Below, one piece after another: positions 1 through 64,000 of a DNA stretch of 64,000 nt. The notes under the pieces are model-generated. The model saw only the letters and a list, made by a program, of their open reading frames with translations, was not told the DNA's origin and did not search any database. The first letter of the stretch is position 1; each line of letters opens with the position of its first letter. This stretch comes from Isoetes taiwanensis (lineage: Eukaryota; Streptophyta; Lycopodiopsida; Isoetales; Isoetaceae): the NCBI GenBank assembly GCA_021234155.1, contig JAJEKV010000009.1:12282546-12346545 (forward strand), given 5' to 3'. Made by a program: the position numbers and the translations under genes.

Positions 1-433
1 AGCTCTGGTGTCCGGGCTCTGCGATCTTGTGCAGCCGGTTGTCTTCTGGCGCATATTTCTATGAGACTAGACAGCGGACATAGCCCACTTGTCTCTGGAA
101 GTTCTTGAGGCCTTGCAGTAAGTCGTCCTAAAGGTAATCTTGTCTTGTTTTTTCAGCCCTACACTGCAAATGATCAGGATGAAAAGGTAGGTTTTGGGAA
201 GCAACGGCTGCTGCTGCACTCCCTGCAGTAGCTTGCACTCAGTTTCTTTTTCAAGATCAACATGACTCAGCTGTGTTATTCTGTCAGCCCATGTGCAGAT
301 AAAATAGGGCAGTCGGGTCCTTTTTCTGTTCTTTGTAGATGGCTTCTGTGTTGCTAGGCGGGATTACATTTGGGCAGAAAACAAAGTCCTTCCCCTTTCC
401 CAGCTTGGGGGATTAGGATCTAAGGGTTAGTAT
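1..433. other. Non-coding stretch
   Basis: I see no open frame, repeat or regulatory motif that I can support here. Composition is ordinary plant intergenic or UTR-like DNA. It may be the 3' part or an intron of a gene that extends off the left edge. Confidence 0.4.
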
Positions 434-697
434 TTGACTGGACAGTATGGATTAGACAGGGATCTGAATGAGGAAGCACTGGGCGGGAGACCGGGTTTCT
501 TTAGCAGTTGCTCAACCATTGAGCTGTGGTTCTTGTGTTCCGGGGGAAACTTGTACCATGGATCTTTGAACGAGCTGACAATCTTGAGATCGAAGTATAT
601 ACCGGTAGGTGAAGGGGCACCTGAGAGCGAATGGACACCCCTTCTTCTGGGGCAGGCTTGTGTGAGATGCTGCTCTGTTAGAAGAAAGGGCATCTAA
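434..697 (+). CDS. Open frame, possible exon of unknown gene
   Basis: An 87-codon frame starts just after a pyrimidine-poor AG that could act as a splice acceptor (near 446). The central part (LWFLCSGGNLYHGSLNE, then ILRSKYIPVGEGAPESEW) looks protein-like and is not low-complexity. I do not recognise a domain. The minus strand is also open over the same bases, so coding is not proven. It could be a host exon at the window edge or a chance frame; the end of the frame (cysteine/arginine-rich) looks like intron read-through. Confidence 0.2.
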   Translation: MTGQYGLDRDLNEEALGGRPGFFSSCSTIELWFLCSGGNLYHGSLNELTILRSKYIPVGEGAPESEWTPLLLGQACVRCCSVRRKGI

Positions 698-1475
698 CCC
701 CTTAGTACAGAAATGGAATTGGGGCAGATCTCTTGTAGTACAGCAGGGTAGAATGATGCTCCAGGTCTAGTTAACGCGCAGGATGATATTGGCTCCTTGA
801 TGCTCTTCAGTTGCCTGTATTTTGCAGTGGTGAGCTTCAGATGGCTACGATCTCAGATCTTAGAGTGACCTCTGCCTTCTTTCCAGCTGAAAAGAATGAT
901 ACATTATCCTTGGATTTATAGTCTTGGACTAATGAGCTCCCAATGAATATCTGGTAGACCATTGTACTTAAATATTTTCTATGAGGCCTATTGTGGAGCC
1001 TACTCCAAATAAGGTCGTGTACCTTGTTTTTACTATCAATAGAAAATGAAAAAAAGCTTGCCTACAAAAAAAAAAAGATGCAGTATACGCAGGTTGTGTG
1101 CCAATTTTGACCCTTAAGTCTCTAGCTGTAGGTTGTGTGCCAATATTGACTCTTAATTTATGTAGGGACATATGTCAATGCCTTTAAGCACTAATGAAGG
1201 GTTGTAGTTATCAATGTTCAAGCCAGAGGAATTAATCATATATATTGACCACTAAGTATGTCTCATTTTTCCGTTATCCTTATGTTACTATCCTTATGTT
1301 ATGTGAGACTTAATACTTCTTAACCAAACATCATATCCAGCATCTGCCATGATAAATTCTAGAGATGCTTAGTGGCCGTTTAGCAACCAGATCCAGTTAT
1401 ACTCTTAAATAGAAATTGGAATTAGTTTACTATCTCATGTGTCTATGTATTAGTAGGCCTTTCGTTGTCCTAAAT
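698..1475. other. Non-coding, with a short direct repeat
   Basis: No gene seen. Two near-identical copies of a 27-bp stretch beginning AGGTTGTGTGCCAAT lie at 1,091-1,117 and 1,130-1,156. The rest is A/T-rich intergenic DNA. Confidence 0.5.
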
Positions 1476-1797
1476 GGGTAAAAGCATGTTAGGGTGCCCC
1501 TTAAAAAGTATTATTTAGTGACTAAAAAGGTACCTAAAAAGGTAGCCAGGACTGGGTACTGGGTACCTGTATAATATCTCAATATAAGGTATGTTTTAGA
1601 ACTTTTTATATATATATTGGTCTCCGATAGCATTATCTTTATCTTAACTTTGAATATTACCATGTCCTTGACTTTTATTTTGGATTTTTGTATTAGTTTT
1701 AATGAAAAGAAAAATGAGAAAGTACCCAGTTCTGAAGTACCTAGTGTATGTACTTTTGCAGGTTCCAAAAGTGGTACACCCTAACATGCTTTTACCC
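1476..1797. mobile_element. MITE with 21-bp perfect terminal inverted repeats
   Basis: Positions 1,476-1,496 (GGGTAAAAGCATGTTAGGG...) and 1,777-1,797 are perfect reverse complements over 21 bases. The 322-bp element is flanked on both sides by AAAT (1,472-1,475 and 1,798-1,801), a candidate 4-bp target duplication. It has no coding capacity and an A/T-rich interior, as expected of a non-autonomous DNA transposon. Its ends resemble those of the element at 43,129-43,379, which also has a 4-bp duplication, so the two probably belong to one family. I cannot assign the superfamily from the ends alone. Confidence 0.75.
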
Positions 1798-1801
1798 AAA
1801 T

Positions 1802-3558
1802 ACCTTGTAACAACCATGGCTGCATGAACAGAGCTTACAGAGAAAGTTGTGATGGTAAACGAAGTGTAGAATGGTAACCTACTGAGGGAACGAATGTCCT
1901 GACTGGCCGTAACAATTCAATACAAACAAAAGCGGGATTAAGCAGATGAGATCTATAACATTGTATTATCATATGAACATGTAATATGTAGGGAATATGC
2001 ACTTCAGAAGCTATATTCATGGTTAACAACCATGGTCATCTTCTTCTAGCCTATACCTAAGCTATTATTGCACATAAGAATGAGCACCTGTAATACTTCT
2101 TCTGTAACAAAGAAAAATGAAGCAGTTACAATGTAAAATCATTTTGTACCACAGGTTATGTCCTACAAAGTCATTTATGTCTGCAAATAACAGCTCAAAG
2201 CTTGTTGTCCTTACAGTCAAAGGAGCGGTAGAATTATTTCAAACATGCTTGGCAACTTCTTGAATAAGTTGCATATCTTTTATTTCCAGCCAAGTCTTAT
2301 CTACCATGATTTACGTCTGGGCACATTCAAACTGGAGTAGATGCAAAATCCCAACCAAATAAATGCCCATTGAAATTTGCATTTGGCAGGAACTTCATAG
2401 CACCAATAATAGATTAACAAATTGAACATAACCCTGCCTAACCTAGAATTTGTTAGAGCTTATTATGCTGTGAGCGTAGGATAAACAACCTTTAATAGAT
2501 TACACAGAAATCCCGTAACTTTCTTATATCCTCAACCATTATTGAAAATGCTCCAATTTGCATATATTCTCAACCATTGGCAAAGGCACTGCATAGACTC
2601 TCTTTCTGCAAAACAAAACCCTGTAACGAAATAGGGAAAAGGAATTTGGAGACACTTTTGCCACCAAGCAATGATTACTAAATATCAAATATGAAGAGAC
2701 CCAACAAAACCATTATTAATTGCAGAAGACTACAAAGTGTGTCATTTCCTTACCAAATAAATTCTATACAGCTATTTGAGTATGAGCATAATGTACAGGT
2801 AAGCAGCCTTTTGGTGGTTGCACCTACAAAGAGAAGCAGAGGTAGAACAAAGTCTTGAATAGCCAACATGCTTGACTATGGCTTCCTCTAAGCTGTATAG
2901 ACATAGAAGGTCTACTATTTGCCATAGTAATCAATGAAAAATAGCTCTTTTGACCATGAAGCAGCATTAGAATGCTGGAAATACATGCATTATTGCAACC
3001 TAGATTGCATCTAGGTGAGCCGAAAACAAAAAGAAATAGAAAAATAATCTTACTTGGTATTTGGCTCAATGCTTGAAAATGCAAATTTCAAATTTTCTCA
3101 CAACTATTGTACAGAGCCACATGGCAGCAAATAGACCAATGTCGACAGGATTTAGCTTGCACAAATGTTGCTCCATCTTTGTTCATAGAAATGGACAAAC
3201 CTCTCATACCTGTTCCATCTCTGCCTATGAAAATGTCTCAGCAATGTGGTTTCCTTTCAATCTACACAAATCCTAAGACAGAATTTGGTGACATAGAGAA
3301 CACCATATTCTGGGCTGCCATAATGATTTTCCTAGAGAACCTGGCAAAATGTTGAATAGAAGCAAAAGACAAAGACTACAATACCCATATTTCAAATAGC
3401 AATCTGCCAACTTGTATGTCCATCTATGTCAAATCTAGATTGAAGGGCAGCAATCTTGGTTGGCCTAAAGCCTGAGAAGCAAAGGAAGCAAACAAATCTT
3501 AAACTTTTGCCACCAAGTAAGGCTTTCAAGCATAGAAATAGCACCGAAATACCTCGTT
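1802..3558. other. Non-coding, nothing recognised
   Basis: About 1.75 kb of A/T-rich sequence with only short frames on either strand and no repeat shared with the rest of the window that I can see. Intergenic or intronic. Confidence 0.45.
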
Positions 3559-3641
3559 GAAGAGCCACCATTACGACTTATCTATTTTCTGCTTCTGTTC
3601 AAGCATACCAAAATGAAGAGCCACCATTACGACTTATCTAT
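3559..3641 (+). repeat. Direct repeat of 27 bp
   Basis: The 27-bp stretch starting GAAGAGCCACCATTACGACT occurs at 3,559-3,585 and again at 3,615-3,641. The second copy overlaps the 3' end of the exon-like frame on the minus strand, so the repeat may be a local tandem duplication in an intron. Confidence 0.7.
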
Positions 3642-3819
3642 AAGGGAAAGGGAAAATCTGAATAAAATCATGCCTCCGATAATAGCTTGCGACTTCGTAA
3701 ATGCCCTGTTTGTCTACCCTGTTTCTACCGTCTGTAAGTTCGACAGACACGTCAATGCCGAGTAAAGCCTTTCTTAAGTGAGGAAACTCAGATTTGCCGC
3801 CATAGCCAGCCATCTCCAA
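3634..3819 (-). CDS. Exon-like frame, possibly captured 5' exon
   Basis: A minus-strand frame begins MEMAGYGGKSEF and continues through a stretch (HLRKALLGIDVSVELTDGR) that looks like a genuine protein N-terminus. The V-x-V-E-L-x-D-G-R pattern is loosely like the first motif of Sm/LSm folds, but that is weak. Possible splice donors (AGG/GTAGAC, G/GTAGAA) lie near 3,712-3,722, so only the first 35 codons may be real exon. The start codon lies about 150 bp downstream of a Helitron 5' terminus on the same strand (3,966), which suggests a gene 5' end carried inside a Helitron. Function unknown. Confidence 0.35.
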   Translation of the reverse strand: MEMAGYGGKSEFPHLRKALLGIDVSVELTDGRNRVDKQGIYEVASYYRRHDFIQIFPFPYR

Positions 3820-3933
3820 AACAGGCAGCAGGGCTAAAAGCGAGAAAAAAAGGAAGGAAATTGTAGACTATCTGAACCGCCTAACCTAACTTTCTAACTA
3901 AATCTGAGCCGTCAATTTTAGGGTTTCGTTGAC

Positions 3934-3966
3934 GACATACTTACCCAATAACATTATAATATAGGA
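3934..3966 (-). mobile_element. Helitron 5' terminus
   Basis: Read on the minus strand from 3,966, the sequence is TCCTATATTATAATGTTAT followed by a GTAAGTATGTCGTC stretch, with an A before the TC. It matches the 5' ends of the plus-strand Helitrons at 27,192 and 38,199 (TCTTATATTATAATG, then a similar GTAAGTA block and ACCCTAA). The element would run towards lower coordinates and contain the frame at 3,634-3,819. I could not find its 3' hairpin/CTRR end, so it is truncated or its end has decayed. Confidence 0.6.
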
Positions 3967-4107
3967 TAGCGTGTGTCTTCAATGGAGCCCTAGATCGGAC
4001 TGTCGAGGATTTGATTGACCAACGGTGGAGATGATGTGTGCGTGTCTTCAACTAAAGTTTCATCTTGACCATGGCTCCAATATGATTAACTCAATCCGAC
4101 AGTCGAA

Positions 4108-4438
4108 CGATGAAAGGGAAAAGGGAAAAAAGGAAAAGGGGAAGGGAAAAGGAAAAGGAAAAGTGAGAGAGGAAGGACAAAAGGGAAAAGGGAAAAGGAG
4201 AAATAAGAATATGAAAAAATAAAAAATGGAAAAGGAAAAATAGAAAACAAAAAAGGGGAAGAAGGAAAAGGAACAAAAAAGGGTAAGGAAGGGGAAAACA
4301 AAAAGAGAAGGAGAAAAGGGAAAAGGGGAAGATAAAATGACCGATGGCCAAAATTCACTCAATCCGATAGTTAAAAAGGGAAATAGGAAAAGGAAAAAGG
4401 AAAAGGGTAAGGGAAAAAAGGAAGATGGAAATAAAGAT
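4108..4438 (+). repeat. Purine-only array, left piece, ending in AAGAT
   Basis: Nearly every base on the plus strand is A or G, in GGGAAAAGG-type runs with occasional C/T punctuation. Positions 4,165-4,433 are repeated almost exactly at 4,971-5,248. The array stops at AAGAT (4,434-4,438), and a retrotransposon LTR end follows directly. In the uninterrupted copy, AAGAT (5,254-5,258) simply continues into more array. Long phenylalanine/serine/leucine-rich frames on the minus strand are composition artefacts. Confidence 0.85.
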
Positions 4439-4915
4439 TGTGACGTCCCCTACTCGTATACGATGCCCGCACCATATACAAACAGGAGTTCATCCTCCGC
4501 ACCAGCTCCACACTGATACAGGGCCCTCCACATATCACTGTGACCCCTCGAGTCCACAAAGTGGGAAGAGGAAGGGGTCATTTTAACCGCCTCCCTCGGG
4601 GCCTACCTAGGCTGGAGGCGTAAACATACACGCCGGAACATAACATCATATATCCACCTCGAAGGGTGGCACATCAACATCTGCATAGACAAAGATCGGC
4701 AAATACAAGGAAGTTCCTACCCAAGGCTTAGACTCGAGGGGATGATCGACAAGCTTGGGTCTCCGTGAGTTCTTGCATGCGAATCATGACAATGGATTGG
4801 GGCGGCATAAGAACATGGCTTAGGGTTGTCCACTCCATCCGCCCCTCACGGTACACACTTTGCGAGTAGGTTGAAAAGTGTTGGGACCCGATGTAGCCAC
4901 TTCTGGTGCATAGCC
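4439..4915 (-). mobile_element. Ty3/gypsy LTR fragment (outer end of a 3' LTR)
   Basis: The sequence from TGTGACGTCCCC onward aligns throughout with the beginning of the complete LTR at 35,506-35,900 (same 'gcccgca', 'ccctcgagtccac', 'aacataacatcatatatccacc' and 'gttgaaaagtgttggga' blocks in the same order). It starts exactly at the AAGAT boundary, so its left edge is a true LTR terminus. It breaks off at about 4,915 into purine array. Orientation matches a minus-strand element whose 3' LTR lies on the left. It is probably the partner of the LTR at 35,506-36,919. Confidence 0.8.
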
Positions 4916-6542
4916 AAAGAAAAGGAAAAGGAAAAGGGGAAGGGAAAAGGAGAGAAGGAAAAGTAAAAGTGAGAGAGGAAGGACAAAAGGGAAAAGGGAA
5001 AAGGGAAAAGGGAAAAGGAGAAATAAGAATATGAAAAAATAAAAAATGGAAAAGGAAAAATAGAAAACAAAAAAGGGGAAGAAGGAAAAGGAACAAAAAA
5101 GGGTAAGGAAGGGGAAAACAAAAAGAGAAGGAGAAAAGGGAAAAGGGGAAGATAAAATGACCGATGGCCAAAATTCACTCAATCCGATAGTTAAAAAGGG
5201 AAATAGGAAAAGGAAAAAGGAAAAGGGTAAGGGAAAAAAGGAAGAGGGAAATAAAGATAAAGGGAAACAAAAACAAGAAAAAAAATGGAAAAGGAAAGAG
5301 GGAAAAGGAAAAAAAGAAGGAAAGAAGGAAAAAGGTAAAAAGGGTAAAAAAGAAAAAAGAATTTCCAATCGTGAAAAGAAGTAAAGGAAAAAAAAAATAA
5401 AAACTAGGAAGGACGAAAAAGGAATTAGAAAGGATGAAAAAGGAAAGATGGGAAAAGGAAAGGCAAAGGAAACAGAAAAGGAGAGGTAAAAGGGCACCGA
5501 GAAAAGGGTAAGAAAGTAAGGTGGGAAAAGGAGAAAAAGTTAAGGGAAAATAAGAAAAGGTGGGAAGAAGGGGACAAACAAAGCGCATGGGAAAAGTGAA
5601 ATGGAAAGGAAAAAGAAAAAGAGAGGGAGGAAAGGGCAAAAGAGAATCTGGGAAAAGGGCACGAGGAAAAGGGGAAAAGGGAAAGGGCGGAAAAAAAGCG
5701 GAAGAGAGAAAAAAGGTGAAGAAAGAGGAAAAAGGAAGCAAAAAGAGCACCTAGAAAAAGGGAGAGGAAAAAAAAGATGGAAAAGGTGGTGGAAAAGTAG
5801 AAGAGGCAAAGGGTAAGGAACAAGGAATGAGAAAAGGAGGAAGGGGAAAAGGGCACAGGACAAAAGGGAGAAGAAAAGGGTGAGTAAAAAAGGGGAAAAG
5901 AGCATGGGAAAGGGAAAAGTAACAAGAAAAAACAGGGAAAGGAGAAATTGGAAGGCAAAAAGGGGGAGGAGGATGGCGAAAGAAGGAAAAGAGGCACATA
6001 AAAAAAAAAAAAAAAAAGTTGAGAAAAAGGGAATAGAAAGAGGCATATGAAAGGGGAAAGGGAAAGGGATAAAAAAGGAAAAGGAAAGGGAAAAAAGGCA
6101 CGGGGAAAAGCGAAAGGGTGGGGAAAGGATGAAAAGGGAATGTAAAGTTGAAAGGACAAGGGAAGCAGAAAAGGGAATGTAAAGTTGAAAAGAGGCACGA
6201 GGAAAAGGGGAGAGGGAAATGGGAAAAGAGATGGAAAAAAGGGCACGTGATCAAGAGGAAGAGGGTGGGGAAAGGAAGAAAAAGGGCACATAAAAAGATG
6301 AGCAAAAGGGAAAAAACAAAGGGAAAAATAGAAAGAGCTGAGGAAAGATAAAAAAGAAAGGAAAAAAGCCCATCAAAAAAAAAGAGAAAGGGAAAAAGGG
6401 GAAGGGGAAAGGGAAGGTAAAGGGAGGGACAAGGAGATTAAAAAAAAGAAAAAAAGAGAGAATGAAAAAATGGTAGAATGAATAGGTTTTTGTCCGCACA
6501 GATTCCTAATTTATGCCCAGCAACGCTGGGCACCATTACTAG
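4916..6542 (+). mobile_element. Helitron with purine-only core (uninterrupted copy)
   Basis: About 1.55 kb of A/G-only sequence is followed by a classic Helitron 3' end. This is a 7-bp GC stem with a 3-nt loop (GCCCAGC at 6,515-6,521, GCTGGGC at 6,525-6,531), seven bases, then CTAG at 6,539-6,542 followed by T. The 5' end is not resolved. Positions 5,254-6,542 are duplicated at 36,920-38,198. The array is built from irregular units punctuated by GGCAC/GCATGG, so it is a degenerate minisatellite rather than a simple microsatellite. No Rep/helicase coding sequence is present; it is non-autonomous. Confidence 0.8.
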
Positions 6543-7614
6543 TAATCTATGATGATTTTACATACTGGTTAGCATGATCAGATACATGGTTTTAACCTAG
6601 TTTCAATCCTCCCAAGCTTTTTTTATTAGTTTGATGTTGTTTTTTTATACACTTGTTTCAATCCTTAAAGTCATTACGAACTTTGAGCATAATTTCTTAT
6701 ATTAACTAGTAATTCCAAGGATTATATCTATTTTTGCACTCCTTTTAGAGCATGATCCTTATTCGTAAAACTTAGGTTCTGTACATTGACTTGTCTACTG
6801 GTTGCATGGTGTGGTCTATGTTTTCTACCATTATATGTAGCATAGTTTTATGTCGGGCCAAGTGTATATTTGTACTTATAGTTGCCAATGCATTCTTTGT
6901 GGTATCCATAGAGTGCACATTTTGTATGAAAGAGGATTTTGGATTATTTTAAGTGTTTATCATGCATGACTTAGAGGTTCCCTTGCATAATTGGAGTGAT
7001 GAGGAGCTCTACAGGTATGGTGTAGATAATAACCCTTTTGCTACCAACATAAGATCCTTTTTTTAAACTCAAATAATATTCATACCCATTGTACCATCTA
7101 GCAAAGGCAATAGATGTTGAATCTTGAACTTCACCTAAGCAACAACTTAGAATAAAACATGCTTCACTTTCATGCATGAAAGTAGATTCTGAGAAATGCA
7201 AAAGCAATCTTGAATTCAAAGCATGATCCTAATTGCATATATTCACATTATATTAACTTCTAGTCGCCAATAAATCATATGAGCTCTATGAATAACAATT
7301 TTCCTTGCACTATTTCATTCGATCGATTGATAAGGACCTATATTTAGCTATAAGTATCAATGGTCATATGAGCACCAACGATTTTCTCATGAAATTGCTA
7401 GGTCAAATATGCATGAGCATTCATTCATTAAAGAAATTCAGCTAGATCAAAGATTCATGAACACGCGATCGTTGACCTTCAAGTCTAGAATCGCATCATA
7501 AATATATGACACCATTATTTTTTCAAACCGGGGAATGCAAGCCCTTCAATATAGTGGCGACAACTCACATGTTTTTTAAGCCATTTTAACATAGGTGGCC
7601 GCTAATAATGCCTC
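6543..7614. other. Non-coding A/T-rich DNA
   Basis: No supported gene. The sequence is rich in A/T runs and short broken frames. It begins exactly at the T that follows the Helitron 3' end, so it is the flank of that insertion. Confidence 0.5.
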
Positions 7615-7953
7615 CCTTGAACCCTCGAGGAAACCCCCGCGCACGCAAGCTCTCAGCCACTTTAAAGGCAGGGAGGGCTGCCAAAACGCAAACCTATAGA
7701 TTTTGTAGGGTTTAAGTATCAGGATACCAAAGCTGCTCCATCTGCTAATCCCACCGTTCAAATGGTAGCTCATGTCCCAAGAAACGTCTTGAAAAGAAAA
7801 ATGGCCATCCCCGCCGCGGATGGTATAAGCCCCAAATTCCCCTTCCCGATGTATATAGGCATACGGCGGGCAAATGAAGAATTAAGCCCCGTTCGGTTGT
7901 TCGATGAGCTTGAAATGCGGTTTTGACTTAGTGATATGAGTTCAAAGCATCCA
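7615..7953 (+). repeat. Copy 1 of a 340-bp direct repeat
   Basis: The block from 'cttgaaccct' to 'gagttcaaagcat' is repeated at 8,283-8,625 with scattered substitutions and small indels. It includes a TATATA-containing stretch near 7,848 and the same 'gttcaaatggtagctcatg' block in both copies. No intact coding frame is shared between the copies, so I read it as a non-coding tandem-type duplication, possibly promoter- or LTR-derived. Confidence 0.8.
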
Positions 7954-8282
7954 GTTTTACTCCAAAACCAACCAAAGAGGGAATAACCGAAACCAAACCT
8001 CGACTTCGCCATGGGCAACTAGTGGACCTTTCGCTCAACATATGCTCCCTGCCTAGTGCACTAGTCTAATAAACATAGCATGTACTCGATAATTCGAACT
8101 TTTGCTTGATCTTCTACTCCTCAAACATGTGTCCTAGGGTGCTTCTTTGGATGCAACATCACACTGGTATTGTCGTTCCGTGCCTTCTGGCATGCTCGAG
8201 GTCACGATGTCCGGGCTTGGAACCGACATCGGGTCTAAGCGGGTTTGGGCGGTGCCCGGAAGGGCTTTTATTGTTCTCCCTC

Positions 8283-8625
8283 TCTTGAACCCTTGGAAAC
8301 CACTGCACGCAAGCTCTCAGCCACTTCAAAGGCAGGGAGGGCTGCCAAAACGCAAACCCTACAAATTTTGTAGGGTTTAAGTATCGGGATACCAAAGCTG
8401 CTCCATTTGCTAATCCCACCGTTCAAATGGTAGCTCATGTCCCAAGAAACGTCTTGAAAAAAAAAATGGCCATCCCATACGGATGTTCCAAGCCCCCAAA
8501 TTTCCCCTTTTCCGAAGCGTATATATAGGAAGCCACGGGGGAAATGAAGGGTCGCCCTAGACCGGGCAGTTCGATGAGCTTGAAATGCGGTTTTGACTTC
8601 GTATATGAGTTCAAAGCATACTCCA
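8283..8625 (+). repeat. Copy 2 of a 340-bp direct repeat
   Basis: Partner of 7,615-7,953, offset about 670 bp. It carries a stronger TATATATA stretch (near 8,520-8,527). The 330 bp between the copies (7,954-8,282) shows nothing recognisable. Confidence 0.8.
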
Positions 8626-9038
8626 GGGACCAACTAGTAGGACCAACATATAGCCAAGCTCGACTCGCCATGTCTACATAGAACTTGTGTCTAGTGTGTT
8701 TCTGGAGAATGCTCCTCTAAATAAAATGCCAACCTTTTGAGTTATGATGGTCTTGTTGTGCATCAGGTCTTGTGCTTTAGACGTAAGCATTCACATTGGT
8801 CACATATTTTTGAACAAGGCCACTTCAAAGTCTAAATGCCATAATAGGCAAGAAATTACAAAGGCACAATTTTAGTATTCTCTCTCTATTTGAGTTTCTC
8901 TGTAACTCCATCTCTATGTATACATAGCACATTACCAACACATGTGAGTTCAAAATGGTCATGTCTTATTTCTAGACCGTATAGTTAACCTTAACCACGT
9001 GCCCTTGCAGATTAATTTAATCCAGCCGTTGCCCACCG
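8626..9038. other. Non-coding, nothing recognised
   Basis: Left flank of the duplicated sigma-factor segment; no gene or repeat seen. Confidence 0.45.
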
Positions 9039-11340
9039 TCCGATCCAAGGAAGGTTATATTGCATAACCTTCAGAATATTCACTTTTTGAAGAATATTCG
9101 AGTGATTATTGCAATAACTTTTCAAATATGCCATAATCCTTGAAGATTCTGTTGCTCCATTGCGATGGGGATGGATTCTCTGCTGCGATGGGGTCTAGGA
9201 CTTCCGGCACTGCAAACCTTCTCCACCACCACCCGAAAGCGGTAGGCATTTGCAAAAGTCATTCGGCGGTTTCTTCCACGCTTAAATCGCGGGGAAAATG
9301 TCGAAATTAGGGCAAAAAGCCATAGCCGGAGCTGTTTGGTGCTTTAGCTAATTCTTCTTCTTCTTCGCGGACTTTGCAGTATATCGTGGATGTCGGATCT
9401 GAAGTAAGAAAGTCCGGATTAGGGAGTATTGCGGCTTCGGTTGGCTTTGAAACTTTGTTAAATTTAGGGGTCGTGTCGAAGCTTTTGCAGCTCAAGGGCC
9501 TTCCAATGATTCAAGAGGATTATTGCTTCTTGGCCGCAATAGGTTGGGTTTTGTTTAAACATTTTGCAGCCCCGCATTGAATCGACTAAACTAAATGAGG
9601 TCTTCCAAAGGACTGATTCTGGGAATTGGAATGGGGCTCTTTGTTGAGGAATCATCTTTTTTCGCTAGATTCTTCTTTTGCACAAAGCTCTGAGGAGATT
9701 GCTAGCATCGCCACACGCTGAAATTTGCAGATTCATCAAAAATCATTCATGGCATAGAGCGAGCAAATGGTATTGCACGCTATGGCCAAAAATCTTCCAT
9801 ATCCATACGCAATCCAAATTTCCTTTTTGGAATCACTAATTCCGTCCTACGCCGCTTCGCGATTTGGTAATTTTTGGGCAATTTTTCTTTGAAATTTTGC
9901 ACTTAATCTGCTCGGGCACGTGGTTAAGGGAGGCCAACCCCTCCCTTTCATGGACTATGCAAAATAACCCACGTGCATAACCCACTCAAGGGAGGGGTTA
10001 TCCTCCTCTTAGGCAATTTAGGCGGTCCTAGCTGCTTCTAAAATTCTAAGTTTTGATAAGGTGAGAAATCATTAGTTATGCTTTAGATAATTATCTATGC
10101 CTTAGACACATTTCTTAACGTAGAGCCTCATATTTCAAAGATAACACCATCACACCAACATTCAAAATTCATCTATATTATAATGTTTATTCTCTAAATC
10201 CTGGATTTGGATCCCGCCCTAGATCCTAGGGCCACAAATTACCTGACTACATCGAAGGGTCCAAATTTAGTCTATTTTCCAACTTATCTTTCTAGGGTTT
10301 CTTTACGGTAGAGCAGCGGGCTTTCAGGTGCTTTGAGGTGCCTCGACTCACTGAGATGGATGCGGGAGATAGAGGAGGAGATAAGGATCTGCGACATCAC
10401 TGCGGAGTATGATAGCCATCGTTTGAGGCTTGATAATTGCCGCCATGGCGGAGATATCAACGCCACATGCACACTCTGCTGTCTGGGACACGCTAGAGGC
10501 GGAAACAAAATCACCGTTTGTTGGAGCTCCCTGTGTGGCCTCTTCTCATTTGAAGTTCATGAAGATTATTGCTCATAGCCTTTTGGTTTTTGAAGTATTT
10601 TTTCTTCGCAGTGGATCCTTTCTCTTTGTGACAATCCTTAACTTTCTATTAAAACCCTCGCACATCATTAAGTAGTTTTAGGGCTCATATTGTTCTTGGC
10701 ATCGAGAGATCCGCGTTTTCCCACTTGAATGCCGATTGTGGGCATCCGCTTTTCTGAGTTCTTGGTGTAAGGTGAAGAAAAAGCTTCTTTGAACTTGATC
10801 TATATCTTCATGTAATTATTTCCAAGCCCGACGTTCTAATGGATAGAAGCTAATGGATAATGGGTAGAAATTACTTAAGACTATAGAGAAAGATTCATCT
10901 CGGCAAGAACAAATAGGGCACATTGGAAAGCTTATAGCGGTTAAAGAAGAAGATCGACAAGTTCTGCGGACCAAGAGGTCATGTACATGCCAAGTTAATT
11001 GTGATAGAAGAAAGAGTATCTGTTGGCCTCACATCATCTATTGTTAGGCCCAAATCAGTAGAAAAAAACTTAGTGTTGCCATTTGTTGAAAGAGCATGAA
11101 ATAATCCAAATAGCCCTCTGGGATCAGCATTCTCAAAAACTAAATCTACCGCGTATTGTCCATAAAGAACATGATTTCAGGGCACGCATTACAAGAGAAA
11201 TGGTGAATGGGTGTGGAAGAATTGGGGGAGGGGGGATTGCTAGATACCTATATGTGCATGCGTGAGCCTTGGCGAGAGTCCGCGGAGGGATGGTGCAGGC
11301 GGGAAATGTGAAAAAGGGGTCCAATAAGCTTTTCTCGAAG

Positions 11341-12147
11341 CGACCTCCAAGACACCACCGATCTCTGTTGGGGTGAAAAAGACCGTGAGAACCTTAAAAG
11401 TTCCATCAGTTATTCTACAGGATCCCAAATATGTATTACCTTCGTGCTTGCTACATCAATTTGACCGGTAGCCATTTTTGATATCACAATAATAATTCAA
11501 ATACAATCCCTCCCGAAAGAAACATAATAAAAGCCGAGCATTAGAGATAAGATATATCCATATTCCTTCTAGTCGGGCGGCCAAGTTACTGCTCAAAAAC
11601 GTGTCGGCGGTGAATTTGCCACCACATACAACCATGGCACATATGTCAAATTAAGTTTCTAACCCGGCGTGACCAAGTTAACGCTCAAACTTATCGGCGA
11701 CAGCTGAATTTGCCACCACATACAACCATGGCACATATATCAAATTAAGTTTCTAACCCCACCCAATAAACGTGTCGTTCCCTAGTCACATTGTACATGT
11801 AACCCACTTCTTCAAGAGTCTTAGACACGCCACCAGCCCGGACCAAATCGATGCCGTATAATCTCTGCAGACAGTTTTTAAAGTATGTAAAACCTTGTCC
11901 ACATCTTCTTTTTTAGCCACAATGCACTTTGGTAACTTTCGGTACATTGAAGTCTCATCTGCAAGTATCTCCCTGCAATGTTAAGGCTATCGGCCTGTTT
12001 AATAGCAGTTGAATCAAGCAGAATACAAGCTTACCGTAAAGGTTGTAGTGCCATCACCAATAGGTCTGTCAAGAGACCAAATTGGCTTTGACCAATTCAT
12101 AAGAGTATTTATCCTGGTCACACTCAAGCCAACAAACTCTGCCAAGG
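11341..12147 (-). other. Inverted segment within sigma copy A1
   Basis: These 0.8 kb are the reverse complement of about 55,896-56,697, while the sequence on both sides is collinear with the other copy. About 35 bp present at the left breakpoint of the other copy (near 55,861-55,895) is missing here. The inverted part contains the region-3 exon, the 64-bp intron, the region-4 exon and the tandem 'tgtgccatggttgtatgtgg' repeats. The CCTTGG-type sequence at both breakpoints is too short to explain the event. Confidence 0.8.
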
Positions 12148-12166
12148 TTTAGAAGATCGGCTACAA

Positions 12167-12430
12167 CTAGTTTGAGTTGTAAACTTGTTTCAGTGTTGGA
12201 CGAAACAGGGTATGCTTTGAGAGTGATTTCATGGTTTGGTTGTAGTGTAGTTCAATGAGATGCGTATCTGAAGGATCGATTTTTAAGTAGATAGAACCTC
12301 CAGAATGCCCTGAAATGGTCAAAGCTATGTCAGATTTTGGCAAGTTGAATTTTGTAAACTCTTGAGTTTGAATTGAGACCACGTGGATGGAAAGAGGTGT
12401 ATGCCTGATATTATTGTACTCTGATAACAA
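12167..12430 (-). CDS. Conserved minus-strand terminal exon, unknown protein (copy A1)
   Basis: An 87-codon minus-strand frame ends with a stop and is preceded by a good 3' splice site (TTTTGTTATCAG/AG, near 12,420-12,432). The same frame exists at 56,718-56,981 with one residue difference (His for Gln in ISG-x-SGGSIYLK). The encoded stretch (PLSIHVVSIQTQEF, then KIDPSDTHLIELHYNQ) looks like a protein C-terminus. I do not recognise the family. Surrounding non-coding DNA is equally conserved between the copies, so conservation alone does not prove coding. Confidence 0.35.
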   Translation of the reverse strand: MLSEYNNIRHTPLSIHVVSIQTQEFTKFNLPKSDIALTISGHSGGSIYLKIDPSDTHLIELHYNQTMKSLSKHTLFRPTLKQVYNSN

Positions 12431-13170
12431 AATTCAATGGGAAAAAAATTTGAGCATCTTGGTCTTCTGTACTCTTCCATTTTATAAAATAAAATAAAAA
12501 TGCTCAAATGAACCATATGCTGAAATATACCAATTAATTAGAAGTTATCACAATTTAGAACCATGTAAAAAAATCATGAACCCTCAAATTTTATTACGCT
12601 AATACATGAAGGTTGAATACTATGGTCTCTTATCGTATTAGCAAACTTGCCACGTGAAAACGGTAAAGGGCTGATATCATGAAAAAAAAAAAAACACTAG
12701 TTTTTCACATTATCGTGGAAGCAAAATCATACTGGTATATCTAAGCCAAGCATAGTTTTATTGATAATTAGTCACTATAAAATACCATAATAATTATACG
12801 CTAAAATAACAAAGATGATTAATCGCTATAAAATATCATACTAATTCGCATAATGAAATTACAATGTCAATAAACCAAGAATAATAGATGTGATCAAATA
12901 TCATTCCGATAAACGTGATAAATTAAGTAGTAGCACATATCATATATTCAAGTTGTCATAAAAACTAGCTATAAATTATCATATTTCAATACCATGTGAA
13001 GAAACACTATTCGTATGTCATGTTACTAAACTGCATTGATGAACTATATGGTATAACTAGACATGATTTGTAAACTTTTTGGCCCACATACCGGTATTGA
13101 TTTTAGGAGTTGGTTTTTACTACGAAATCATTAGAAAAAGATCATACTAATTCAATTTTGGGGGCCTTGT

Positions 13171-13409
13171 GCCTTATGTAGGCTATCAGTTAGGTTTAGG
13201 GTTCCCATGACCCTTGGTCTACCTTTAATGGGTTAAAGGTCTAAAGGTGCGCGCATTGCTAAGTGTGCGCACCATTGCAAGTTGCCCCCTAGGGCGTCCT
13301 TGCTTGGGTACACGCGTCGGCATTACCGCGTCCGGGGCGGCGATATGTGGATTTTACAAGAAAGCATGATAATACGTCTTGAGACCGTATATCGTACTGG
13401 AATGTCACA
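13171..13409 (-). mobile_element. Chromovirus LTR fragment (inner end of a 3' LTR)
   Basis: This aligns with 36,668-36,919, the 5' end (minus strand) of the complete LTR. On the minus strand it begins TGTGACATTCC right after a polypurine tract. It is cut at 13,171 where sigma segment A1 begins, with a few bases of microhomology (GTGC) at the junction. With 4,439-4,915 it supplies both ends of a 3' LTR whose middle (about 0.75 kb) is missing. Confidence 0.75.
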
Positions 13410-13422
13410 TTCTCCCCACCTT
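13410..13422 (-). promoter_or_regulatory. Polypurine tract of chromovirus
   Basis: On the minus strand AAGGTGGGGAGAA lies directly before the LTR start TGTGACA, the usual position of the plus-strand primer for LTR retrotransposon DNA synthesis. A similar TCTCCCCACCTT occurs again at about 13,451-13,462, so the tract is partly duplicated. Confidence 0.75.
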
Positions 13423-14230
13423 GAATTGATGCTGTCCGCAGCATCTTGGGTCTCCCCACCTTGGGATCTTCTTAACCTGCAATCAACCTGATGCATACCA
13501 TACACTTATTATTATAGTTATATATTTCGTACGATTACCTCAAGGTAATATTTATAGAACATTATTATACTATTATTCAATTCAATAATTATCGCTTATG
13601 TCATTATAACAATAACTCCTAATGTTTCAGTCTATTATTATATATACAACTATTGCTCGAGGTACTCTTTATTCCTTGCAACACATTATAACAAAATTGT
13701 GTTTCAAGTCTTAAATGGTTCGACCTCGTGGCCCTCCGTGCGCTCTATTGGCTGCCAGTCAACACTACGCTAGTACCATAATTATTAATAAAATTTTGGT
13801 TATATGGTGACCACCCCACCTATCTACATGAATGCATGGCTAATCTCCCGGCGTAGGAAGATGATGCTTCTTCCATCGCGGCCGAGGATACAGTGTCCTA
13901 TCATGCCTATATGGCGCTCATGCCTACACCTTTAGTGGCCCCAACGTGGAGGATAGGGTCCTTCTCGTATATGGAGCGTGAAGGATAGAGTCCTCCCCGT
14001 AGGCGTTGGCTAGAGGTGCTTTCCCTATCAATGCATTTCTGAATGACCTCTTATCTCTCGAGGTCGTCTACTCGCGGGACAGTAGACTTTCAAAGCGGCA
14101 CCGCCGTCATGCCTACATTGGCATTACACCCGCCCTAGAGATCACCGTAGTAATCTCATCATCGGTAACAACGCATGCAACCCTTACCTCATAGGTTGCA
14201 TCGTGGATTATACTTAACTAGGCAAGCTAT
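13423..14230 (-). other. Chromovirus 3' untranslated region
   Basis: About 0.8 kb between the PPT and the end of the chromodomain frame, A/T-rich with no supported coding. Position and orientation fit the 3' UTR of the minus-strand element. Confidence 0.5.
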
Positions 14231-15640
14231 TAATCTACACAAATCGACATGCCCGAGCGATTTCTTCTGAGATGACCTTGCCGTCCCATTGCTCCATAAA
14301 AACGTAGGGTACTGTTTTCCGGATCTCTTTTAAAGTACCCATGTCGCGTCTTCCACCGGCAAGTGTTTCCACTTGACCAAGTATTGGAGGAACTCCGATC
14401 TCCTTGTTTTTCTTGAATGCTTTATCAAGAATTATCTGCGGAACTATTTCTAATCGCTGCTCTTACGTCATTTCCAACATTGTTGGAGTGTCGGGACTTC
14501 CTCTCGGGTTGGGAGTATGCTTCTTCAGCCGGACTCACGTGGAAGACTTTGTGGATCTTTTAAGTGTCTTTGGCAAGTCTAACTTATAGGATTGGTTACC
14601 CACTCTTTGGACTATTCGGAAGGGTCCAGCCCATCTTAGACAAGTTTCTTGCAATTTCGATCTTGGAGTTTTGCTGCTTTACCTTGATCTTGAGCCATAC
14701 ATCCTCTCCAACTTGGAATTCCACGACCGTCTCGATGTTTGTCGCCGATGCTCTTCGCCCGACTCCTTCTTGCTGCTAGAAGGTACCCTCGAACTTCTTC
14801 CACAAGCTGTTGCATGTCGCTCAACATTTGGGAGACTTCCACTTTTGACATGGGATTGTGCCAAGTGTGCGAGTTAGGCATTGGTAGCCGTGGTTGATCA
14901 TGAACGGCGACATTTGGGATGATTCCCGCTGGTGCTATTGTAGGCAAACTCCACCAAGTGAATAAATTCCTCCCACATACCTTGCTTGTTCCGGACATAG
15001 TTTGAACATGTCTTCCAATATTACTCGTTGATACGCTCCCGCTTTGTCCATCCCGATGCGGGATGATATGCCGTGCTCATGGATAGCTTCGTTCCAATCG
15101 TTGTGAAGAGATCCCGCCAAAAGGCACTCATGAACTTTGGATCTCGATTGGGAGATGATTTCCCTTGGCATGCCATGGAGTCGAAGATCTCTTTGGTGAA
15201 GAGCTTTCGCCGATCCATAGTCGTGTCCGTGGTCACGCATGCATGGCACAAAGTGGGGCCATTTTTTTTTGACAACTTGTCGACCCACGACCATCAAGGC
15301 ATCCTTGCCTCTTACCGTCCTTAGCGTCCTGTTATAAAGTCCATGCGCGGACGACCTCCCACTTAGCGTTTGGCACCGCTAATGGTTCCAATGCCCCCGG
15401 TATTCGGTTGTTACGCCTTTGTTTTGTCGGCATAGCTGACACTCCTTGATGTAGCGGGCTATCTCTGCTTCTTCATTCCCGGCCAATAGTAGCTGCTTTC
15501 GCGACTTTAAAGTATGTCTTCATGAATCTGCGTGGCCAGCTATTGGCTGTTGTGGGTGTCGTGGAGGATCAACTTTCTTACTCTAGATGATTCCGCCGCG
15601 CAACTTGTTCTTATGGTATAGGAGGTTACCTTCCTTCTTA
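14231..15640 (-). pseudogene. Chromovirus integrase and C-terminal chromodomain
   Basis: Read on the minus strand, the order is the H2C2-type zinc region (about 15,430-15,600), the integrase core with a D-R-G-S/P-K-F-M-S motif and YHPASG-x-T-x-R (about 15,000-15,290), a basic C-terminal part, and a chromodomain-like end whose best frame reads YLVKWKHLPVEDATW (about 14,340-14,390). Y-L-V-K-W-K and D-A-T-W are the chromodomain signature, so this is a chromovirus of Ty3/gypsy. Frames are broken every 100-300 bp. Integrase would insert the cDNA, and the chromodomain directs it to modified histone H3 in heterochromatin. No intact protein can be made from this copy as sequenced. Confidence 0.75.
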
Positions 15641-15779
15641 AAATTTTGAAGGCTTCCCTCTCCTTGTCGTTCTCGCTTCCTTGCACGGGCTTGCCCATAC
15701 TTCCTTGAAGTCGACATCTGTTGGCAAGGTTTCTTCTATCTTTTTCCGGTACGAAGAGCGTCCGAGATTGCGTTGCAGT

Positions 15780-16430
15780 GCACCCTCGTTGTCAGTGGAT
15801 GCCTTGAAAGTGCATCGGCTACCACATTAAGCTTCTCGGGCTTGTAGACTATCTCAAAGTCGTACTCCTCGAGAAACTCCATCCACCTCCGCTGCCTTAG
15901 ATTGAGATGTGGTTGCGTAAATACGTCTTGGAGGCCTGTGGTGATCGGTGTCGGTGAACGTCCCTCCTAAGAGGTAATGCCTCATTCTCAATGCTCGACA
16001 ACCCGCTAGCAACTCTTGGTCATCGCGTCGGTGCTTGGCGTCTCGGCGTCGTTCATCTTCCTTGAGTCGTACGCTATTACCCGCTCTTCTTGCATGAGCA
16101 CTGCACCTGTGGCTATCTTGCTTGCGTCCGTCGCCACTAACTTGTCCTTTTCCCGTCAGGCGAGGGTTAAAGGCGGGTTGTCAAAGCTTCCTTTAACAAT
16201 TCAAATGCTGCTTGGGCTTTCTTAAGCCAATGGTCTGCCCAATTTTTCACTTTTTCCGGTCGAAGTTAATCCTTTTTCCAGTTGTATGTCTTACTGCCCC
16301 ACTTGCCAAGATTACGGGTCTTGGTTTGGACTTTAGGGGTCTCAATTTCAACATTTCAACCATCCTCGGGGATGCGAAGTTATGGCTACTTCCGGAGTCT
16401 ATCAAGACTATGAAAGACTTGGTCTTTGCC
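15780..16430 (-). pseudogene. Chromovirus protease joined to RNase H; RT deleted
   Basis: On the minus strand, 16,376-16,430 encodes the aspartic protease motif LIDSGSSHNF. Only about 120 bp later, RNase H sequence begins (KNWADHWLKKAQAAFEL near 16,190-16,260). RNase H then continues to the [15 protein letters not shown] and NVVADALSR blocks (about 15,800-15,890). The roughly 1 kb that should encode reverse transcriptase between them is absent. This element therefore cannot reverse-transcribe its own RNA. The deletion is clean, with no foreign insert visible. Confidence 0.7.
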
Positions 16431-16858
16431 TTCCCTACTGTGGAGATTACCTTGCGTGACGTTAAAATACTATCTATCTATCTTATACTGGGTCTCTGTT
16501 TGTTACTCAGATCTATATCGGCGAGATGTGGCACTCACCACGAATGTATCCCATCGGCGTGCCTCCCTCGCCCTTCCCTCGTCTGACGGGAGTGTCCCAC
16601 CAGCCCAACTCTGCCCCGTGGCCCGGAGCTCATAACAAATGGGCGCTTCACGGATTCGATGGCGGCTGGAAACATCTAAAGCGAGTCGCTTCTATGCATT
16701 CTGCCTTTTTTCTCCTTGGGCATCGCTGTAAGAAGGACCGCACTACTTTAAGTAGTTGGAACCTTCCCGTTTGTCCTTGAAGGACACACTTTCTTTCTGC
16801 TTTGTTTCCCACGGTTCTTTGTTGTATGGGGACTTTCTTTGGACTTGGGGTTGCTGCC

Positions 16859-17700
16859 CTAGGACTGTAAGCTCCTGTTGCTTTTTGCCCTCTGTCCTGA
16901 TAGTAAAGAATTTGCCTCATGCCTTTGATTACGCGGTCCGGATCCTTGCAAACTAATTGCTTTGGATTCTGCTTCTGATACCGTTTTAGGGTCTATTGCC
17001 CTTACAAGTTTCCTGATTTCCTCGTTCAGCCCTTCTATGTAGCTTTCCACTGCATGTTTCACCATTCGGCTTTGGCACATCTGGGTCTTAACCTCATGAA
17101 TTCTTGATTGTACTTACGCACCAGATCTTATAACCTTGTCGCAATCACGTAGAAGCTGGCGCATCATATTTGACTTGTGTTCCCGAGGAACATAGTGGTG
17201 CTTGAAAGTTTTGAGAACTTCTTAAATCGGCATGCATCTCTGCTCAAACCATGGGCCTTGGCATAGCCCTTCCACCATATGCGTGCGGCCCCTTTCAGGT
17301 TGGTTGTGGCCACCCTGCCTTTGTCCTTATCTTTCATTCCGTAGGCATTGCCATACTCGCTCATTTCGTCGAGCCATGCCTCTGCCTCTAGGCCCGATCT
17401 GTTCTCGCCCAGAAATATTGAGTTTAGGGGCTTTCCATCGTTGCCCGATCTTTGAGTCAACCTTCTTACGGTACTCGGGGCCTTAGTGTCCCATACATGC
17501 GCCCTCTCTACGATTACGCACTTTGCTTTCGGCCTCTTTCTGGGACTTCGAGAATCAGGGTTGAGCTTGGTTGGTTCAGTCTCGTGCTGGGGACCTCCTT
17601 ACTCCTTCTCTTGTCTTTCCCGACTTTTCCGGGTTATGCGTTTAATGGCGGGATGATGCTTGGGCTGCTAGTAGGGCCTTTATCACGGTCGAGTGCGTTG
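16859..17700 (-). pseudogene. Chromovirus gag fragments
   Basis: Minus-strand frames at 17,164-17,460 (EAWLDEMSEYGNAYG, then GAARIWWKGYAKAHG) and 16,859-17,080 (VESYIEGLNEEIRKLV) match the conserved retrotransposon gag core: W-L...A...W-W, followed by the Y-I-x-G-L-x-x-x-I-R helix. Gag forms the virus-like particle that packages element RNA. The frames are disrupted. The region towards 17,850 has no clear start codon, so the gag N-terminus is not defined. Confidence 0.7.
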
Positions 17701-18185
17701 CGCATCTGCGACAACTCTTCTTCTGTTGTCATGGGGCCATATCCCTCCTCGAAGGTTCCTTTGAAGGGTTTACTGTCGGGGAGTTTCTTCATCTCTGTTG
17801 GGCCTCTTTGTTTTTGCTTTCGGTGATTCGTTGTTCCCTATCGCATACACAATTGGTCATGCTTATGCGGTTAGTTTTGTTTGTTACATTTGCATTATAT
17901 GTGTTGTTGATATAGTTGCGGAACAAAATACATCAACAAAACATTTAAAAATGCAAAAGAAGTTATATTCATATTATATAATATGTTTAATACAAAAAAG
18001 ACTTCCGGGATCAAGATTCCTAACTATTCTTGATAACGCCGGTAGGATGGATTATCCTCTAGGAACTTCTTCATTTGGGCTATTCCCACTGAATGACCCA
18101 AGTTCCTAAGGACGTTGACCCAAGATCCACCACCAAAGCTCTGCCAAATCTTCTACTCTGCCGGGGGTATAAGGTGCGGTCAACG
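17701..18185. other. Non-coding, A/T-rich
   Basis: No LTR, primer site or gene could be recognised upstream of gag here. If the element continues to the primer site at 35,491, this is part of its leader. Confidence 0.4.
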
Positions 18186-18500
18186 CTAGTCTTCCACCGC
18201 GCTGTAAGGTATGGCAAAGTCAAAAACATCGAGTGCTACCGCTCTCTTCACCAGGATGGCATACTCGGTGTTGAGGGGTAGCTTAGCATGCCGACAAAAG
18301 CCCCAGGCGCAATTAGCATCGATACTCCTTCCTGCCCCACGAGGGGTGAATTTGCAGTGAATTACCGCTAGGGAAAAGTAATACCGCGAACGACACGTGG
18401 TTTCGTGTGGCCATCTCCTTCCGCCGCGACCTCCGGCTGCGTAATGCGCCGCCAGGGTCAAAGCGTCACAATTGGGGGCATATTTCGCGCCACCAAGCAC
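18186..18500 (-). CDS. GC-rich open frame, unknown
   Basis: A 104-codon minus-strand frame begins MLGGAKYAPNC and includes RSRYYFSLAVIHCKF and NTEYAILVKRAVALDVF. Composition is much more GC-rich than the flanks, and the frame looks protein-like. I cannot place it in a family. A plus-strand frame overlaps part of it (18,405-18,773), so the strand is uncertain. Confidence 0.25.
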   Translation of the reverse strand: MLGGAKYAPNCDALTLAAHYAAGGRGGRRWPHETTCRSRYYFSLAVIHCKFTPRGAGRSIDANCAWGFCRHAKLPLNTEYAILVKRAVALDVFDFAIPYSAVED

Positions 18501-18850
18501 CCCCTGGCACCACGGAACTCAATTTTTTTGAGCGTGGGTTTTTCGGTCGAGCCCGTCCGAATTAATTTTAGGGTTTCGTCCGAGCCCTCAGAACCTTCCG
18601 ATCTCTGCAACAAGCGGATGATTTTCATCATGGTCGTCCTTAGTGACAGGATTTCCATCATTGGATGCATCGCCCAAAATTTGGACATGGTTTTGAGCCC
18701 TATGGATTATGCATTGCCTTTTCATTTCAAGAGAGTGGCTACATGGTGGAAAGGTTTGCATGCCTTACTTTAAGCCTTTTCTCGCTTTTGCTTTTGAATA
18801 TTAGCCCATAAATTTCCGATAGGTTCAGTTTAATCGATTGCTTTATTTTT

Positions 18851-20528
18851 TTGCAGCAGATAATGCGGTTTGCAAATTCTGTAGAAGAATTCAATGTGTA
18901 CAGGTGCTTGCCTAATGAAGGAAGGGATCCGAGTTCTTTGAGGAAAGATGAATGCACCACAGATGATTTCTTAAGTATGTGGCAGTCAGACTTGAAGGAG
19001 GGAAAGATAAAGCTCCATCAAATCCGTCCCCAATTTGCGGATGAGCTTCATGATCCGGTAACTAAAATCTATCGAGATGGTTTAAAAACAAAGAGGCAAG
19101 AACACAATTTGCCAAAGGGTTTGCATGGCGACATACTAGAAGGGCACTTGCGCACCAGTAGTTTTAAAATTAATTGGGCACGATTTGTTTTGACTCTTTT
19201 GCGACATTCTAAAAGAACAAACCATAAAAGAAGCAAGCTGTTATGAGTCTAGTGTGAAGCATATTTCTTGTGCTTTATCTTGTTTGGAGGCGGATATGCA
19301 TATGTTTAGTGACGAAGTGATGTGTTAGAGGAACGACTAAAAATGTAAAAGAAACACATGGAATTACTACCAATGGTGTTTTATTGGGTCTTGATCTATC
19401 TGCCTCTTGCCTATGCAAGGATATAAAAGAGGTGAAAGATAAAATAGAAGATATTACAGTAGTTTCTCGTAAGAAGAAGTTGCCTTGAAGCAATTGAGTG
19501 ATGAAGAAAATAGGTTAGGCCTTTCTTTGCTAACCCTGCTGAAAAAAGGAAAAGAAGAGGCTGATGACGAGTTGCAATAGAACAGAAATTAATAGGTTGA
19601 ACATCTTGATAAACATTAAAAAGAGGCCATAGTTGATCTCACCTGAAATGTATTAGCTTGAAACATCTTGAGACAATTATGTTGGTGCAAGTTTTATTAA
19701 TCCTTGTCGGTAATTGGCCTTTTGGTGATGGTGTGAGTGGCTGCTTGGTTTGTGGAATGGCATTTTGTTCAGATTATGAACTGCATGTGCAGTTGCTTTG
19801 TGACCACAAGTATTTTGCTTCCAATTGTGCATTGAGAAGTTGCAATGTCATGTGTGCAAGGCCAATATCCCTGAAAATCTGTTTCTAGAGTTAGGGTACA
19901 TGAATTATGTGCCTCAGAAAATAGTAGATGATGTCGATGTTGACAACAGTTTAGAAAATACCTTGAGTACTGAAGACCAAGAATCTGAGTTCAAATTACC
20001 TGCAATGTTGGAAGTTAGAAGGGTGCCACTAACACGCTCCAAGGTTTCCCAAAAAACAGGTAATAATTTTGAAATCAAATTCCTTGTACCAATGCATTTG
20101 TTATTTGTATTTTTTTTTGTGTATTTGTTGGCTTCTAATGTATTTGTATTTGTTGTTGTCAAGATAAAGAAAAGCAGACAAGTGCAGCAGTTGTAGCAGA
20201 AGAAGAACATGCTCGTCATGTGGATCAGATTGTCAATTCAGGTACACATGATAAGAATTTTGACTCCATACTCTATGCTTAAGACAACTGGTTTTATTTA
20301 TCAGACAAGAGTGTGAAAGAACGAGAGGAACCACCTGCAGCAAGTCAAGAGGAACCAATACAACCACCAACAGCTGCAGAACCACCCAAGGCTACCAAAC
20401 TTGGAAGGAAAAACCAGAAACCCAAACGTTTCCAACCACCTGTGAGTCCAATGAAACGAGCTAAAGCAAAGGGACCGAAAGCGAGGAGTACACGAGCAAA
20501 AACCAAAGGGACTGTTGCAAAAGGTTGA
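18851..20528 (+). pseudogene. Multi-exon gene remnant: C2H2-like finger and basic tail
   Basis: Coding-like pieces lie at 18,851-19,246, 19,345-19,485, 19,690-20,059, 20,164-20,241 and 20,305-20,528. The last three join through two clean phase-1 introns with GT/AG ends (20,060-20,163 and 20,242-20,304); both junctions create an aspartate codon, and the frame stays open to a stop at 20,526. The 19,690-19,870 part has paired cysteines and a histidine (CLVCGMAFCSDYEL, later CHVCKANIPENLF) like C2H2 zinc fingers. The last exon is Pro/Lys/Arg-rich (KAKGPKARSTRAKTKG), AT-hook-like. Earlier pieces are broken by stops, so the copy is probably a remnant. It may be a nuclear DNA-binding protein; its identity is unknown. 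Confidence 0.45.
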
Positions 20529-21259
20529 AGATGTTTTAGTGCCACGAGGTTTCCCAAGCGGATCAAGAAAAGAAGGTGCGAGATGAAGATATTCCATCAA
20601 ATGAACAGAGTGTGCATTGTTTGATTCAACAATTTAATTTTCTCCCATTACGTGTCTTGAATAGTTTTCTTTTGTGGCGTGTTTGTCAAGTTTAAATGCT
20701 TTGAATCATGGAATTCAAGTCGGTCGCGAGAACCTTTGGTTTCCCTTGATAGCTTCAATCATATGTTCAATGCGATTGCCTCCTGTTCTCAATTTGCCAC
20801 AAACCATGCCATCTATAGTAAACCTTGTGCGAAAAGCCCGGTGATAAACCTCGGCGTTGACGAGATCCAATCTCCATTGAAAGAAAGAAGAAGGAAGTAG
20901 CCCACAATGATTCTCGAAACGGTGACGATGAGGGCGACTTAACTTTGGAGGAGTATACAAAATCGAAAAAGACCAGTAGAATAGAAAGCAAGTGTCCACC
21001 TTTTCTTTGTTTTATCTCATCTTCTTGGCTTCGTACCTACCCGTGTTGGTAGCATTTTGTCTAAAAACATGTTTATAAACTATCTGGCGTTGTATCTACT
21101 GGACAGTTCGAGCATTGCAGATTATCATGTACTTTTGAGCATTGCAGAATATTATGTCCTTGCAGAATTTTGAGCATTGCAGAATATGGGTAATTGACAG
21201 TTCTTCTAAAGTTCTCATTTGAATTTGTATAGGTAAAATGTTGATTTGCATTTGCTGTC
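20529..21259. other. Non-coding, with a repeated 'gagcattgcaga' motif
   Basis: Only short frames. 'gagcattgcaga' recurs three times between about 21,110 and 21,185. The region ends at the left target duplication of the LINE. Confidence 0.5.
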
Positions 21260-21274
21260 AAATTGTTACTTTAC
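21260..21274 (+). repeat. Left target-site duplication of LINE
   Basis: AAATTGTTACTTTAC is repeated exactly at 30,431-30,445, right after the A-rich tail of the LINE. Fifteen bases is typical for target-primed reverse transcription. Confidence 0.95.
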
Positions 21275-21759
21275 GAAAACTTTTGGTGGGGAAATTTGGA
21301 GCATCGAGCGCTAGCGCAACCCGGGTCATGCCTTAACCCTAACTGGGGTTTGATCGCGATCAGGCTCGAAAATCAAGGTAAGCAGGTAAGGTAATCGATA
21401 TTTCACCTTTAGATCTTGGATTTCTTGGGTCCCATCACGTCCCTGGAAAGGCATCTTCATCTCTGCAAAATTCTCTTTTATCCCATCTGCTATTCGCCCA
21501 CTTTCCCCTTCTCTGACTCCCAATCATCTCATTTCCTCTCCTCACGGCTTTTGAGGCACCCTGCAACATTCTGTTACCATGGACCCACCGGATCTAGCGG
21601 ACGGACTATCTCCCCCAATGCACACCATCTTAAATACCTTCTGCTCCTTATATAAACTCTGATGATCAAAGAAAAATTCTAGCCCAACAACAGCTATTGC
21701 TTCAAGGAGACCTAGCTCCGATTCAATTCGGTGAATTCACTACCTTCATCCCATCGACG

Positions 21760-23791
21760 ATGGCGCCAAAGAATGCTCTTCCATCTTCCTTCCCGGATAG
21801 ACCTTTCTGGGATTGCTATGCTCCTTTGAATGCGAACTCGAGCAACACCTTCATATGGAGATCTCAACCTTTCAAGGAAGATAATGCCATAAAACAAGAC
21901 ATTTTGACCATGAAGAAGCATAATCCACCGACATATCGTCATTCTAGAGGTACTGAATTGAATCCTGAGCTTTGTCATTCGAGATTTGAATTTCTTTCTT
22001 CGCATGCTGTTATCTGCTGGGCCGAAAAAGAAGGTATTGTTTTAGGAAATGTATCCAAGCAAATCTGTGCATTATCTAAATCGATCCAAATCTCTGCTAT
22101 CTATTGGACTCGGTTTCCATACTTCATGATTGAATTCTGCTCGGATCAAGTAGCAGAACATATTCTAAAGATGGGTCATCTCACTCATCTCGGCTTTAGA
22201 ATCAAATTCCAGAAATGGACTTACCAGTTCAACCCTCTAAAGCCTACAACTATGTGCACCTACATGATTTGAATCCAGTCTTCTGGGACCCCCAGTGTTT
22301 AAAATCCATATTTTCTCCAATTGGCTCCTTCATTTCTTGAGCCTTGACGTAGGACGAGAACACCCATTGTATTTATACAATTGGACCTTCTCAAACCTAT
22401 CCCGCTTGAACCGACTTTCCGGGATATGTTTGGGACCCACAATCCTTGCTCTTAAGGTGGAATGGGTTGCCTCCTGTTTGTCCGTCTGCGGAAACGCGTT
22501 TGCATGGAGGAGGAAAATGCTCCCCAACTCAACAAATTACTATGGAGCAAGCCCCAATTGTAGAACACGTCTCGGCCCACCATCGAGGCAATCTGAATGG
22601 GAGCGCCAGAAGAATTCGGAGGAGACAATTATTAAGAAAAAAATTGCCTTAGCCAATAAGGAACTGGTTGAAACTTTGAAATCACATGAACGGGACTCAC
22701 ATTCTATCAGAGGAAATGTGAAGGTTTTAAACAAAGGGGTTATCACCAAAGGTGTCTCATTTAACCCCTCGACTATGGTTAAAACCTTTGATAAGCACAA
22801 ACCACCAGAACAGGTACAATTTGACAAGGTTACAGTGATTGTAGATGAGGAGGTTGGAACTCAAGGAGAGGCTTATTCCTCCTACCAATCTCCCACTGCA
22901 GAACTCTTTGACATGGAACACCCGATCGAAAATGATATTGTTGACATTCAACTTACCTCACCAAAGCAGGACTCGGTTGTAAAACCAGTGCACGGGAATG
23001 AAGAGGGGGAATTTAACTCCCCCCTGCTGTGCAGCAACAGATTCAAAGTCTTACAAGATTCGACAATTGATTTTGAGGAGGAGAATGAACTCTTCATCCC
23101 ACACGGAAAAGAAGGATACATACAAAATATGGCTCAGATACCACATCAGGCCAAAGGAACAGGATCACCTTCTCCAATCCCTCCTATAAATGTAGCCCCC
23201 ACCATCCCCACCTTTTCTGATCAAATCTTTGTTGATCTCTCAGTTGATCCCTTATCCAGTCATACCAATGTCTGCATTTTTGGTCCTCAACTGATCCCCT
23301 CTTCTCATCATACTCCTCTGCCTGACCTTTATAAGAAATATGGTAAGTCTACTGTGGACCTCATGAGCAGGATAGTCTCTGAAGCTGTGGATGCAAATTG
23401 GCCCAAGGCAAGCAAACAGGCTGAAGAACAGGAGATAGAGCGAATCCAGGTAAGTGAGCATTCCCCTGTTTGCCAGAGCACACAGTTTGACTCACAAACA
23501 AGTCAAACACTGAACCAACAAATAAGCCTCACCTCAGATGCTGATTGTGATGTTGTTCAATCCACCTACCAAAATTCTGAAAAAGAGAGCATAGATAATG
23601 GTTTGCAAGCTTTACAGCTGAATCTTGATACCCTGGACAAGAACCTTGACCAGAGTCAACCAGATCTAATTGTGCCTGACTCAGAGGAAGACATGAGTAG
23701 CAGCCCTCTGCATGATATCACCAATACATCCCTGAGATCCTTAAAAAGGAAAATGAAAGGTAGGGCCTTAACCAAGTCCCTGGGGCGGTGA
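21760..23791 (+). pseudogene. LINE ORF1 (RNA-binding protein)
   Basis: ORF1 starts at the ATG at 21,760 (MAPKNALPSSFPDRPFWD). It reads to 22,272, is broken by frameshifts near 22,272-22,620, then stays open to 23,791. The middle encodes a DUF4283-like part and a degenerate zinc-knuckle region (LPPVCPSAETRLHGGGKC). The long hydrophilic tail, rich in Ser, Glu and Gln, ends RALTKSLGR. In plant L1 elements this protein binds element RNA. The break hits the zinc knuckle, so the protein would be non-functional. Confidence 0.75.
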
Positions 23792-23891
23792 AAACTCTCA
23801 CATATACAATACTTTCAGTAAGGCTTCACCTCATGGCCTTAAGAAACTTAACTATTAAGTTCCTCCCCAGCCTCCCCCCTCATTTGATCTT

Positions 23892-26800
23892 ATGAGGATC
23901 TTAACTTTTGGTCGAGGGGCATCAAGGGCCCCACCAAAAGAAGGCGTTTTATTGCCACTTTGAGGGACTTTAAAAGGCGATATTATCATGATACAAGAAC
24001 ATAGGCTCCCCAAATTTGACTCTTAAATGCGGGTGAATGGATCCATACAGGATGGCCTCTTGCTATATCCCAGCTGATGGCACTAAAGGGGGGATTGCTA
24101 CCTTTTGGTACAATCAAAAACTAATTAGCACTTATATCAGTCCCTCTAACAGATGGCTTTGTGTGACTCTTCAAATTAAGGACTGTCAAGTTGCCTTCAT
24201 AAACATCTATGCTTCAACTGATCCCTATGAAAGAGAGCCTATGTGGCATGAAATCAACAATTGGATGAGCCAACACCAACAGGTAGAGAACTGGGTGGTG
24301 ACTGGAGACTTCAATAATACCCCACACAGTGATATGAAACTTGGCAACAAAATTAACATGTCCAAAAATGAGAGATATTCCTTGGACAACTGGATGACCA
24401 ATCAAGATCTGATCTATGTCCCATCTTCAAATACCAAATTCTCTTGGAGCAATAAGAGAAAGGGAGACCAAAGGACTTTTTGTATGCTGGACAGATTTTA
24501 TATCCATAACTCTGCTAATTGGCTAGACAACTGCATTGTTACTGGAGATATTGCTAGCACTATTTCTGATCACCAGCCTCATTTCCTTGATACCAAGGAT
24601 TTGATAGTTGGCCCAAGAAGCAAGAACACTCCCTTTAAGTTTAATACTTCTTTGCTTCAAATGAAATCCTTTTGCCAAGATTTCACAGCCTTTTATCTGT
24701 CATTGCCCAAAATTGGCCAATATCAATCAATGAAATGCTTCAATGACAAAATGAAGAAAGTCAAAATCTGGGTTAAGCAATGGGGTAAAGATCTTGCCCA
24801 AAAAGGAGAGCTATTATGTCCAAATTTTGTTGGAGCCCGGATCAAGAATATCGGATCGATCTTGAAAATAATCCTAAGGATGACTTTCTTCATATGAGAG
24901 AGGAACAATTGGAAATTCAGATCAAGACCCTTGAAGAACACCAGGTTAAGGGGATGGCCCTTAGAAGCAAAGTTAAAATGTACAACCAGTTGGACCAAGA
25001 GAGTTCTAAAATGTTCTTCAATTGCTAGAAATAAATTTGGTTAACAATTCAATCACTTTCGATTAGAATCGATCAAGGTTCCACTCTTCTGAGAAGAGAG
25101 AAGGAAATTTCCTCGGCTTTTCTCAATTTCTACACTAATCTTTTTTTTTTAGGAGTAGGAAATAGAGAACAACAAAATTCAGGATATCTTTGATATTATT
25201 GGCCCCCAATGAAGTGATGGATGATGGTTGACGTAGTCCCCGAACTCCCCGAGATCTTTGAAACTCTCAAAAAGATGAAGCATGGGAAAAGTCCTGGTAT
25301 TGATGGCTTTCAGCCTGAATTCTTTGTGGAATTATGGCCTATAATGAAGGAAGATATTATTCAATTTGTTCAAGGTGTTTGGAGAGCCAGGACTATTTAT
25401 CCCACATTCAATGTTGGAGTCATTTCACTTATCCCTGAGACTGAAGCTCCTTCCAAAACTAATGAATGGCGCCCTATCTCTTTGACCACCACCTTATACA
25501 AGCTGGTGGCTAAAATAATTGCTTGGTAGAATTGTGGTCCATCTCCATAGCAAGGTGAATGCTTGTCAATCACCTTCCTTCCTAGCGATCCATTCTAGAT
25601 AACTACATAGGCGCAAATGAGGCTCGCATTGGAGCAGTTGAGCAAGCGAATCTGTATCCTCCTCAAGTTGGACTTTAAAAGAGCCTATGACTGCATTTCA
25701 TGGAAATTCCTTAAGAAGGCTCTTGTCCACATAGGCATTCATCCTGCCCTTATTGAGCTAATAATGGGGTTAAACCAAAAAGCCACATCCTGTGTTATTG
25801 TCAATGGTACTCCCAACGGTTTTTCCCCATTCAAAGAGGGGTGAGGCAAGGTTGCCCCTAGCACCCTACCTCTTCATAATTGCGGTGAAATTCTTACCAA
25901 GATGGTCCTCTCTTATCAAGATAAGGGTGCGCTCCAAGGGCTTCAAATGCCTGATTCTAATAAGCGACTCTCGATCCTCCAATATCTTGATGATACCTTC
26001 ACTATGCTTTCGAGTGATAATAATAATTTGAGCAATTTTATGGATTGTATCTCCAAATTTAGTCTTTATACGGAATTCACACTGAATTATACCAAGTGTT
26101 CTATTCTAGCTGATGGCTCTTATCCCCGATCTCAACACTCATGGTATCAAGTTTGTCCCCAATGGGCAATATTTGACCCTCTTATGGCTCCCCCTTGCAA
26201 TGCATATGTCTCATAAGATTGCATGGCAGCCTCTCATTAATGTAGGATCGGGAAAAAGCTTCTCCTCCTTAAAGGTTCCTTGTCTCCATTTTGGGAGAAT
26301 CTTGATACCCAATTATTCATCCTTGCTAGCAGTCATGTTTACTTTTCTTCGCTTTGATTGCTGACAAAAGCCTCTTATAGTAAGATTGAGCGGTGTATTA
26401 AAAAGAATACATTTGGCAAGGTACTCATCTATCTGCCAGGACGGTGACTCATAGTAAAAAAGCGGGAGGATTGGGATGTAAGTCCTTGTTTCTTCAGGCC
26501 CAAGTTCTAGGGGCTAAAAATGTTTGAAACCCATCTCTGGTTTCCAATCTCCTACTATGGACTTTATCAGTTACGGCTTAATAAGAGCAAACCCTTAGGA
26601 AGCCCCTCTATTAAACATCGGCTCCCGTTTCCTTTTATAATTTTTCAATGTCACCAATACTTCCCCTCTTCTCGGAAGTATCTTTAAAGCACGGGAAAAG
26701 GTAGCTGCAATCTTTACTCATGACAAACTCTCAAATTACATGGGGATACTTCCATTTTCTGGTCACACAGATGGCCCCTTCCTCCTCCTAGCCATGGCTA

Positions 26801-29800
26801 TAAGTCATCCGACTGATACAAAAAAATGGCATTACTAATATTCTTTATGTCAGAGATCTTATTGATGATGAGGAAAACTGGATTCCTTGGGATGTGATTA
26901 AGAAGAAAGTGGGAGGGAGTGCTACCCACAGATCTATTTATAAGAAAGTTGTGCAGATTTATTCCCCCTTCTTAGGCAAAGATGGTAAAGGGGAAAGTCA
27001 TTCATCTCTGAACTGGTTCTTCAAAATCAAGAGGAGCTATAAAGTTTCTAAGATTTATCATGCATGTCTTCCTCAAAAAAGCAAAAAACATGCCTCTCTC
27101 CAAGGCCTTTCTCCCAAGAACTTTAAGAAAATTATTCAATCCAGTTGGAAATCCTATGCCTGCCCTAAGATTAAAGTTTTCTCTTGGCTCATCTTATATT
27201 ATAATGCTGTAGCGTAAGTATGTCATGAATGAAACCCTAATTTGGAAGATCATCCGATTGCATTCGGAGGTCGAGATTTATCGCACGACTTCCCTCCACC
27301 ATGATTGGCCATGCTCTAATGTTTAAAGAGGAAAGGGAAAAGGAAAAGGGAGGAGAAAATGGCAAAGTGAAAGGCAAAAAGGCACGGGTAAAAGGGAAAG
27401 AAAGAAAGGAAAAAAGGAAAAAAAGAGCAAAAAAAAAAGGGAAAGGAAAATAACAAAAAAAGGACACTATGAAAAGGAGAAGATGGAAAGGATGAGGATA
27501 GGAGTAAAAGGGAAGTTGAAAAGGGATGAGGGAAAAGGGTAGGGGAAAAGGAAAAGGGAAAAAGGAAAGAAAAAGGAAAAGGGAAAGGAAAAGGAAAAGG
27601 GAAAGGGAAAGGGAAAGGGAAAGGTAAAAGAAAAGGGGAGGAGGAGGGAGTGAAAAGAACACCTTTGGGAAAGGGGAAGAGTAAAAAGGTGGGGAAAGGA
27701 GGAAAAGGGGGGAGGAGATAAAGGCAAAGTGAAAGGCAAAAAAAGCCGCGGATAAAAGGGAAAAGGAAATGAAAATAGCACAAAAAGAAAGGAAAAGTAA
27801 GAGAAAATAAAAAAAAAAAATGACACTATGAAAAGGAGAAGAGGGAAAGGGTGAGGGACGGGGAGTAAAAGGGAAGGGAAAAAAGGGGATGAGAGGAAAA
27901 GGGAATAGAGAAGGGAATGGAAAAAGGAAAAGGGAAAAAGAAAGGAAAAATGGAAAGGGAAAAAGGGGGAGAGGAGGAGGGAGGCGAAAAGGGACATGTG
28001 GGAAAGGGGAGAGAAAAAAGGTGGGGAAAGGAGAAAAAAGGAAGGGAAAAAACCACACAAAAAAAAAAAAGAAAAAAAAAGGGAGGAGAGAAGGGATGGA
28101 AAGAATAAAAAGGAAAAAGGGCATGGGGAAAAGAGGAAGAGAAAAGAAGGAGAGAAGCGGAAAAAAGGAAGAGAAAGGAGGGAGGAAAGGGGAAAGGGAA
28201 AAAAAAGAACAAATGGGGAGGAAAGGGAAAAAAAAGGCTCAGGAAAAAGGGAAGAGGGAAATGGTGGGCAAAGGGAAGGAATAAATGGCCTTTGTAAAAG
28301 GGAAAGAGAAATAAAGGGAAGGGAAAAAAAACAAGGAGGTTGAAAATGGAAAAGGCAAGCGTAGAAAAAAGTGGAAGCAAATGGAAAAAGGCAAAAGGGG
28401 GAAAAAACGGGAGGTAAAATGGAAAAATAGAAAGGGTGAATAAAAAGGAAAAGCAAAATAGAAAAAGAAAAAGAAAAAAAGAAAAAAAGGAAAAAAAAGG
28501 AGGGAAGGAGGAAAAAGGTGAAAAAAGGGGAAAAGAGGAGAAAAAAAAGAGCATGAAAAAATAGAAGAGAAAAAGGGACATGGCAAAAAAAGGGAAGAGG
28601 GAAAAGGGTGAGGGAAAGGGGAAACCCCGAAGGAAAAATGGACGTGGAAAAAGGGGAAGGGAAAGAGGGAAAAAGAAAAAAAAAGGAGGGGAAAAGGAAG
28701 GGAAAAAGGCACTAGAAAAAAAAAAAGGAAGACTGAAGGGTTGGGCAAAAGAGGAAAAGGGAAGGAAAAAGGGGAAAAAAAAAAGGTGGGGGAGAAGGAA
28801 AGGGAAAAAGGGAAAAGGAAAAGGAAAGGGGAAAGCAAAAAGGAAAACTTAGAAAGAAGGGCCGCGAGGAAAAGGGGAAGATGGAAATGGGAAAAGAGGG
28901 GGGGGAAAGGGCACAAGGAAAGGGAAAAAGGGCAACCACAAATTGGAGAAAAGGGAAGGGAAAAATAGAAAAGGAAAAATGGGGAAGCAGAAACAAAAAA
29001 GAGAAAAAGAGGAAATGGAATAATGGAAAAAGAAAAAAGTAAATTCAAAAATGTAAAAAGGAAAAAGGGGCAAGGGAAATAGGAAAAAAAAAATAGTAGA
29101 CAAAGGCAAAATGAAAAAAGGAAGGCGGAAAAGATAAGGGAAGTCACGAAATGTGGTCGATATCTTGATTATCAATTTTAAAACAAGAATCCATTTAACA
29201 ATTGCTCCGATTATGTCATTCATGGTTCTAGCTATGCCCAAAAAACGCCAACTGCTGTTTTAGTTCTCCATAATGCTATTCTGAGCAATACTAACATGAT
29301 CAAGAGAAAGTTCAAGTCTGTTCATAGTGCTTTTTACTGCCTTCTGTAACACTCATGATGATGAGTCTTTACACATTTTCACTTGCCAAAGGATTCGGGA
29401 CTTTTGGAGATGGTTGACTCGACCGCTTTTTAAAATCCACGACCTTGATTACGTTTTCGATTTTCCCAATTCTTCCAGCTCCGAGAATTCCAATGTCAAT
29501 TGCACAATTTTACAATTAGCCACGTGGATAATCTGGAAACATAGAAATAATGTGGCTCGGCAAGCAGGGAAATGTGACCCCTTAACGGATGAAGCTTAAT
29601 TTTCAATTTGAACTTATCGGATGTGCCATGGCTCATAAGGCTCTAAAATTAGAAAAGTTTGACTTGGATTGGCTGAATTAGGGGATCCTTCAAGTCTAAC
29701 TTCTTTACTATTCATTTGGATTCTCTCATTGGCTTGAATGCCTTAAGTGGATTCTGAAACTTTCTTGAGCAGGTGTGGTCCAAAGTTTTTTAGGAGGACA

Positions 29801-30256
29801 ATTCTCCCGGATGATGTACCCACTCACCATTCGGGGACTCCTAGGCAGGCTGTAAGGGCTACTTTTCGGTTAAAATTCCTGCTCAAGGAAGCTTACAACG
29901 CTCATATCTTGCACAAGTTTATTGGAGCTCATGATCGTCTTCTCACAGAAAGACAATTTTCATGCTTAAGGTCCATGTATTATTATCACAAGGGTAGATG
30001 TGAAGCTGCAGCTGGTGTTTTGTTGGATATTATTCAGGTCCCTATTGATGAACTGTTGCTGTTGACCCCCTCCTGGGCTGAGATCAATTGGCTTGCCCCC
30101 CCTTGTTTTTCATTGAACCTTAATGCTACACACTCCTTCCCTGACCTCCCTGCCATTCCGGATTCATTACTGTACCTATCTCCATTGCCTATTCCTTCTG
30201 CTGTTACTCCAATTTCTCAAAATCCTGCTCCCTCTACCTCTGGTATATGGCTCTGA
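23892..30256 (+). pseudogene. LINE ORF2 (endonuclease and reverse transcriptase)
   Basis: From the ATG at 23,892 the order is: endonuclease N-terminus (DIIMIQEHRLP), endonuclease core with VVTGDFNNTP (about 24,292-24,325), and reverse transcriptase from 25,221 (GKSPGIDGFQPEFF, LDFKRAYDCISWKF). The catalytic LQYLDDTF lies near 25,979-26,005. A C-terminal zinc-finger-like part follows, with DDESLHIFTC near 29,350-29,390 and a tail to 30,256. RT would copy element RNA at a nick made by the endonuclease. Several stops and indels break the frame. The Helitron at 27,192 interrupts the codon after FSWL; joining its flanks restores the frame. Confidence 0.85.
27192..29263 (+). mobile_element. Helitron with purine-only core, inside the LINE
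   Basis: It starts with TCTTATATTATAATGC (27,192) after an A and ends with TTAG (29,260-29,263) before a T, as expected for Helitron insertion between A and T without target duplication. Before the end lies a decayed form of the family hairpin (GCCCAAAAAACGCC). Removing the 2,072 bp joins 'ctca' to 'ttctcc' and restores the LINE reading frame, which fixes both boundaries. The interior (about 27,325-29,130) is almost purely A/G on the plus strand. There are no Rep/helicase genes. Confidence 0.92.
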
Positions 30257-30430
30257 AGGTGATCATCAGATCAGACAGTTTATATTTTGTGCCAAATGGC
30301 TGATTGGATCTACTGCTACTATATTACTGTTTTAATTTTTTCTGTTATGGGCTCTGAGCCTTATTTTGTATGTTTTTAATTTATGAGTAATATAATCCTT
30401 CCTTTTCCTCAAAAAAAAAAAAATAATAAT

Positions 30431-30445
30431 AAATTGTTACTTTAC
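30431..30445 (+). repeat. Right target-site duplication of LINE
   Basis: Exact copy of 21,260-21,274 immediately after the poly(A)-like tail. The next bases (a 'tttgctgtcaaattgttact' block) partly repeat the same A/T-rich host sequence. Confidence 0.95.
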
Positions 30446-30781
30446 ATTTGCTGTCAAATTGTTACTTTGCATTTGTTTTCAAATTGTAAAAGGTTGATCA
30501 GCTGCAGCAGACACCCAAAGACTTGATTGTTATTTCGTGTCTTGAAAATTTCATTGCAGACATTTCTGCAAACATGCTCAACTGATTGTATTTGAATCTT
30601 TATCTTTCCCATTCAATGAAAAGGCATCACATACACTGAAATAGGAAAGAGTCAGCTGCCTAACAAATACTCTGCATTTTGAGCAGAACAAAACACAAAA
30701 TATGATTTAGTGCTCCACAGTTAACAAGCACTCTGCTTTGAATGAATCAACCTGCACCAGTTTCTGCACCAGGGAAAGGGA
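30446..30781. other. Non-coding flank
   Basis: No gene seen. This is host-side sequence right of the LINE and, on the minus strand, the 3' flank of the frame at 30,782-31,228. Confidence 0.45.
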
Positions 30782-31228
30782 CTACCTGAAACCACCATTA
30801 ATGGTTTCAAAGCTTTTGCATATTCCAGTTAAAATATAGTCCCTTCTAACTATAGTCCCTTCTGGAAGCTGTTCACCAGCTCTGGATATGACCTCCTCCC
30901 TATCATTTGAATCATAATTTTGGCATATCTTATTTACAAAATCCACAATCAGCTTAGCATCTTTTTGTTTTTTTCTAGTAGAAGGTTTTTCCTTGTCTTT
31001 GCCATCGTCTTCTCCTACCATCATAATTTCTAATTGCCTCTTCCTCTTCTTGGCTCTCTGTATTCTCCTTCTAGCAGTCAAGATTCTCCGACATGCAGTA
31101 TTAGGGGATACACAATTGCAAAGCTTACCACATTTTTCCAAACATGGTTCTATATTTTCAGAATTCTTGTTAAGAGGAACTGGAGAAGACAATACCTCAG
31201 GCAAATTTGGTTCCATGGTGTCTGCCAT
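30782..31228 (-). CDS. Intact 148-aa basic protein frame, unknown
   Basis: The frame starts MADTMEPNLPEV and ends KSFETINGGFR with a stop. It contains a cysteine cluster (CLEKCGKLCNCVSPNTAC) followed by a very basic stretch (ARRRIQRAKKRKRQLE) and a Lys/Glu-rich linker (KEKPSTRKKQKDAK), so a nuclear, nucleic-acid-binding role is plausible. Upstream, the frame continues without stop through an Asn/Glu repeat (SAKEDTNENEDRNENENE), and an AG acceptor lies near 31,290. More exons may therefore exist towards 31,500, and the true start may be further upstream. It is one of the few undamaged frames in the window. I do not recognise the family. Confidence 0.5.
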   Translation of the reverse strand: MADTMEPNLPEVLSSPVPLNKNSENIEPCLEKCGKLCNCVSPNTACRRILTARRRIQRAKKRKRQLEIMMVGEDDGKDKEKPSTRKKQKDAKLIVDFVNKICQNYDSNDREEVISRAGEQLPEGTIVRRDYILTGICKSFETINGGFR

Positions 31229-31799
31229 CTCATTTTCATTTTCATTCCTGTCTTCATTTTCATTGGTATCTTCCTTCGCACTTCAAATCTTGCAAGAGAT
31301 TCAAAGAATGTTAATTCCCAAGGATCTTGCAATGTCCTCCGGATCTTCATTTCCAAATCGTCTTTTGCGCAAATTCAGCAAAGATATTGAGCAAACAAAT
31401 CCATGACATACCAAACAATTGCATGAAGCGGAGAGACAAAACACAAAAAATCAAACCACAATTCCATTTTCAAAATTCTATTCTCGGCTGCTGCAATCCA
31501 AAACTAGCGGGAGCGGGAGAAAGCGAATCCTCCTACTTCCGGATTGATGACATGGCACAACAAACTTCTAATTACGAGGTCCGAAGACCTAACCCGTCAA
31601 ACCAAACCGTCACTTGAGTGTTCTTAGCGGGCCCAAAAAATTTGGAAAATGGCTAAAGCACCCTAAAGCACTATGTGTGCCGACAAGGAAATGTCCCCAC
31701 CTATAAGCTTTCACCCCATAGTCATCAACCTCTCAGTAGTCTCATTCTTTGAAGCTCTCACGGTCGAACTTCGCCTCTTCTCTCCCGGGAGGTGTTGCC
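31229..31799. other. Upstream region of the 148-aa frame
   Basis: Contains possible additional minus-strand exon sequence (31,290-31,400) and non-coding DNA. No repeat was recognised. It joins the 3' end of the second tandem unit. Confidence 0.35.
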
Positions 31800-32778
31800 G
31801 GTGAACTTGCCGTTAAGATGTTGGAGGTCGGCGTGGGATCCCCATCTGTTCTGTAGAAACAAGGAACTCTTCCTCCGTCGATAATTCCAGCGCCTCCATG
31901 ATCACTGATGTTCTTTGTAGGCTTGGATATCCAGTCGACTCTCCGTGTAAGTGTCGGCTTCCCTTACTTGGAGTGGAAAGTCGGAGGTTCCTCGGGCCGA
32001 TGAAGTCGTCCGTGTCTGTTCTCGAGGAGTTGGTGCAGCAATTCGTCGGTCGATACTCCCTTTCCACGCACTCAGGGAGGTTTTGGATGTCGTTAGGAGC
32101 AAATACTCTTAAGCCCTCGAGGATGATGGGGGCTAGGCTTGTGATACCTAGCCCAAAGGGGTGGGGTGCGATCCTCGAGTTTCTGCTTGGCTTCTTTCGA
32201 GAGTCTTGCAACTCTTGTTACGCTAACCCGGCGCTCTTCCGCCGGGTCGAGCTCGATGTAGTCTTCCTCCTCTTCTTGACTCCTCGTCCTCTTATTTTTC
32301 CTTCTTGCTCTGTTAATGCTTTAGCGTAAGGAAACATTTATTCTATTTCTTTGTGGCTAATGGGTCCGTCCATGGGGGGAATGGAGGTTTCTCCCATGGG
32401 GTTCTCCGACGGTGGGGTAAGGAAAATGGCTAAGGCAAAGTTGAAGAAGTACTTGGTCCTGTTGGACGATCCGGGACCATTGGCTCCGGCGTCTTGTTGG
32501 GCCTTCTTTGTGAGGTACTTGGCAATGTTGGAACATCGCCTAAAGCTGCTTGAAGGGATTGCACGGGGACAAAGTAGCCTATGCAAGGTGGAAGTCTGCA
32601 CTAATGATGGCTCTACCCTAGCCCTGAAATTGAGACAGGACTACTTATATAGGTGGGGTTGCATGCAAGGTGGCTTGACATCTATTTCCTTCCTTCGGAA
32701 GACCTTAAAATCCTAAATCAATGTCGGCCCTCGGCATGATTTGTGGCTACCACCATCTGTTGAAATCGAGGTTGCCAT
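31800..32778 (-). pseudogene. Second tandem unit: diverged gene beside the H3-like gene
   Basis: This unit has a promoter homologous to that of the H3-like gene next to it and a start codon at a matching place (MATSISTDGG at 32,778, 111 nt from the TATA box; 102 nt in the first unit). The coding part is heavily frameshifted. Readable pieces are KYLTKKAQQDAGANGPGSS with NRTKYFFNFALAIFL (32,440-32,520), a basic linker, and near the end SRLDIQAY with IMEALELSTEEEFLV (31,880-31,960). The last piece resembles the H3 alpha-2 helix only weakly, and the first has H2A-like spacing that may be chance. A plus-strand frame overlaps at 32,351-32,716. Function is undetermined; a diverged paralogue of the H3-like gene is my best reading. 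Confidence 0.4.
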
Positions 32779-32888
32779 GAGTTTAATGAGGAAGAGAGTA
32801 GCAAATTTGCAAGAGCCCTCGGGGAGTTTGGAAAATCGGCTAAGGGGCAGGAGCAAACTTGTAGGGTGCTATGTGTGAAATAAGGGGC

Positions 32889-32898
32889 CTATTTATAG
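32889..32898 (-). promoter_or_regulatory. TATA box of second tandem unit
   Basis: CTATAAATAG on the minus strand, 111 nt before the ATG at 32,778. The 70 bp downstream align with those after the TATA box at 34,934-34,943 (shared GGAGC, GGGGC and GTGTGAAAT-type blocks). Confidence 0.6.
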
Positions 32899-33084
32899 AA
32901 AAGGAAAAACCCTAATTTTTGGGTGACTTGGAAAATTCTTGGGGTTGGGCAATTCTAGCCTATACTGAGGTCAAAATGGATTTGAAGACTAATTTAAGGG
33001 TTTGAGCATGGCTGGATTACCTAAAGATGCTACTACAACAAAGTTGAAGATCATTTGGACAAGTTCGGTGAAGAAATGGTAGGA

Positions 33085-33350
33085 GGTCTCCGCGACTAGC
33101 GCCTCGTCAAAAACTAAACTTTAGTTTCTTGACCAGGCGGCGTGTGAGACATCAGTCCCATTTTGATCAAAACATGTCCAATTTAGGTAAAATAAGGGTG
33201 TAAGGATGATGGACTCATCAAATCAGGTAGAATTGACCCCTTATTTGGTCAATTTGGAGCTGTTTTGGGCAAGTTTGGGCGAGGTCTCACAGCTAGCGCC
33301 TCGTCCAAAAACTAAACTTTAGTTTCTTGACCAGGCGCGACCTGTGAGAC
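33085..33350. repeat. Two long palindromes upstream of the second unit
   Basis: Palindromes lie at 33,085-33,150 and 33,283-33,350. In the second, arms of about 34 nt pair almost perfectly around AAACTAAA/CTTTAGTTT with virtually no loop. Each arm carries GTCTCACAG, then GCGCCT, then a TCAAAAACTAAA-type block. Spacing between centres is about 198 bp. They lie 190-460 bp upstream of the TATA box at 32,889 and just downstream of the H3-like stop codon. They could form cruciforms in DNA or hairpins in RNA. Confidence 0.85.
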
Positions 33351-33495
33351 ATCACACCTTTCGGTCTGCAAATGTCCTATTTCACTAAAACAAAAACTAA
33401 AACCTGCTAACTTGTCCTAATTAAACAAGTTCAGACAATTAAAGTATCCAAAATTGTTCTATATTACAAAAAATTTTTGGCTATTTACAAAATGT

Positions 33496-34832
33496 TTAAT
33501 GGCGTTGTCCCTTAATGCGACTAGCAAGATACATGTCTTGCCTCATAAGGGTTACCCGCTTTGCATGAACAGTGCAAGCTGTTGAGTCTTCAAAATGTTG
33601 CACTATCTTCTGCTCAGCCGCTTCTTGCAGTGCCAGCAGCATCTCATATGTGACCCTCATGTCGGTCTTGAAATCCTGCATTACTTCTCTAACTAGCCGA
33701 GCAAAGGGGGCACGGGGGAATCGGGAGGCGTAGCTGCTTGGCTGAAGTGCGAATCTCCGTAGTGCTCTTTGCTCGAAATGCTTCCCCGGTGAGCTTCTTC
33801 CCAAGCGGGCTTTTTCGGGACCTTGGGCTTTGGTGGTGGCGGCCTTAGGGTCTGCTGCTTTATTGGGTGTCCCCCTTCGATGGTCCTGACCCTGTTCTCC
33901 TGGTAGTAGGAGTTGTAAGCCTCCCACTCCTTCATATAGGCCTCGTGCTCCCTCATATTTCTCTCATAGATTTTGATGGGGTTAAGTGACATAAGACTCG
34001 AGGCCCGGTCGGGGTTGCTTTTCCGGTCCCACTTGGATAAGGAGGGGCTTACGCACTTGATCCTGGCTTGCTCCAGTCGGGTTGCTCACGGTTGGATCTT
34101 GGTTTCTCCTGGCACAGGGGTTTTGAAGAACTCCCACCCTTGGGGTTGGGGATGTAATCCCCGTCCCGGAGGAGTCACGGGAGGAGTTAGGTGGCTGATC
34201 GAGGCGGCTCGGAGATCCGACCCCTTAGGGTTGGGCTTCCTTACCTTAGGGACTTCCTTGAGCTTCCTTGGGCTCCCCACCCATTTCCCTTTCTTACGCC
34301 CGGTTCCTCTGCCGCTTTAGCCTCCTCCTCTGCCTCTTCCTCTTCTTTTGTTCTCTTTTCCTTTCTGGCGTTCATACTTTGCGATAAGCGGCGTGAGGTC
34401 CGCTTCCTCCGCCCGGCTCAAGCCTCGGCTCGCTCTATCTTGCTGCTCCTCCGCTTCTTTCTCGAATCCGGGCTTGAGTTGCTCTTCAGAATGGTGGGCT
34501 CGGAGTTCGGTAGTCCTCGCTCCTCCACGAGCCTTGGTCCTTTGTTCTCCATTGTGCTCCCTCATCTTCTTCTTCAATTATCTCCGTTCACGCCGGGTGC
34601 ACCTCTTCTTCTCGGTCGACCTGCCCGGTCTCCCCGTCATTGCTTTGCTCTCTTTTGGGATCCTTCACTATTGTCTTGCGATTGAGGGTTCTCCCTCACT
34701 TTCGAGAAGATTGACCCGTTGGTCAAGAAGAAGGCCTGAAGCATCGCGCCCGAATCGTCTTCCCCGGAATCAAAGGCGGCTGGTGATTACGCTGGGAGGA
34801 GCTTTCCTCATGATTTGCTTGGTCCGTGCCAT
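33496..34832 (-). CDS. Histone H3-like protein with very long N-terminal tail
   Basis: The start codon at 34,832 gives MARTKQIMRKAPPS; canonical H3 begins MARTKQTARKS, so Lys4, Arg8 and Lys9 are kept and Ser10 is Ala. The C-terminus (about 33,730-33,499) is a clear H3 histone fold: APFARLVREVMQDFKTDMR, LLALQEAAEQKIVQHFED, then HAKRVTLMRQDMYLASRIK and GQRH before the stop. Loop 1 (QDFKTD) has canonical length, unlike the longer loop of CENH3. An alternative frame just upstream supplies ALREIR of the alpha-N helix, so a frameshift lies near 33,770. Between tail start and fold are some 330 residues, Lys/Arg/Glu/Pro-rich (KKPAWEE, YERNMREHEAYMKEWEAY, GRGRGG), against about 30 in normal H3. No intron is seen. 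At least four frameshifts are present, some at CAG/CTG sites. Confidence 0.75.
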
Positions 34833-34933
34833 GTTTGGCCAGTTCGACAATCCGGATATCCAGGTGCAAAGATTGCCTTAGGGGCTGGAGCTAATTTCTA
34901 AAGCGGGAACGTGTAAATGAGGGGGGGGTACTT

Positions 34934-34943
34934 CTATTTATAG
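34934..34943 (-). promoter_or_regulatory. TATA box of the H3-like gene
   Basis: CTATAAATAG on the minus strand, 102 nt before the ATG at 34,832. It occupies the same relative position as the TATA box of the second unit. It lies inside what would be the leader of the retrotransposon and would give the histone-like gene its own promoter. Confidence 0.6.
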
Positions 34944-35044
34944 CTTGGCAAATTTTAGGTCAAAATTCAAGTTGCTCTATTTAACATGCTAAGGTACCTA
35001 TTTAATTGAAACTTACACTTATTTGGACTTTTTTCTACTTTATT

Positions 35045-35301
35045 GGTCTCAGGGTAGCGTCTGCTTCAAAAACTAAAGTTTAGTTTTTTAGACCAGCGCG
35101 AGTATGAGATCTTATTTTTTAAGTAATTTATGTAATTTAAACATGCTATTCCAACTAATTCCTACCTTGGAACTAGCCTTACCATATTACTTTTCTCAAA
35201 TTCATCAAGTTTAGTGTGTTCTTGGTTTGATGTCTCACCGGTAGCGCCCTGCTCAAAAACTAAAGTGCGGTTCTTTGACCAGCGCGCGGTGTGGAGACAT
35301 C
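35045..35301. repeat. Two long palindromes upstream of the H3-like gene
   Basis: Palindromes lie at 35,045-35,111 and 35,229-35,301, with the same core (CAAAAACTAAA...TTTAGTTTTT) and GTCTCA/TGAGA outer arms as the pair at 33,085-33,350. Centres are about 187 bp apart. Compared with the other pair they are offset by 1,948-1,959 bp, close to the TATA-to-TATA distance of 2,045 bp, so the palindromes were duplicated together with the gene. Confidence 0.85.
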
Positions 35302-35490
35302 CTACTGAAGGAGGTTTTGGCTCATTCTTTTTTAGTCTTATTAAGTTCCAATTCACCTAATCGTTACTAGCTTAGCATAAACTACAAAAATGAGAAAAAC
35401 TTTCCCACTTTTCGAGGCTTGAGGATCCTATCAAGTTAGTACTCATCGGGAGCATTGGTGATTGCTTTGCTCTTGGTCTCCAAGAACATG

Positions 35491-35504
35491 GCTCTACGAT
35501 ACCA
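35491..35504 (-). promoter_or_regulatory. tRNA-Met primer binding site
   Basis: The minus strand reads TGGTATCGTAGAGC one base after the LTR end (...GACGTCACA, A, TGGTATC). This is the initiator-Met primer site TGGTATCAGAGC with CAG replaced by CGTAG, the same replacement pattern seen at CAG triplets elsewhere in the window. Confidence 0.8.
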
Positions 35505-35505
35505 T

Positions 35506-36919
35506 TGTGACGTCCCCTACACAAATTATCACGATGCCCGCAGGTATGCAAGCGAGAGTTCATCCCGCACCCGCTCCACAGCGATCTGAGGGCCCTCCAC
35601 ATATCACCGTGACCCCTCGAGTCCACGATTGGGGAAGAGTGAAGGGGTCATTTTACCCGTCTCCCTCAGGGCCTACCCTAGGCTGGGAAGCGTAAACATA
35701 CATCGATAACATAACATCATATATCCACCTCGGCGGGTGGCACATCAACTTATCTGCATGGACAAAGATCGGCAATACAAGGGAAGTTCCTACCCAAGGC
35801 TTAGACTCGACTCCGATGGCCGACAAGCTTAGGTCTCGAGTTGATCTGTGAGCATTTAAAGTAGGTTGAAAAGTGTTGGGACCTTTGTAGCGGGTGCATA
35901 AAAGGGGGCTATTCCCGGGTTACATCTCCCGATTCCCGATGGGGGCGGTAGGGATCATTCCCTCGAGATCTTCATGCTGACCCAAAGGTGACTAGAGGGC
36001 CACGCCCTTATTCGACTTAACCCACCTGGAATGTGTACACCACCCCACGGTGTCGAGCCCATGCCTTGCCCGCACTCGGTGGCAAGCCATTAGACCTAGT
36101 CACTCACGATCCCCGTAGACTTTACGCCCGGATCGGTCAAGGGTCGAGAACACGAACCTCCTTCTAAGCCCCGGCCCCTTCACCCACAACAACTGGGCTC
36201 AGACACAGGCGAATCTAGTAATGCACTAAGAGGGACTAGCTAGGAGCATCATCTACTAAGCTTTAAGTCTCTACCCCCTTCCCAATACAATGAGTCCACG
36301 TAATACATCCATCCATCATATGAACATAAATAATAAGAAACTAATCTAATACATAGAGTTAGGTTCTTTAGTTAGAGTCAATCTCGGGATCCGCAGCAAC
36401 TAAGGGCGATTTAATAGGGCTAAACCCTCCGCTGGAAAATGGAATGAGGTTTAGGCTATTCAATCGACCAAATACTCCTGATCCATGGTTCACTCCTCTT
36501 GATCCGGAAGGCATCCATGTCATTACGCTTGAAATGTGGAAATGGAAGGACGATCCGACAAAATTTGGAAACGCCGCAGGCGAATCGTGGGAGTTAAATT
36601 GACTCCTCGCCAGCTGAATCCCGGAGTTGAAAGGTCGGCGTGGGGCGAAAAAAGGGAATGTTAGGGTTTGGTGCCTTATGTAGGCTGCTCCGGTTAGGTT
36701 TAGGGTTCCCATGACCCTTGGTCTACCTTTAATGGGTTAAAGGTCTAAAGGTGCGCGCATTGCTAAGTGTGCGCACCATTGCAAGTCGCCCCCTAGGGCA
36801 TCCTTGCTTGGTACCGCGTCGGCGTATCGCCGGTAGTGGCGATGTCAGTGGATTGGCCGTTAAAGATGCGGGTATACTTTTGAGACCGTGATATAAAATG
36901 ACTGAAACGGGCGATCACA
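35506..36919 (-). mobile_element. Complete 5' LTR of a minus-strand chromovirus
   Basis: On the minus strand it begins TGTGATCGCCC (36,919) and ends GGGGACGTCACA (35,506): 1,414 bp with TG...CA ends, followed by a primer site. Its inner end matches 4,439-4,915 and its outer end matches 13,171-13,409. Outside it, AAGAT (36,920-36,924) continues into purine array, the same pentamer that precedes the LTR end at 4,439. A minus-strand frame at 36,368-36,712 appears to be a chance frame within the LTR. Confidence 0.85.
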
Positions 36920-38198
36920 AAGATAAAGGGAAACAAAAACAAGAAAAAAAAATGGAAAAGGAAAAATAGAAAAGGAAAGAGGGAAAAGGAAAAAAAGAAG
37001 GAAAGAAGGAAAAAGGTAAAAAGGGTAAAAGTGAAAAAGAAATGAAGTGAAAAGAAGTAAAGGAAAAAAAATAAAAACTAGGAAGGACGAAAAAGGAATT
37101 AGAAAGGATGAAAAAGGAAAGATGGGAAAAGGAAAGGCAAAGGAAATAGAAAAGGGGACAGAAAAGGAGAGGTAAAAGGGCACCGACAAAAGGGTCAGAA
37201 AGTAAGGTGGGAAAAGGAGAAAAAGTTAAGGGAAAATAAGAAAAGGTGGAAGAAGGGGACAAACAAAGCGCATGGGAAAAGTGAAATGGAAAGGAAAAAG
37301 AAAAAGAGAGGGAGGAAAGGGCAAAAGAGAATCTGGGAAAAGGGGCCCTCGGAAAAGGGGGGAAAAGGAAAAGGCGTGGAAAAAAACGGGAAGAGAGAAA
37401 GGGTGAAGAAAGAGGAAAAGGGAAGCAAAAAAGAGCATCTAGAAAAGGGAGAGGAAAAAGATGGAAAAGGTAGAAAAGTAGAAGAGGCAAAGGGTAAGGA
37501 ACAAGGAAATGTAAAAGGAGGAAGGGGAAAAGGGGTCTGGACAAAGGGAGGAAGAAAAGGGTGAGTAAAGGGGAAAAGAAAGGGAAAAAAAAGAGCATGG
37601 GAAAGGAAAAGTAACAAGAAAAACAGAAAGGAGAAATTGGAAAGGCAAAAGGGGAGGAGGATGGGGGAAAAGAAGGAAAAGAGGCACATAAAAAGTTGAG
37701 AAAAGGAAAGAGGCATATGAAAAGGGAAAGGGAAAGGGATAAAGGGAAAGGAAAGGGAAAAAAGCACCCGGGAAAGCGAAAGGGTGGGGAAAGGATGAAA
37801 AGGAATGTAAAGTTGAAAGGACAAGGAAGAAGGAAAGGGAATGTAAAGTTGAAAAAGGGGCACGAGGAAAAGGAGAGGGAAATGGGAAAAGAGATGGAAA
37901 AAATGGCACGTGATCAAGAGGAAGAGGGTGGGAAGAAAGGAAGAAAAAGGCACACATAAAAGATGAGCAAAAGGGGAAAAACAAAGGGAAAAATAGAAAG
38001 AGCCGAGGAAAGATAAAAAGAAAGAAAAAAGCCCATCAAAAAAAAAAAAGAAAAAGAAGGGAAGGGAAAAGGAAGGTAAAGGAGGGACAAGGGGATTAAA
38101 AAAAGAAAAAAAGAGAGAATGAAAAATGGTAGAATGAATAGGTTTTGTCCGCACACGATTCTAATTTATGCTCAAAGAACGCCGGGCACCATTACTAG
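36920..38198 (+). mobile_element. Right half of a purine-core Helitron
   Basis: This is collinear with 5,254-6,542. It begins at the AAGAT duplication that bounds the LTR and ends with the Helitron 3' sequence ATTACTAG at 38,191-38,198. The terminal hairpin is damaged (GCTCAAAGAACGCCGGGC instead of GCCCAGCAACGCTGGGC), the changes falling on the CAG and CTG triplets. Together with 4,108-4,438 it makes one Helitron copy interrupted by the chromovirus. Confidence 0.8.
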
Positions 38199-40040
38199 TC
38201 TTATATTATAATGTTATCCCGTAAGTAGTGCATCGAGCCCTAATTTGAATGGCGGGGATCATCCTGATGCATCCGGGCCTAGATTTATTGCACGACTTAC
38301 CAACACCGGTGATTGGTCATGCTTGATCCGGGAAAGGGTAAATGAAAGGGGAAAAGGAAAAGGGAAGTGGAAAGAGAGAATGTGAAGGGCAAAAAAGACA
38401 TAGGGGAAAAGGGTAAAAAGGAAAAGGGAAAAGGGTGGGGATAAGAGAAAAAGGCATGGAAAACAAAAAGGAAAGGGAACACGGAAAGAGCACGAGGAAG
38501 GAGGAAGAGAGATAAAGTGGAAAAGGTAAATGGAAAGGGCATGAAAAAAAAAAAAAGGAAAAGGTTGAAAAAAGAAAAAAAGAAAGAGAAAAAAAGCATG
38601 GAAAAAGGGAGGAATGGGAAAAGGAAGGAGCATGGGAAAAGGGGGAAAAAAGAAGCGTTGAGGAAAGAGGAAAAGGGAAGGGACAAATGACATAGGAAAA
38701 GGAAAAAAAAAAAAGAGGGAAAGGGAAGGGAAAACGATCAAGAAAAAGGGAAGAGTGAAAGGTTGGAAAAATGAGGAAAAAGGGAAGAGAGACAAGGGGA
38801 ACAAGAAAAGGATGGGGAGGGGGGAAGGAAAAGGGGCATAGAAAAAGGGAAAGTGAGAAGAAAGAAAAGGAAAGGGAAAAGGGGAAAGGAAACCTAGGTA
38901 AAGGTCACAAGGAAAAAGAAAGAGGGAAACGAGAAAAGAAAGGGAAGGGCATGAGAGAAAAGGGAAGAGGAAAATGGGTGAAGAAAGGAAAAAAGAAAAA
39001 AGGGAAAAGAAAAGGGGCAAGAGAGAAAAGGTGGGAAAAGAGGAAAATGGATATAGAAATAAGAGAATAAAACAAATGTGCAAAAGACATGGAAAAGGGA
39101 AAAGGAAAAGGGAAAAGGAAGGGAAAAGTGCACAGGAAAAGGATCGGCAAAGGAGGAAAACGGAAAGAAAAAAAACCCATCAAGAAAAAGGAAACGAAAA
39201 AAAAAGGGAAAGGGAAGCAGAGAGGAGTGATGGAGGGAGGGAAAGGGAAAAAGCACATGAGGAAAGGAAAAGAGAAAGAAAAAGGAAGGGTTGAAAGAAG
39301 GGAAAATTGCACCTGGAAGAGGGGAAAGGTGGGAAGAGGAGGAAAAGGAAGCCACGAGAAAAATAGAAAAGAAGAAAAGGGTGGAAAAAGGGCATGGGAA
39401 AAGGGAAATAGAAAAAAAAAAAGAATGGAAAAGGGGGAAAGAGAGAGAGGCACCTGGAAAAGGAAATGAGGAAAATGAAAAGGGGAAGAAAAAAAGGGAA
39501 CATGGAAAAGGAAAGAGGGAAAGGGTGAGGAGATGGAAAAGGAAGGTAAAAGGGCATGGAAAACGGAGGGAGAAAAAGAAAAAATGGAAGGAAAAGGGGC
39601 ACCTGAGAAAAAGGAGGAAAAGAGGGGAAAAGGAGGAAAAAGAGAAGGGAAAATAGGCATGGAAAAGGGGAGAAAGAGTAAAAGGTTGAGAAAAGGGAAG
39701 ACATGGAAAAAGGTGGGAAAAGAGAAGGCATAACAAAGAGAAAGGAGAAGGAAAAGGGCAAAGAAAAAAGAAAGAGGGAAAGGTGGAGAAAGGAGCAAAG
39801 GGAAGGGAAAAAAAAAAGGTTATCGGAACGTGGGAAGGGGAAGGAAAGGGATGGGAAAACAATGAAACATGTGAGAAAGACGAGAAAAAAAAGGAACAGA
39901 AAAAAGTAGAGAAAATAAGAAAAAATGAAATGCGGGATAGAGCAAAAGGGAAAGGGAAAGGAATAGGGCTTTTCTCACTGCATCCCAAAGCATTTACAGG
40001 CTCTCAACTTATGCCCAGCAACGCTGGGCACCATTACTAG
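38199..40040 (+). mobile_element. Complete purine-core Helitron, abutting the previous one
   Basis: It starts TCTTATATTATAATGTTAT directly after the CTAG of the preceding Helitron. It ends with the family hairpin (GCCCAGC at 40,013-40,019, GCTGGGC at 40,023-40,029) and CTAG (40,037-40,040) followed by T. At 1,842 bp its 5' 130 bp resemble those of 27,192-27,320, and the rest is almost entirely A/G on the plus strand with GGCAC/GGCATGG punctuation. No protein is encoded; the long minus-strand Phe/Ser/Leu-rich frames are composition artefacts. Confidence 0.88.
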
Positions 40041-40053
40041 TTATAATATAAGA

Positions 40054-42298
40054 TTTTCAGAACAGTAACTAATGCCATGATTCATGGTGCCCTTCAAATA
40101 CCTTAATACCTGTTTGGCAGCTATCCAATGCTCCCTCCCTGGATCATTGTTGTATCTGCTTAACATATTTACCACATAAGCTATATCAGGTCTAGTGCAG
40201 TTAGCCACATAAGATAAGCAGCCAATTAATGACATATATAGTACATTAATCATTTCTTCTCGTTCTGCATCAGTTTTGGGGCTCATTCTGGCAGATATCT
40301 TACATCCTGGAACTATAGGAGTTTTGCAAGTATTACAATCATTCATATTAAACTTGCTAAGCATCCCTTCAATATGACCTTTCTGAGTCAAATTTAGTAT
40401 CTTATTGGCTCTTCTCTATGTACTTCAATTCCCAGGAATTTCTTTAGCTCACCAAGATCAGACATCTTAAATTTACTTTTCAAAATGCTCTTGCAATGCT
40501 CCAAAATATTTATGCCATTTGACACCATGATGTTATCATCTACATAAAGCGCTATTATACACCATTCAGCTCCTCTGTGAAATTTATACAGATTTCCATC
40601 ATTTTGCAGTTTAGTAAAGCCCTGCTCTTTGAGAAAAGAGTCAATGCACTTATACCACTCTCTTGGAGACTGCTTAAGACCATATACTGCCTTATTTAAT
40701 TTCCACACCTTCCCTGCTCTTTCTTCAAAAGCTGGTGGTAATCTCATGTAAATTTCCTCTTCTAATTTTGCATTTAAAAATGCTGTATTTACATCCATAT
40801 GGTGCACCTCTAGGTCTGCTGCATTTGCAATTGATAACAACATCCTTATACTGTTCATTTTAACAAGTGGAGAAAAAGTCTCCTCATAGTCATGACCATA
40901 CTTCTGTGTAAAGCTTTGAGCTACTAAGCGTGCCTTAAATTTAGGAGTTACCCCATCTGCTTCTGTCTTTATTTTGAAAATCCATTTGTTACCAACAATA
41001 TTTTTCCCACTTGGCATATCCACTAGTTCATAAGTATTAGTTCTATCAAAGGATTGCATTTCAGCTTGCATAGCTTTCAGTCATTCCTTACAATCAGGAG
41101 AATTCACTGCTTCATTATAAGACTTACGTATTGAGATATCCAAATGCATCAAGATTTCAAACAAACTGAGTACCTCACCTTCATTTTCTCTAAGTCTTTT
41201 GCTCCTGCCCATGTTATCCCGTCCTAATGACTCAAGATTGGCTGCACCGTCTCGAAGTATCTCTGCTTCAGTTCTCCTCCTTCTTCTTAGTATTTCTCCT
41301 TGGTTCACTTCTTGTTGCTCAGATGTAATTTCTGGTTGTACAGTTTCAGCCTGCACACTTTCAATATCAACATCATTAGGTTCGGTTAATAATTGCTTGC
41401 CATTTACATCGTCATCATCATCAACCATTATACTAGTAGGTTCAACTTGTGCATTCTCAAGGTTTTCCTTTGTTTCTTCTTTGCTATCAACTGTAAGATC
41501 TTGGCTGTTAATCTTAGGCAGCACCTTATAAAACTGTCCTTCATCAAACAATACATCCCTGGATATTATGATCTTTCTTTTGCTTGGATCATACAATCTA
41601 TATGCCTTAGATTGTTGATCATATCCCACCAAGTAAGTTATACAAGCCTTGTCATCCAATTTCTTTCGCAACTCATCAGGTACATGGGCGAATGCCAAGC
41701 ATCCATAAGCTTTAAGCCTTTCATATTCAGGCAACTTCTCTGACCATAATGCTTCAGGGATTTCCCCTTTAATACTTATAGATGGCAATAAATTCTGGAC
41801 ATATACTGCTGTCTTAACAGCTTCTTCCCAAAGGAAGTTAGGTAGGCCTGAATATTTGAGCATGCTTCTAACTGCATTAAGAATTGTCCTATTCTTTCTT
41901 TCAGCAATTCCATTTTGCTGAGGGAAAAATCTACAAGTCAGCTGCCTTTTTATGCCATGTTTGTTACAATAAAGCTTAAACTCATTTGACATGAACTCAC
42001 CTCCTCTATCCGAGCGTAAACACTTGATTTTCCGTCCAATTTCCAGCTGAACTTCATTTGCAAAATTTTTGAAAGCTTGGAGTGCCAAATCCTTTGTTCT
42101 CAAGCAATAAACCTTGGTGAATCTACTATAATCGTCAATAAAGGTCATGAAATATCTTTTGCCTGACAGACTGGTTACGTTCAAGGGTCCATACAAGTCT
42201 GTATGAATCAGATCTAGCTTGTGCTTTGCCGGATCTTTTAAATGGAAGTTTTGCATGCTTTCCCAAGATACATCCAACACATTTAAAATCCCTGTCAT
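40054..42298 (-). pseudogene. Copia integrase, reverse transcriptase and partial RNase H
   Basis: Read on the minus strand: the integrase core (41,700-42,298) carries DLYGPLNVTSLSGKRYFMTF, DDYSRF and CLRSDRGGEF; the RT (40,394-41,071) has KARLVAQSFTQKYGHDYEETF, HHMDVNTAFLNAKLEEEIYM and the catalytic YVDDN. RNase H (40,054-40,391) stops at GTMNHGISYCSENL, where Helitron ends begin, so the last part of RNase H, the PPT and the 3' LTR are missing. The order GAG-PR-INT-RT-RH identifies Ty1/copia. A frameshift lies near 40,392. The element cannot transpose. Confidence 0.93.
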
Positions 42299-42355
42299 TT
42301 TCTGCAGTCCCTTTTACCAGTCTCTTTTTTATCATAAGCTTCACTGTATTAGAAT

Positions 42356-44117
42356 TCACATGGTACATCCTTTCATGCCATGTTTTAACATTAGGACATG
42401 TCGATCAACATTTAAACCAAACAAGTTGCCAACCCTTTTGCCAATGAACTTTAATTTATTGCTGTGAAAAACTTTACAATGTAATTTCTCAAAAAGGACC
42501 TTATAGCCAAGGTCTACTAGTTGACACACAGAAATCAAATTCCTAACTAGGCCTGGCACACAGAGCACATTTTCTAGCTTGACTGCCTTCCCATCAAGAT
42601 CGAACAGTTCCAGCATTCCTGAATTCTTGACCTCTTGCAAATCTCCATTTCCTAATTGTACATGCGCTCCTTGTATTTTTTTTGCAATGCTTGAGTGTAT
42701 GGGAAGATGAGGTCACTGTCCTCTTAGCTCCTGAATCTATAATCATCATGTTATGATTATTTTTGTCATGCATTAAATGATACAACTCAGTACTTCTTAC
42801 CTCATAGTCTTCATTGTGTTCGTCCTCATCTCCATGAGTTTCCTGTGCCAGGTTTAGAGTTGGATTATCCTTCATGCCCTCCTTACCTTTATATGCAGCT
42901 GCCCCCTTGTTTACTCTGCCCCTGCCCTTTCCCTTGAAGCTTTGTCCTCTTGGGCTTGAGCAATTTGAAGCGAAATGCCCCTTGCCTTCACAATTATAGC
43001 AAACTATCTCTCTCCCTGCCTTCTTATGACAGTCAGCCTTCAAGTGACCGTATTTGTTACAATTGTAACATGGACCAATCCTTTCCTTGCTTGCAACATC
43101 ATTCCCCTTTTTTCCTCTGAATTTTCCAGGGCAAAGGTATGCTGGTGGGTATCAAAAGCAGGCGTCCGGACACATGCTGACAGCACTCATATAGCACCCC
43201 ATATGGCAGCTTGTTTAAGGTGTTACTGGTACTAGCACACGGTAATTAGGTAATCAATAGAAATATGTAACAACTCCAATTAATAACAAGTGGAATACTA
43301 CGATAGAATAGTACATCCAGGGTGCTGATCTAAGTGCTGGGGCCGCGTTTTTTTGATACCCACTAGCATACTTTTGCCCTCCAGCATACAACACTTTAGT
43401 GGCTTGGTCATCTTCCTCTTGACCCATTTGTTTTTGTTCAAATTCTGTCCTTATTATTTGAATTGCATGTTCCTTTGGCCTAGCAATATTCCTCAAAAGC
43501 GTGGCAAGATAAGCATTATGGGACACTGCCCTTGAGATGGCTAAGAGCTGATACTGTTCATTTAAAATTACCCCTGCCCCTTTTAAATCAGCAATGATTG
43601 AATCAAACTTTTCAAGAAACTCTGTAATATTTTCTTTATCATGAAGTTTCAGTCTCCTCAGTTGTTTTTCCAGCACATCTATCTGAGAAGAGGTTTTGGC
43701 TTCATAGTTCTTAATCATGTATGACCACATTTCACTAGGACTTAATCCTCTGAGCTTAAGCTTAATTGCAGGTCCAACCTTACAACTAATAATTGCTTGA
43801 GCTTCTTTAACTTTGAGTTCATCATCTACCTGGATGCTTGATGATATTGTACTGTTCCTTCCTCCAGTTGCTTCAGCATCCCCACCAACCGTGGAACCTT
43901 CTCTGCTTGAGCTTGAGCTAGCTCCTGCAACACTAGCAGATCCTGCACTAACATTAGCAGCAGAACGTCTACCTGCACTTGCACTTGGATCAACCAAATG
44001 CCATAACTTTTCAAACTCCAGAACCTCCTGGATGCTTTGTTTCCACACTTGGAAACCACTTTCTCCTTTAAACACCTCAATGGCATTAAGCAAATTAGCA
44101 CCAAATCTACTAGACAT
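42356..44117 (-). pseudogene. Copia gag and protease, interrupted by a MITE
   Basis: Gag starts MSSRFGANLLNAIEVFKG at 44,117 and runs through the UBN2-type core (SPSEMWSYMIKNYEAK, then QLRRLKLHDKENITEFLEKF). Two CCHC knuckles (CYNCNKYGHLKADC and CYNCEGKGHFASNC, 42,960-43,065) follow, then protease with IIDSGAKRTVT near 42,735. A 251-bp MITE (43,129-43,379) splits gag; without it and one copy of TCCA the frame is continuous (VLYAG then KFRGKKGND). Downstream frames towards the integrase have further indels near 42,640. Confidence 0.9.
43129..43379. mobile_element. MITE inserted in copia gag, 4-bp target duplication
   Basis: The ends are inverted repeats of about 29 bp (GGGCAAAGGTATGCTGGTGG on the left; on the right the reverse complement reads GGGCAAAAGTATGCTAGTGG). 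Flanks are TCCA at 43,125-43,128 and 43,380-43,383. Precise removal restores the gag frame, which confirms the boundaries. The ends resemble those of the MITE at 1,476-1,797. Non-coding. Confidence 0.92.
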
Positions 44118-44134
44118 GATTAATTCACCTTGGA

Positions 44135-44146
44135 GCTCTGATACCA
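44135..44146 (-). promoter_or_regulatory. Copia tRNA-Met primer binding site
   Basis: TGGTATCAGAGC on the minus strand, next to the LTR end and 18 nt before the gag start codon. Exact match to the initiator-tRNA-Met primer site used by plant copia elements. Confidence 0.92.
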
Positions 44147-44148
44147 AT

Positions 44149-44689
44149 GATGAATTTTAAACACAAAAATGCTAGCAATTAACCTATTCAAAGATCAAAT
44201 TGAATAGAAACAAGCAATGAGTTCTAGCAAATTTCTCCCTTTTGATTTATCTTCATAACACAGACCATTGTCTTTCAAACCTTTAAAAATAGCTACAGTA
44301 AAATCATTGTAGCATTGGTATTGACCAAGCTACTGTAGCTTGGTTGACCTGCATCCGACAGCCCAAGCATTAAATCGGAAATCCCTCCGACACCTGCATT
44401 CAACTGTAATCTTACTGATAAAAACAATCAATACTTCTTCTTTCTGTTAAAGCCCTGGATCCGGCCGCCTAGGCGGACCGATCGAGCCATGCTTATCCTG
44501 TATAACTGAAACGGGAATGTTTGAACCAAGTTTCCCCCTTAGGCCCATAATAGGTGTTCATTTACCATTAACGAAAAACTTCTTCATCGAATCCATGGTC
44601 TAATGGTTCAAAGGGCACCTTAGAAATAAATACCTATGATCTTCAATCTTGGACTTGATCACGTAATTATAACATGAGCTATTCTAACA
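44149..44689 (-). mobile_element. Copia 5' LTR
   Basis: On the minus strand it starts TGTTAGAATAGC (44,689) and ends TTCATCA (44,149) directly before the primer site: 541 bp with TG...CA ends. The start was chosen because TGTTAGAAT is a typical copia LTR start and because gypsy gag sequence begins immediately outside it. There is no second LTR in the window. Confidence 0.7.
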
Positions 44690-46376
44690 AGTGCCTACAT
44701 TCATATCTTCTCTAGCCATACTCCTCTGCCTTCACAACCATCATCTCCCCCTGGAGGAATGGGTTATCCCCACGTCTCTTTCGGCGATCCTCAGGTTCAG
44801 ATATATCCCCAATCCCCTTCTTTTCAACATACTCTTCCAGTTTACACTCTTATCGATCTCAAACCTCATGACCACGGACCCCAAGGTCCTCCCCCAAAGG
44901 AACCCCCTTTTGTACATCTTCAGGGTCTTTCTGCTCCTTTGCCACCTCATACGGAATCCATGGACGTTTCTCCCAATTATGTCCCTCCCTATACACCGCC
45001 TCTCTATGCACAAGGCCATACCCAATCTGCTTTTCAAACTCTCAAGTTAACCTATCCAACCTTTGGCAGCACTAAAGGCAAACCATTAGACCAAAGTGCT
45101 CAAGCTCATATGGAAGAATTTGAGGCTCTGGCTGTCCTCAATGGTCACGCTCAATCTCAACTGAAGTTCCACATCTTTTTCACCACGCTGCGTGGATCCC
45201 CTCATCAATGGCTCATGGCAAATAAAAGCCATTGGAAACAAAACTGGACAGAAATGAGACTGCTTTCCTTTCTCATTACGGCACCACAGATGTGATGATC
45301 AACTTCTTCTCAAGCAACTCAATGATCTTCAACAAGAGCCCATGGAGTCAGCCCGGGATTTTGCGGATCGTCTTCATATCCTACTCAGCAAACTCCAAGA
45401 GTACCCCACGCAAAGCCAGATCCTCGTCTGGTTTCTACAGGGTCTTCCTCCGGCTATTACACTCATGACTGAATACCTGCGCCCCAAGACTTTGGAGCAG
45501 GCTATCGAACTAGTCAATCATTCTGTTAATGTTTCCTGCAGAGGCGTGGCCCTCAAGGAGCTACCCTTCATTCCACCCGTCATGGTCCCTCAGACTGCAG
45601 TTCAACCTCAACACTCCAACCCTCAACGCAGTCAAATTTGATGCCACATCTGCAAATACCAAGGCCATTTGGCCAATGAATGCAATTCCTCCAATGGACC
45701 TCCTCATTGTAAACGCTGCAACATGTGCAATCATGCCACCGAAGAATGTACTCGTACTCATCCGACACCCTTCCGACAAAAGATGGTTTATCAAGTCCAG
45801 ACTATGCCTCAACAACAACTCTCATACCCGCCTCAGCAGTTTCAAACACCATCTCCTCAACAGTATCAACAATCTCAGCCGCCACGGGGACAAAGCAACC
45901 ACCCCCCTTTTGATCCTTCCAAAGCTCAGTGTTATCATTGTCTGGAATGGGGTCATACCACCACGGCGTGCCCTCAACTTCCTCAGGTTCAAGTCCAACT
46001 TCCAGGCACGAATCAACCCACTTCCGCATATCAACTTTAGATCGCTAATGGCAAACAAGGCCCTCGTCCTGTTGTCCGAAAGCCTCCAAGAGTGCCTCAA
46101 CAACAACGATATCAACCAACTCCTTCGTCCACTCCTCCTATGGATCAACAGGCGCAAGAAGAAATTTACCAAGCTCTAAATCCTCCGGTTCAACCGTCAA
46201 ATTGGGTTGGTTTGGTCTCACGCCAGACCAGGGCTTCACGCCCCTTGACCATCATTCCTCATGACACACAACCCGCTTTTGCAGTCGATACGATCCCTCA
46301 TGAAGACAACAAAAAGGTCCATTTTTCTCCAGCTTTGGATACTCTTATGCCCCATGTCATGCCCAAGGTCCGATAG
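44690..46376 (+). pseudogene. Gypsy B1 gag, 5' end cut off by copia
   Basis: Gag is open from the copia boundary: a Pro-rich N-terminus, then the retrotransposon gag core (FEALAVLNGHAQSQLKFHIF, GSPHQWLMANK; SARDFADRLHILLSKLQEYP, VWFLQGLPP). CCHC knuckles follow (CHICKYQGHLANEC at about 45,642-45,683; CKRCNMCNHATEEC; CYHCLEWGHTTTAC). After a frameshift near 45,285 the frame is continuous with protease except for three in-frame stops: TGA at 45,639, TAG at 46,038 and TAG at 46,374. The 5' LTR and primer site are missing. Confidence 0.88.
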
Positions 46377-47636
46377 AGCATTCTCAACCTTATGCAAGCT
46401 GCTGAAGGGCGCACGCTTGCCAATGTACACGCAACAACACGCGCAGCAGCGTCAAGAGACCCCTCAGTCATCTCAACCTTGCACTATCCTAACATTGCTG
46501 CAGAGGTGGAGCTTCTCCATGAAGTTGCTGCTTCGTTACCTCAGACTCATGCTCCCTTGGATCCTGCAAATCAGTTTTCTCATATTCCCTTGGAACTCCA
46601 GGAAGAACTTGCAAAAATCAAGATTCTGTTGAGTCTAGCCACCATTTTGAAACTCTGTCCTGCTCTCAAGAACCAGCTACCCGTTCCCACTGTTCTGGTT
46701 GGGGCTGTGGCTACCTCAACACCCACGGTACATGCCACGGTGGGCAACCAACAAGTAAATCATGTTCAAATAGATGGTGGCAGTGCTGTCAATCTTATTA
46801 CTGATAAGCTCAGAAAGCAATTAGGCATCAAACAACTTTACCGTGCCCCCTATGACATCAAGTTGGCCAATGGTCATATCAAGCGCCCTCAAGGTGTCAC
46901 ACCCCTTCTTCACATCAATATAGGAGAACTCCGATTCCCTTTGGAATTTGGTGTTTGGAAAGCTGGCGAAGATCCTGGTGATTATGAAATGTTGGTCGGC
47001 AGACCTTTTCTCTGTCAGGCAAAAAGTATTCATTACTGGGCCATGGACCAGCTCATCATTACAGATGGTCATCTCAATGCCACCATGGATTTGGAAACAG
47101 GCAAGATCATCTCTGTTGAACATGCCGAACCTTCTCTCTCCGACACTGATTCTGAAAAAGCCCAAAACATCTATCATGTTCAGGCTCCACCTGTGAGTCT
47201 GCCTCTTTCATCCTACCTTGAATATGCTGATCCTTGGGGTGAGATGACTCTGGATCAGGACCAGGCTGTGGCTGTGCTGCTCGACCCTTACCTGGCTCCT
47301 TGCAATCGAATTCAACGTCTTGACCATTTCTCCGACACCGAACTTCCTCCCGACACGGTGGACGTACATGCCGTCATGAAGCAACCACTGCTTGATGACG
47401 CTCAGCAACCGCTTTTCTTCACGACACAAAATGCAGCCCCTCCCGTCATGTTTCAACCTCCTGCTCATATTGTTCATGACACGGAAGTTGTTCCGCACAT
47501 TCAGACTCCTGAGGTGGAGATTGTGGACGTTGGCAACAATCAGCCTGTCCGCCTTGCTGCAAACCTTCCGACCACCTATCGCGCACGCGCCGTCACGCTC
47601 TTCAAAGAAATTCAAACATATTTTTGCCTGGAGCTA
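46377..47636 (+). CDS. Gypsy B1 protease region
   Basis: A 415-codon open stretch in frame with gag. The aspartic protease active site is DGGSAVNLI (about 46,772-46,800) instead of the commoner D-T/S-G. The flap-side motif YEMLVGRPFLCQ follows at about 46,984. The C-terminal 150 residues are acidic linker (EVVPHIQTPEVEIVDVGN) before a 1-nt frameshift near 47,615 leads into RT. It would cut the gag-pol polyprotein in the virus-like particle. Confidence 0.85.
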
Positions 47637-47639
47637 TAA

Positions 47640-48900
47640 AGATCTTCGAGGTATAAAACAGGACTTGGGGGAACTCACCATTCCTACCAAACCAGATGCA
47701 CGTCCTGTCTAGCAACGACAGCGGCTCAATCCAAATTATTGTGACCGTGTCAAAGCTGAAATTGACAAACTCTTATCCGCAGGCTTGATTTATGAGGTCA
47801 AACATTCTGAATGGGTGAGCCCCATCGTCATTGCTCTCAAACACAACGGTAAGATCCGCTTTGCGTGGACTATCGCAAACTCAATCAAAGCCACGGAGCG
47901 CGGATCACTTCCCCGCTTCCCTTCCACACTGGGTTCGAAGAGGTTGGCCGTCATGAAATGTACTCCTTCATGGATGGTTTTTCGTGCTACAATCAAATTT
48001 CAATCAAAGATGCGAGATCAACTCAAGACTACCTTTACCACCCCGTAAGTGGCACTTTTGCCTACAAGGTGGTTTCTTTTTGATTTATCCAACTCTCCTT
48101 CCACGTTTCAACACATCATGCTCGGTCTTTCTTTCACGATTATATGAAGGAGAAACCCTTTCTCCGGATCTTTCAAGATGACTTTTCACCTATAGTTCCA
48201 TGGATGATCACCGGCCAAATTAGAGCTTGTCTTTCAAAAATGTGATGAGTCTAGCATTAGTCTCAATCCCGAGAAATGCACCTTTTGCGTCACCTCGTGG
48301 TGTTCTGTTGGGTCATGTGGTTAGTAAAGAAGGCATCACCAACGGATCCCCTGCTAAAATCGGGCTGTATTGCTTAAGGCTCAAGCACCTTCTAATATCA
48401 AAGAGACACGTTCCTTCCTGGGTAAGATAAATTACTATTCCACCTTCATTCTAGGACTTGCAGCCATTGCTGATCCCGTTCATAAACTCACGGGTGATGA
48501 ATCCACTTGGGCTTGGAATTCCCATGCAGAAGCTGCTTTCCAACAGTTGAAGCTCTTACTTACTCAGGCACCCATGCTTGTTCCTCCTCAATGGGACAAG
48601 CCTTTTCATGTACATGTTGATGTTCTCGCGTTTGCTATTGGCGCTGTTCTCTCTCAAGTATATGATGCGCACACCGATAAGCCAAACCGTTATGCCAGCA
48701 GAAAACTCAATCCTGCTGAGCGCAACTATTCTGCAACCGAACGGGAAGCCTTGGACTTAGTTTTTTGTGTCCAACGCTTCCGTCATTATTTGTTGGGAAG
48801 CTAGATCAAGTTCTTTGTTGATCATCAGGCTCTTCTTTATTTGATCAACAAGGCCATCCGCAGGCGCATTGCTCGTTGGGTCCTTCTTACGCAGAATTAG
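47640..48900 (+). pseudogene. Gypsy B1 reverse transcriptase and RNase H, corrupted copy
   Basis: Homologous to the intact frame at 57,721-58,794 but broken by about ten small indels, nearly all at CAG or CTG triplets of the other copy (for example 47,858, 47,982, 48,292 and 48,345). From 48,370 the frame is open again (KETRSFLGKINYYSTFI ... LRQ-like RNase H to GS). It ends at TAG (48,802), shared with the second copy. Another TAG at 47,709, where pol needs Gln, also fits CAG to TAG. Confidence 0.85.
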
Positions 48901-49143
48901 GCTCCTTGAAATTGTCCATAAAAGGCAAGTCTCATGTGGTGTCGATTACCTCTCGCATCCACCGCGGATGATACCTCCACGGGTGTTTTCGGCGCTTTCG
49001 GGCAGCTCAAGCGTTTCCTTGTCACGACCACGCCCATTGGTTCCACAACTTTCAGCATATCTTCTCGCCGGTGCTCTTCCCTCGGAAGATCCCGGCTCTC
49101 TCACGAAAAGCTTCACTCCGCGTGTACGTCGGTTTTCTCCGAG

Positions 49144-50371
49144 TGAAGTCCGTGACTACACCATGGTTGCGGGACATCTGTACAAACGCGGTAAAGACAT
49201 GGTCCTCCGTCGTTGTGTCCTTCCTCATGAGGTGCCCGATATCGTTCGACAAACCCATGATGGGCTTGGTGGTGGTCATTTCAGTGGTGACGCCACGGCA
49301 CGCAAAATTCTTTTGGCAAGATACTTCTGGCCCACGATCTTCAAGGATGCCCACGCTCACGCTCGCACGTGTGACATCTGTCAGCATGTGGGCCGGCCCA
49401 CGGCCCGTGACGCTCTTCCGTTGACGCCGGTCGCCACACCACTTTCCTTCAGCAAATGGGGAATGGACTTTATGGGGCCCATGGACCCTCCTGCATGGCA
49501 CACCCGTGCCCGTTATATTCTGGTCATCACTGATTATGCTACAAAATGGGCAGAGGCTTGTGCCCTTCCGGACAACACTGCAGCCAGCACGGCCAAGGTT
49601 CTCTATACGCACATCATCACACGTTTTGGTTATCCCACGGAACTTGTTAGTGATCGTGGTGTCCATTTTGTCAATCATACCATCAAGGAGCTGACGGTTT
49701 ATCTTCACATCCAGCACAGGAAGAGTACACCTTATTATCCTCAAGGGAATGGTTTGGCTGAAAGTACCAACAAAACTCTCATCACTGTTCTCAAGAAAAT
49801 TTGTGATGCTTCTCGCACAGATTGGCAAGACAAGTTGCCTACTGTTCTTTGGGCTTACAACACTAGTTTCAAAATAGCTACTGGCCACACTCCTTTCAAG
49901 TTGGTTTATGGTCAAGAAGCTCTTATGCCCTTTGAATATATCCTTCCGACTCTTCGTTTTTAACTTGCTACATCACATAATCCACCTGCTGCTCTTAAAG
50001 AAAGGGTTTATCAACTTGAACAGTTAGATGAACTTAGAAGAGATGCTTATATTCGTGTTCTTCATGGCCAACAGTTGCAGAAATCGTTGCATGACAAACA
50101 TCTTAAAACCAAAGCATTTCAAGAAGGTGATTTGGTTCTGCTTTATGACTCTCGTTATAAAAAATTTTCGGGTAAATTAAAATTTTGGTGGTTGGGACCG
50201 TATCAAATTATTCAAGTTGTGCAACCCAGTGTTTTCAAACTGGCTGAGTTAGATGGCACTCCATTACCTACACTTGTTAATGGTTTTTGCCTAAAACAAT
50301 TTCATACAGAAGAGACAAGCGTTCAGACAAATGATCAACATCAAAATAACGACTCAGAAGATAGTGACTAA
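49144..50371 (+). CDS. Gypsy B1 integrase with GPY-type C-terminus
   Basis: The frame contains the zinc region (H-x-GHFS ... CDICQ), the catalytic core with D in WGMDFMGPMDP, D in LVSDRGVHF and E in YYPQGNGLAEST (D,D-35,E), and SFKIATGHTPFKLVYGQEAL to 49,960. After one TAA (CAA to TAA possible), the frame resumes with SLHDKHLKTKAFQEGDLVLL and the WWLGPYQIIQV GPY/F module, and ends at 50,371. There is no chromodomain. With the RT's FQDDFSAYSS motif this points to the OTA (Athila/Tat-like) side of Ty3/gypsy. It inserts element cDNA into chromosomes. Confidence 0.9.
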
Positions 50372-51770
50372 GCGGCATATTTATATTATATTAGTGGCGA
50401 AAAACAAAAGGTGGGCATTGCCCATATACATCCGCTATGGGCAGCACTCTAACAATACTCCGGGTTTGGAGCAGAGGTGATGCGGAGCACAAGGTAGCGG
50501 CAGTGCTCAGGCTCCCAGCGCAGATGAATTACCACCTCGATGGGAGTAGTCTTGGGGTCAGGGTGCTCCGCCATTGCGCCACACCAGCCATCCATCCGGA
50601 TGCCGCGGTTGCAACATTTCCAGAGATCCATCGCGTTCATTTTGCAGGTAATCCATTCCGGCAACTAGTCGGCATAGTACATTCATCATCCATGCTCGCG
50701 AACTGGTGTCTCAGCTTCGACCACTGCTCGTCTTATATAGCCCAACCGCTTGGAGCTCTGTTGATGTGGACCAATCACACCCTTGCTTACGTGGTAGCAA
50801 TGCAAGGCTCTTTCTAAATGCAGAATTTTTCTCCCGCCGCATATCTAGCCATGGTACCTTCTGACACTTCCTTTTTATGATATCCCTCTTCGAGTTGCCA
50901 GCATTAAATGACATTCCTTCCTTTCACGCCCGTCGGTCATTAATATTTGTACCTTTGACCAGCTATCACATCCCACCGTTCATTTGCGTTTCATCTCCAC
51001 CGCTCATCGTTTCTCCCTTAACTACTCGGGAACTTAGCCAAATTTTTGTCCCTCAATCGACTTCTTTGCATCTATCGCCACCTGGCACCATCAACGGTTC
51101 ATTCTCCTCATGCCCCTTCGCCACAACTTGTGCGCCCTAAAACCTTTTCGTCTATCTTCGTTTTCGTCTTCTGCTCTCTGCCCTCCGGCTTCCTCACATA
51201 ACAAGGCGCCGGTGCAAACGCACTAATGACCTGTGGTGCAATTGCAGATTCCTTTTTCAAAAACACCAAAATTTGGTACTTTTGGCATATGTTTTTAAAC
51301 ATAAGAACAAAAAAAAGGTTGCACATTGAAAAGAACCATTTTTGGAGTGCGTGAAAATATTGTGGTCAAAGTAGAACTAAAAATGGGCTTTTATGATACA
51401 AGATTGCAAAATACATTACACATAGCCTATGCGCACATAGAGAAAGACACATTAGTTCAAATACATAGGAGAGATATAAGCTCATGAAAATGTAATCATC
51501 ACATTTGCATTAAACAAGGCCAATTTCGTTTTTAAGCGTCAAGCGGAACCTTTTTGAATAGTGATTTGTCTATGCGCGCATAGACAAAGATAGTCAATTT
51601 TAAGTACTCTAGAAAGAATGCAAGTCAAATAATAAATAATAATGGCACTTGAACTCGATTAGGTCGAAGAGTTTTAAATATCAAGTGGAACTTGCTTAGC
51701 ATGAAGGTTTTCTTTGTTAATGTCATCTTCGTCAATCGTTTTAACAGTGGTATCAAGTGGATTCCCTTTT

Positions 51771-51953
51771 CAAATCTAAAATTCATGCCTATTTTAGGGT
51801 CTCAGATGTAAACTTTGTTTAAAAGGACTAATAGCAATGTAAAACAAGCATAATTCAAATCTAAAATTCATGCATGTTTTAGAGTCTGAAATGTAAACTT
51901 TGTTTAAAAGGACTAATTAAATGTAAACTTTGTTTAAAAGGACTAATTAAACT
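51771..51953 (+). repeat. Direct repeats in gypsy B1 LTR
   Basis: A block from 'caaatctaaaattcatgc' to 'aaaaggactaat' occurs twice, and its last part ('gtaaactttgtttaaaagg') a third time. Similarly, 'cctcaaagaccttgtatgc' is doubled at about 51,988-52,040. The same repeats occur in the B2 copy. Confidence 0.8.
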
Positions 51954-52146
51954 TTGTTTCACCAACTCTGGTTTGCATCCTTTCTCTGCTAAACCCTCAA
52001 AGACCTTGTATGCTAAATTGCTAATCCCTCAAAGACCTTGTATGCTAAATTGATATTTCCCAATCTTTCCTAGACAATCTATAAGCAGATTATGTGTGGA
52101 CAATGTAGGTGTAAAACCATTCTTCATCATTTCTTCATAGAATATA

Positions 52147-52864
52147 CTAGTAACGGTGCCCAGCGTTGCTGGGCATAAGTGGAAACATGTAAACGATAAG
52201 GCAACAATATTATCGAGGTGTCGCTCCAGCTATTACGATCCTCCCTCTTTCCCTTTGTGTTGGTGTTAGTGGATGTTGTGCCATTAATCCATCCAAGACT
52301 TTAGAGTTTGCTTCTATTGTTTAGCAAAGTGCCCATGATAATATGTGGTTGGGTTTGTTCCAAGAATCCATTGATTGGTTATGTTCGGAAGAAAGTACTG
52401 CTTTTGTATAAGGAATGTCATAAGTTTTACATGCGGCCAAGCATTATTGTGGATATTATCTATTACATTGTAGTGGCATGCTAAGCATAAAAGTCTTTGG
52501 AATGGTGCCTAGCGTCGCACACATATCTTGCTTCATGTTACCACTTAAATGTGATGTGATGTAAACATTTGTATTTCTTCTATGCAGTAGTTTTTAGAAG
52601 CCGTATGAATCTCGCCATACGACCGGCTTCATTTTATATTTTGCACATCGTTTCTTGTGGACACGTCACTTGGTTATAGACATTTGGAAGTCCATATCAT
52701 ATCTTGCCTGCTCTTTACATGCAGTGTGGCGCAATCTAGGCTATCCATGAGAGCGGAGGAACATGGAAACAATCTAGGCCATCAATCAAGGCGAAGACAT
52801 TGACAAAATCTCGGCCGTCGATCATGCGAACAAACATGCATCACGATTTTATAATATAGGAGGA
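52147..52864 (-). mobile_element. Helitron (718 bp) inside gypsy LTR
   Basis: On the minus strand it begins TCCTCCTATATTATAAAATC (52,864) after A. It ends with the hairpin GCCCAGC/GCTGGGC, ACCGTTA, CTAG (52,147) before T. Ends match the purine-core family, but the interior is ordinary mixed sequence, so it is a different non-autonomous subfamily sharing termini. The same insertion is present in the second gypsy copy (62,086-62,785), so it predates the duplication. Confidence 0.88.
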
Positions 52865-52950
52865 TTGCCCACCTTAGGTGGGCACCTCATATGCTTTACG
52901 TCAAGAGTGAGGTAAATGTTGTGTTCCTCATGCCAATTCTTTTCTTTAGT

Positions 52951-52960
52951 GTATATAAAG
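52951..52960 (+). promoter_or_regulatory. TATA box of gypsy B1 LTR
   Basis: GTATATAAAG in the 3' part of the LTR, conserved in the second copy at 62,973-62,982. Position fits the U3/R boundary promoter of the element. Confidence 0.55.
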
Positions 52961-53132
52961 AACATCATGTGAAACCAGCCTTTTAATGGCAGTTGTTATT
53001 TGGTTACAGTTGTTATTTGGTTGATGGCACGTCCTATTCTAAATACTTTGCAAAGCCTTCTCCATTCCATAGTTTATTCCATAGTTTACTGGATGGTCAA
53101 TATGTCAATGCATGAACTACATCCAACATGTA

Positions 53133-53251
53133 TAGGGGAATGGAGGTTGGGACTCCATTCCCGGATTTGCAGGTGGGGTCCCGCGACCGGCGTTAGTCGG
53201 GAGCGGGTCACCTGCAAAACCGGGAATGGAGGACCAACCTCCATTCCCCTA
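53133..53251 (+). repeat. 119-nt stem-loop downstream of LTR TATA box
   Basis: Arms of about 45 nt pair: TAGGGGAATGGAGGTTGG, then CTCCATTCCCGG and TTTGCAGGTG on the left, with their reverse complements on the right. The loop is CG-rich. It lies about 175 nt after the TATA box and so would be in the transcript. The B2 copy (63,157-63,256) keeps the outer arms but has lost inner pairing. Confidence 0.85.
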
Positions 53252-53711
53252 CAAAATAGAAATAGGGGAGGCAGCTGTGTAGATCCGACATATTTAAGGG
53301 GTTTTGCAAAGAATTTTCACACAAGAAACAAGACCCTCTTCTAGTATCTGCGAAGAAATGATCTGTGTCCAACGGGTATCTGCAAAGAAAAAACCTTAGT
53401 TCAAGAAAAAGTGCAAAAAATCAAGAAGAGCCTGCAAAGAACTACCGGGTTACAGAGATCGTCGCATGCAAGGCTACCTGCATTACAGAGCTCGTCGCAG
53501 AGCTCGTCGGATGCTTGTTACAGAGCTCGTCGGATGCTCTTGGGTTGAGGATGCTCTTGGGTTCCGATCCAAGGAAGGTTATATTGCATAACCTTCAGAA
53601 TATTCACTTTTTGAAGAATATTCGAGTGATTATTGCAATAACTTTTCAAATATGCCATAATCCTTGAAGATTCTGTTGCTCCATTGCGATGGGGATGGAT
53701 TCTCTGCTGCG

Positions 53712-54083
53712 ATGGATTCTCTGCTGCGATGGGGTCTAGGAGTTCCGGCACTGCAAACCTTCTCCACCACCACCAGAAGCAGGCCGGCATTTGCAAAAGT
53801 CATTCTGCCAGTTTCTTCCACGCTTAAATCGCAGGAAAATGTCGAAATTAGGGCAAAAGCCATAGCCGGAGCTCTGTTTGGTGCTTTAGCTAATTCTTCT
53901 TCTTCGCAGGCTTTGCAGTATATCGTGGATGTCGGATCTGAAGTAAGAAAGTCTGGATTAGGGAGTATTGCGGCTTCGGTTGGCTTTGAAACTTTGTTAA
54001 ATTTAGGGGCTGTGTCAGAAGCTTTTGCAGCTCAAGGGCCTTCCAATGATTCAAGAGGATTATTGCTTCTTGGCCGGCAATAG
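53712..54083 (+). CDS. Sigma factor N-terminal exon with transit-peptide-like start
   Basis: The frame from MDSLLRWGLGVPALQTF continues through a Ser/Thr/Arg-rich stretch (STTTRSRPAFAKVILPVSS) typical of chloroplast transit peptides. It then encodes KAIAGALFGALANSSSS, VGSEVRKSGLGSIAASVGF and EAFAAQGPSNDSRG. A tandem 18-bp duplication precedes the start (gatggattctctgctgcgatggattctctgctgc), so an upstream in-frame ATG at 53,664 also exists. Plastid sigma factors are nuclear-encoded subunits that guide the plastid-encoded RNA polymerase to promoters. Sequence after 54,083 continues with coding-like pieces (GLIAGIGIGAAVEESSFLLD) in another frame. Confidence 0.55.
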   Translation: MDSLLRWGLGVPALQTFSTTTRSRPAFAKVILPVSSTLKSQENVEIRAKAIAGALFGALANSSSSQALQYIVDVGSEVRKSGLGSIAASVGFETLLNLGAVSEAFAAQGPSNDSRGLLLLGRQ

Positions 54084-55387
54084 GTTGGGTTTTGTTTAAA
54101 CATTTTGCAGTCTGCATTGAATCAGCTAAACTAAATGAGGTCTTCCAAAGGACTGATTGCCGGAATTGGAATTGGGGCTGCTGTTGAGGAATCATCTTTT
54201 CTGCTAGATTCTTCTTTTGCACAGGCTACCGAGGAGATTGCTAGCATTGCACCACAGCAGCTGCAGATTCATCAAAAATCATTCATGGCATAGAGCAGAG
54301 CAAATGGTATTGCCTGCTATGGCCAAATTCTTCCATATCCACTTCTGCAATCCAAATTTCCTTTTTCGGAATCACTAATTCCGTCTCTGCACTGCGATTT
54401 GGTAATTTTTGGGCAATTTTTCTTTGAAATTTTGCACTTAATCTGCTCGGGCACGTGGTTAAGGGAGGCCAACCCCTCCCTTTCATGGACTATGCAAAAT
54501 AACCCACGTGCATAACCCACTCAAGGGAGGGGTTATCCTCCTCTTAGGCAATTTAGGCGGTCCTAGCTGCTTCTAAAATTCTAAGTTTTGATAAGGTGAG
54601 AAATCATTAGTTATGCTTTAGATAATTATCTATGCCTTAGACACATTTCTTAACGTAGAGCCTCATATTTCAAAGATAACACCATCACACCAACATTCAA
54701 AATTCATCTATATTATAATGTTTATTCTCTAAATCCTGGATTTGGATCCCGCCCTAGATCCTAGGGCCACAAATTACCTGACTACATCGAAGGGTCCAAA
54801 TTTAGTCTATTTTCCAACTTACCTTTCTAGGGTTTCTTTACGGTGAGCAGCTTTTTCGTGTGCTTTGAGGTGCCTCGACTCACCGAGATGGATGCGGGAG
54901 ATAGAGGAGGAGATAAGGATCCGCAAAGATCTGTGGTGAGTATGATAGCCATCGTTTCGAGCTTGATAATTGCCGCCATGGCGGGAGATATCACTGCCAC
55001 ATGCACACTCTGCTGTGCCGGACCTGCTTAGGGCAGAACAAAATCACCTGTTTGTTGGAGCTCCCTGTGTGGCCTCTTCTCATTTGAAGTTCATGAAGAT
55101 TATTGCTCATAGCCTTTTGGTTTTTGAGGTATTTTTTCTTCGCAGTGGATCCTTTCTCTTTGTGACAATCCTTAACTTTCTATTAAAACCCTCGCACATC
55201 ATTCGTAGTTTTAGGGCTCATATTGTTCTTGGCATCAGAGATCACGTTTTCCCACTTGAATGCCGATTGTGGGCATCCGTTTTTACAGTTCTTCAGGTAA
55301 GGTGAAGAAAAGCTTGCTGAACTTGATCTATATCTTCATGTAATATTTCCAACTGACAGATTCCTAATGGATAGAAGCTAATGGATA

Positions 55388-55627
55388 ATGGCTGAGAAAT
55401 TACTTAAGACTATAGAGAAAGATTCATCTCGGCAAGAACAAATAGGGCACATTGGAAAGCTTATAGCAGTTAAAGAAGAAGATCCTGACAAGTTGCAGGA
55501 CCAAGAGGCTGTACATGCCAAGTTAATTGTGATAGAAGAAAGAATATCTGTTGGCCTCACATCATCTATTGTTAGGCCCAAATCTGTAGAAGAAAACTTA
55601 GTGTTGCCATTTGTTGAAAGAGCATGA
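55388..55627 (+). CDS. Sigma factor internal exon
   Basis: The frame reads MAEKLLKTIEKDSSRQEQIG, then EERISVGLTSSIVRPKSVEE and NLVLPFVERA. It is hydrophilic and helical, lying between the N-terminal exon and the region-3 exon, and conserved in A1 (10,880-11,095) with indels at CAG/CTG sites. I place it in the variable part before the conserved sigma regions on position alone; it has no diagnostic motif. Confidence 0.4.
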   Translation: MAEKLLKTIEKDSSRQEQIGHIGKLIAVKEEDPDKLQDQEAVHAKLIVIEERISVGLTSSIVRPKSVEENLVLPFVERA

Positions 55628-55798
55628 AATAATCCAAATGGCCACAGGATCATCGATTTCTCAAAACTAAATCTACCGCCGTATTGTCCATAAGGGACAT
55701 GATTTCAGCCCGCATTACAAGAGAAAATGACCGAATGGGTGTGGAAGAATTGGGGGAGGGGGGGATTGCTAGATACCTATATATGTCCGTTCTGAGCC

Positions 55799-56294
55799 TT
55801 GACAGAGTCACCGGAGGGATGGTCCGCGAATGTGAAAAGGGGTCCAATAAGCTTTTCCTCGCTAACAAAGATTGGAGAAATGGCCAGCAAAAGTGCCTTG
55901 GCAGAGTTTGTTGGCTTGAGTGTGACCAGGATAAATACTCTTATGAATTGGTCAAAGCCAATTTGGTCTCTTGACATACCTATTGGTGATGGCACTACAA
56001 CCTTTACGGTAAGCTTGTATTCTGCTTGATTCAACTGCTATTAAACAGGTGCTGATAGCCTTAACATTGCAGGAGATACTTGCAGATGAGACTTCTGAAT
56101 GTACTGAGAAAGTTACCAGTGCATTGTGGCTAAAAGAAGATGTGGACAAGGTTTTGCATACTTTAAAACTACAGGGGCGAGAGATTATACGGCATCGATT
56201 TGGTCTGGCTGGTGGCAGGTCTAAGACTCTTGAAGAAGTGGGTTACATGTACAATGTGACTAGGGAACACATACATTTATTGGGTGGGGGTTAG
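55799..56294 (+). CDS. Sigma factor regions 3 and 4
   Basis: Two exons joined over a 64-bp GT-AG intron (56,009-56,072). The first encodes ALAEFVGLSVTRINTLM and WSLDIPIGDG, the region-3 pattern (LA-x-x-x-G-L-S ... S-L-D-x-P-I-G-D). The second encodes EDVDKVLHTLK, GREIIRHRFGL and GGRSKTLEEVGYMYNVTREH, a clear region 4 helix-turn-helix that reads the -35 promoter element. The frame ends HLLGGG and a stop instead of the usual RIRQIE helix, so the C-terminus is truncated or altered. In the other copy these exons are inverted. Confidence 0.8.
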
Positions 56295-56461
56295 AAACTT
56301 AATTTGATATATGTGCCATGGTTGTATGTGGTGGCAAATTCAGCTGCCTGAGCAGAACTTGGCTGCCTGGTTAGAAACTTAATTTGACATATGTGCCATG
56401 GTTGTATGTGGTGGCAAATTCAGCTGCCAATAAGTTTGAGCAGAACTTGGCTGCCTGACTA
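56294..56461 (+). repeat. Tandem duplication after the sigma region 4 exon
   Basis: The block containing 'atatgtgccatggttgtatg' and 'tggcaaattcagctgcc' occurs twice, at about 56,297-56,371 and 56,372-56,461. The same pair is present, inverted, in A1 at about 11,580-11,760. Confidence 0.85.
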
Positions 56462-56717
56462 GAAGGAATATGGATATATCTTATCTCTAATGCTCTGGCT
56501 TTTATTATGTTTCTTTAGGAGGGATTGTATTTGAATTATTACTGTGATATCAAAAATGGCTACCAGTTCAGCTGATGTAGCAGTACCTGAAGGTAATACA
56601 TATTTGGGATCCCAGAGAATAATCTGATGGAACTTTTAAGGTTCTCACGTGCTGCTTTTCACTCCCCAACAGAGATCAGGTGGTGTCTTGGAGGCTGTTT
56701 TAGAAGATCGGCTACAA

Positions 56718-56981
56718 CTAGTTTGAGTTGTAAACTTGTTTCAGTGTTGGACGAAACAGGGTATGCTTTGAGAGTGATTTCATGGTTTGGTTGTAGTGTA
56801 GTTCAATGAGATGCGTATCTGAAGGATCGATTTTTAAGTAGATAGAACCTCCAGACTGCCCTGAAATGGTCAAAGCTATGTCAGATTTTGGCAAGTTGAA
56901 TTTTGTAAACTCTTGAGTTTGAATTGAGACCACGTGGATGGAAAGAGGTGTATGCCTGATATTATTGTACTCTGATAACAA
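56718..56981 (-). CDS. Conserved minus-strand terminal exon, unknown protein (copy A2)
   Basis: Same 87-codon frame as at 12,167-12,430, with acceptor TTTTGTTATCAG/AG at its start (near 56,971) and a stop at 56,718. It contains TISGQSGGSIYLK and KHTLFRPTLKQVYNSN at the end. It may be the last exon of a gene convergent with the sigma gene. No upstream exon is recognisable in the A/T-rich DNA up to 57,720. Confidence 0.35.
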   Translation of the reverse strand: MLSEYNNIRHTPLSIHVVSIQTQEFTKFNLPKSDIALTISGQSGGSIYLKIDPSDTHLIELHYNQTMKSLSKHTLFRPTLKQVYNSN

Positions 56982-57720
56982 AATTCAATGGGAAAAAAAA
57001 TTGAGCATCTTGGTCTTCTGTACTCTTCCATTTTATAAAATAAAATAAAAATGCTCAAATGAACCATATGCTGAAATATACCAATTAATTAGAAGATATC
57101 ACAATTTAGAACCATGTAAAAAAATCATGAACCCTCAAATTTTATTACGCTAATACATGAAGGTTGAATACTATGGTCTCTTATCGTATTAGCAAACTTG
57201 CCACGTGAAGCACAGTAAGGCTGATATCATGAAAAAAAAAACACACTAGTTTTTCACATTATCGTGGAAGCAAAATCATACTGGTATATCTAAACCAAGC
57301 ATAGTTTTATTGATAATTAGTCACTATAAAATACCATAATAATTATACACTAAAATAACAAAGATGATTAATCGCTATAAAATATCATACTAATTACGCA
57401 CGTAAAATTACAATGTCAATAAACCAAGAATAATAGATGTGATCAAATATCATTCCGATAAACGTGATAAATTAAGTAGTAGCACATATCATATATTCAA
57501 GTTGTCATAAAAACTAGCTATAAATTATCATATTTCAATACCATGTGAAGAAACACTATTCGTATATCATGTTACTAAACTGCATTGATGAACTATATGG
57601 TATAACTAGACATGATTTGTAAACTTTTTGGCCCACATACCGGTATTGATTTTAGGAGTTGGTTTTTACTACGAAATCATTAGAAAAAGATCATACTAAT
57701 TCAATTTTGGGGGCCTTGTG
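56982..57720. other. Non-coding A/T-rich end of segment A2
   Basis: About 740 bp with no gene, collinear with 12,431-13,171. It ends in GGGGGCCTTGTG where gypsy sequence takes over. Confidence 0.6.
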
Positions 57721-58794
57721 CGGCTCAACCCAAATTATCGTGACCGTGTCAAAGCTGAAATTGACAAACTCTTATCCGCAGGCTTGATTTATGAGGTCAA
57801 ACATTCTGAATGGGTGAGCCCCATCGTCATTGCTCTCAAACACAATGGTAAGATCCGCGTTTGCGTGGACTATCGCAAACTCAATCAGGCCACGGAGCGT
57901 GATCACTTCCCGCTTCCCTTCACAGACCAGGTTCTGGAAGAGGTTGCTGGTCATGAAATGTACTCCTTCATGGATGGTTTTTCAGGCTACAATCAAATTT
58001 CAATCAAAGATGCAGATCAACTCAAGACTACCTTTACCACCCCGTGGGGCACTTTTGCCTACAAGGTGGTTTCTTTTGATTTATCCAACTCTCCTTCCAC
58101 GTTTCAACGCATCATGCTCTCGGTCTTTCACGATTATATGAAGGAGAAACCCTTTCTCCAGATCTTTCAAGATGACTTTTCAGCCTATAGTTCCATGGAT
58201 GATCACCTGGCCAAATTAGAGCTTGTCTTTCAAAAATGTGATGAGTCTAGCATTAGTCTCAATCCTGAGAAATGCACCTTTTGCGTCACCTCAGGTGTTC
58301 TGTTGGGTCATGTGGTTAGTAAAGAAGGCATCACCACGGATCCTGCTAAAATCAGTTGTGTGCTTAAGGCTCAAGCACCTTCTAATATCAAAGAGACACG
58401 TTCCTTCCTGGGTAAGATAAATTACTATTCCACCTTCATTCTAGGACTTGCAGCCATTGCTGATCCCGTTCATAAACTCACGGGTGATGAATCCACTTGG
58501 GCTTGGAATTCCCATGCAGAAGCTGCTTTCCAACAGTTGAAGCTCTTACTTACTCAGGCACCCATGCTTGTTCCTCCTCAATGGGACAAGCCTTTTCATG
58601 TACATGTTGATGTCCTCGCGTTTGCTATTGGCGCTGTTCTCTCTCAAGTATATGATGCGCACACCGATAAGCCAAACCGTTATGCCAGCAGAAAACTCAA
58701 TCCTGCTGAGCGCAACTATTCTGCAACCGAACGGGAAGCCTTGGACTTAGTTTTTTGTGTCCAACGCTTCCGTCATTATTTGTTGGGAAGCTAG
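57721..58794 (+). CDS. Gypsy B2 reverse transcriptase and RNase H, intact frame
   Basis: An open frame of 358 codons begins inside RT (RLNPNYRDRVKAEIDKLL). It contains VCVDYRKLNQATERDHFPLP, FMDGFSGYNQI, the catalytic IFQDDFSAYS (usually F/Y-M/V-DD; Gln precedes DD here), LNPEKCTFCV and LLGHVVS. RNase H follows with FHVHVDVLAFAIGAVLSQ, RNYSATEREALDLVF and FRHYLLGS. It ends at a TAG (58,792-58,794), where both copies share TAG in place of a probable CAG. RNase H sequence resumes with KFFVDHQALLYLINKA. The N-terminal part of pol is missing because the copy starts at the sigma junction. Confidence 0.92.
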   Translation, partial: RLNPNYRDRVKAEIDKLLSAGLIYEVKHSEWVSPIVIALKHNGKIRVCVDYRKLNQATERDHFPLPFTDQVLEEVAGHEMYSFMDGFSGYNQISIKDADQLKTTFTTPWGTFAYKVVSFDLSNSPSTFQRIMLSVFHDYMKEKPFLQIFQDDFSAYSSMDDHLAKLELVFQKCDESSISLNPEKCTFCVTSGVLLGHVVSKEGITTDPAKISCVLKAQAPSNIKETRSFLGKINYYSTFILGLAAIADPVHKLTGDESTWAWNSHAEAAFQQLKLLLTQAPMLVPPQWDKPFHVHVDVLAFAIGAVLSQVYDAHTDKPNRYASRKLNPAERNYSATEREALDLVFCVQRFRHYLLGS

Positions 58795-58830
58795 ATCAAG
58801 TTCTTTGTTGATCATCAGGCTCTTCTTTAT

Positions 58831-60340
58831 TTGATCAACAAGGCCACGCCCACGGGCCGCATTGCTCGTTGGGTCCTTCTTCTGCAAGAATTCGCTCCCT
58901 TCGAAATTGTCCATAAGGCAGGCAAGTCTCATGTGGTGTCTGATTACCTCTCACGCATCCACACAGATGATACCTCAACGGGTGTTTCTGACGCCTTTCC
59001 AGACGCTCAACTGTTCCTTGTCACAGCCACGCCCCATTGGTTCCACAACTTTCAGCAGTATCTTCTCACTGGTGCTCTTCCCTCAGAAGATCCCACGCTC
59101 TCTCCTGAAAAGCTTCACTCACGTCGCCGTCAGTTTCTCCGTGAAGTCCGTGACTACACCATGGTTGCGGGACATCTGTACAAACGCGGTAAAGACATGG
59201 TCCTCCGTCGTTGTGTCCTTCCTCATGAGGTGCCCGATATCGTTCGACAAACCCATGATGGGCTTGGTGGTGGTCATTTCAGTGGTGACGCCACGGCACG
59301 CAAAATTCTTTTGGCAAGATACTTCTGGCCCACGATCTTCAAGGATGCCCACGCTCACGCTCGCACGTGTGACATCTGCCGACGTGTGGGCGACCCACGC
59401 CCGCGGACGCTCTTCCGTTGACGGCCGCCACACCACTTTCCTTCAAAAATGGGGAATGGACTTTATGGGGCCCATGGACCCTCCGATGGCACACCCGCGT
59501 CTGCCATTATTCTCGTCATCGATTATGCTACAAAATGGCAGAGGCTTGTGCCCTTCGACAACAACATCGCACCGACACGCCAAGGTTCTCTATACGCATC
59601 ATCATCACACGCTTTGGTTATCCCACTGAACTTGTTAGTGATCGTGGTGTCCATTTTGTCAATCATACCATCAAGGAGTCGACGGAGTTATCTTCACATC
59701 CAAAGAAGAGTACACCTTATTATCCTCAAGGGAATGGTTTGGCTGAAAGTACCAACAAAACTCTCATCACCGCTCTCTCAAGAAAATTTGTGATGCTTCG
59801 CGCATTGGCAAGACAAGTTGCCTCATCGTCTTTGGGTTTACAACACTAGTTTCAAAATAGCTACCGCCACACCTTTCAAGTTGGTTTATGGTCAAGAAGC
59901 TCTTATGCCCTTGAATATATCCTCCCACTCTTCGCTTTTAACTTGCTACATCACATAATCCACCAAATGCTCTTAAAGAAAGGGTTTATCAACTTGAAAC
60001 GCTTAGATGAACTTAGAAGAGATGCTTATATTCGTGTTCTTCATGGCCAACGATTTAGTAAATCGCTGCATGACAAACATCTTAAAAACAAAACATTTCA
60101 AGAAGGTGATTTGGTTCTGCTTTATGACTCTAGTTATAAAAATTTTCGGATAAATTAAAATTTTGGTGGTTGGGACCAAAATTATTCAAAGTTGTGCAAC
60201 CCAAGTGTTTTCAAACCGGTCGAAAGATGGCACTCCATTACCTTTTTTTATTGTTAATGGTTTTGCCTAAAACAATTTCATCTGTATAGACAAAGCCGCT
60301 CGGACAAATGATCAACATCAAAATAACGACTCGAAGATAG
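58831..60340 (+). pseudogene. Gypsy B2 integrase, corrupted after about 59,380
   Basis: Open from 58,831 to about 59,385: end of RNase H, spacer, then the integrase zinc region (HDGLGGGHFSGDATARKILL to CDICRR). From there to 60,340 the frame breaks every 30-100 bp. Comparison with B1 (49,385-50,371) shows the breaks at CAG/CTG triplets. Core motifs (WGMDFMGP-like, VSDRGVHF, YYPQGNGLAES) are still readable in shifting frames. Confidence 0.85.
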
Positions 60341-62085
60341 TGACTAAGCGGCATATTTATATTATATTAGTGGCGAAAAACAAAAGGTGGGCATTGCCCA
60401 TATACATCCGCTATGGGCAGCCTAACAATACTCGGTTTGAGCAGAGGTGATGCGAGCACAAAGGTAGCGGCAGTGCTCAGGCTCTAGCGCCAGATGAATT
60501 ACCACCTGGATGGGGAGTAGTCTTAGTCGGTGCTTTCGCCATTGCGCCACACCAGCCATCCATCCCATGCCCGCTGGTTTACATTTCCGCAGATCCATCG
60601 CTCATATTTGCGTGTAATCCATTCCGGCAACTAGCCTCAAGATAGTACATTCATCATCCATGCTCGCCGAACCGGTGTCTCAGCCTTCGACCAGCTGCCT
60701 TATAGCCCAACCGCTGAGAGCTCATGATGGACCAATCACACCCTTTGCTTACGTGGTAATGCAAGCTCTTTCTAAATGCGCACTTTTTCTCCTCACGCAT
60801 ATCTAGCCATGGTACCTCCTCGACACTTCTTTTTTATGATATCCCCTCTTGAAGGTTTGGCATTAAAATGACATTCCTTCCTTTCACTCCGCCGGTCATT
60901 AATATTTGTACCTTTTGACCAAGCTATCACATCCCAATCGCTCATTTATGCTTCATCTCCACCGCCATCGTTTCTCCCTTTAACTACCGGAACTTAGCTA
61001 CTTTGCCCTCAATTGACTTTTGCATCTATCGCCACTTGCACCATCAACTGTTCATTCTCCTCATGCCCCTTCGCACAACTTAGGCATAACCAAAACCTTT
61101 TTTATTTCTATCTTCTCATTTCCTCTTCGCTTCCTCACATAACAAGGCTGCGGGTAAAAGCGCACCTAATGACCTGTGGTGCAATTGCAGATTCCTTTTT
61201 CAAAACACCAAAATTTGGTACTTTTGGCATATGTTTTAAACATAAGAACAAAAAAAGGTTGCACATTGAAAAGAACCATTTTTGGAGTGCGGAAAATATT
61301 GTGGTCAAAGTAGAACCAAAATGGGCTTTTATGATACAAGATTGCAAAATACATTACACATAGTCTATGCGCACATAGAGAAAGACACATTAGTTCAAAT
61401 ACATAGGAGATATAAGCTCATGAAAATGTAATCATCACATTTGCATTAAACAAGGCCAATTTCGTTTTTAAAAGCCAAGCGGAACCTTTGAATAGTGATT
61501 TGTCTATGCGCGCGCCATAGACAAAGATAATCAATTTTAAGTACTCTAGAAAGAATGCAAGTCAAATAATAAATAATAATGGCGGCTTGAACTCGATTAG
61601 GTCGAGTTTTAAATATCAAGTGGAACTTGCTTAGCATGAAGGTTTTCTTTGTTAATGTCATCTTAGTCAATCGCTTTAATGCTGGTATCAAGTGGATTCC
61701 CTTTCAAATCTAAAATTTCATGCCTATTTTAGGGTCTCGGATGTAAACTTTGTTTAAAAGGACTAATAAGTAATGTAAAACAAGCATAATTCAAATCTAA
61801 AATTCATGCATGTTTTAGAGTCTCAAATGTAAACTTTTGTTTAAAAATGACTAATTAAATGTAAACTTTGTTTAAAAAAGGACTAATTAAACTTTGTTTC
61901 ACCAACTCCTTTTTGCATCCTTTCTCCGCTAAACCCTCAAAGACCTTGTATGCTAAATTGCTAATCCTCAAAGACCTTGTATGCTAAATTGATATTTCCA
62001 GTCTTTCCTAGACAATCTATAGCCAGTTATTATTATGGACAATGTAGGTGTAAAACCATTCTTCATCATTTCTTCATAGAATATA

Positions 62086-62785
62086 CTAATGTAGGTGCCA
62101 ATTCTTTGGCATAAGTGGAAACATGTAAACGATAAGGCGTTAATATTATCGAGGTGTCGCCCAAATATTACGATCCTCCCTCTTTCCCTTTGTGTTGGTG
62201 TTAGTGGATGTTGCCATTAATCCATCCAAGACTTTTAGGAGTTTGCTTCTATTGTTTAGCAAAGTGCCCATGATAATATGGTTGTTGGTTTGTTCCAAGA
62301 ATCCATTGATTGGTTATGTTCCGGAAGAAATCGCTTTTTGTATAAGGAATGTCATAAGTTTTACATGCTGACCAAGCATTATTGTGGATATTATCTATTA
62401 CATTGTAGTGGCATGCTGTTATAAAAGTCTTTGGAATGGTGCCCAGGGTCGCCACATATCTTGTTTCATGTTACCACTTAAATGTGATGTGATGTAAACA
62501 TTTGTTTTTCATGCGAGTTTTTAGAAGCAGATGAATCTCGCCATCCAATCGCTTTCATTTTATATTTTGCACATCGTTTTCTTGTGGACCGCGCCACTGG
62601 TTATAGACATTTGAAGTCCATATCATATCTTGCTCTTTACATGCAAGGGTTAATCTAGAAGCGTCCGAGAGCTGAGGAACATGGAAAACAATCTGGAGGC
62701 CATCAATCAAGACATTGACCCCGACAAAATCTCGTTACCGATCATGCTTAACAAACATGCATCAATGATTTTATAATATAGAGGA
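62086..62785 (-). mobile_element. Helitron in gypsy B2 LTR (second copy)
   Basis: Same insertion as 52,147-52,864. The 5' end TCCTCTATATTATAAAATC is intact. The 3' end has become CTAA with a destroyed hairpin (GTGCCAATTCTTTGGCA replaces the GCCCAGC/GCTGGGC stem). Confidence 0.8.
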
Positions 62786-62862
62786 TTGCCCACCTTGGTG
62801 GGCACCTCATATGCTTTATCGGCAAGAGTGAGGTAAATGTTGTGTTCCTCATGCCAATTCTT

Positions 62863-62962
62863 NNNNNNNNNNNNNNNNNNNNNNNNNNNNNNNNNNNNNN
62901 NNNNNNNNNNNNNNNNNNNNNNNNNNNNNNNNNNNNNNNNNNNNNNNNNNNNNNNNNNNNNN
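62863..62962. other. Assembly gap of 100 N
   Basis: Exactly 100 N, a conventional placehol­der length. In B1 the bases on both sides are directly contiguous (ccaattctt then ttctttagtg at about 52,933-52,950), so the true missing length is probably zero or nearly so. Confidence 0.9.
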
Positions 62963-62972
62963 TTTCTTTAGT

Positions 62973-62982
62973 GTATATAAAG
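62973..62982 (+). promoter_or_regulatory. TATA box of gypsy B2 LTR
   Basis: GTATATAAAG, conserved with 52,951-52,960, 11 bases after the gap. Confidence 0.5.
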
Positions 62983-63620
62983 AGCATCATGTGAAACCGA
63001 CCTTTTAATGGTAGTTGTTATTTGATTCTGATTGTTATTTGGTTGATTGTGCGTCCTATTCTAAATACTTTGCAAAACCTTCTCCATTCCATAGTTTATT
63101 CCATAGTTCTTTGGATGGTCAATAGCCGATGCATGAACTACATCCAACATGTATAGGGGAATGGAGGTTGGGACTCCATTCAGGTTGCGGTGGGGTCCAT
63201 GACCGTGGCCGAGGCCAGGTGCAAGCAGGGAATGAGCCAACTCCATTCCCCTAAATAGGGAGGCATTTTGTGTAGATCAGGGCATATTTAAGGGGTTTTG
63301 CAAAGCATCACGGAAGCGGTCCAGGTGAAGATTAAGAAGGCGGTCCGTGACATCTGTGAAAGCATTCTGCCGGTCCGGGTCGATGCGCTATACGTGAAAG
63401 CAACAGAGACCCTCTTATTTGTCTGCCGAAGAAATGATACGTATCGCGGGTATGCGCAAAGAAAAACCTCGAGTTCAGAAAAAGTGCAAAAATCAAGAAA
63501 GAGCACGCAAGAACTACCGGTTGAGAGATACGTGCATGCAAGGGCTGCACGTGCAGGCATCGCGAGCTATTCCGGATGCTGACTCGTCGGATGCTTTCTT
63601 GGGTTGAGATGCTTATTCTG

Positions 63621-64000
63621 AGCTGGTCACGAACTCGTCAGTAACCGAGGGATGCGGCAACTAAACAAAACCCTAAAGGGCAAACTTGAGCGGTAGGTCA
63701 TGCGAATGGGGAAGACCCTACTTCCATTCCACATTTGTGTGGCGGCACTGCGATGGCGGTCGTGGTGAACCTCGGTGAAAATGATGGGCTATTTCTATTT
63801 TGTATGTTCTCATATCTGTCATGGCAAAATCATAGCTTGATTAATGGTCTCCTAACCATTAACTTAGCAAAAAACCTTTAAATATGCAGAGTTCCAATAC
63901 GCATGCATTATTATGCATTTTACTATTTCTAAGTTCCAGCGACCCGAGAAGATGTTTCAAACTTTTTTAGTGACAAAAAACATGTATAGAGGCGATGGCC
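63621..64000. other. Right edge, nothing recognised
   Basis: Sequence beyond the part of the LTR shared with B1. It may be the LTR end and the host or element flank; I see no primer site, gene or repeat. Confidence 0.4.

Follow-up and report, generated by a model that had tools for sequence, protein, structure and literature searches.

The window, by which is meant the whole 64-kb stretch of DNA analysed here, contains a decayed chromodomain LTR retrotransposon whose coding parts follow the order gag, protease, RNase H, integrase and chromodomain, with the core of the reverse transcriptase (RT) deleted. A broken histone H3-like gene sits downstream of its primer site and ahead of gag.

Architecture of the element in the window

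The features are listed below in window coordinates, with their strand and the basis of each assignment.

4434..4438, no strand: target-site duplication AAGAT, left copy (sequence read)
4439..4918, minus: 3' LTR, end piece (LTR comparison)
4919..6560, plus: purine target array, second copy, empty at AAGAT 5254-5258
13169..13409, minus: 3' LTR, start piece (LTR comparison)
13410..13426, minus: polypurine tract AAGGTGGGGAGAA and surroundings (sequence read)
14307..14441, minus: chromodomain, decayed (alignment; relative in copy L056, PF00385, E 7e-10)
14600..15740, minus: integrase, decayed (frameshift-tolerant alignment, other copies)
15740..16260, minus: RNase H, decayed (frameshift-tolerant alignment)
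16260..16500, minus: protease, with the RT core deleted after it (profile match, frameshift-tolerant alignment)
16500..17850, minus: gag, decayed (profile match, comparison with other copies)
17850..18370, minus: region ahead of gag (another copy has a third leader ORF here)
18371..31730, no strand: later insert with LINE, purine array and 148-aa frame, foreign to the element (edges to about 100 bp or more)
31731..32960, minus: unit 2, a decayed leader ORF, the second in order (without Pfam match; other copies have it too)
33078..33160, minus: palindrome P4
33276..33358, minus: palindrome P3
33499..34832, minus: H3-like gene, broken (tail beginning MARTKQ from 34832, then a charged spacer and, at about 33739-33499, the H3 fold)
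34934..34942, minus: TATA-like TATAAATAG upstream of the H3-like gene (motif only)
35038..35118, minus: palindrome P2
35220..35308, minus: palindrome P1
35488..35505, minus: primer site, TGGTATC-GT-AGAGCC (other copies read TGGTATCAGAG(C))
35506..36919, minus: 5' LTR of 1.41 kb (divergent over its first ~90 bp from the start of the LTR in other copies)
36920..36924, no strand: target-site duplication AAGAT, right copy (sequence read)

The direct LTRs have TG..CA ends and, with target duplications of 4-5 bp (here AAGAT, at both outer ends), conform to those of a chromovirus. The primer site is of the initiator methionine tRNA (iMet) type; TGGTATCAGAGC adjoins the LTR end in copies L002 and L004, with one change in others. 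As the initial annotation had it, the unoccupied form of the purine array runs uninterrupted through AAGAT at 5254-5258. The left flank (4168-4438) matches 4988-5258 at 98% identity, the 50 bp preceding it diverging more (86% over the first 132 aligned), and the right flank from 36920 is 94-98% identical to the sequence from 5254 over its first ~410 bp and 78-97% beyond that. The sole run of Ns in the window (62863-62962) lies outside the element span. The 3' LTR is split into two pieces, with about 0.77 kb missing as judged by eye, and the second copy of the target array and the A1 block sit inside it. The two LTRs agree unevenly, with 94% identity over 155 bp, 85% over 339 bp and clearly less over the first ~90 bp, so that a simple single-insertion history is likely rather than proven. 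What had been described as a single giant insertion does present one element order bounded by AAGAT; its 32.5-kb size, however, is mostly later nested sequence.

Frameshift-tolerant alignment bore out the protease, RNase H, integrase and chromodomain, with scores of 76, 101, 138 and 95 against maxima of 51, 59, 51 and 39 in 10 shuffles, the chromodomain comparison using a consensus entered by hand. The RT core, which another copy retains, is missing: the protease alignment extends to 16277 and that of RNase H begins at 16260. The 148-aa basic frame, previously counted as part of the element, sits in the later insert, which is absent from two other copies and has a GC content of 0.39-0.42, compared with 0.48-0.51 for the LTR, the units and the gag-to-integrase region. 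Against this division, 18200-18599 has an element-like GC content of 0.55, though it is partly missing from the two other copies. As a candidate element gene the 148-aa frame was rejected, being foreign in composition and, among eight candidates, having no database relative at E≤10; a putative duplication around the insert (18672-18685 and 31631-31646) conflicts with the edges in other copies and was dropped.

The two tandem units originally proposed do resemble each other in their paired palindromes, TATA-like box and leader, but the H3-like gene is present in one and not in both. Unit 2 was not accepted as a second histone: H2A scored best at 49, the highest of 6 shuffles being 41, followed by H3 (46 against 40), while H4, H2B and CENH3 were at or below their maxima. 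Rfam, at gathering scores, gave 0 matches.

Within the H3-like gene, the predicted C-terminus was verified at 33499-33963 on the minus strand (Pfam Histone, E 2.9e-21), and stops and at least one frame break separate tail from fold. Across all six frames of the window the motif MARTK is found a single time, at 34832 on the minus strand, in the same unit as the fold. When a 424-residue reading was compared with the protein database, which was also queried with the 155-aa frame of the window, the 120 listed matches covered 15-18% of the query, that is, the histone fold only; three scans of viral contigs found no relatives. An AlphaFold model of the window frame was poor (pLDDT 55) and was not used. 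Chance similarity to histones is ruled out by the profile match, the scored readings, the uniqueness of MARTK and the recurrence of the gene in the same genome.

Linkage of LTR and H3-like gene across the genome

A search of the 1.66-Gb genome from which the window derives returned 9313 first-look candidates for the H3-like query, and all 150 matches that were scored had E<2e-37. Other copies with an LTR pair, an internal H3-like gene and 5-bp duplications, for which the initial annotation had advised looking, were found. Among 40 listed LTR matches, 19, including the window's own, have a listed H3 match at the element spacing; these 40 yield seven distinct same-strand LTR pairs 10-24 kb apart, every one of which encloses an H3 match, in all cases on the element strand. 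Clear 5-bp duplications flank two of the seven (AAGGC and CGAAT), and a solo LTR has the target duplication AAATT. Conversely, the element leader just after the primer site was matched at 27 of 29 other H3 loci. Two fetched copies span about 13-15 kb, and in copy L056 the domains RVP_2, RVT_1 (9e-40), RT_RNaseH and rve occur in the chromovirus order of protease, RT, RNase H and integrase, with a C-terminal integrase chromodomain (PF00385, 7e-10) after SH3_Tf2-1. On sequence grounds, the family is a very abundant, high-copy chromodomain Ty3/gypsy retrotransposon, of which the window copy is dead, and the recurrence in LTR pairs supports the original proposal of a histone-like gene acquired between primer site and gag.

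Some of the 5' ends count against a family-wide trait. The gene is present at 25 of 39 other listed 5' ends (15 from the match lists and 10 of 24 fetched) and absent from its expected place at 14, all among the 24 fetched; 11 of these 14 have one alternative sequence in common. One copy of this derivative that was followed (C905: L078, L088, L089) contains no gag-pol beyond an 82-bp piece, and the derivative is therefore read as non-autonomous. In L004, an LTR match with leader, the H3 tail piece was unmatched in the short stretch examined. The H3-like gene is also kept in copies of greater divergence, where no palindrome pattern turned up.

Tail, fold and selection

Twelve open frames of 419-451 aa, chosen for being open and hence biased to younger copies, encode an H3-type tail, a charged spacer of roughly 315-350 aa (from lengths) and a C-terminal H3 fold. 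An in-frame MA(R/Q)TK start is present in 12 of 16 fetched frames. The stretch MARTKQTARK, in which the initiator Met is followed by residues 1-9 of canonical H3, is exact in eight of the twelve open frames, and three of the other four keep lysines 4 and 9 with one change each; one open frame starts MAQTKQTARK. The fold is of H3 type, the two open frames that were scanned matching PF00125 at 1.3e-28 and 1.5e-28, and the best 60 of 175 PDB matches are all H3. Over the 66 pairs of the twelve frames, pooled dN/dS is 0.053 for the tail, 0.083 for the fold and 0.231 for the spacer, at a mean dS of 0.67-0.93 for tail and fold, and fold differences at codon positions 1, 2 and 3 are 0.066, 0.047 and 0.285. 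Within the protein, conservation is highest in tail and fold and lowest in the spacer. Such ratios (0.05 and 0.08) indicate that selection has preserved a protein, and, judged by these substitutions, that purifying selection on tail and fold is strong.

The affinity of the fold is divided. It groups with plant CENH3 in trees (support 96/94, and 94/90 and 94/89 in others) and has in common with it the words EIRHFQ, LLIP.APF and RVTLM, but grouping with canonical H3 was not rejected (p-AU 0.224), and in the alignment the fold is without the additional residue or residues that plant CENH3 has in loop 1. Three copies compared are 57-61% identical to Arabidopsis H3.1/H3.3 in the fold. When a piece of rice CENH3 was used to search for the host's own protein, no clear CENH3 appeared among the 150 scored matches; the best matches read belong to a second repeat lineage and others look like canonical H3.

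This second lineage carries a separate, H3.3-like fold (77 of 89 residues identical to Arabidopsis H3.3), with dN/dS of 0.023-0.046 in three pairs. The one copy followed has a primer site and a related gag-RT, but searching it yielded no integrase, chromodomain or 3' LTR. As read from these sequences, the second lineage repeats the pattern of H3 carriage.

Probable capture of a histone gene and its possible role

Plant chromoviruses are Ty3/gypsy elements with a chromodomain, including the clades CRM, Tekay, Reina and Galadriel. The element resembles them in its TG..CA LTRs, iMet-type primer site, gag-PR-RT-RH-IN order, C-terminal chromodomain and 5-bp duplications, and differs in its palindrome pairs and in a long leader with extra ORFs, the first of which encodes the H3-like protein. 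Like canonical H3/H3.3 it has the MARTKQTARK tail (in the proportion given above), but its histone parts are fused to long extra regions; from plant CENH3 it further differs in an H3-like QDF(K/R)TD, the long spacer and its being encoded by a repeat. Core-histone folds are also encoded by other mobile genetic elements, as in the histone doublets of giant viruses and the H4 of bracoviruses, although those carriers are not retroelements. In the literature searched, no report of a core histone as a retrotransposon gene was found. Plant LTR retrotransposons with additional ORFs are described in PMC7264820, in whose main text the word 'histone' occurs 0 times, and 25-kb Gypsy elements of Phalaenopsis likewise carry an additional conserved domain in a large family, there an AlkB-like RNA demethylase rather than a histone (PMC9289625).

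The best explanation, to which as a whole, inferred role included, we assign a probability of about 0.8, is that a chromovirus captured a host H3-type gene, keeps it between primer site and gag, and uses its product in chromatin or packaging. The protein would pair with H4 and enter nucleosomes or a histone-like complex. It might then mark chromatin, be it that of the element itself or that of its insertion targets, perhaps of a CENH3-like kind, or else package or protect the element's own nucleic acid; in either case integration could be aided or silencing escaped. Chromatin marking in concert with the integrase chromodomain would be the most likely option. More tentatively, and on balance doubtfully, this chromovirus group may have taken up host H3 at least twice and write nucleosomes that are read by its chromodomain or by the kinetochore, possibly seeking centromeres. 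The two uptakes would be CENH3-like in the window lineage and H3.3-like in the second.

Somewhat less probable still, the protein would serve in the virion, or in condensing nucleic acid, as a structural gag accessory whose histone fold is borrowed and which never enters host nucleosomes. The long charged spacer and the position upstream of gag would suit this role, and away from nucleosomes the tail and fold might have nucleic acid or H4 as binding partners; conservation of tail and fold over the spacer, however, fits contact with chromatin proteins. The intact MARTKQTARK start, or at least lysines 4 and 9, in most open frames would also suit a decoy role, in which the protein draws silencing factors that modify histones (H3K9 methyltransferases, chromodomain readers) away from the element; this seems unlikely in that the conserved fold is left unexplained. 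Passive capture, with the gene a useless hitchhiker, has a precedent in the transduction of host gene pieces reported in PMC7264820 for plant LTR elements, but is very improbable given dN/dS of 0.05-0.08 in tail and fold at the mean dS above, and retention in divergent copies with no detected palindrome pattern. Finally, a host H3-variant gene or pseudogene lying by chance among retrotransposon pieces, as the heavy rearrangement, patchy LTR identity and second target array of the window copy might suggest, is refuted by the recurrent linkage (7/7 LTR pairs, 27/29 H3 loci, 25/39 5' ends) unless the assembly is systematically wrong, and hardly merits consideration.

If capture and retention of an H3-type gene is the correct reading, a mobile element would encode one of the proteins from which its host's chromosomes are built. 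With first-look candidates in the thousands within a single genome, an H3-preserving family would permit direct tests of the way in which elements select or write chromatin, of what plant retroelement chromodomains read, and of a genetic conflict involving CENH3; for chromodomains of type II, PMC6317226 gives the partner as not yet identified. The family may, in addition, distort the number of histone genes counted in this genome and its CENH3 annotation.

Structure and later history of the window copy

The initial annotation had described a single giant chromovirus insertion running, on the minus strand, from LTR through primer site, H3-like unit, gag, protease, RNase H, integrase, chromodomain and polypurine tract to the second LTR, and this order was found. 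AAGAT adjoins both outer ends of the element, and the homologous array at 4919-6560 reads through AAGAT with no element inserted, both as had been noted.

Features of the window copy, in element order
36919-35506, minus: 5' LTR, 1.41 kb
Between 5' LTR and H3-like gene, minus: iMet-type primer site, then two palindromes, then a TATA-like box
34832 (MARTKQ start) to 33499 (end of H3 fold), minus: H3-like gene
Downstream of the H3-like gene, minus: two further palindromes, then unit 2, the second leader ORF
Between unit 2 and the pre-gag region: large later insert
After the later insert, minus: pre-gag region, gag, protease, RNase H, integrase, chromodomain, polypurine tract
End at 4439, minus: 3' LTR, in two pieces

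The H3 fold is recognized by Pfam Histone (E 2.9e-21), all 60 listed PDB matches are H3, and MARTK occurs once across the six frames of the 64-kb window. Because the H3-like gene carries stops and at least one frame break and the RT core is absent, this copy is dead.

The LTR, H3 gene, unit 2 and the stretch from gag to integrase have a GC content of 0.48-0.51 and a CpG ratio of 0.68-0.93; GC is 0.39 at 30435-31700 and 0.36-0.44 in 400-bp bins from 18600 to 21000, with 0.55 in the bin 18200-18599, which lies partly within the later insert. Composition differs, and two other copies have only ~110 bp between unit 2 and the pre-gag region; a later insertion is accordingly taken to have brought in the LINE, the 148-aa frame and the sequence around them. 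This reading agrees with the late nesting of the LINE proposed initially and places the 148-aa basic frame, formerly assigned to the element, in the insert. That frame (30785-31282; 166 aa from stop to stop, 148 aa from Met) is intact, and no relative of it was found in the databases.

Identity between the window copy's LTRs is patchy, the start of the 5' LTR being the odd one, as LTR starts found in other copies mostly resemble the window 3' LTR; later conversion or recombination is likely. Within the 3' LTR, 4919-13168 holds the nested A1 block along with an array copy whose homologue is the site into which the element itself inserted, an arrangement for which an assembly misjoin may be responsible. 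Kilobase-scale, strand-asymmetric purine arrays (AAAAGGG-like) lie at 4101-6500, 27301-29100 and 36901-39900, one of them within the LINE, and 40300-63600 contains a Copia element and two gypsy stretches, 90 % identical, separated by a second A1-type block.

The H3-like gene in other copies of the family

A search of the window's own genome (1.66 Gb, 1110 contigs) gave 4809 first-look candidates for a 601-bp piece of the LTR and 9313 for the H3-like frame, numbers that are unscored, may include host H3 genes and are not copy numbers. The best 40 LTR matches showed 84-100 % identity, and the best 150 H3 matches, many with long open frames, all had E<2e-37. Among these best matches, an H3 match lies at element spacing in at least 19 of the 40 LTR matches (the window's own counted), and each of the seven distinct LTR pairs that share a strand and lie 10-24 kb apart encloses an H3 match in the element's orientation; one more listed pair, the eighth, has its 5' LTR in common with one of the seven. 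The leader directly after the primer site is matched by 27 of 29 H3 loci besides the window's. The enclosure of an H3-like gene within an LTR pair, claimed initially for the window, recurs elsewhere.

The copy at C907:52803000-52817300 (L055, L056) reads LTR, primer site, palindromes, H3 gene, palindromes, unit 2, pre-gag, gag, protease, RT, RNase H, integrase, chromodomain and LTR (RVT_1 9e-40, Chromo 7e-10). LTR plus leader at one end is 93.8 % identical to the other, and because another leader follows, the copy is placed in a tandem. At C930:9289600-9304800 (L057, L058) the order is the same as far as integrase, after which unrelated sequence precedes the second LTR. Four more copies have LTR pair identities of 89.3, 91.8, 94.8 and 95.7 %; 5-bp target duplications are clear at two (AAGGC and CGAAT), and that on contig C1074 is not clear-cut. 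Palindromes of ~70 nt, up to four per copy, are paired ahead of the leader ORFs (window 33078-35308; L010-L018, L055, L058). The 42 found by pattern have a mean hairpin energy of -42 kcal/mol, versus -20 in 128 random 90-mers (lowest -52); in 14 of 32 loci, mostly copies of greater divergence, the pattern picked up none.

An H3-free query, the LTR end plus leader, returned 3049 candidates, the best 40 of which, when scored, gave 39 5' ends besides the window. A listed H3 match lies 1.2-2.3 kb inside 15 of them; 1-kb stretches of the remaining 24 were inspected, and the H3 fold, often decayed, is present in 10 and was not found in 14. Of these 14, 11 have one alternative sequence in common, two contain other pieces of the element, and one has neither. 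The 11 (L064, L067, L068, L070, L074, L077-L080, L084, L086) constitute a derivative with the element's LTR end and leader and the common sequence at the H3 position. One, traced further, runs from leader through palindromes and unrelated sequence to the element's 3' end, with no gag-pol beyond an 82-bp piece.

Selection on the H3-type protein and origin of its fold

At the level of sequence, the copies compared show an H3-type protein conserved across this chromovirus family. Sixteen frames were sampled (all 15 listed of at least 440 aa without stops, plus one of 445 with a stop), and rates were computed on the 12 complete from MA(R/Q)TK to stop, the other four being excluded. These 12 are 419-451 aa long, eight start with MARTKQTARK, and the layout is an H3-type tail, a long charged spacer and a C-terminal H3 fold. 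Pooled dN/dS (66 pairs) is 0.053 for the tail, 0.231 for the spacer and 0.083 for the fold, at mean dS of 0.93 (47 pairs with dS above 0), 0.80 and 0.67, respectively; fold differences at codon positions 1, 2 and 3 are 0.066, 0.047 and 0.285. Sampling favoured open frames and hence younger copies, a bias from which alone such dN/dS is not expected.

In 89-column trees with reference histones and database hits, the element folds form a single clade beside plant CENH3 instead of canonical H3, with support of 94/90 (30 rows), 94/89 (31 rows) and 96/94 (26 rows, four database hits left out); the 30- and 31-row trees place human CENP-A with H3. The AU test does not reject placement beside canonical H3 (p-AU 0.224), and plant CENH3 has an extra loop-1 residue that the element fold lacks. 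A CENH3 origin is favoured, not proven. Matches of near-identical score (79.6-79.7 bits) on contigs C445, C97, C1025, C919, C105, C1109 and C1081 of the same genome, several of them in 139-aa frames, are probably host canonical H3 genes.

A second lineage and a proposed role

A piece of rice CENH3, used as genome query, brought up a second repeat lineage (L090-L093; C1043:5060795-5068400). At three of the four loci read, a frame of 475-515 aa ends in an H3.3-like fold (77/89 identical to Arabidopsis H3.3; dN/dS 0.023-0.046 in three pairs), preceded by an unrelated N-terminal region of ~370 aa. In one copy, on C1043, this frame lies ~0.4 kb past the LTR-end-like GGGAGCGTCACA and TGGTATCAGAGC, an upstream stretch of 140 bp is an 82 % match to the first lineage's LTR, and gag-PR-RT follows downstream, with 48-53 % protein identity to the first lineage; a search of this copy for integrase, chromodomain and 3' LTR found none. 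Because the folds of the two lineages occupy different parts of the tree, two separate H3 acquisitions are suggested.

No paper listed in the literature searched, which covered few subscription papers, describes a retrotransposon that encodes a core histone. The element's H3-type protein would pair with H4 and act in chromatin, where it might mark the element or its landing sites, aid escape from silencing, or serve in packaging. With the tail kept through K9 and a chromodomain on the integrase, the boldest reading is allowed, in which the H3-type protein and the integrase chromodomain would form a self-marking loop.
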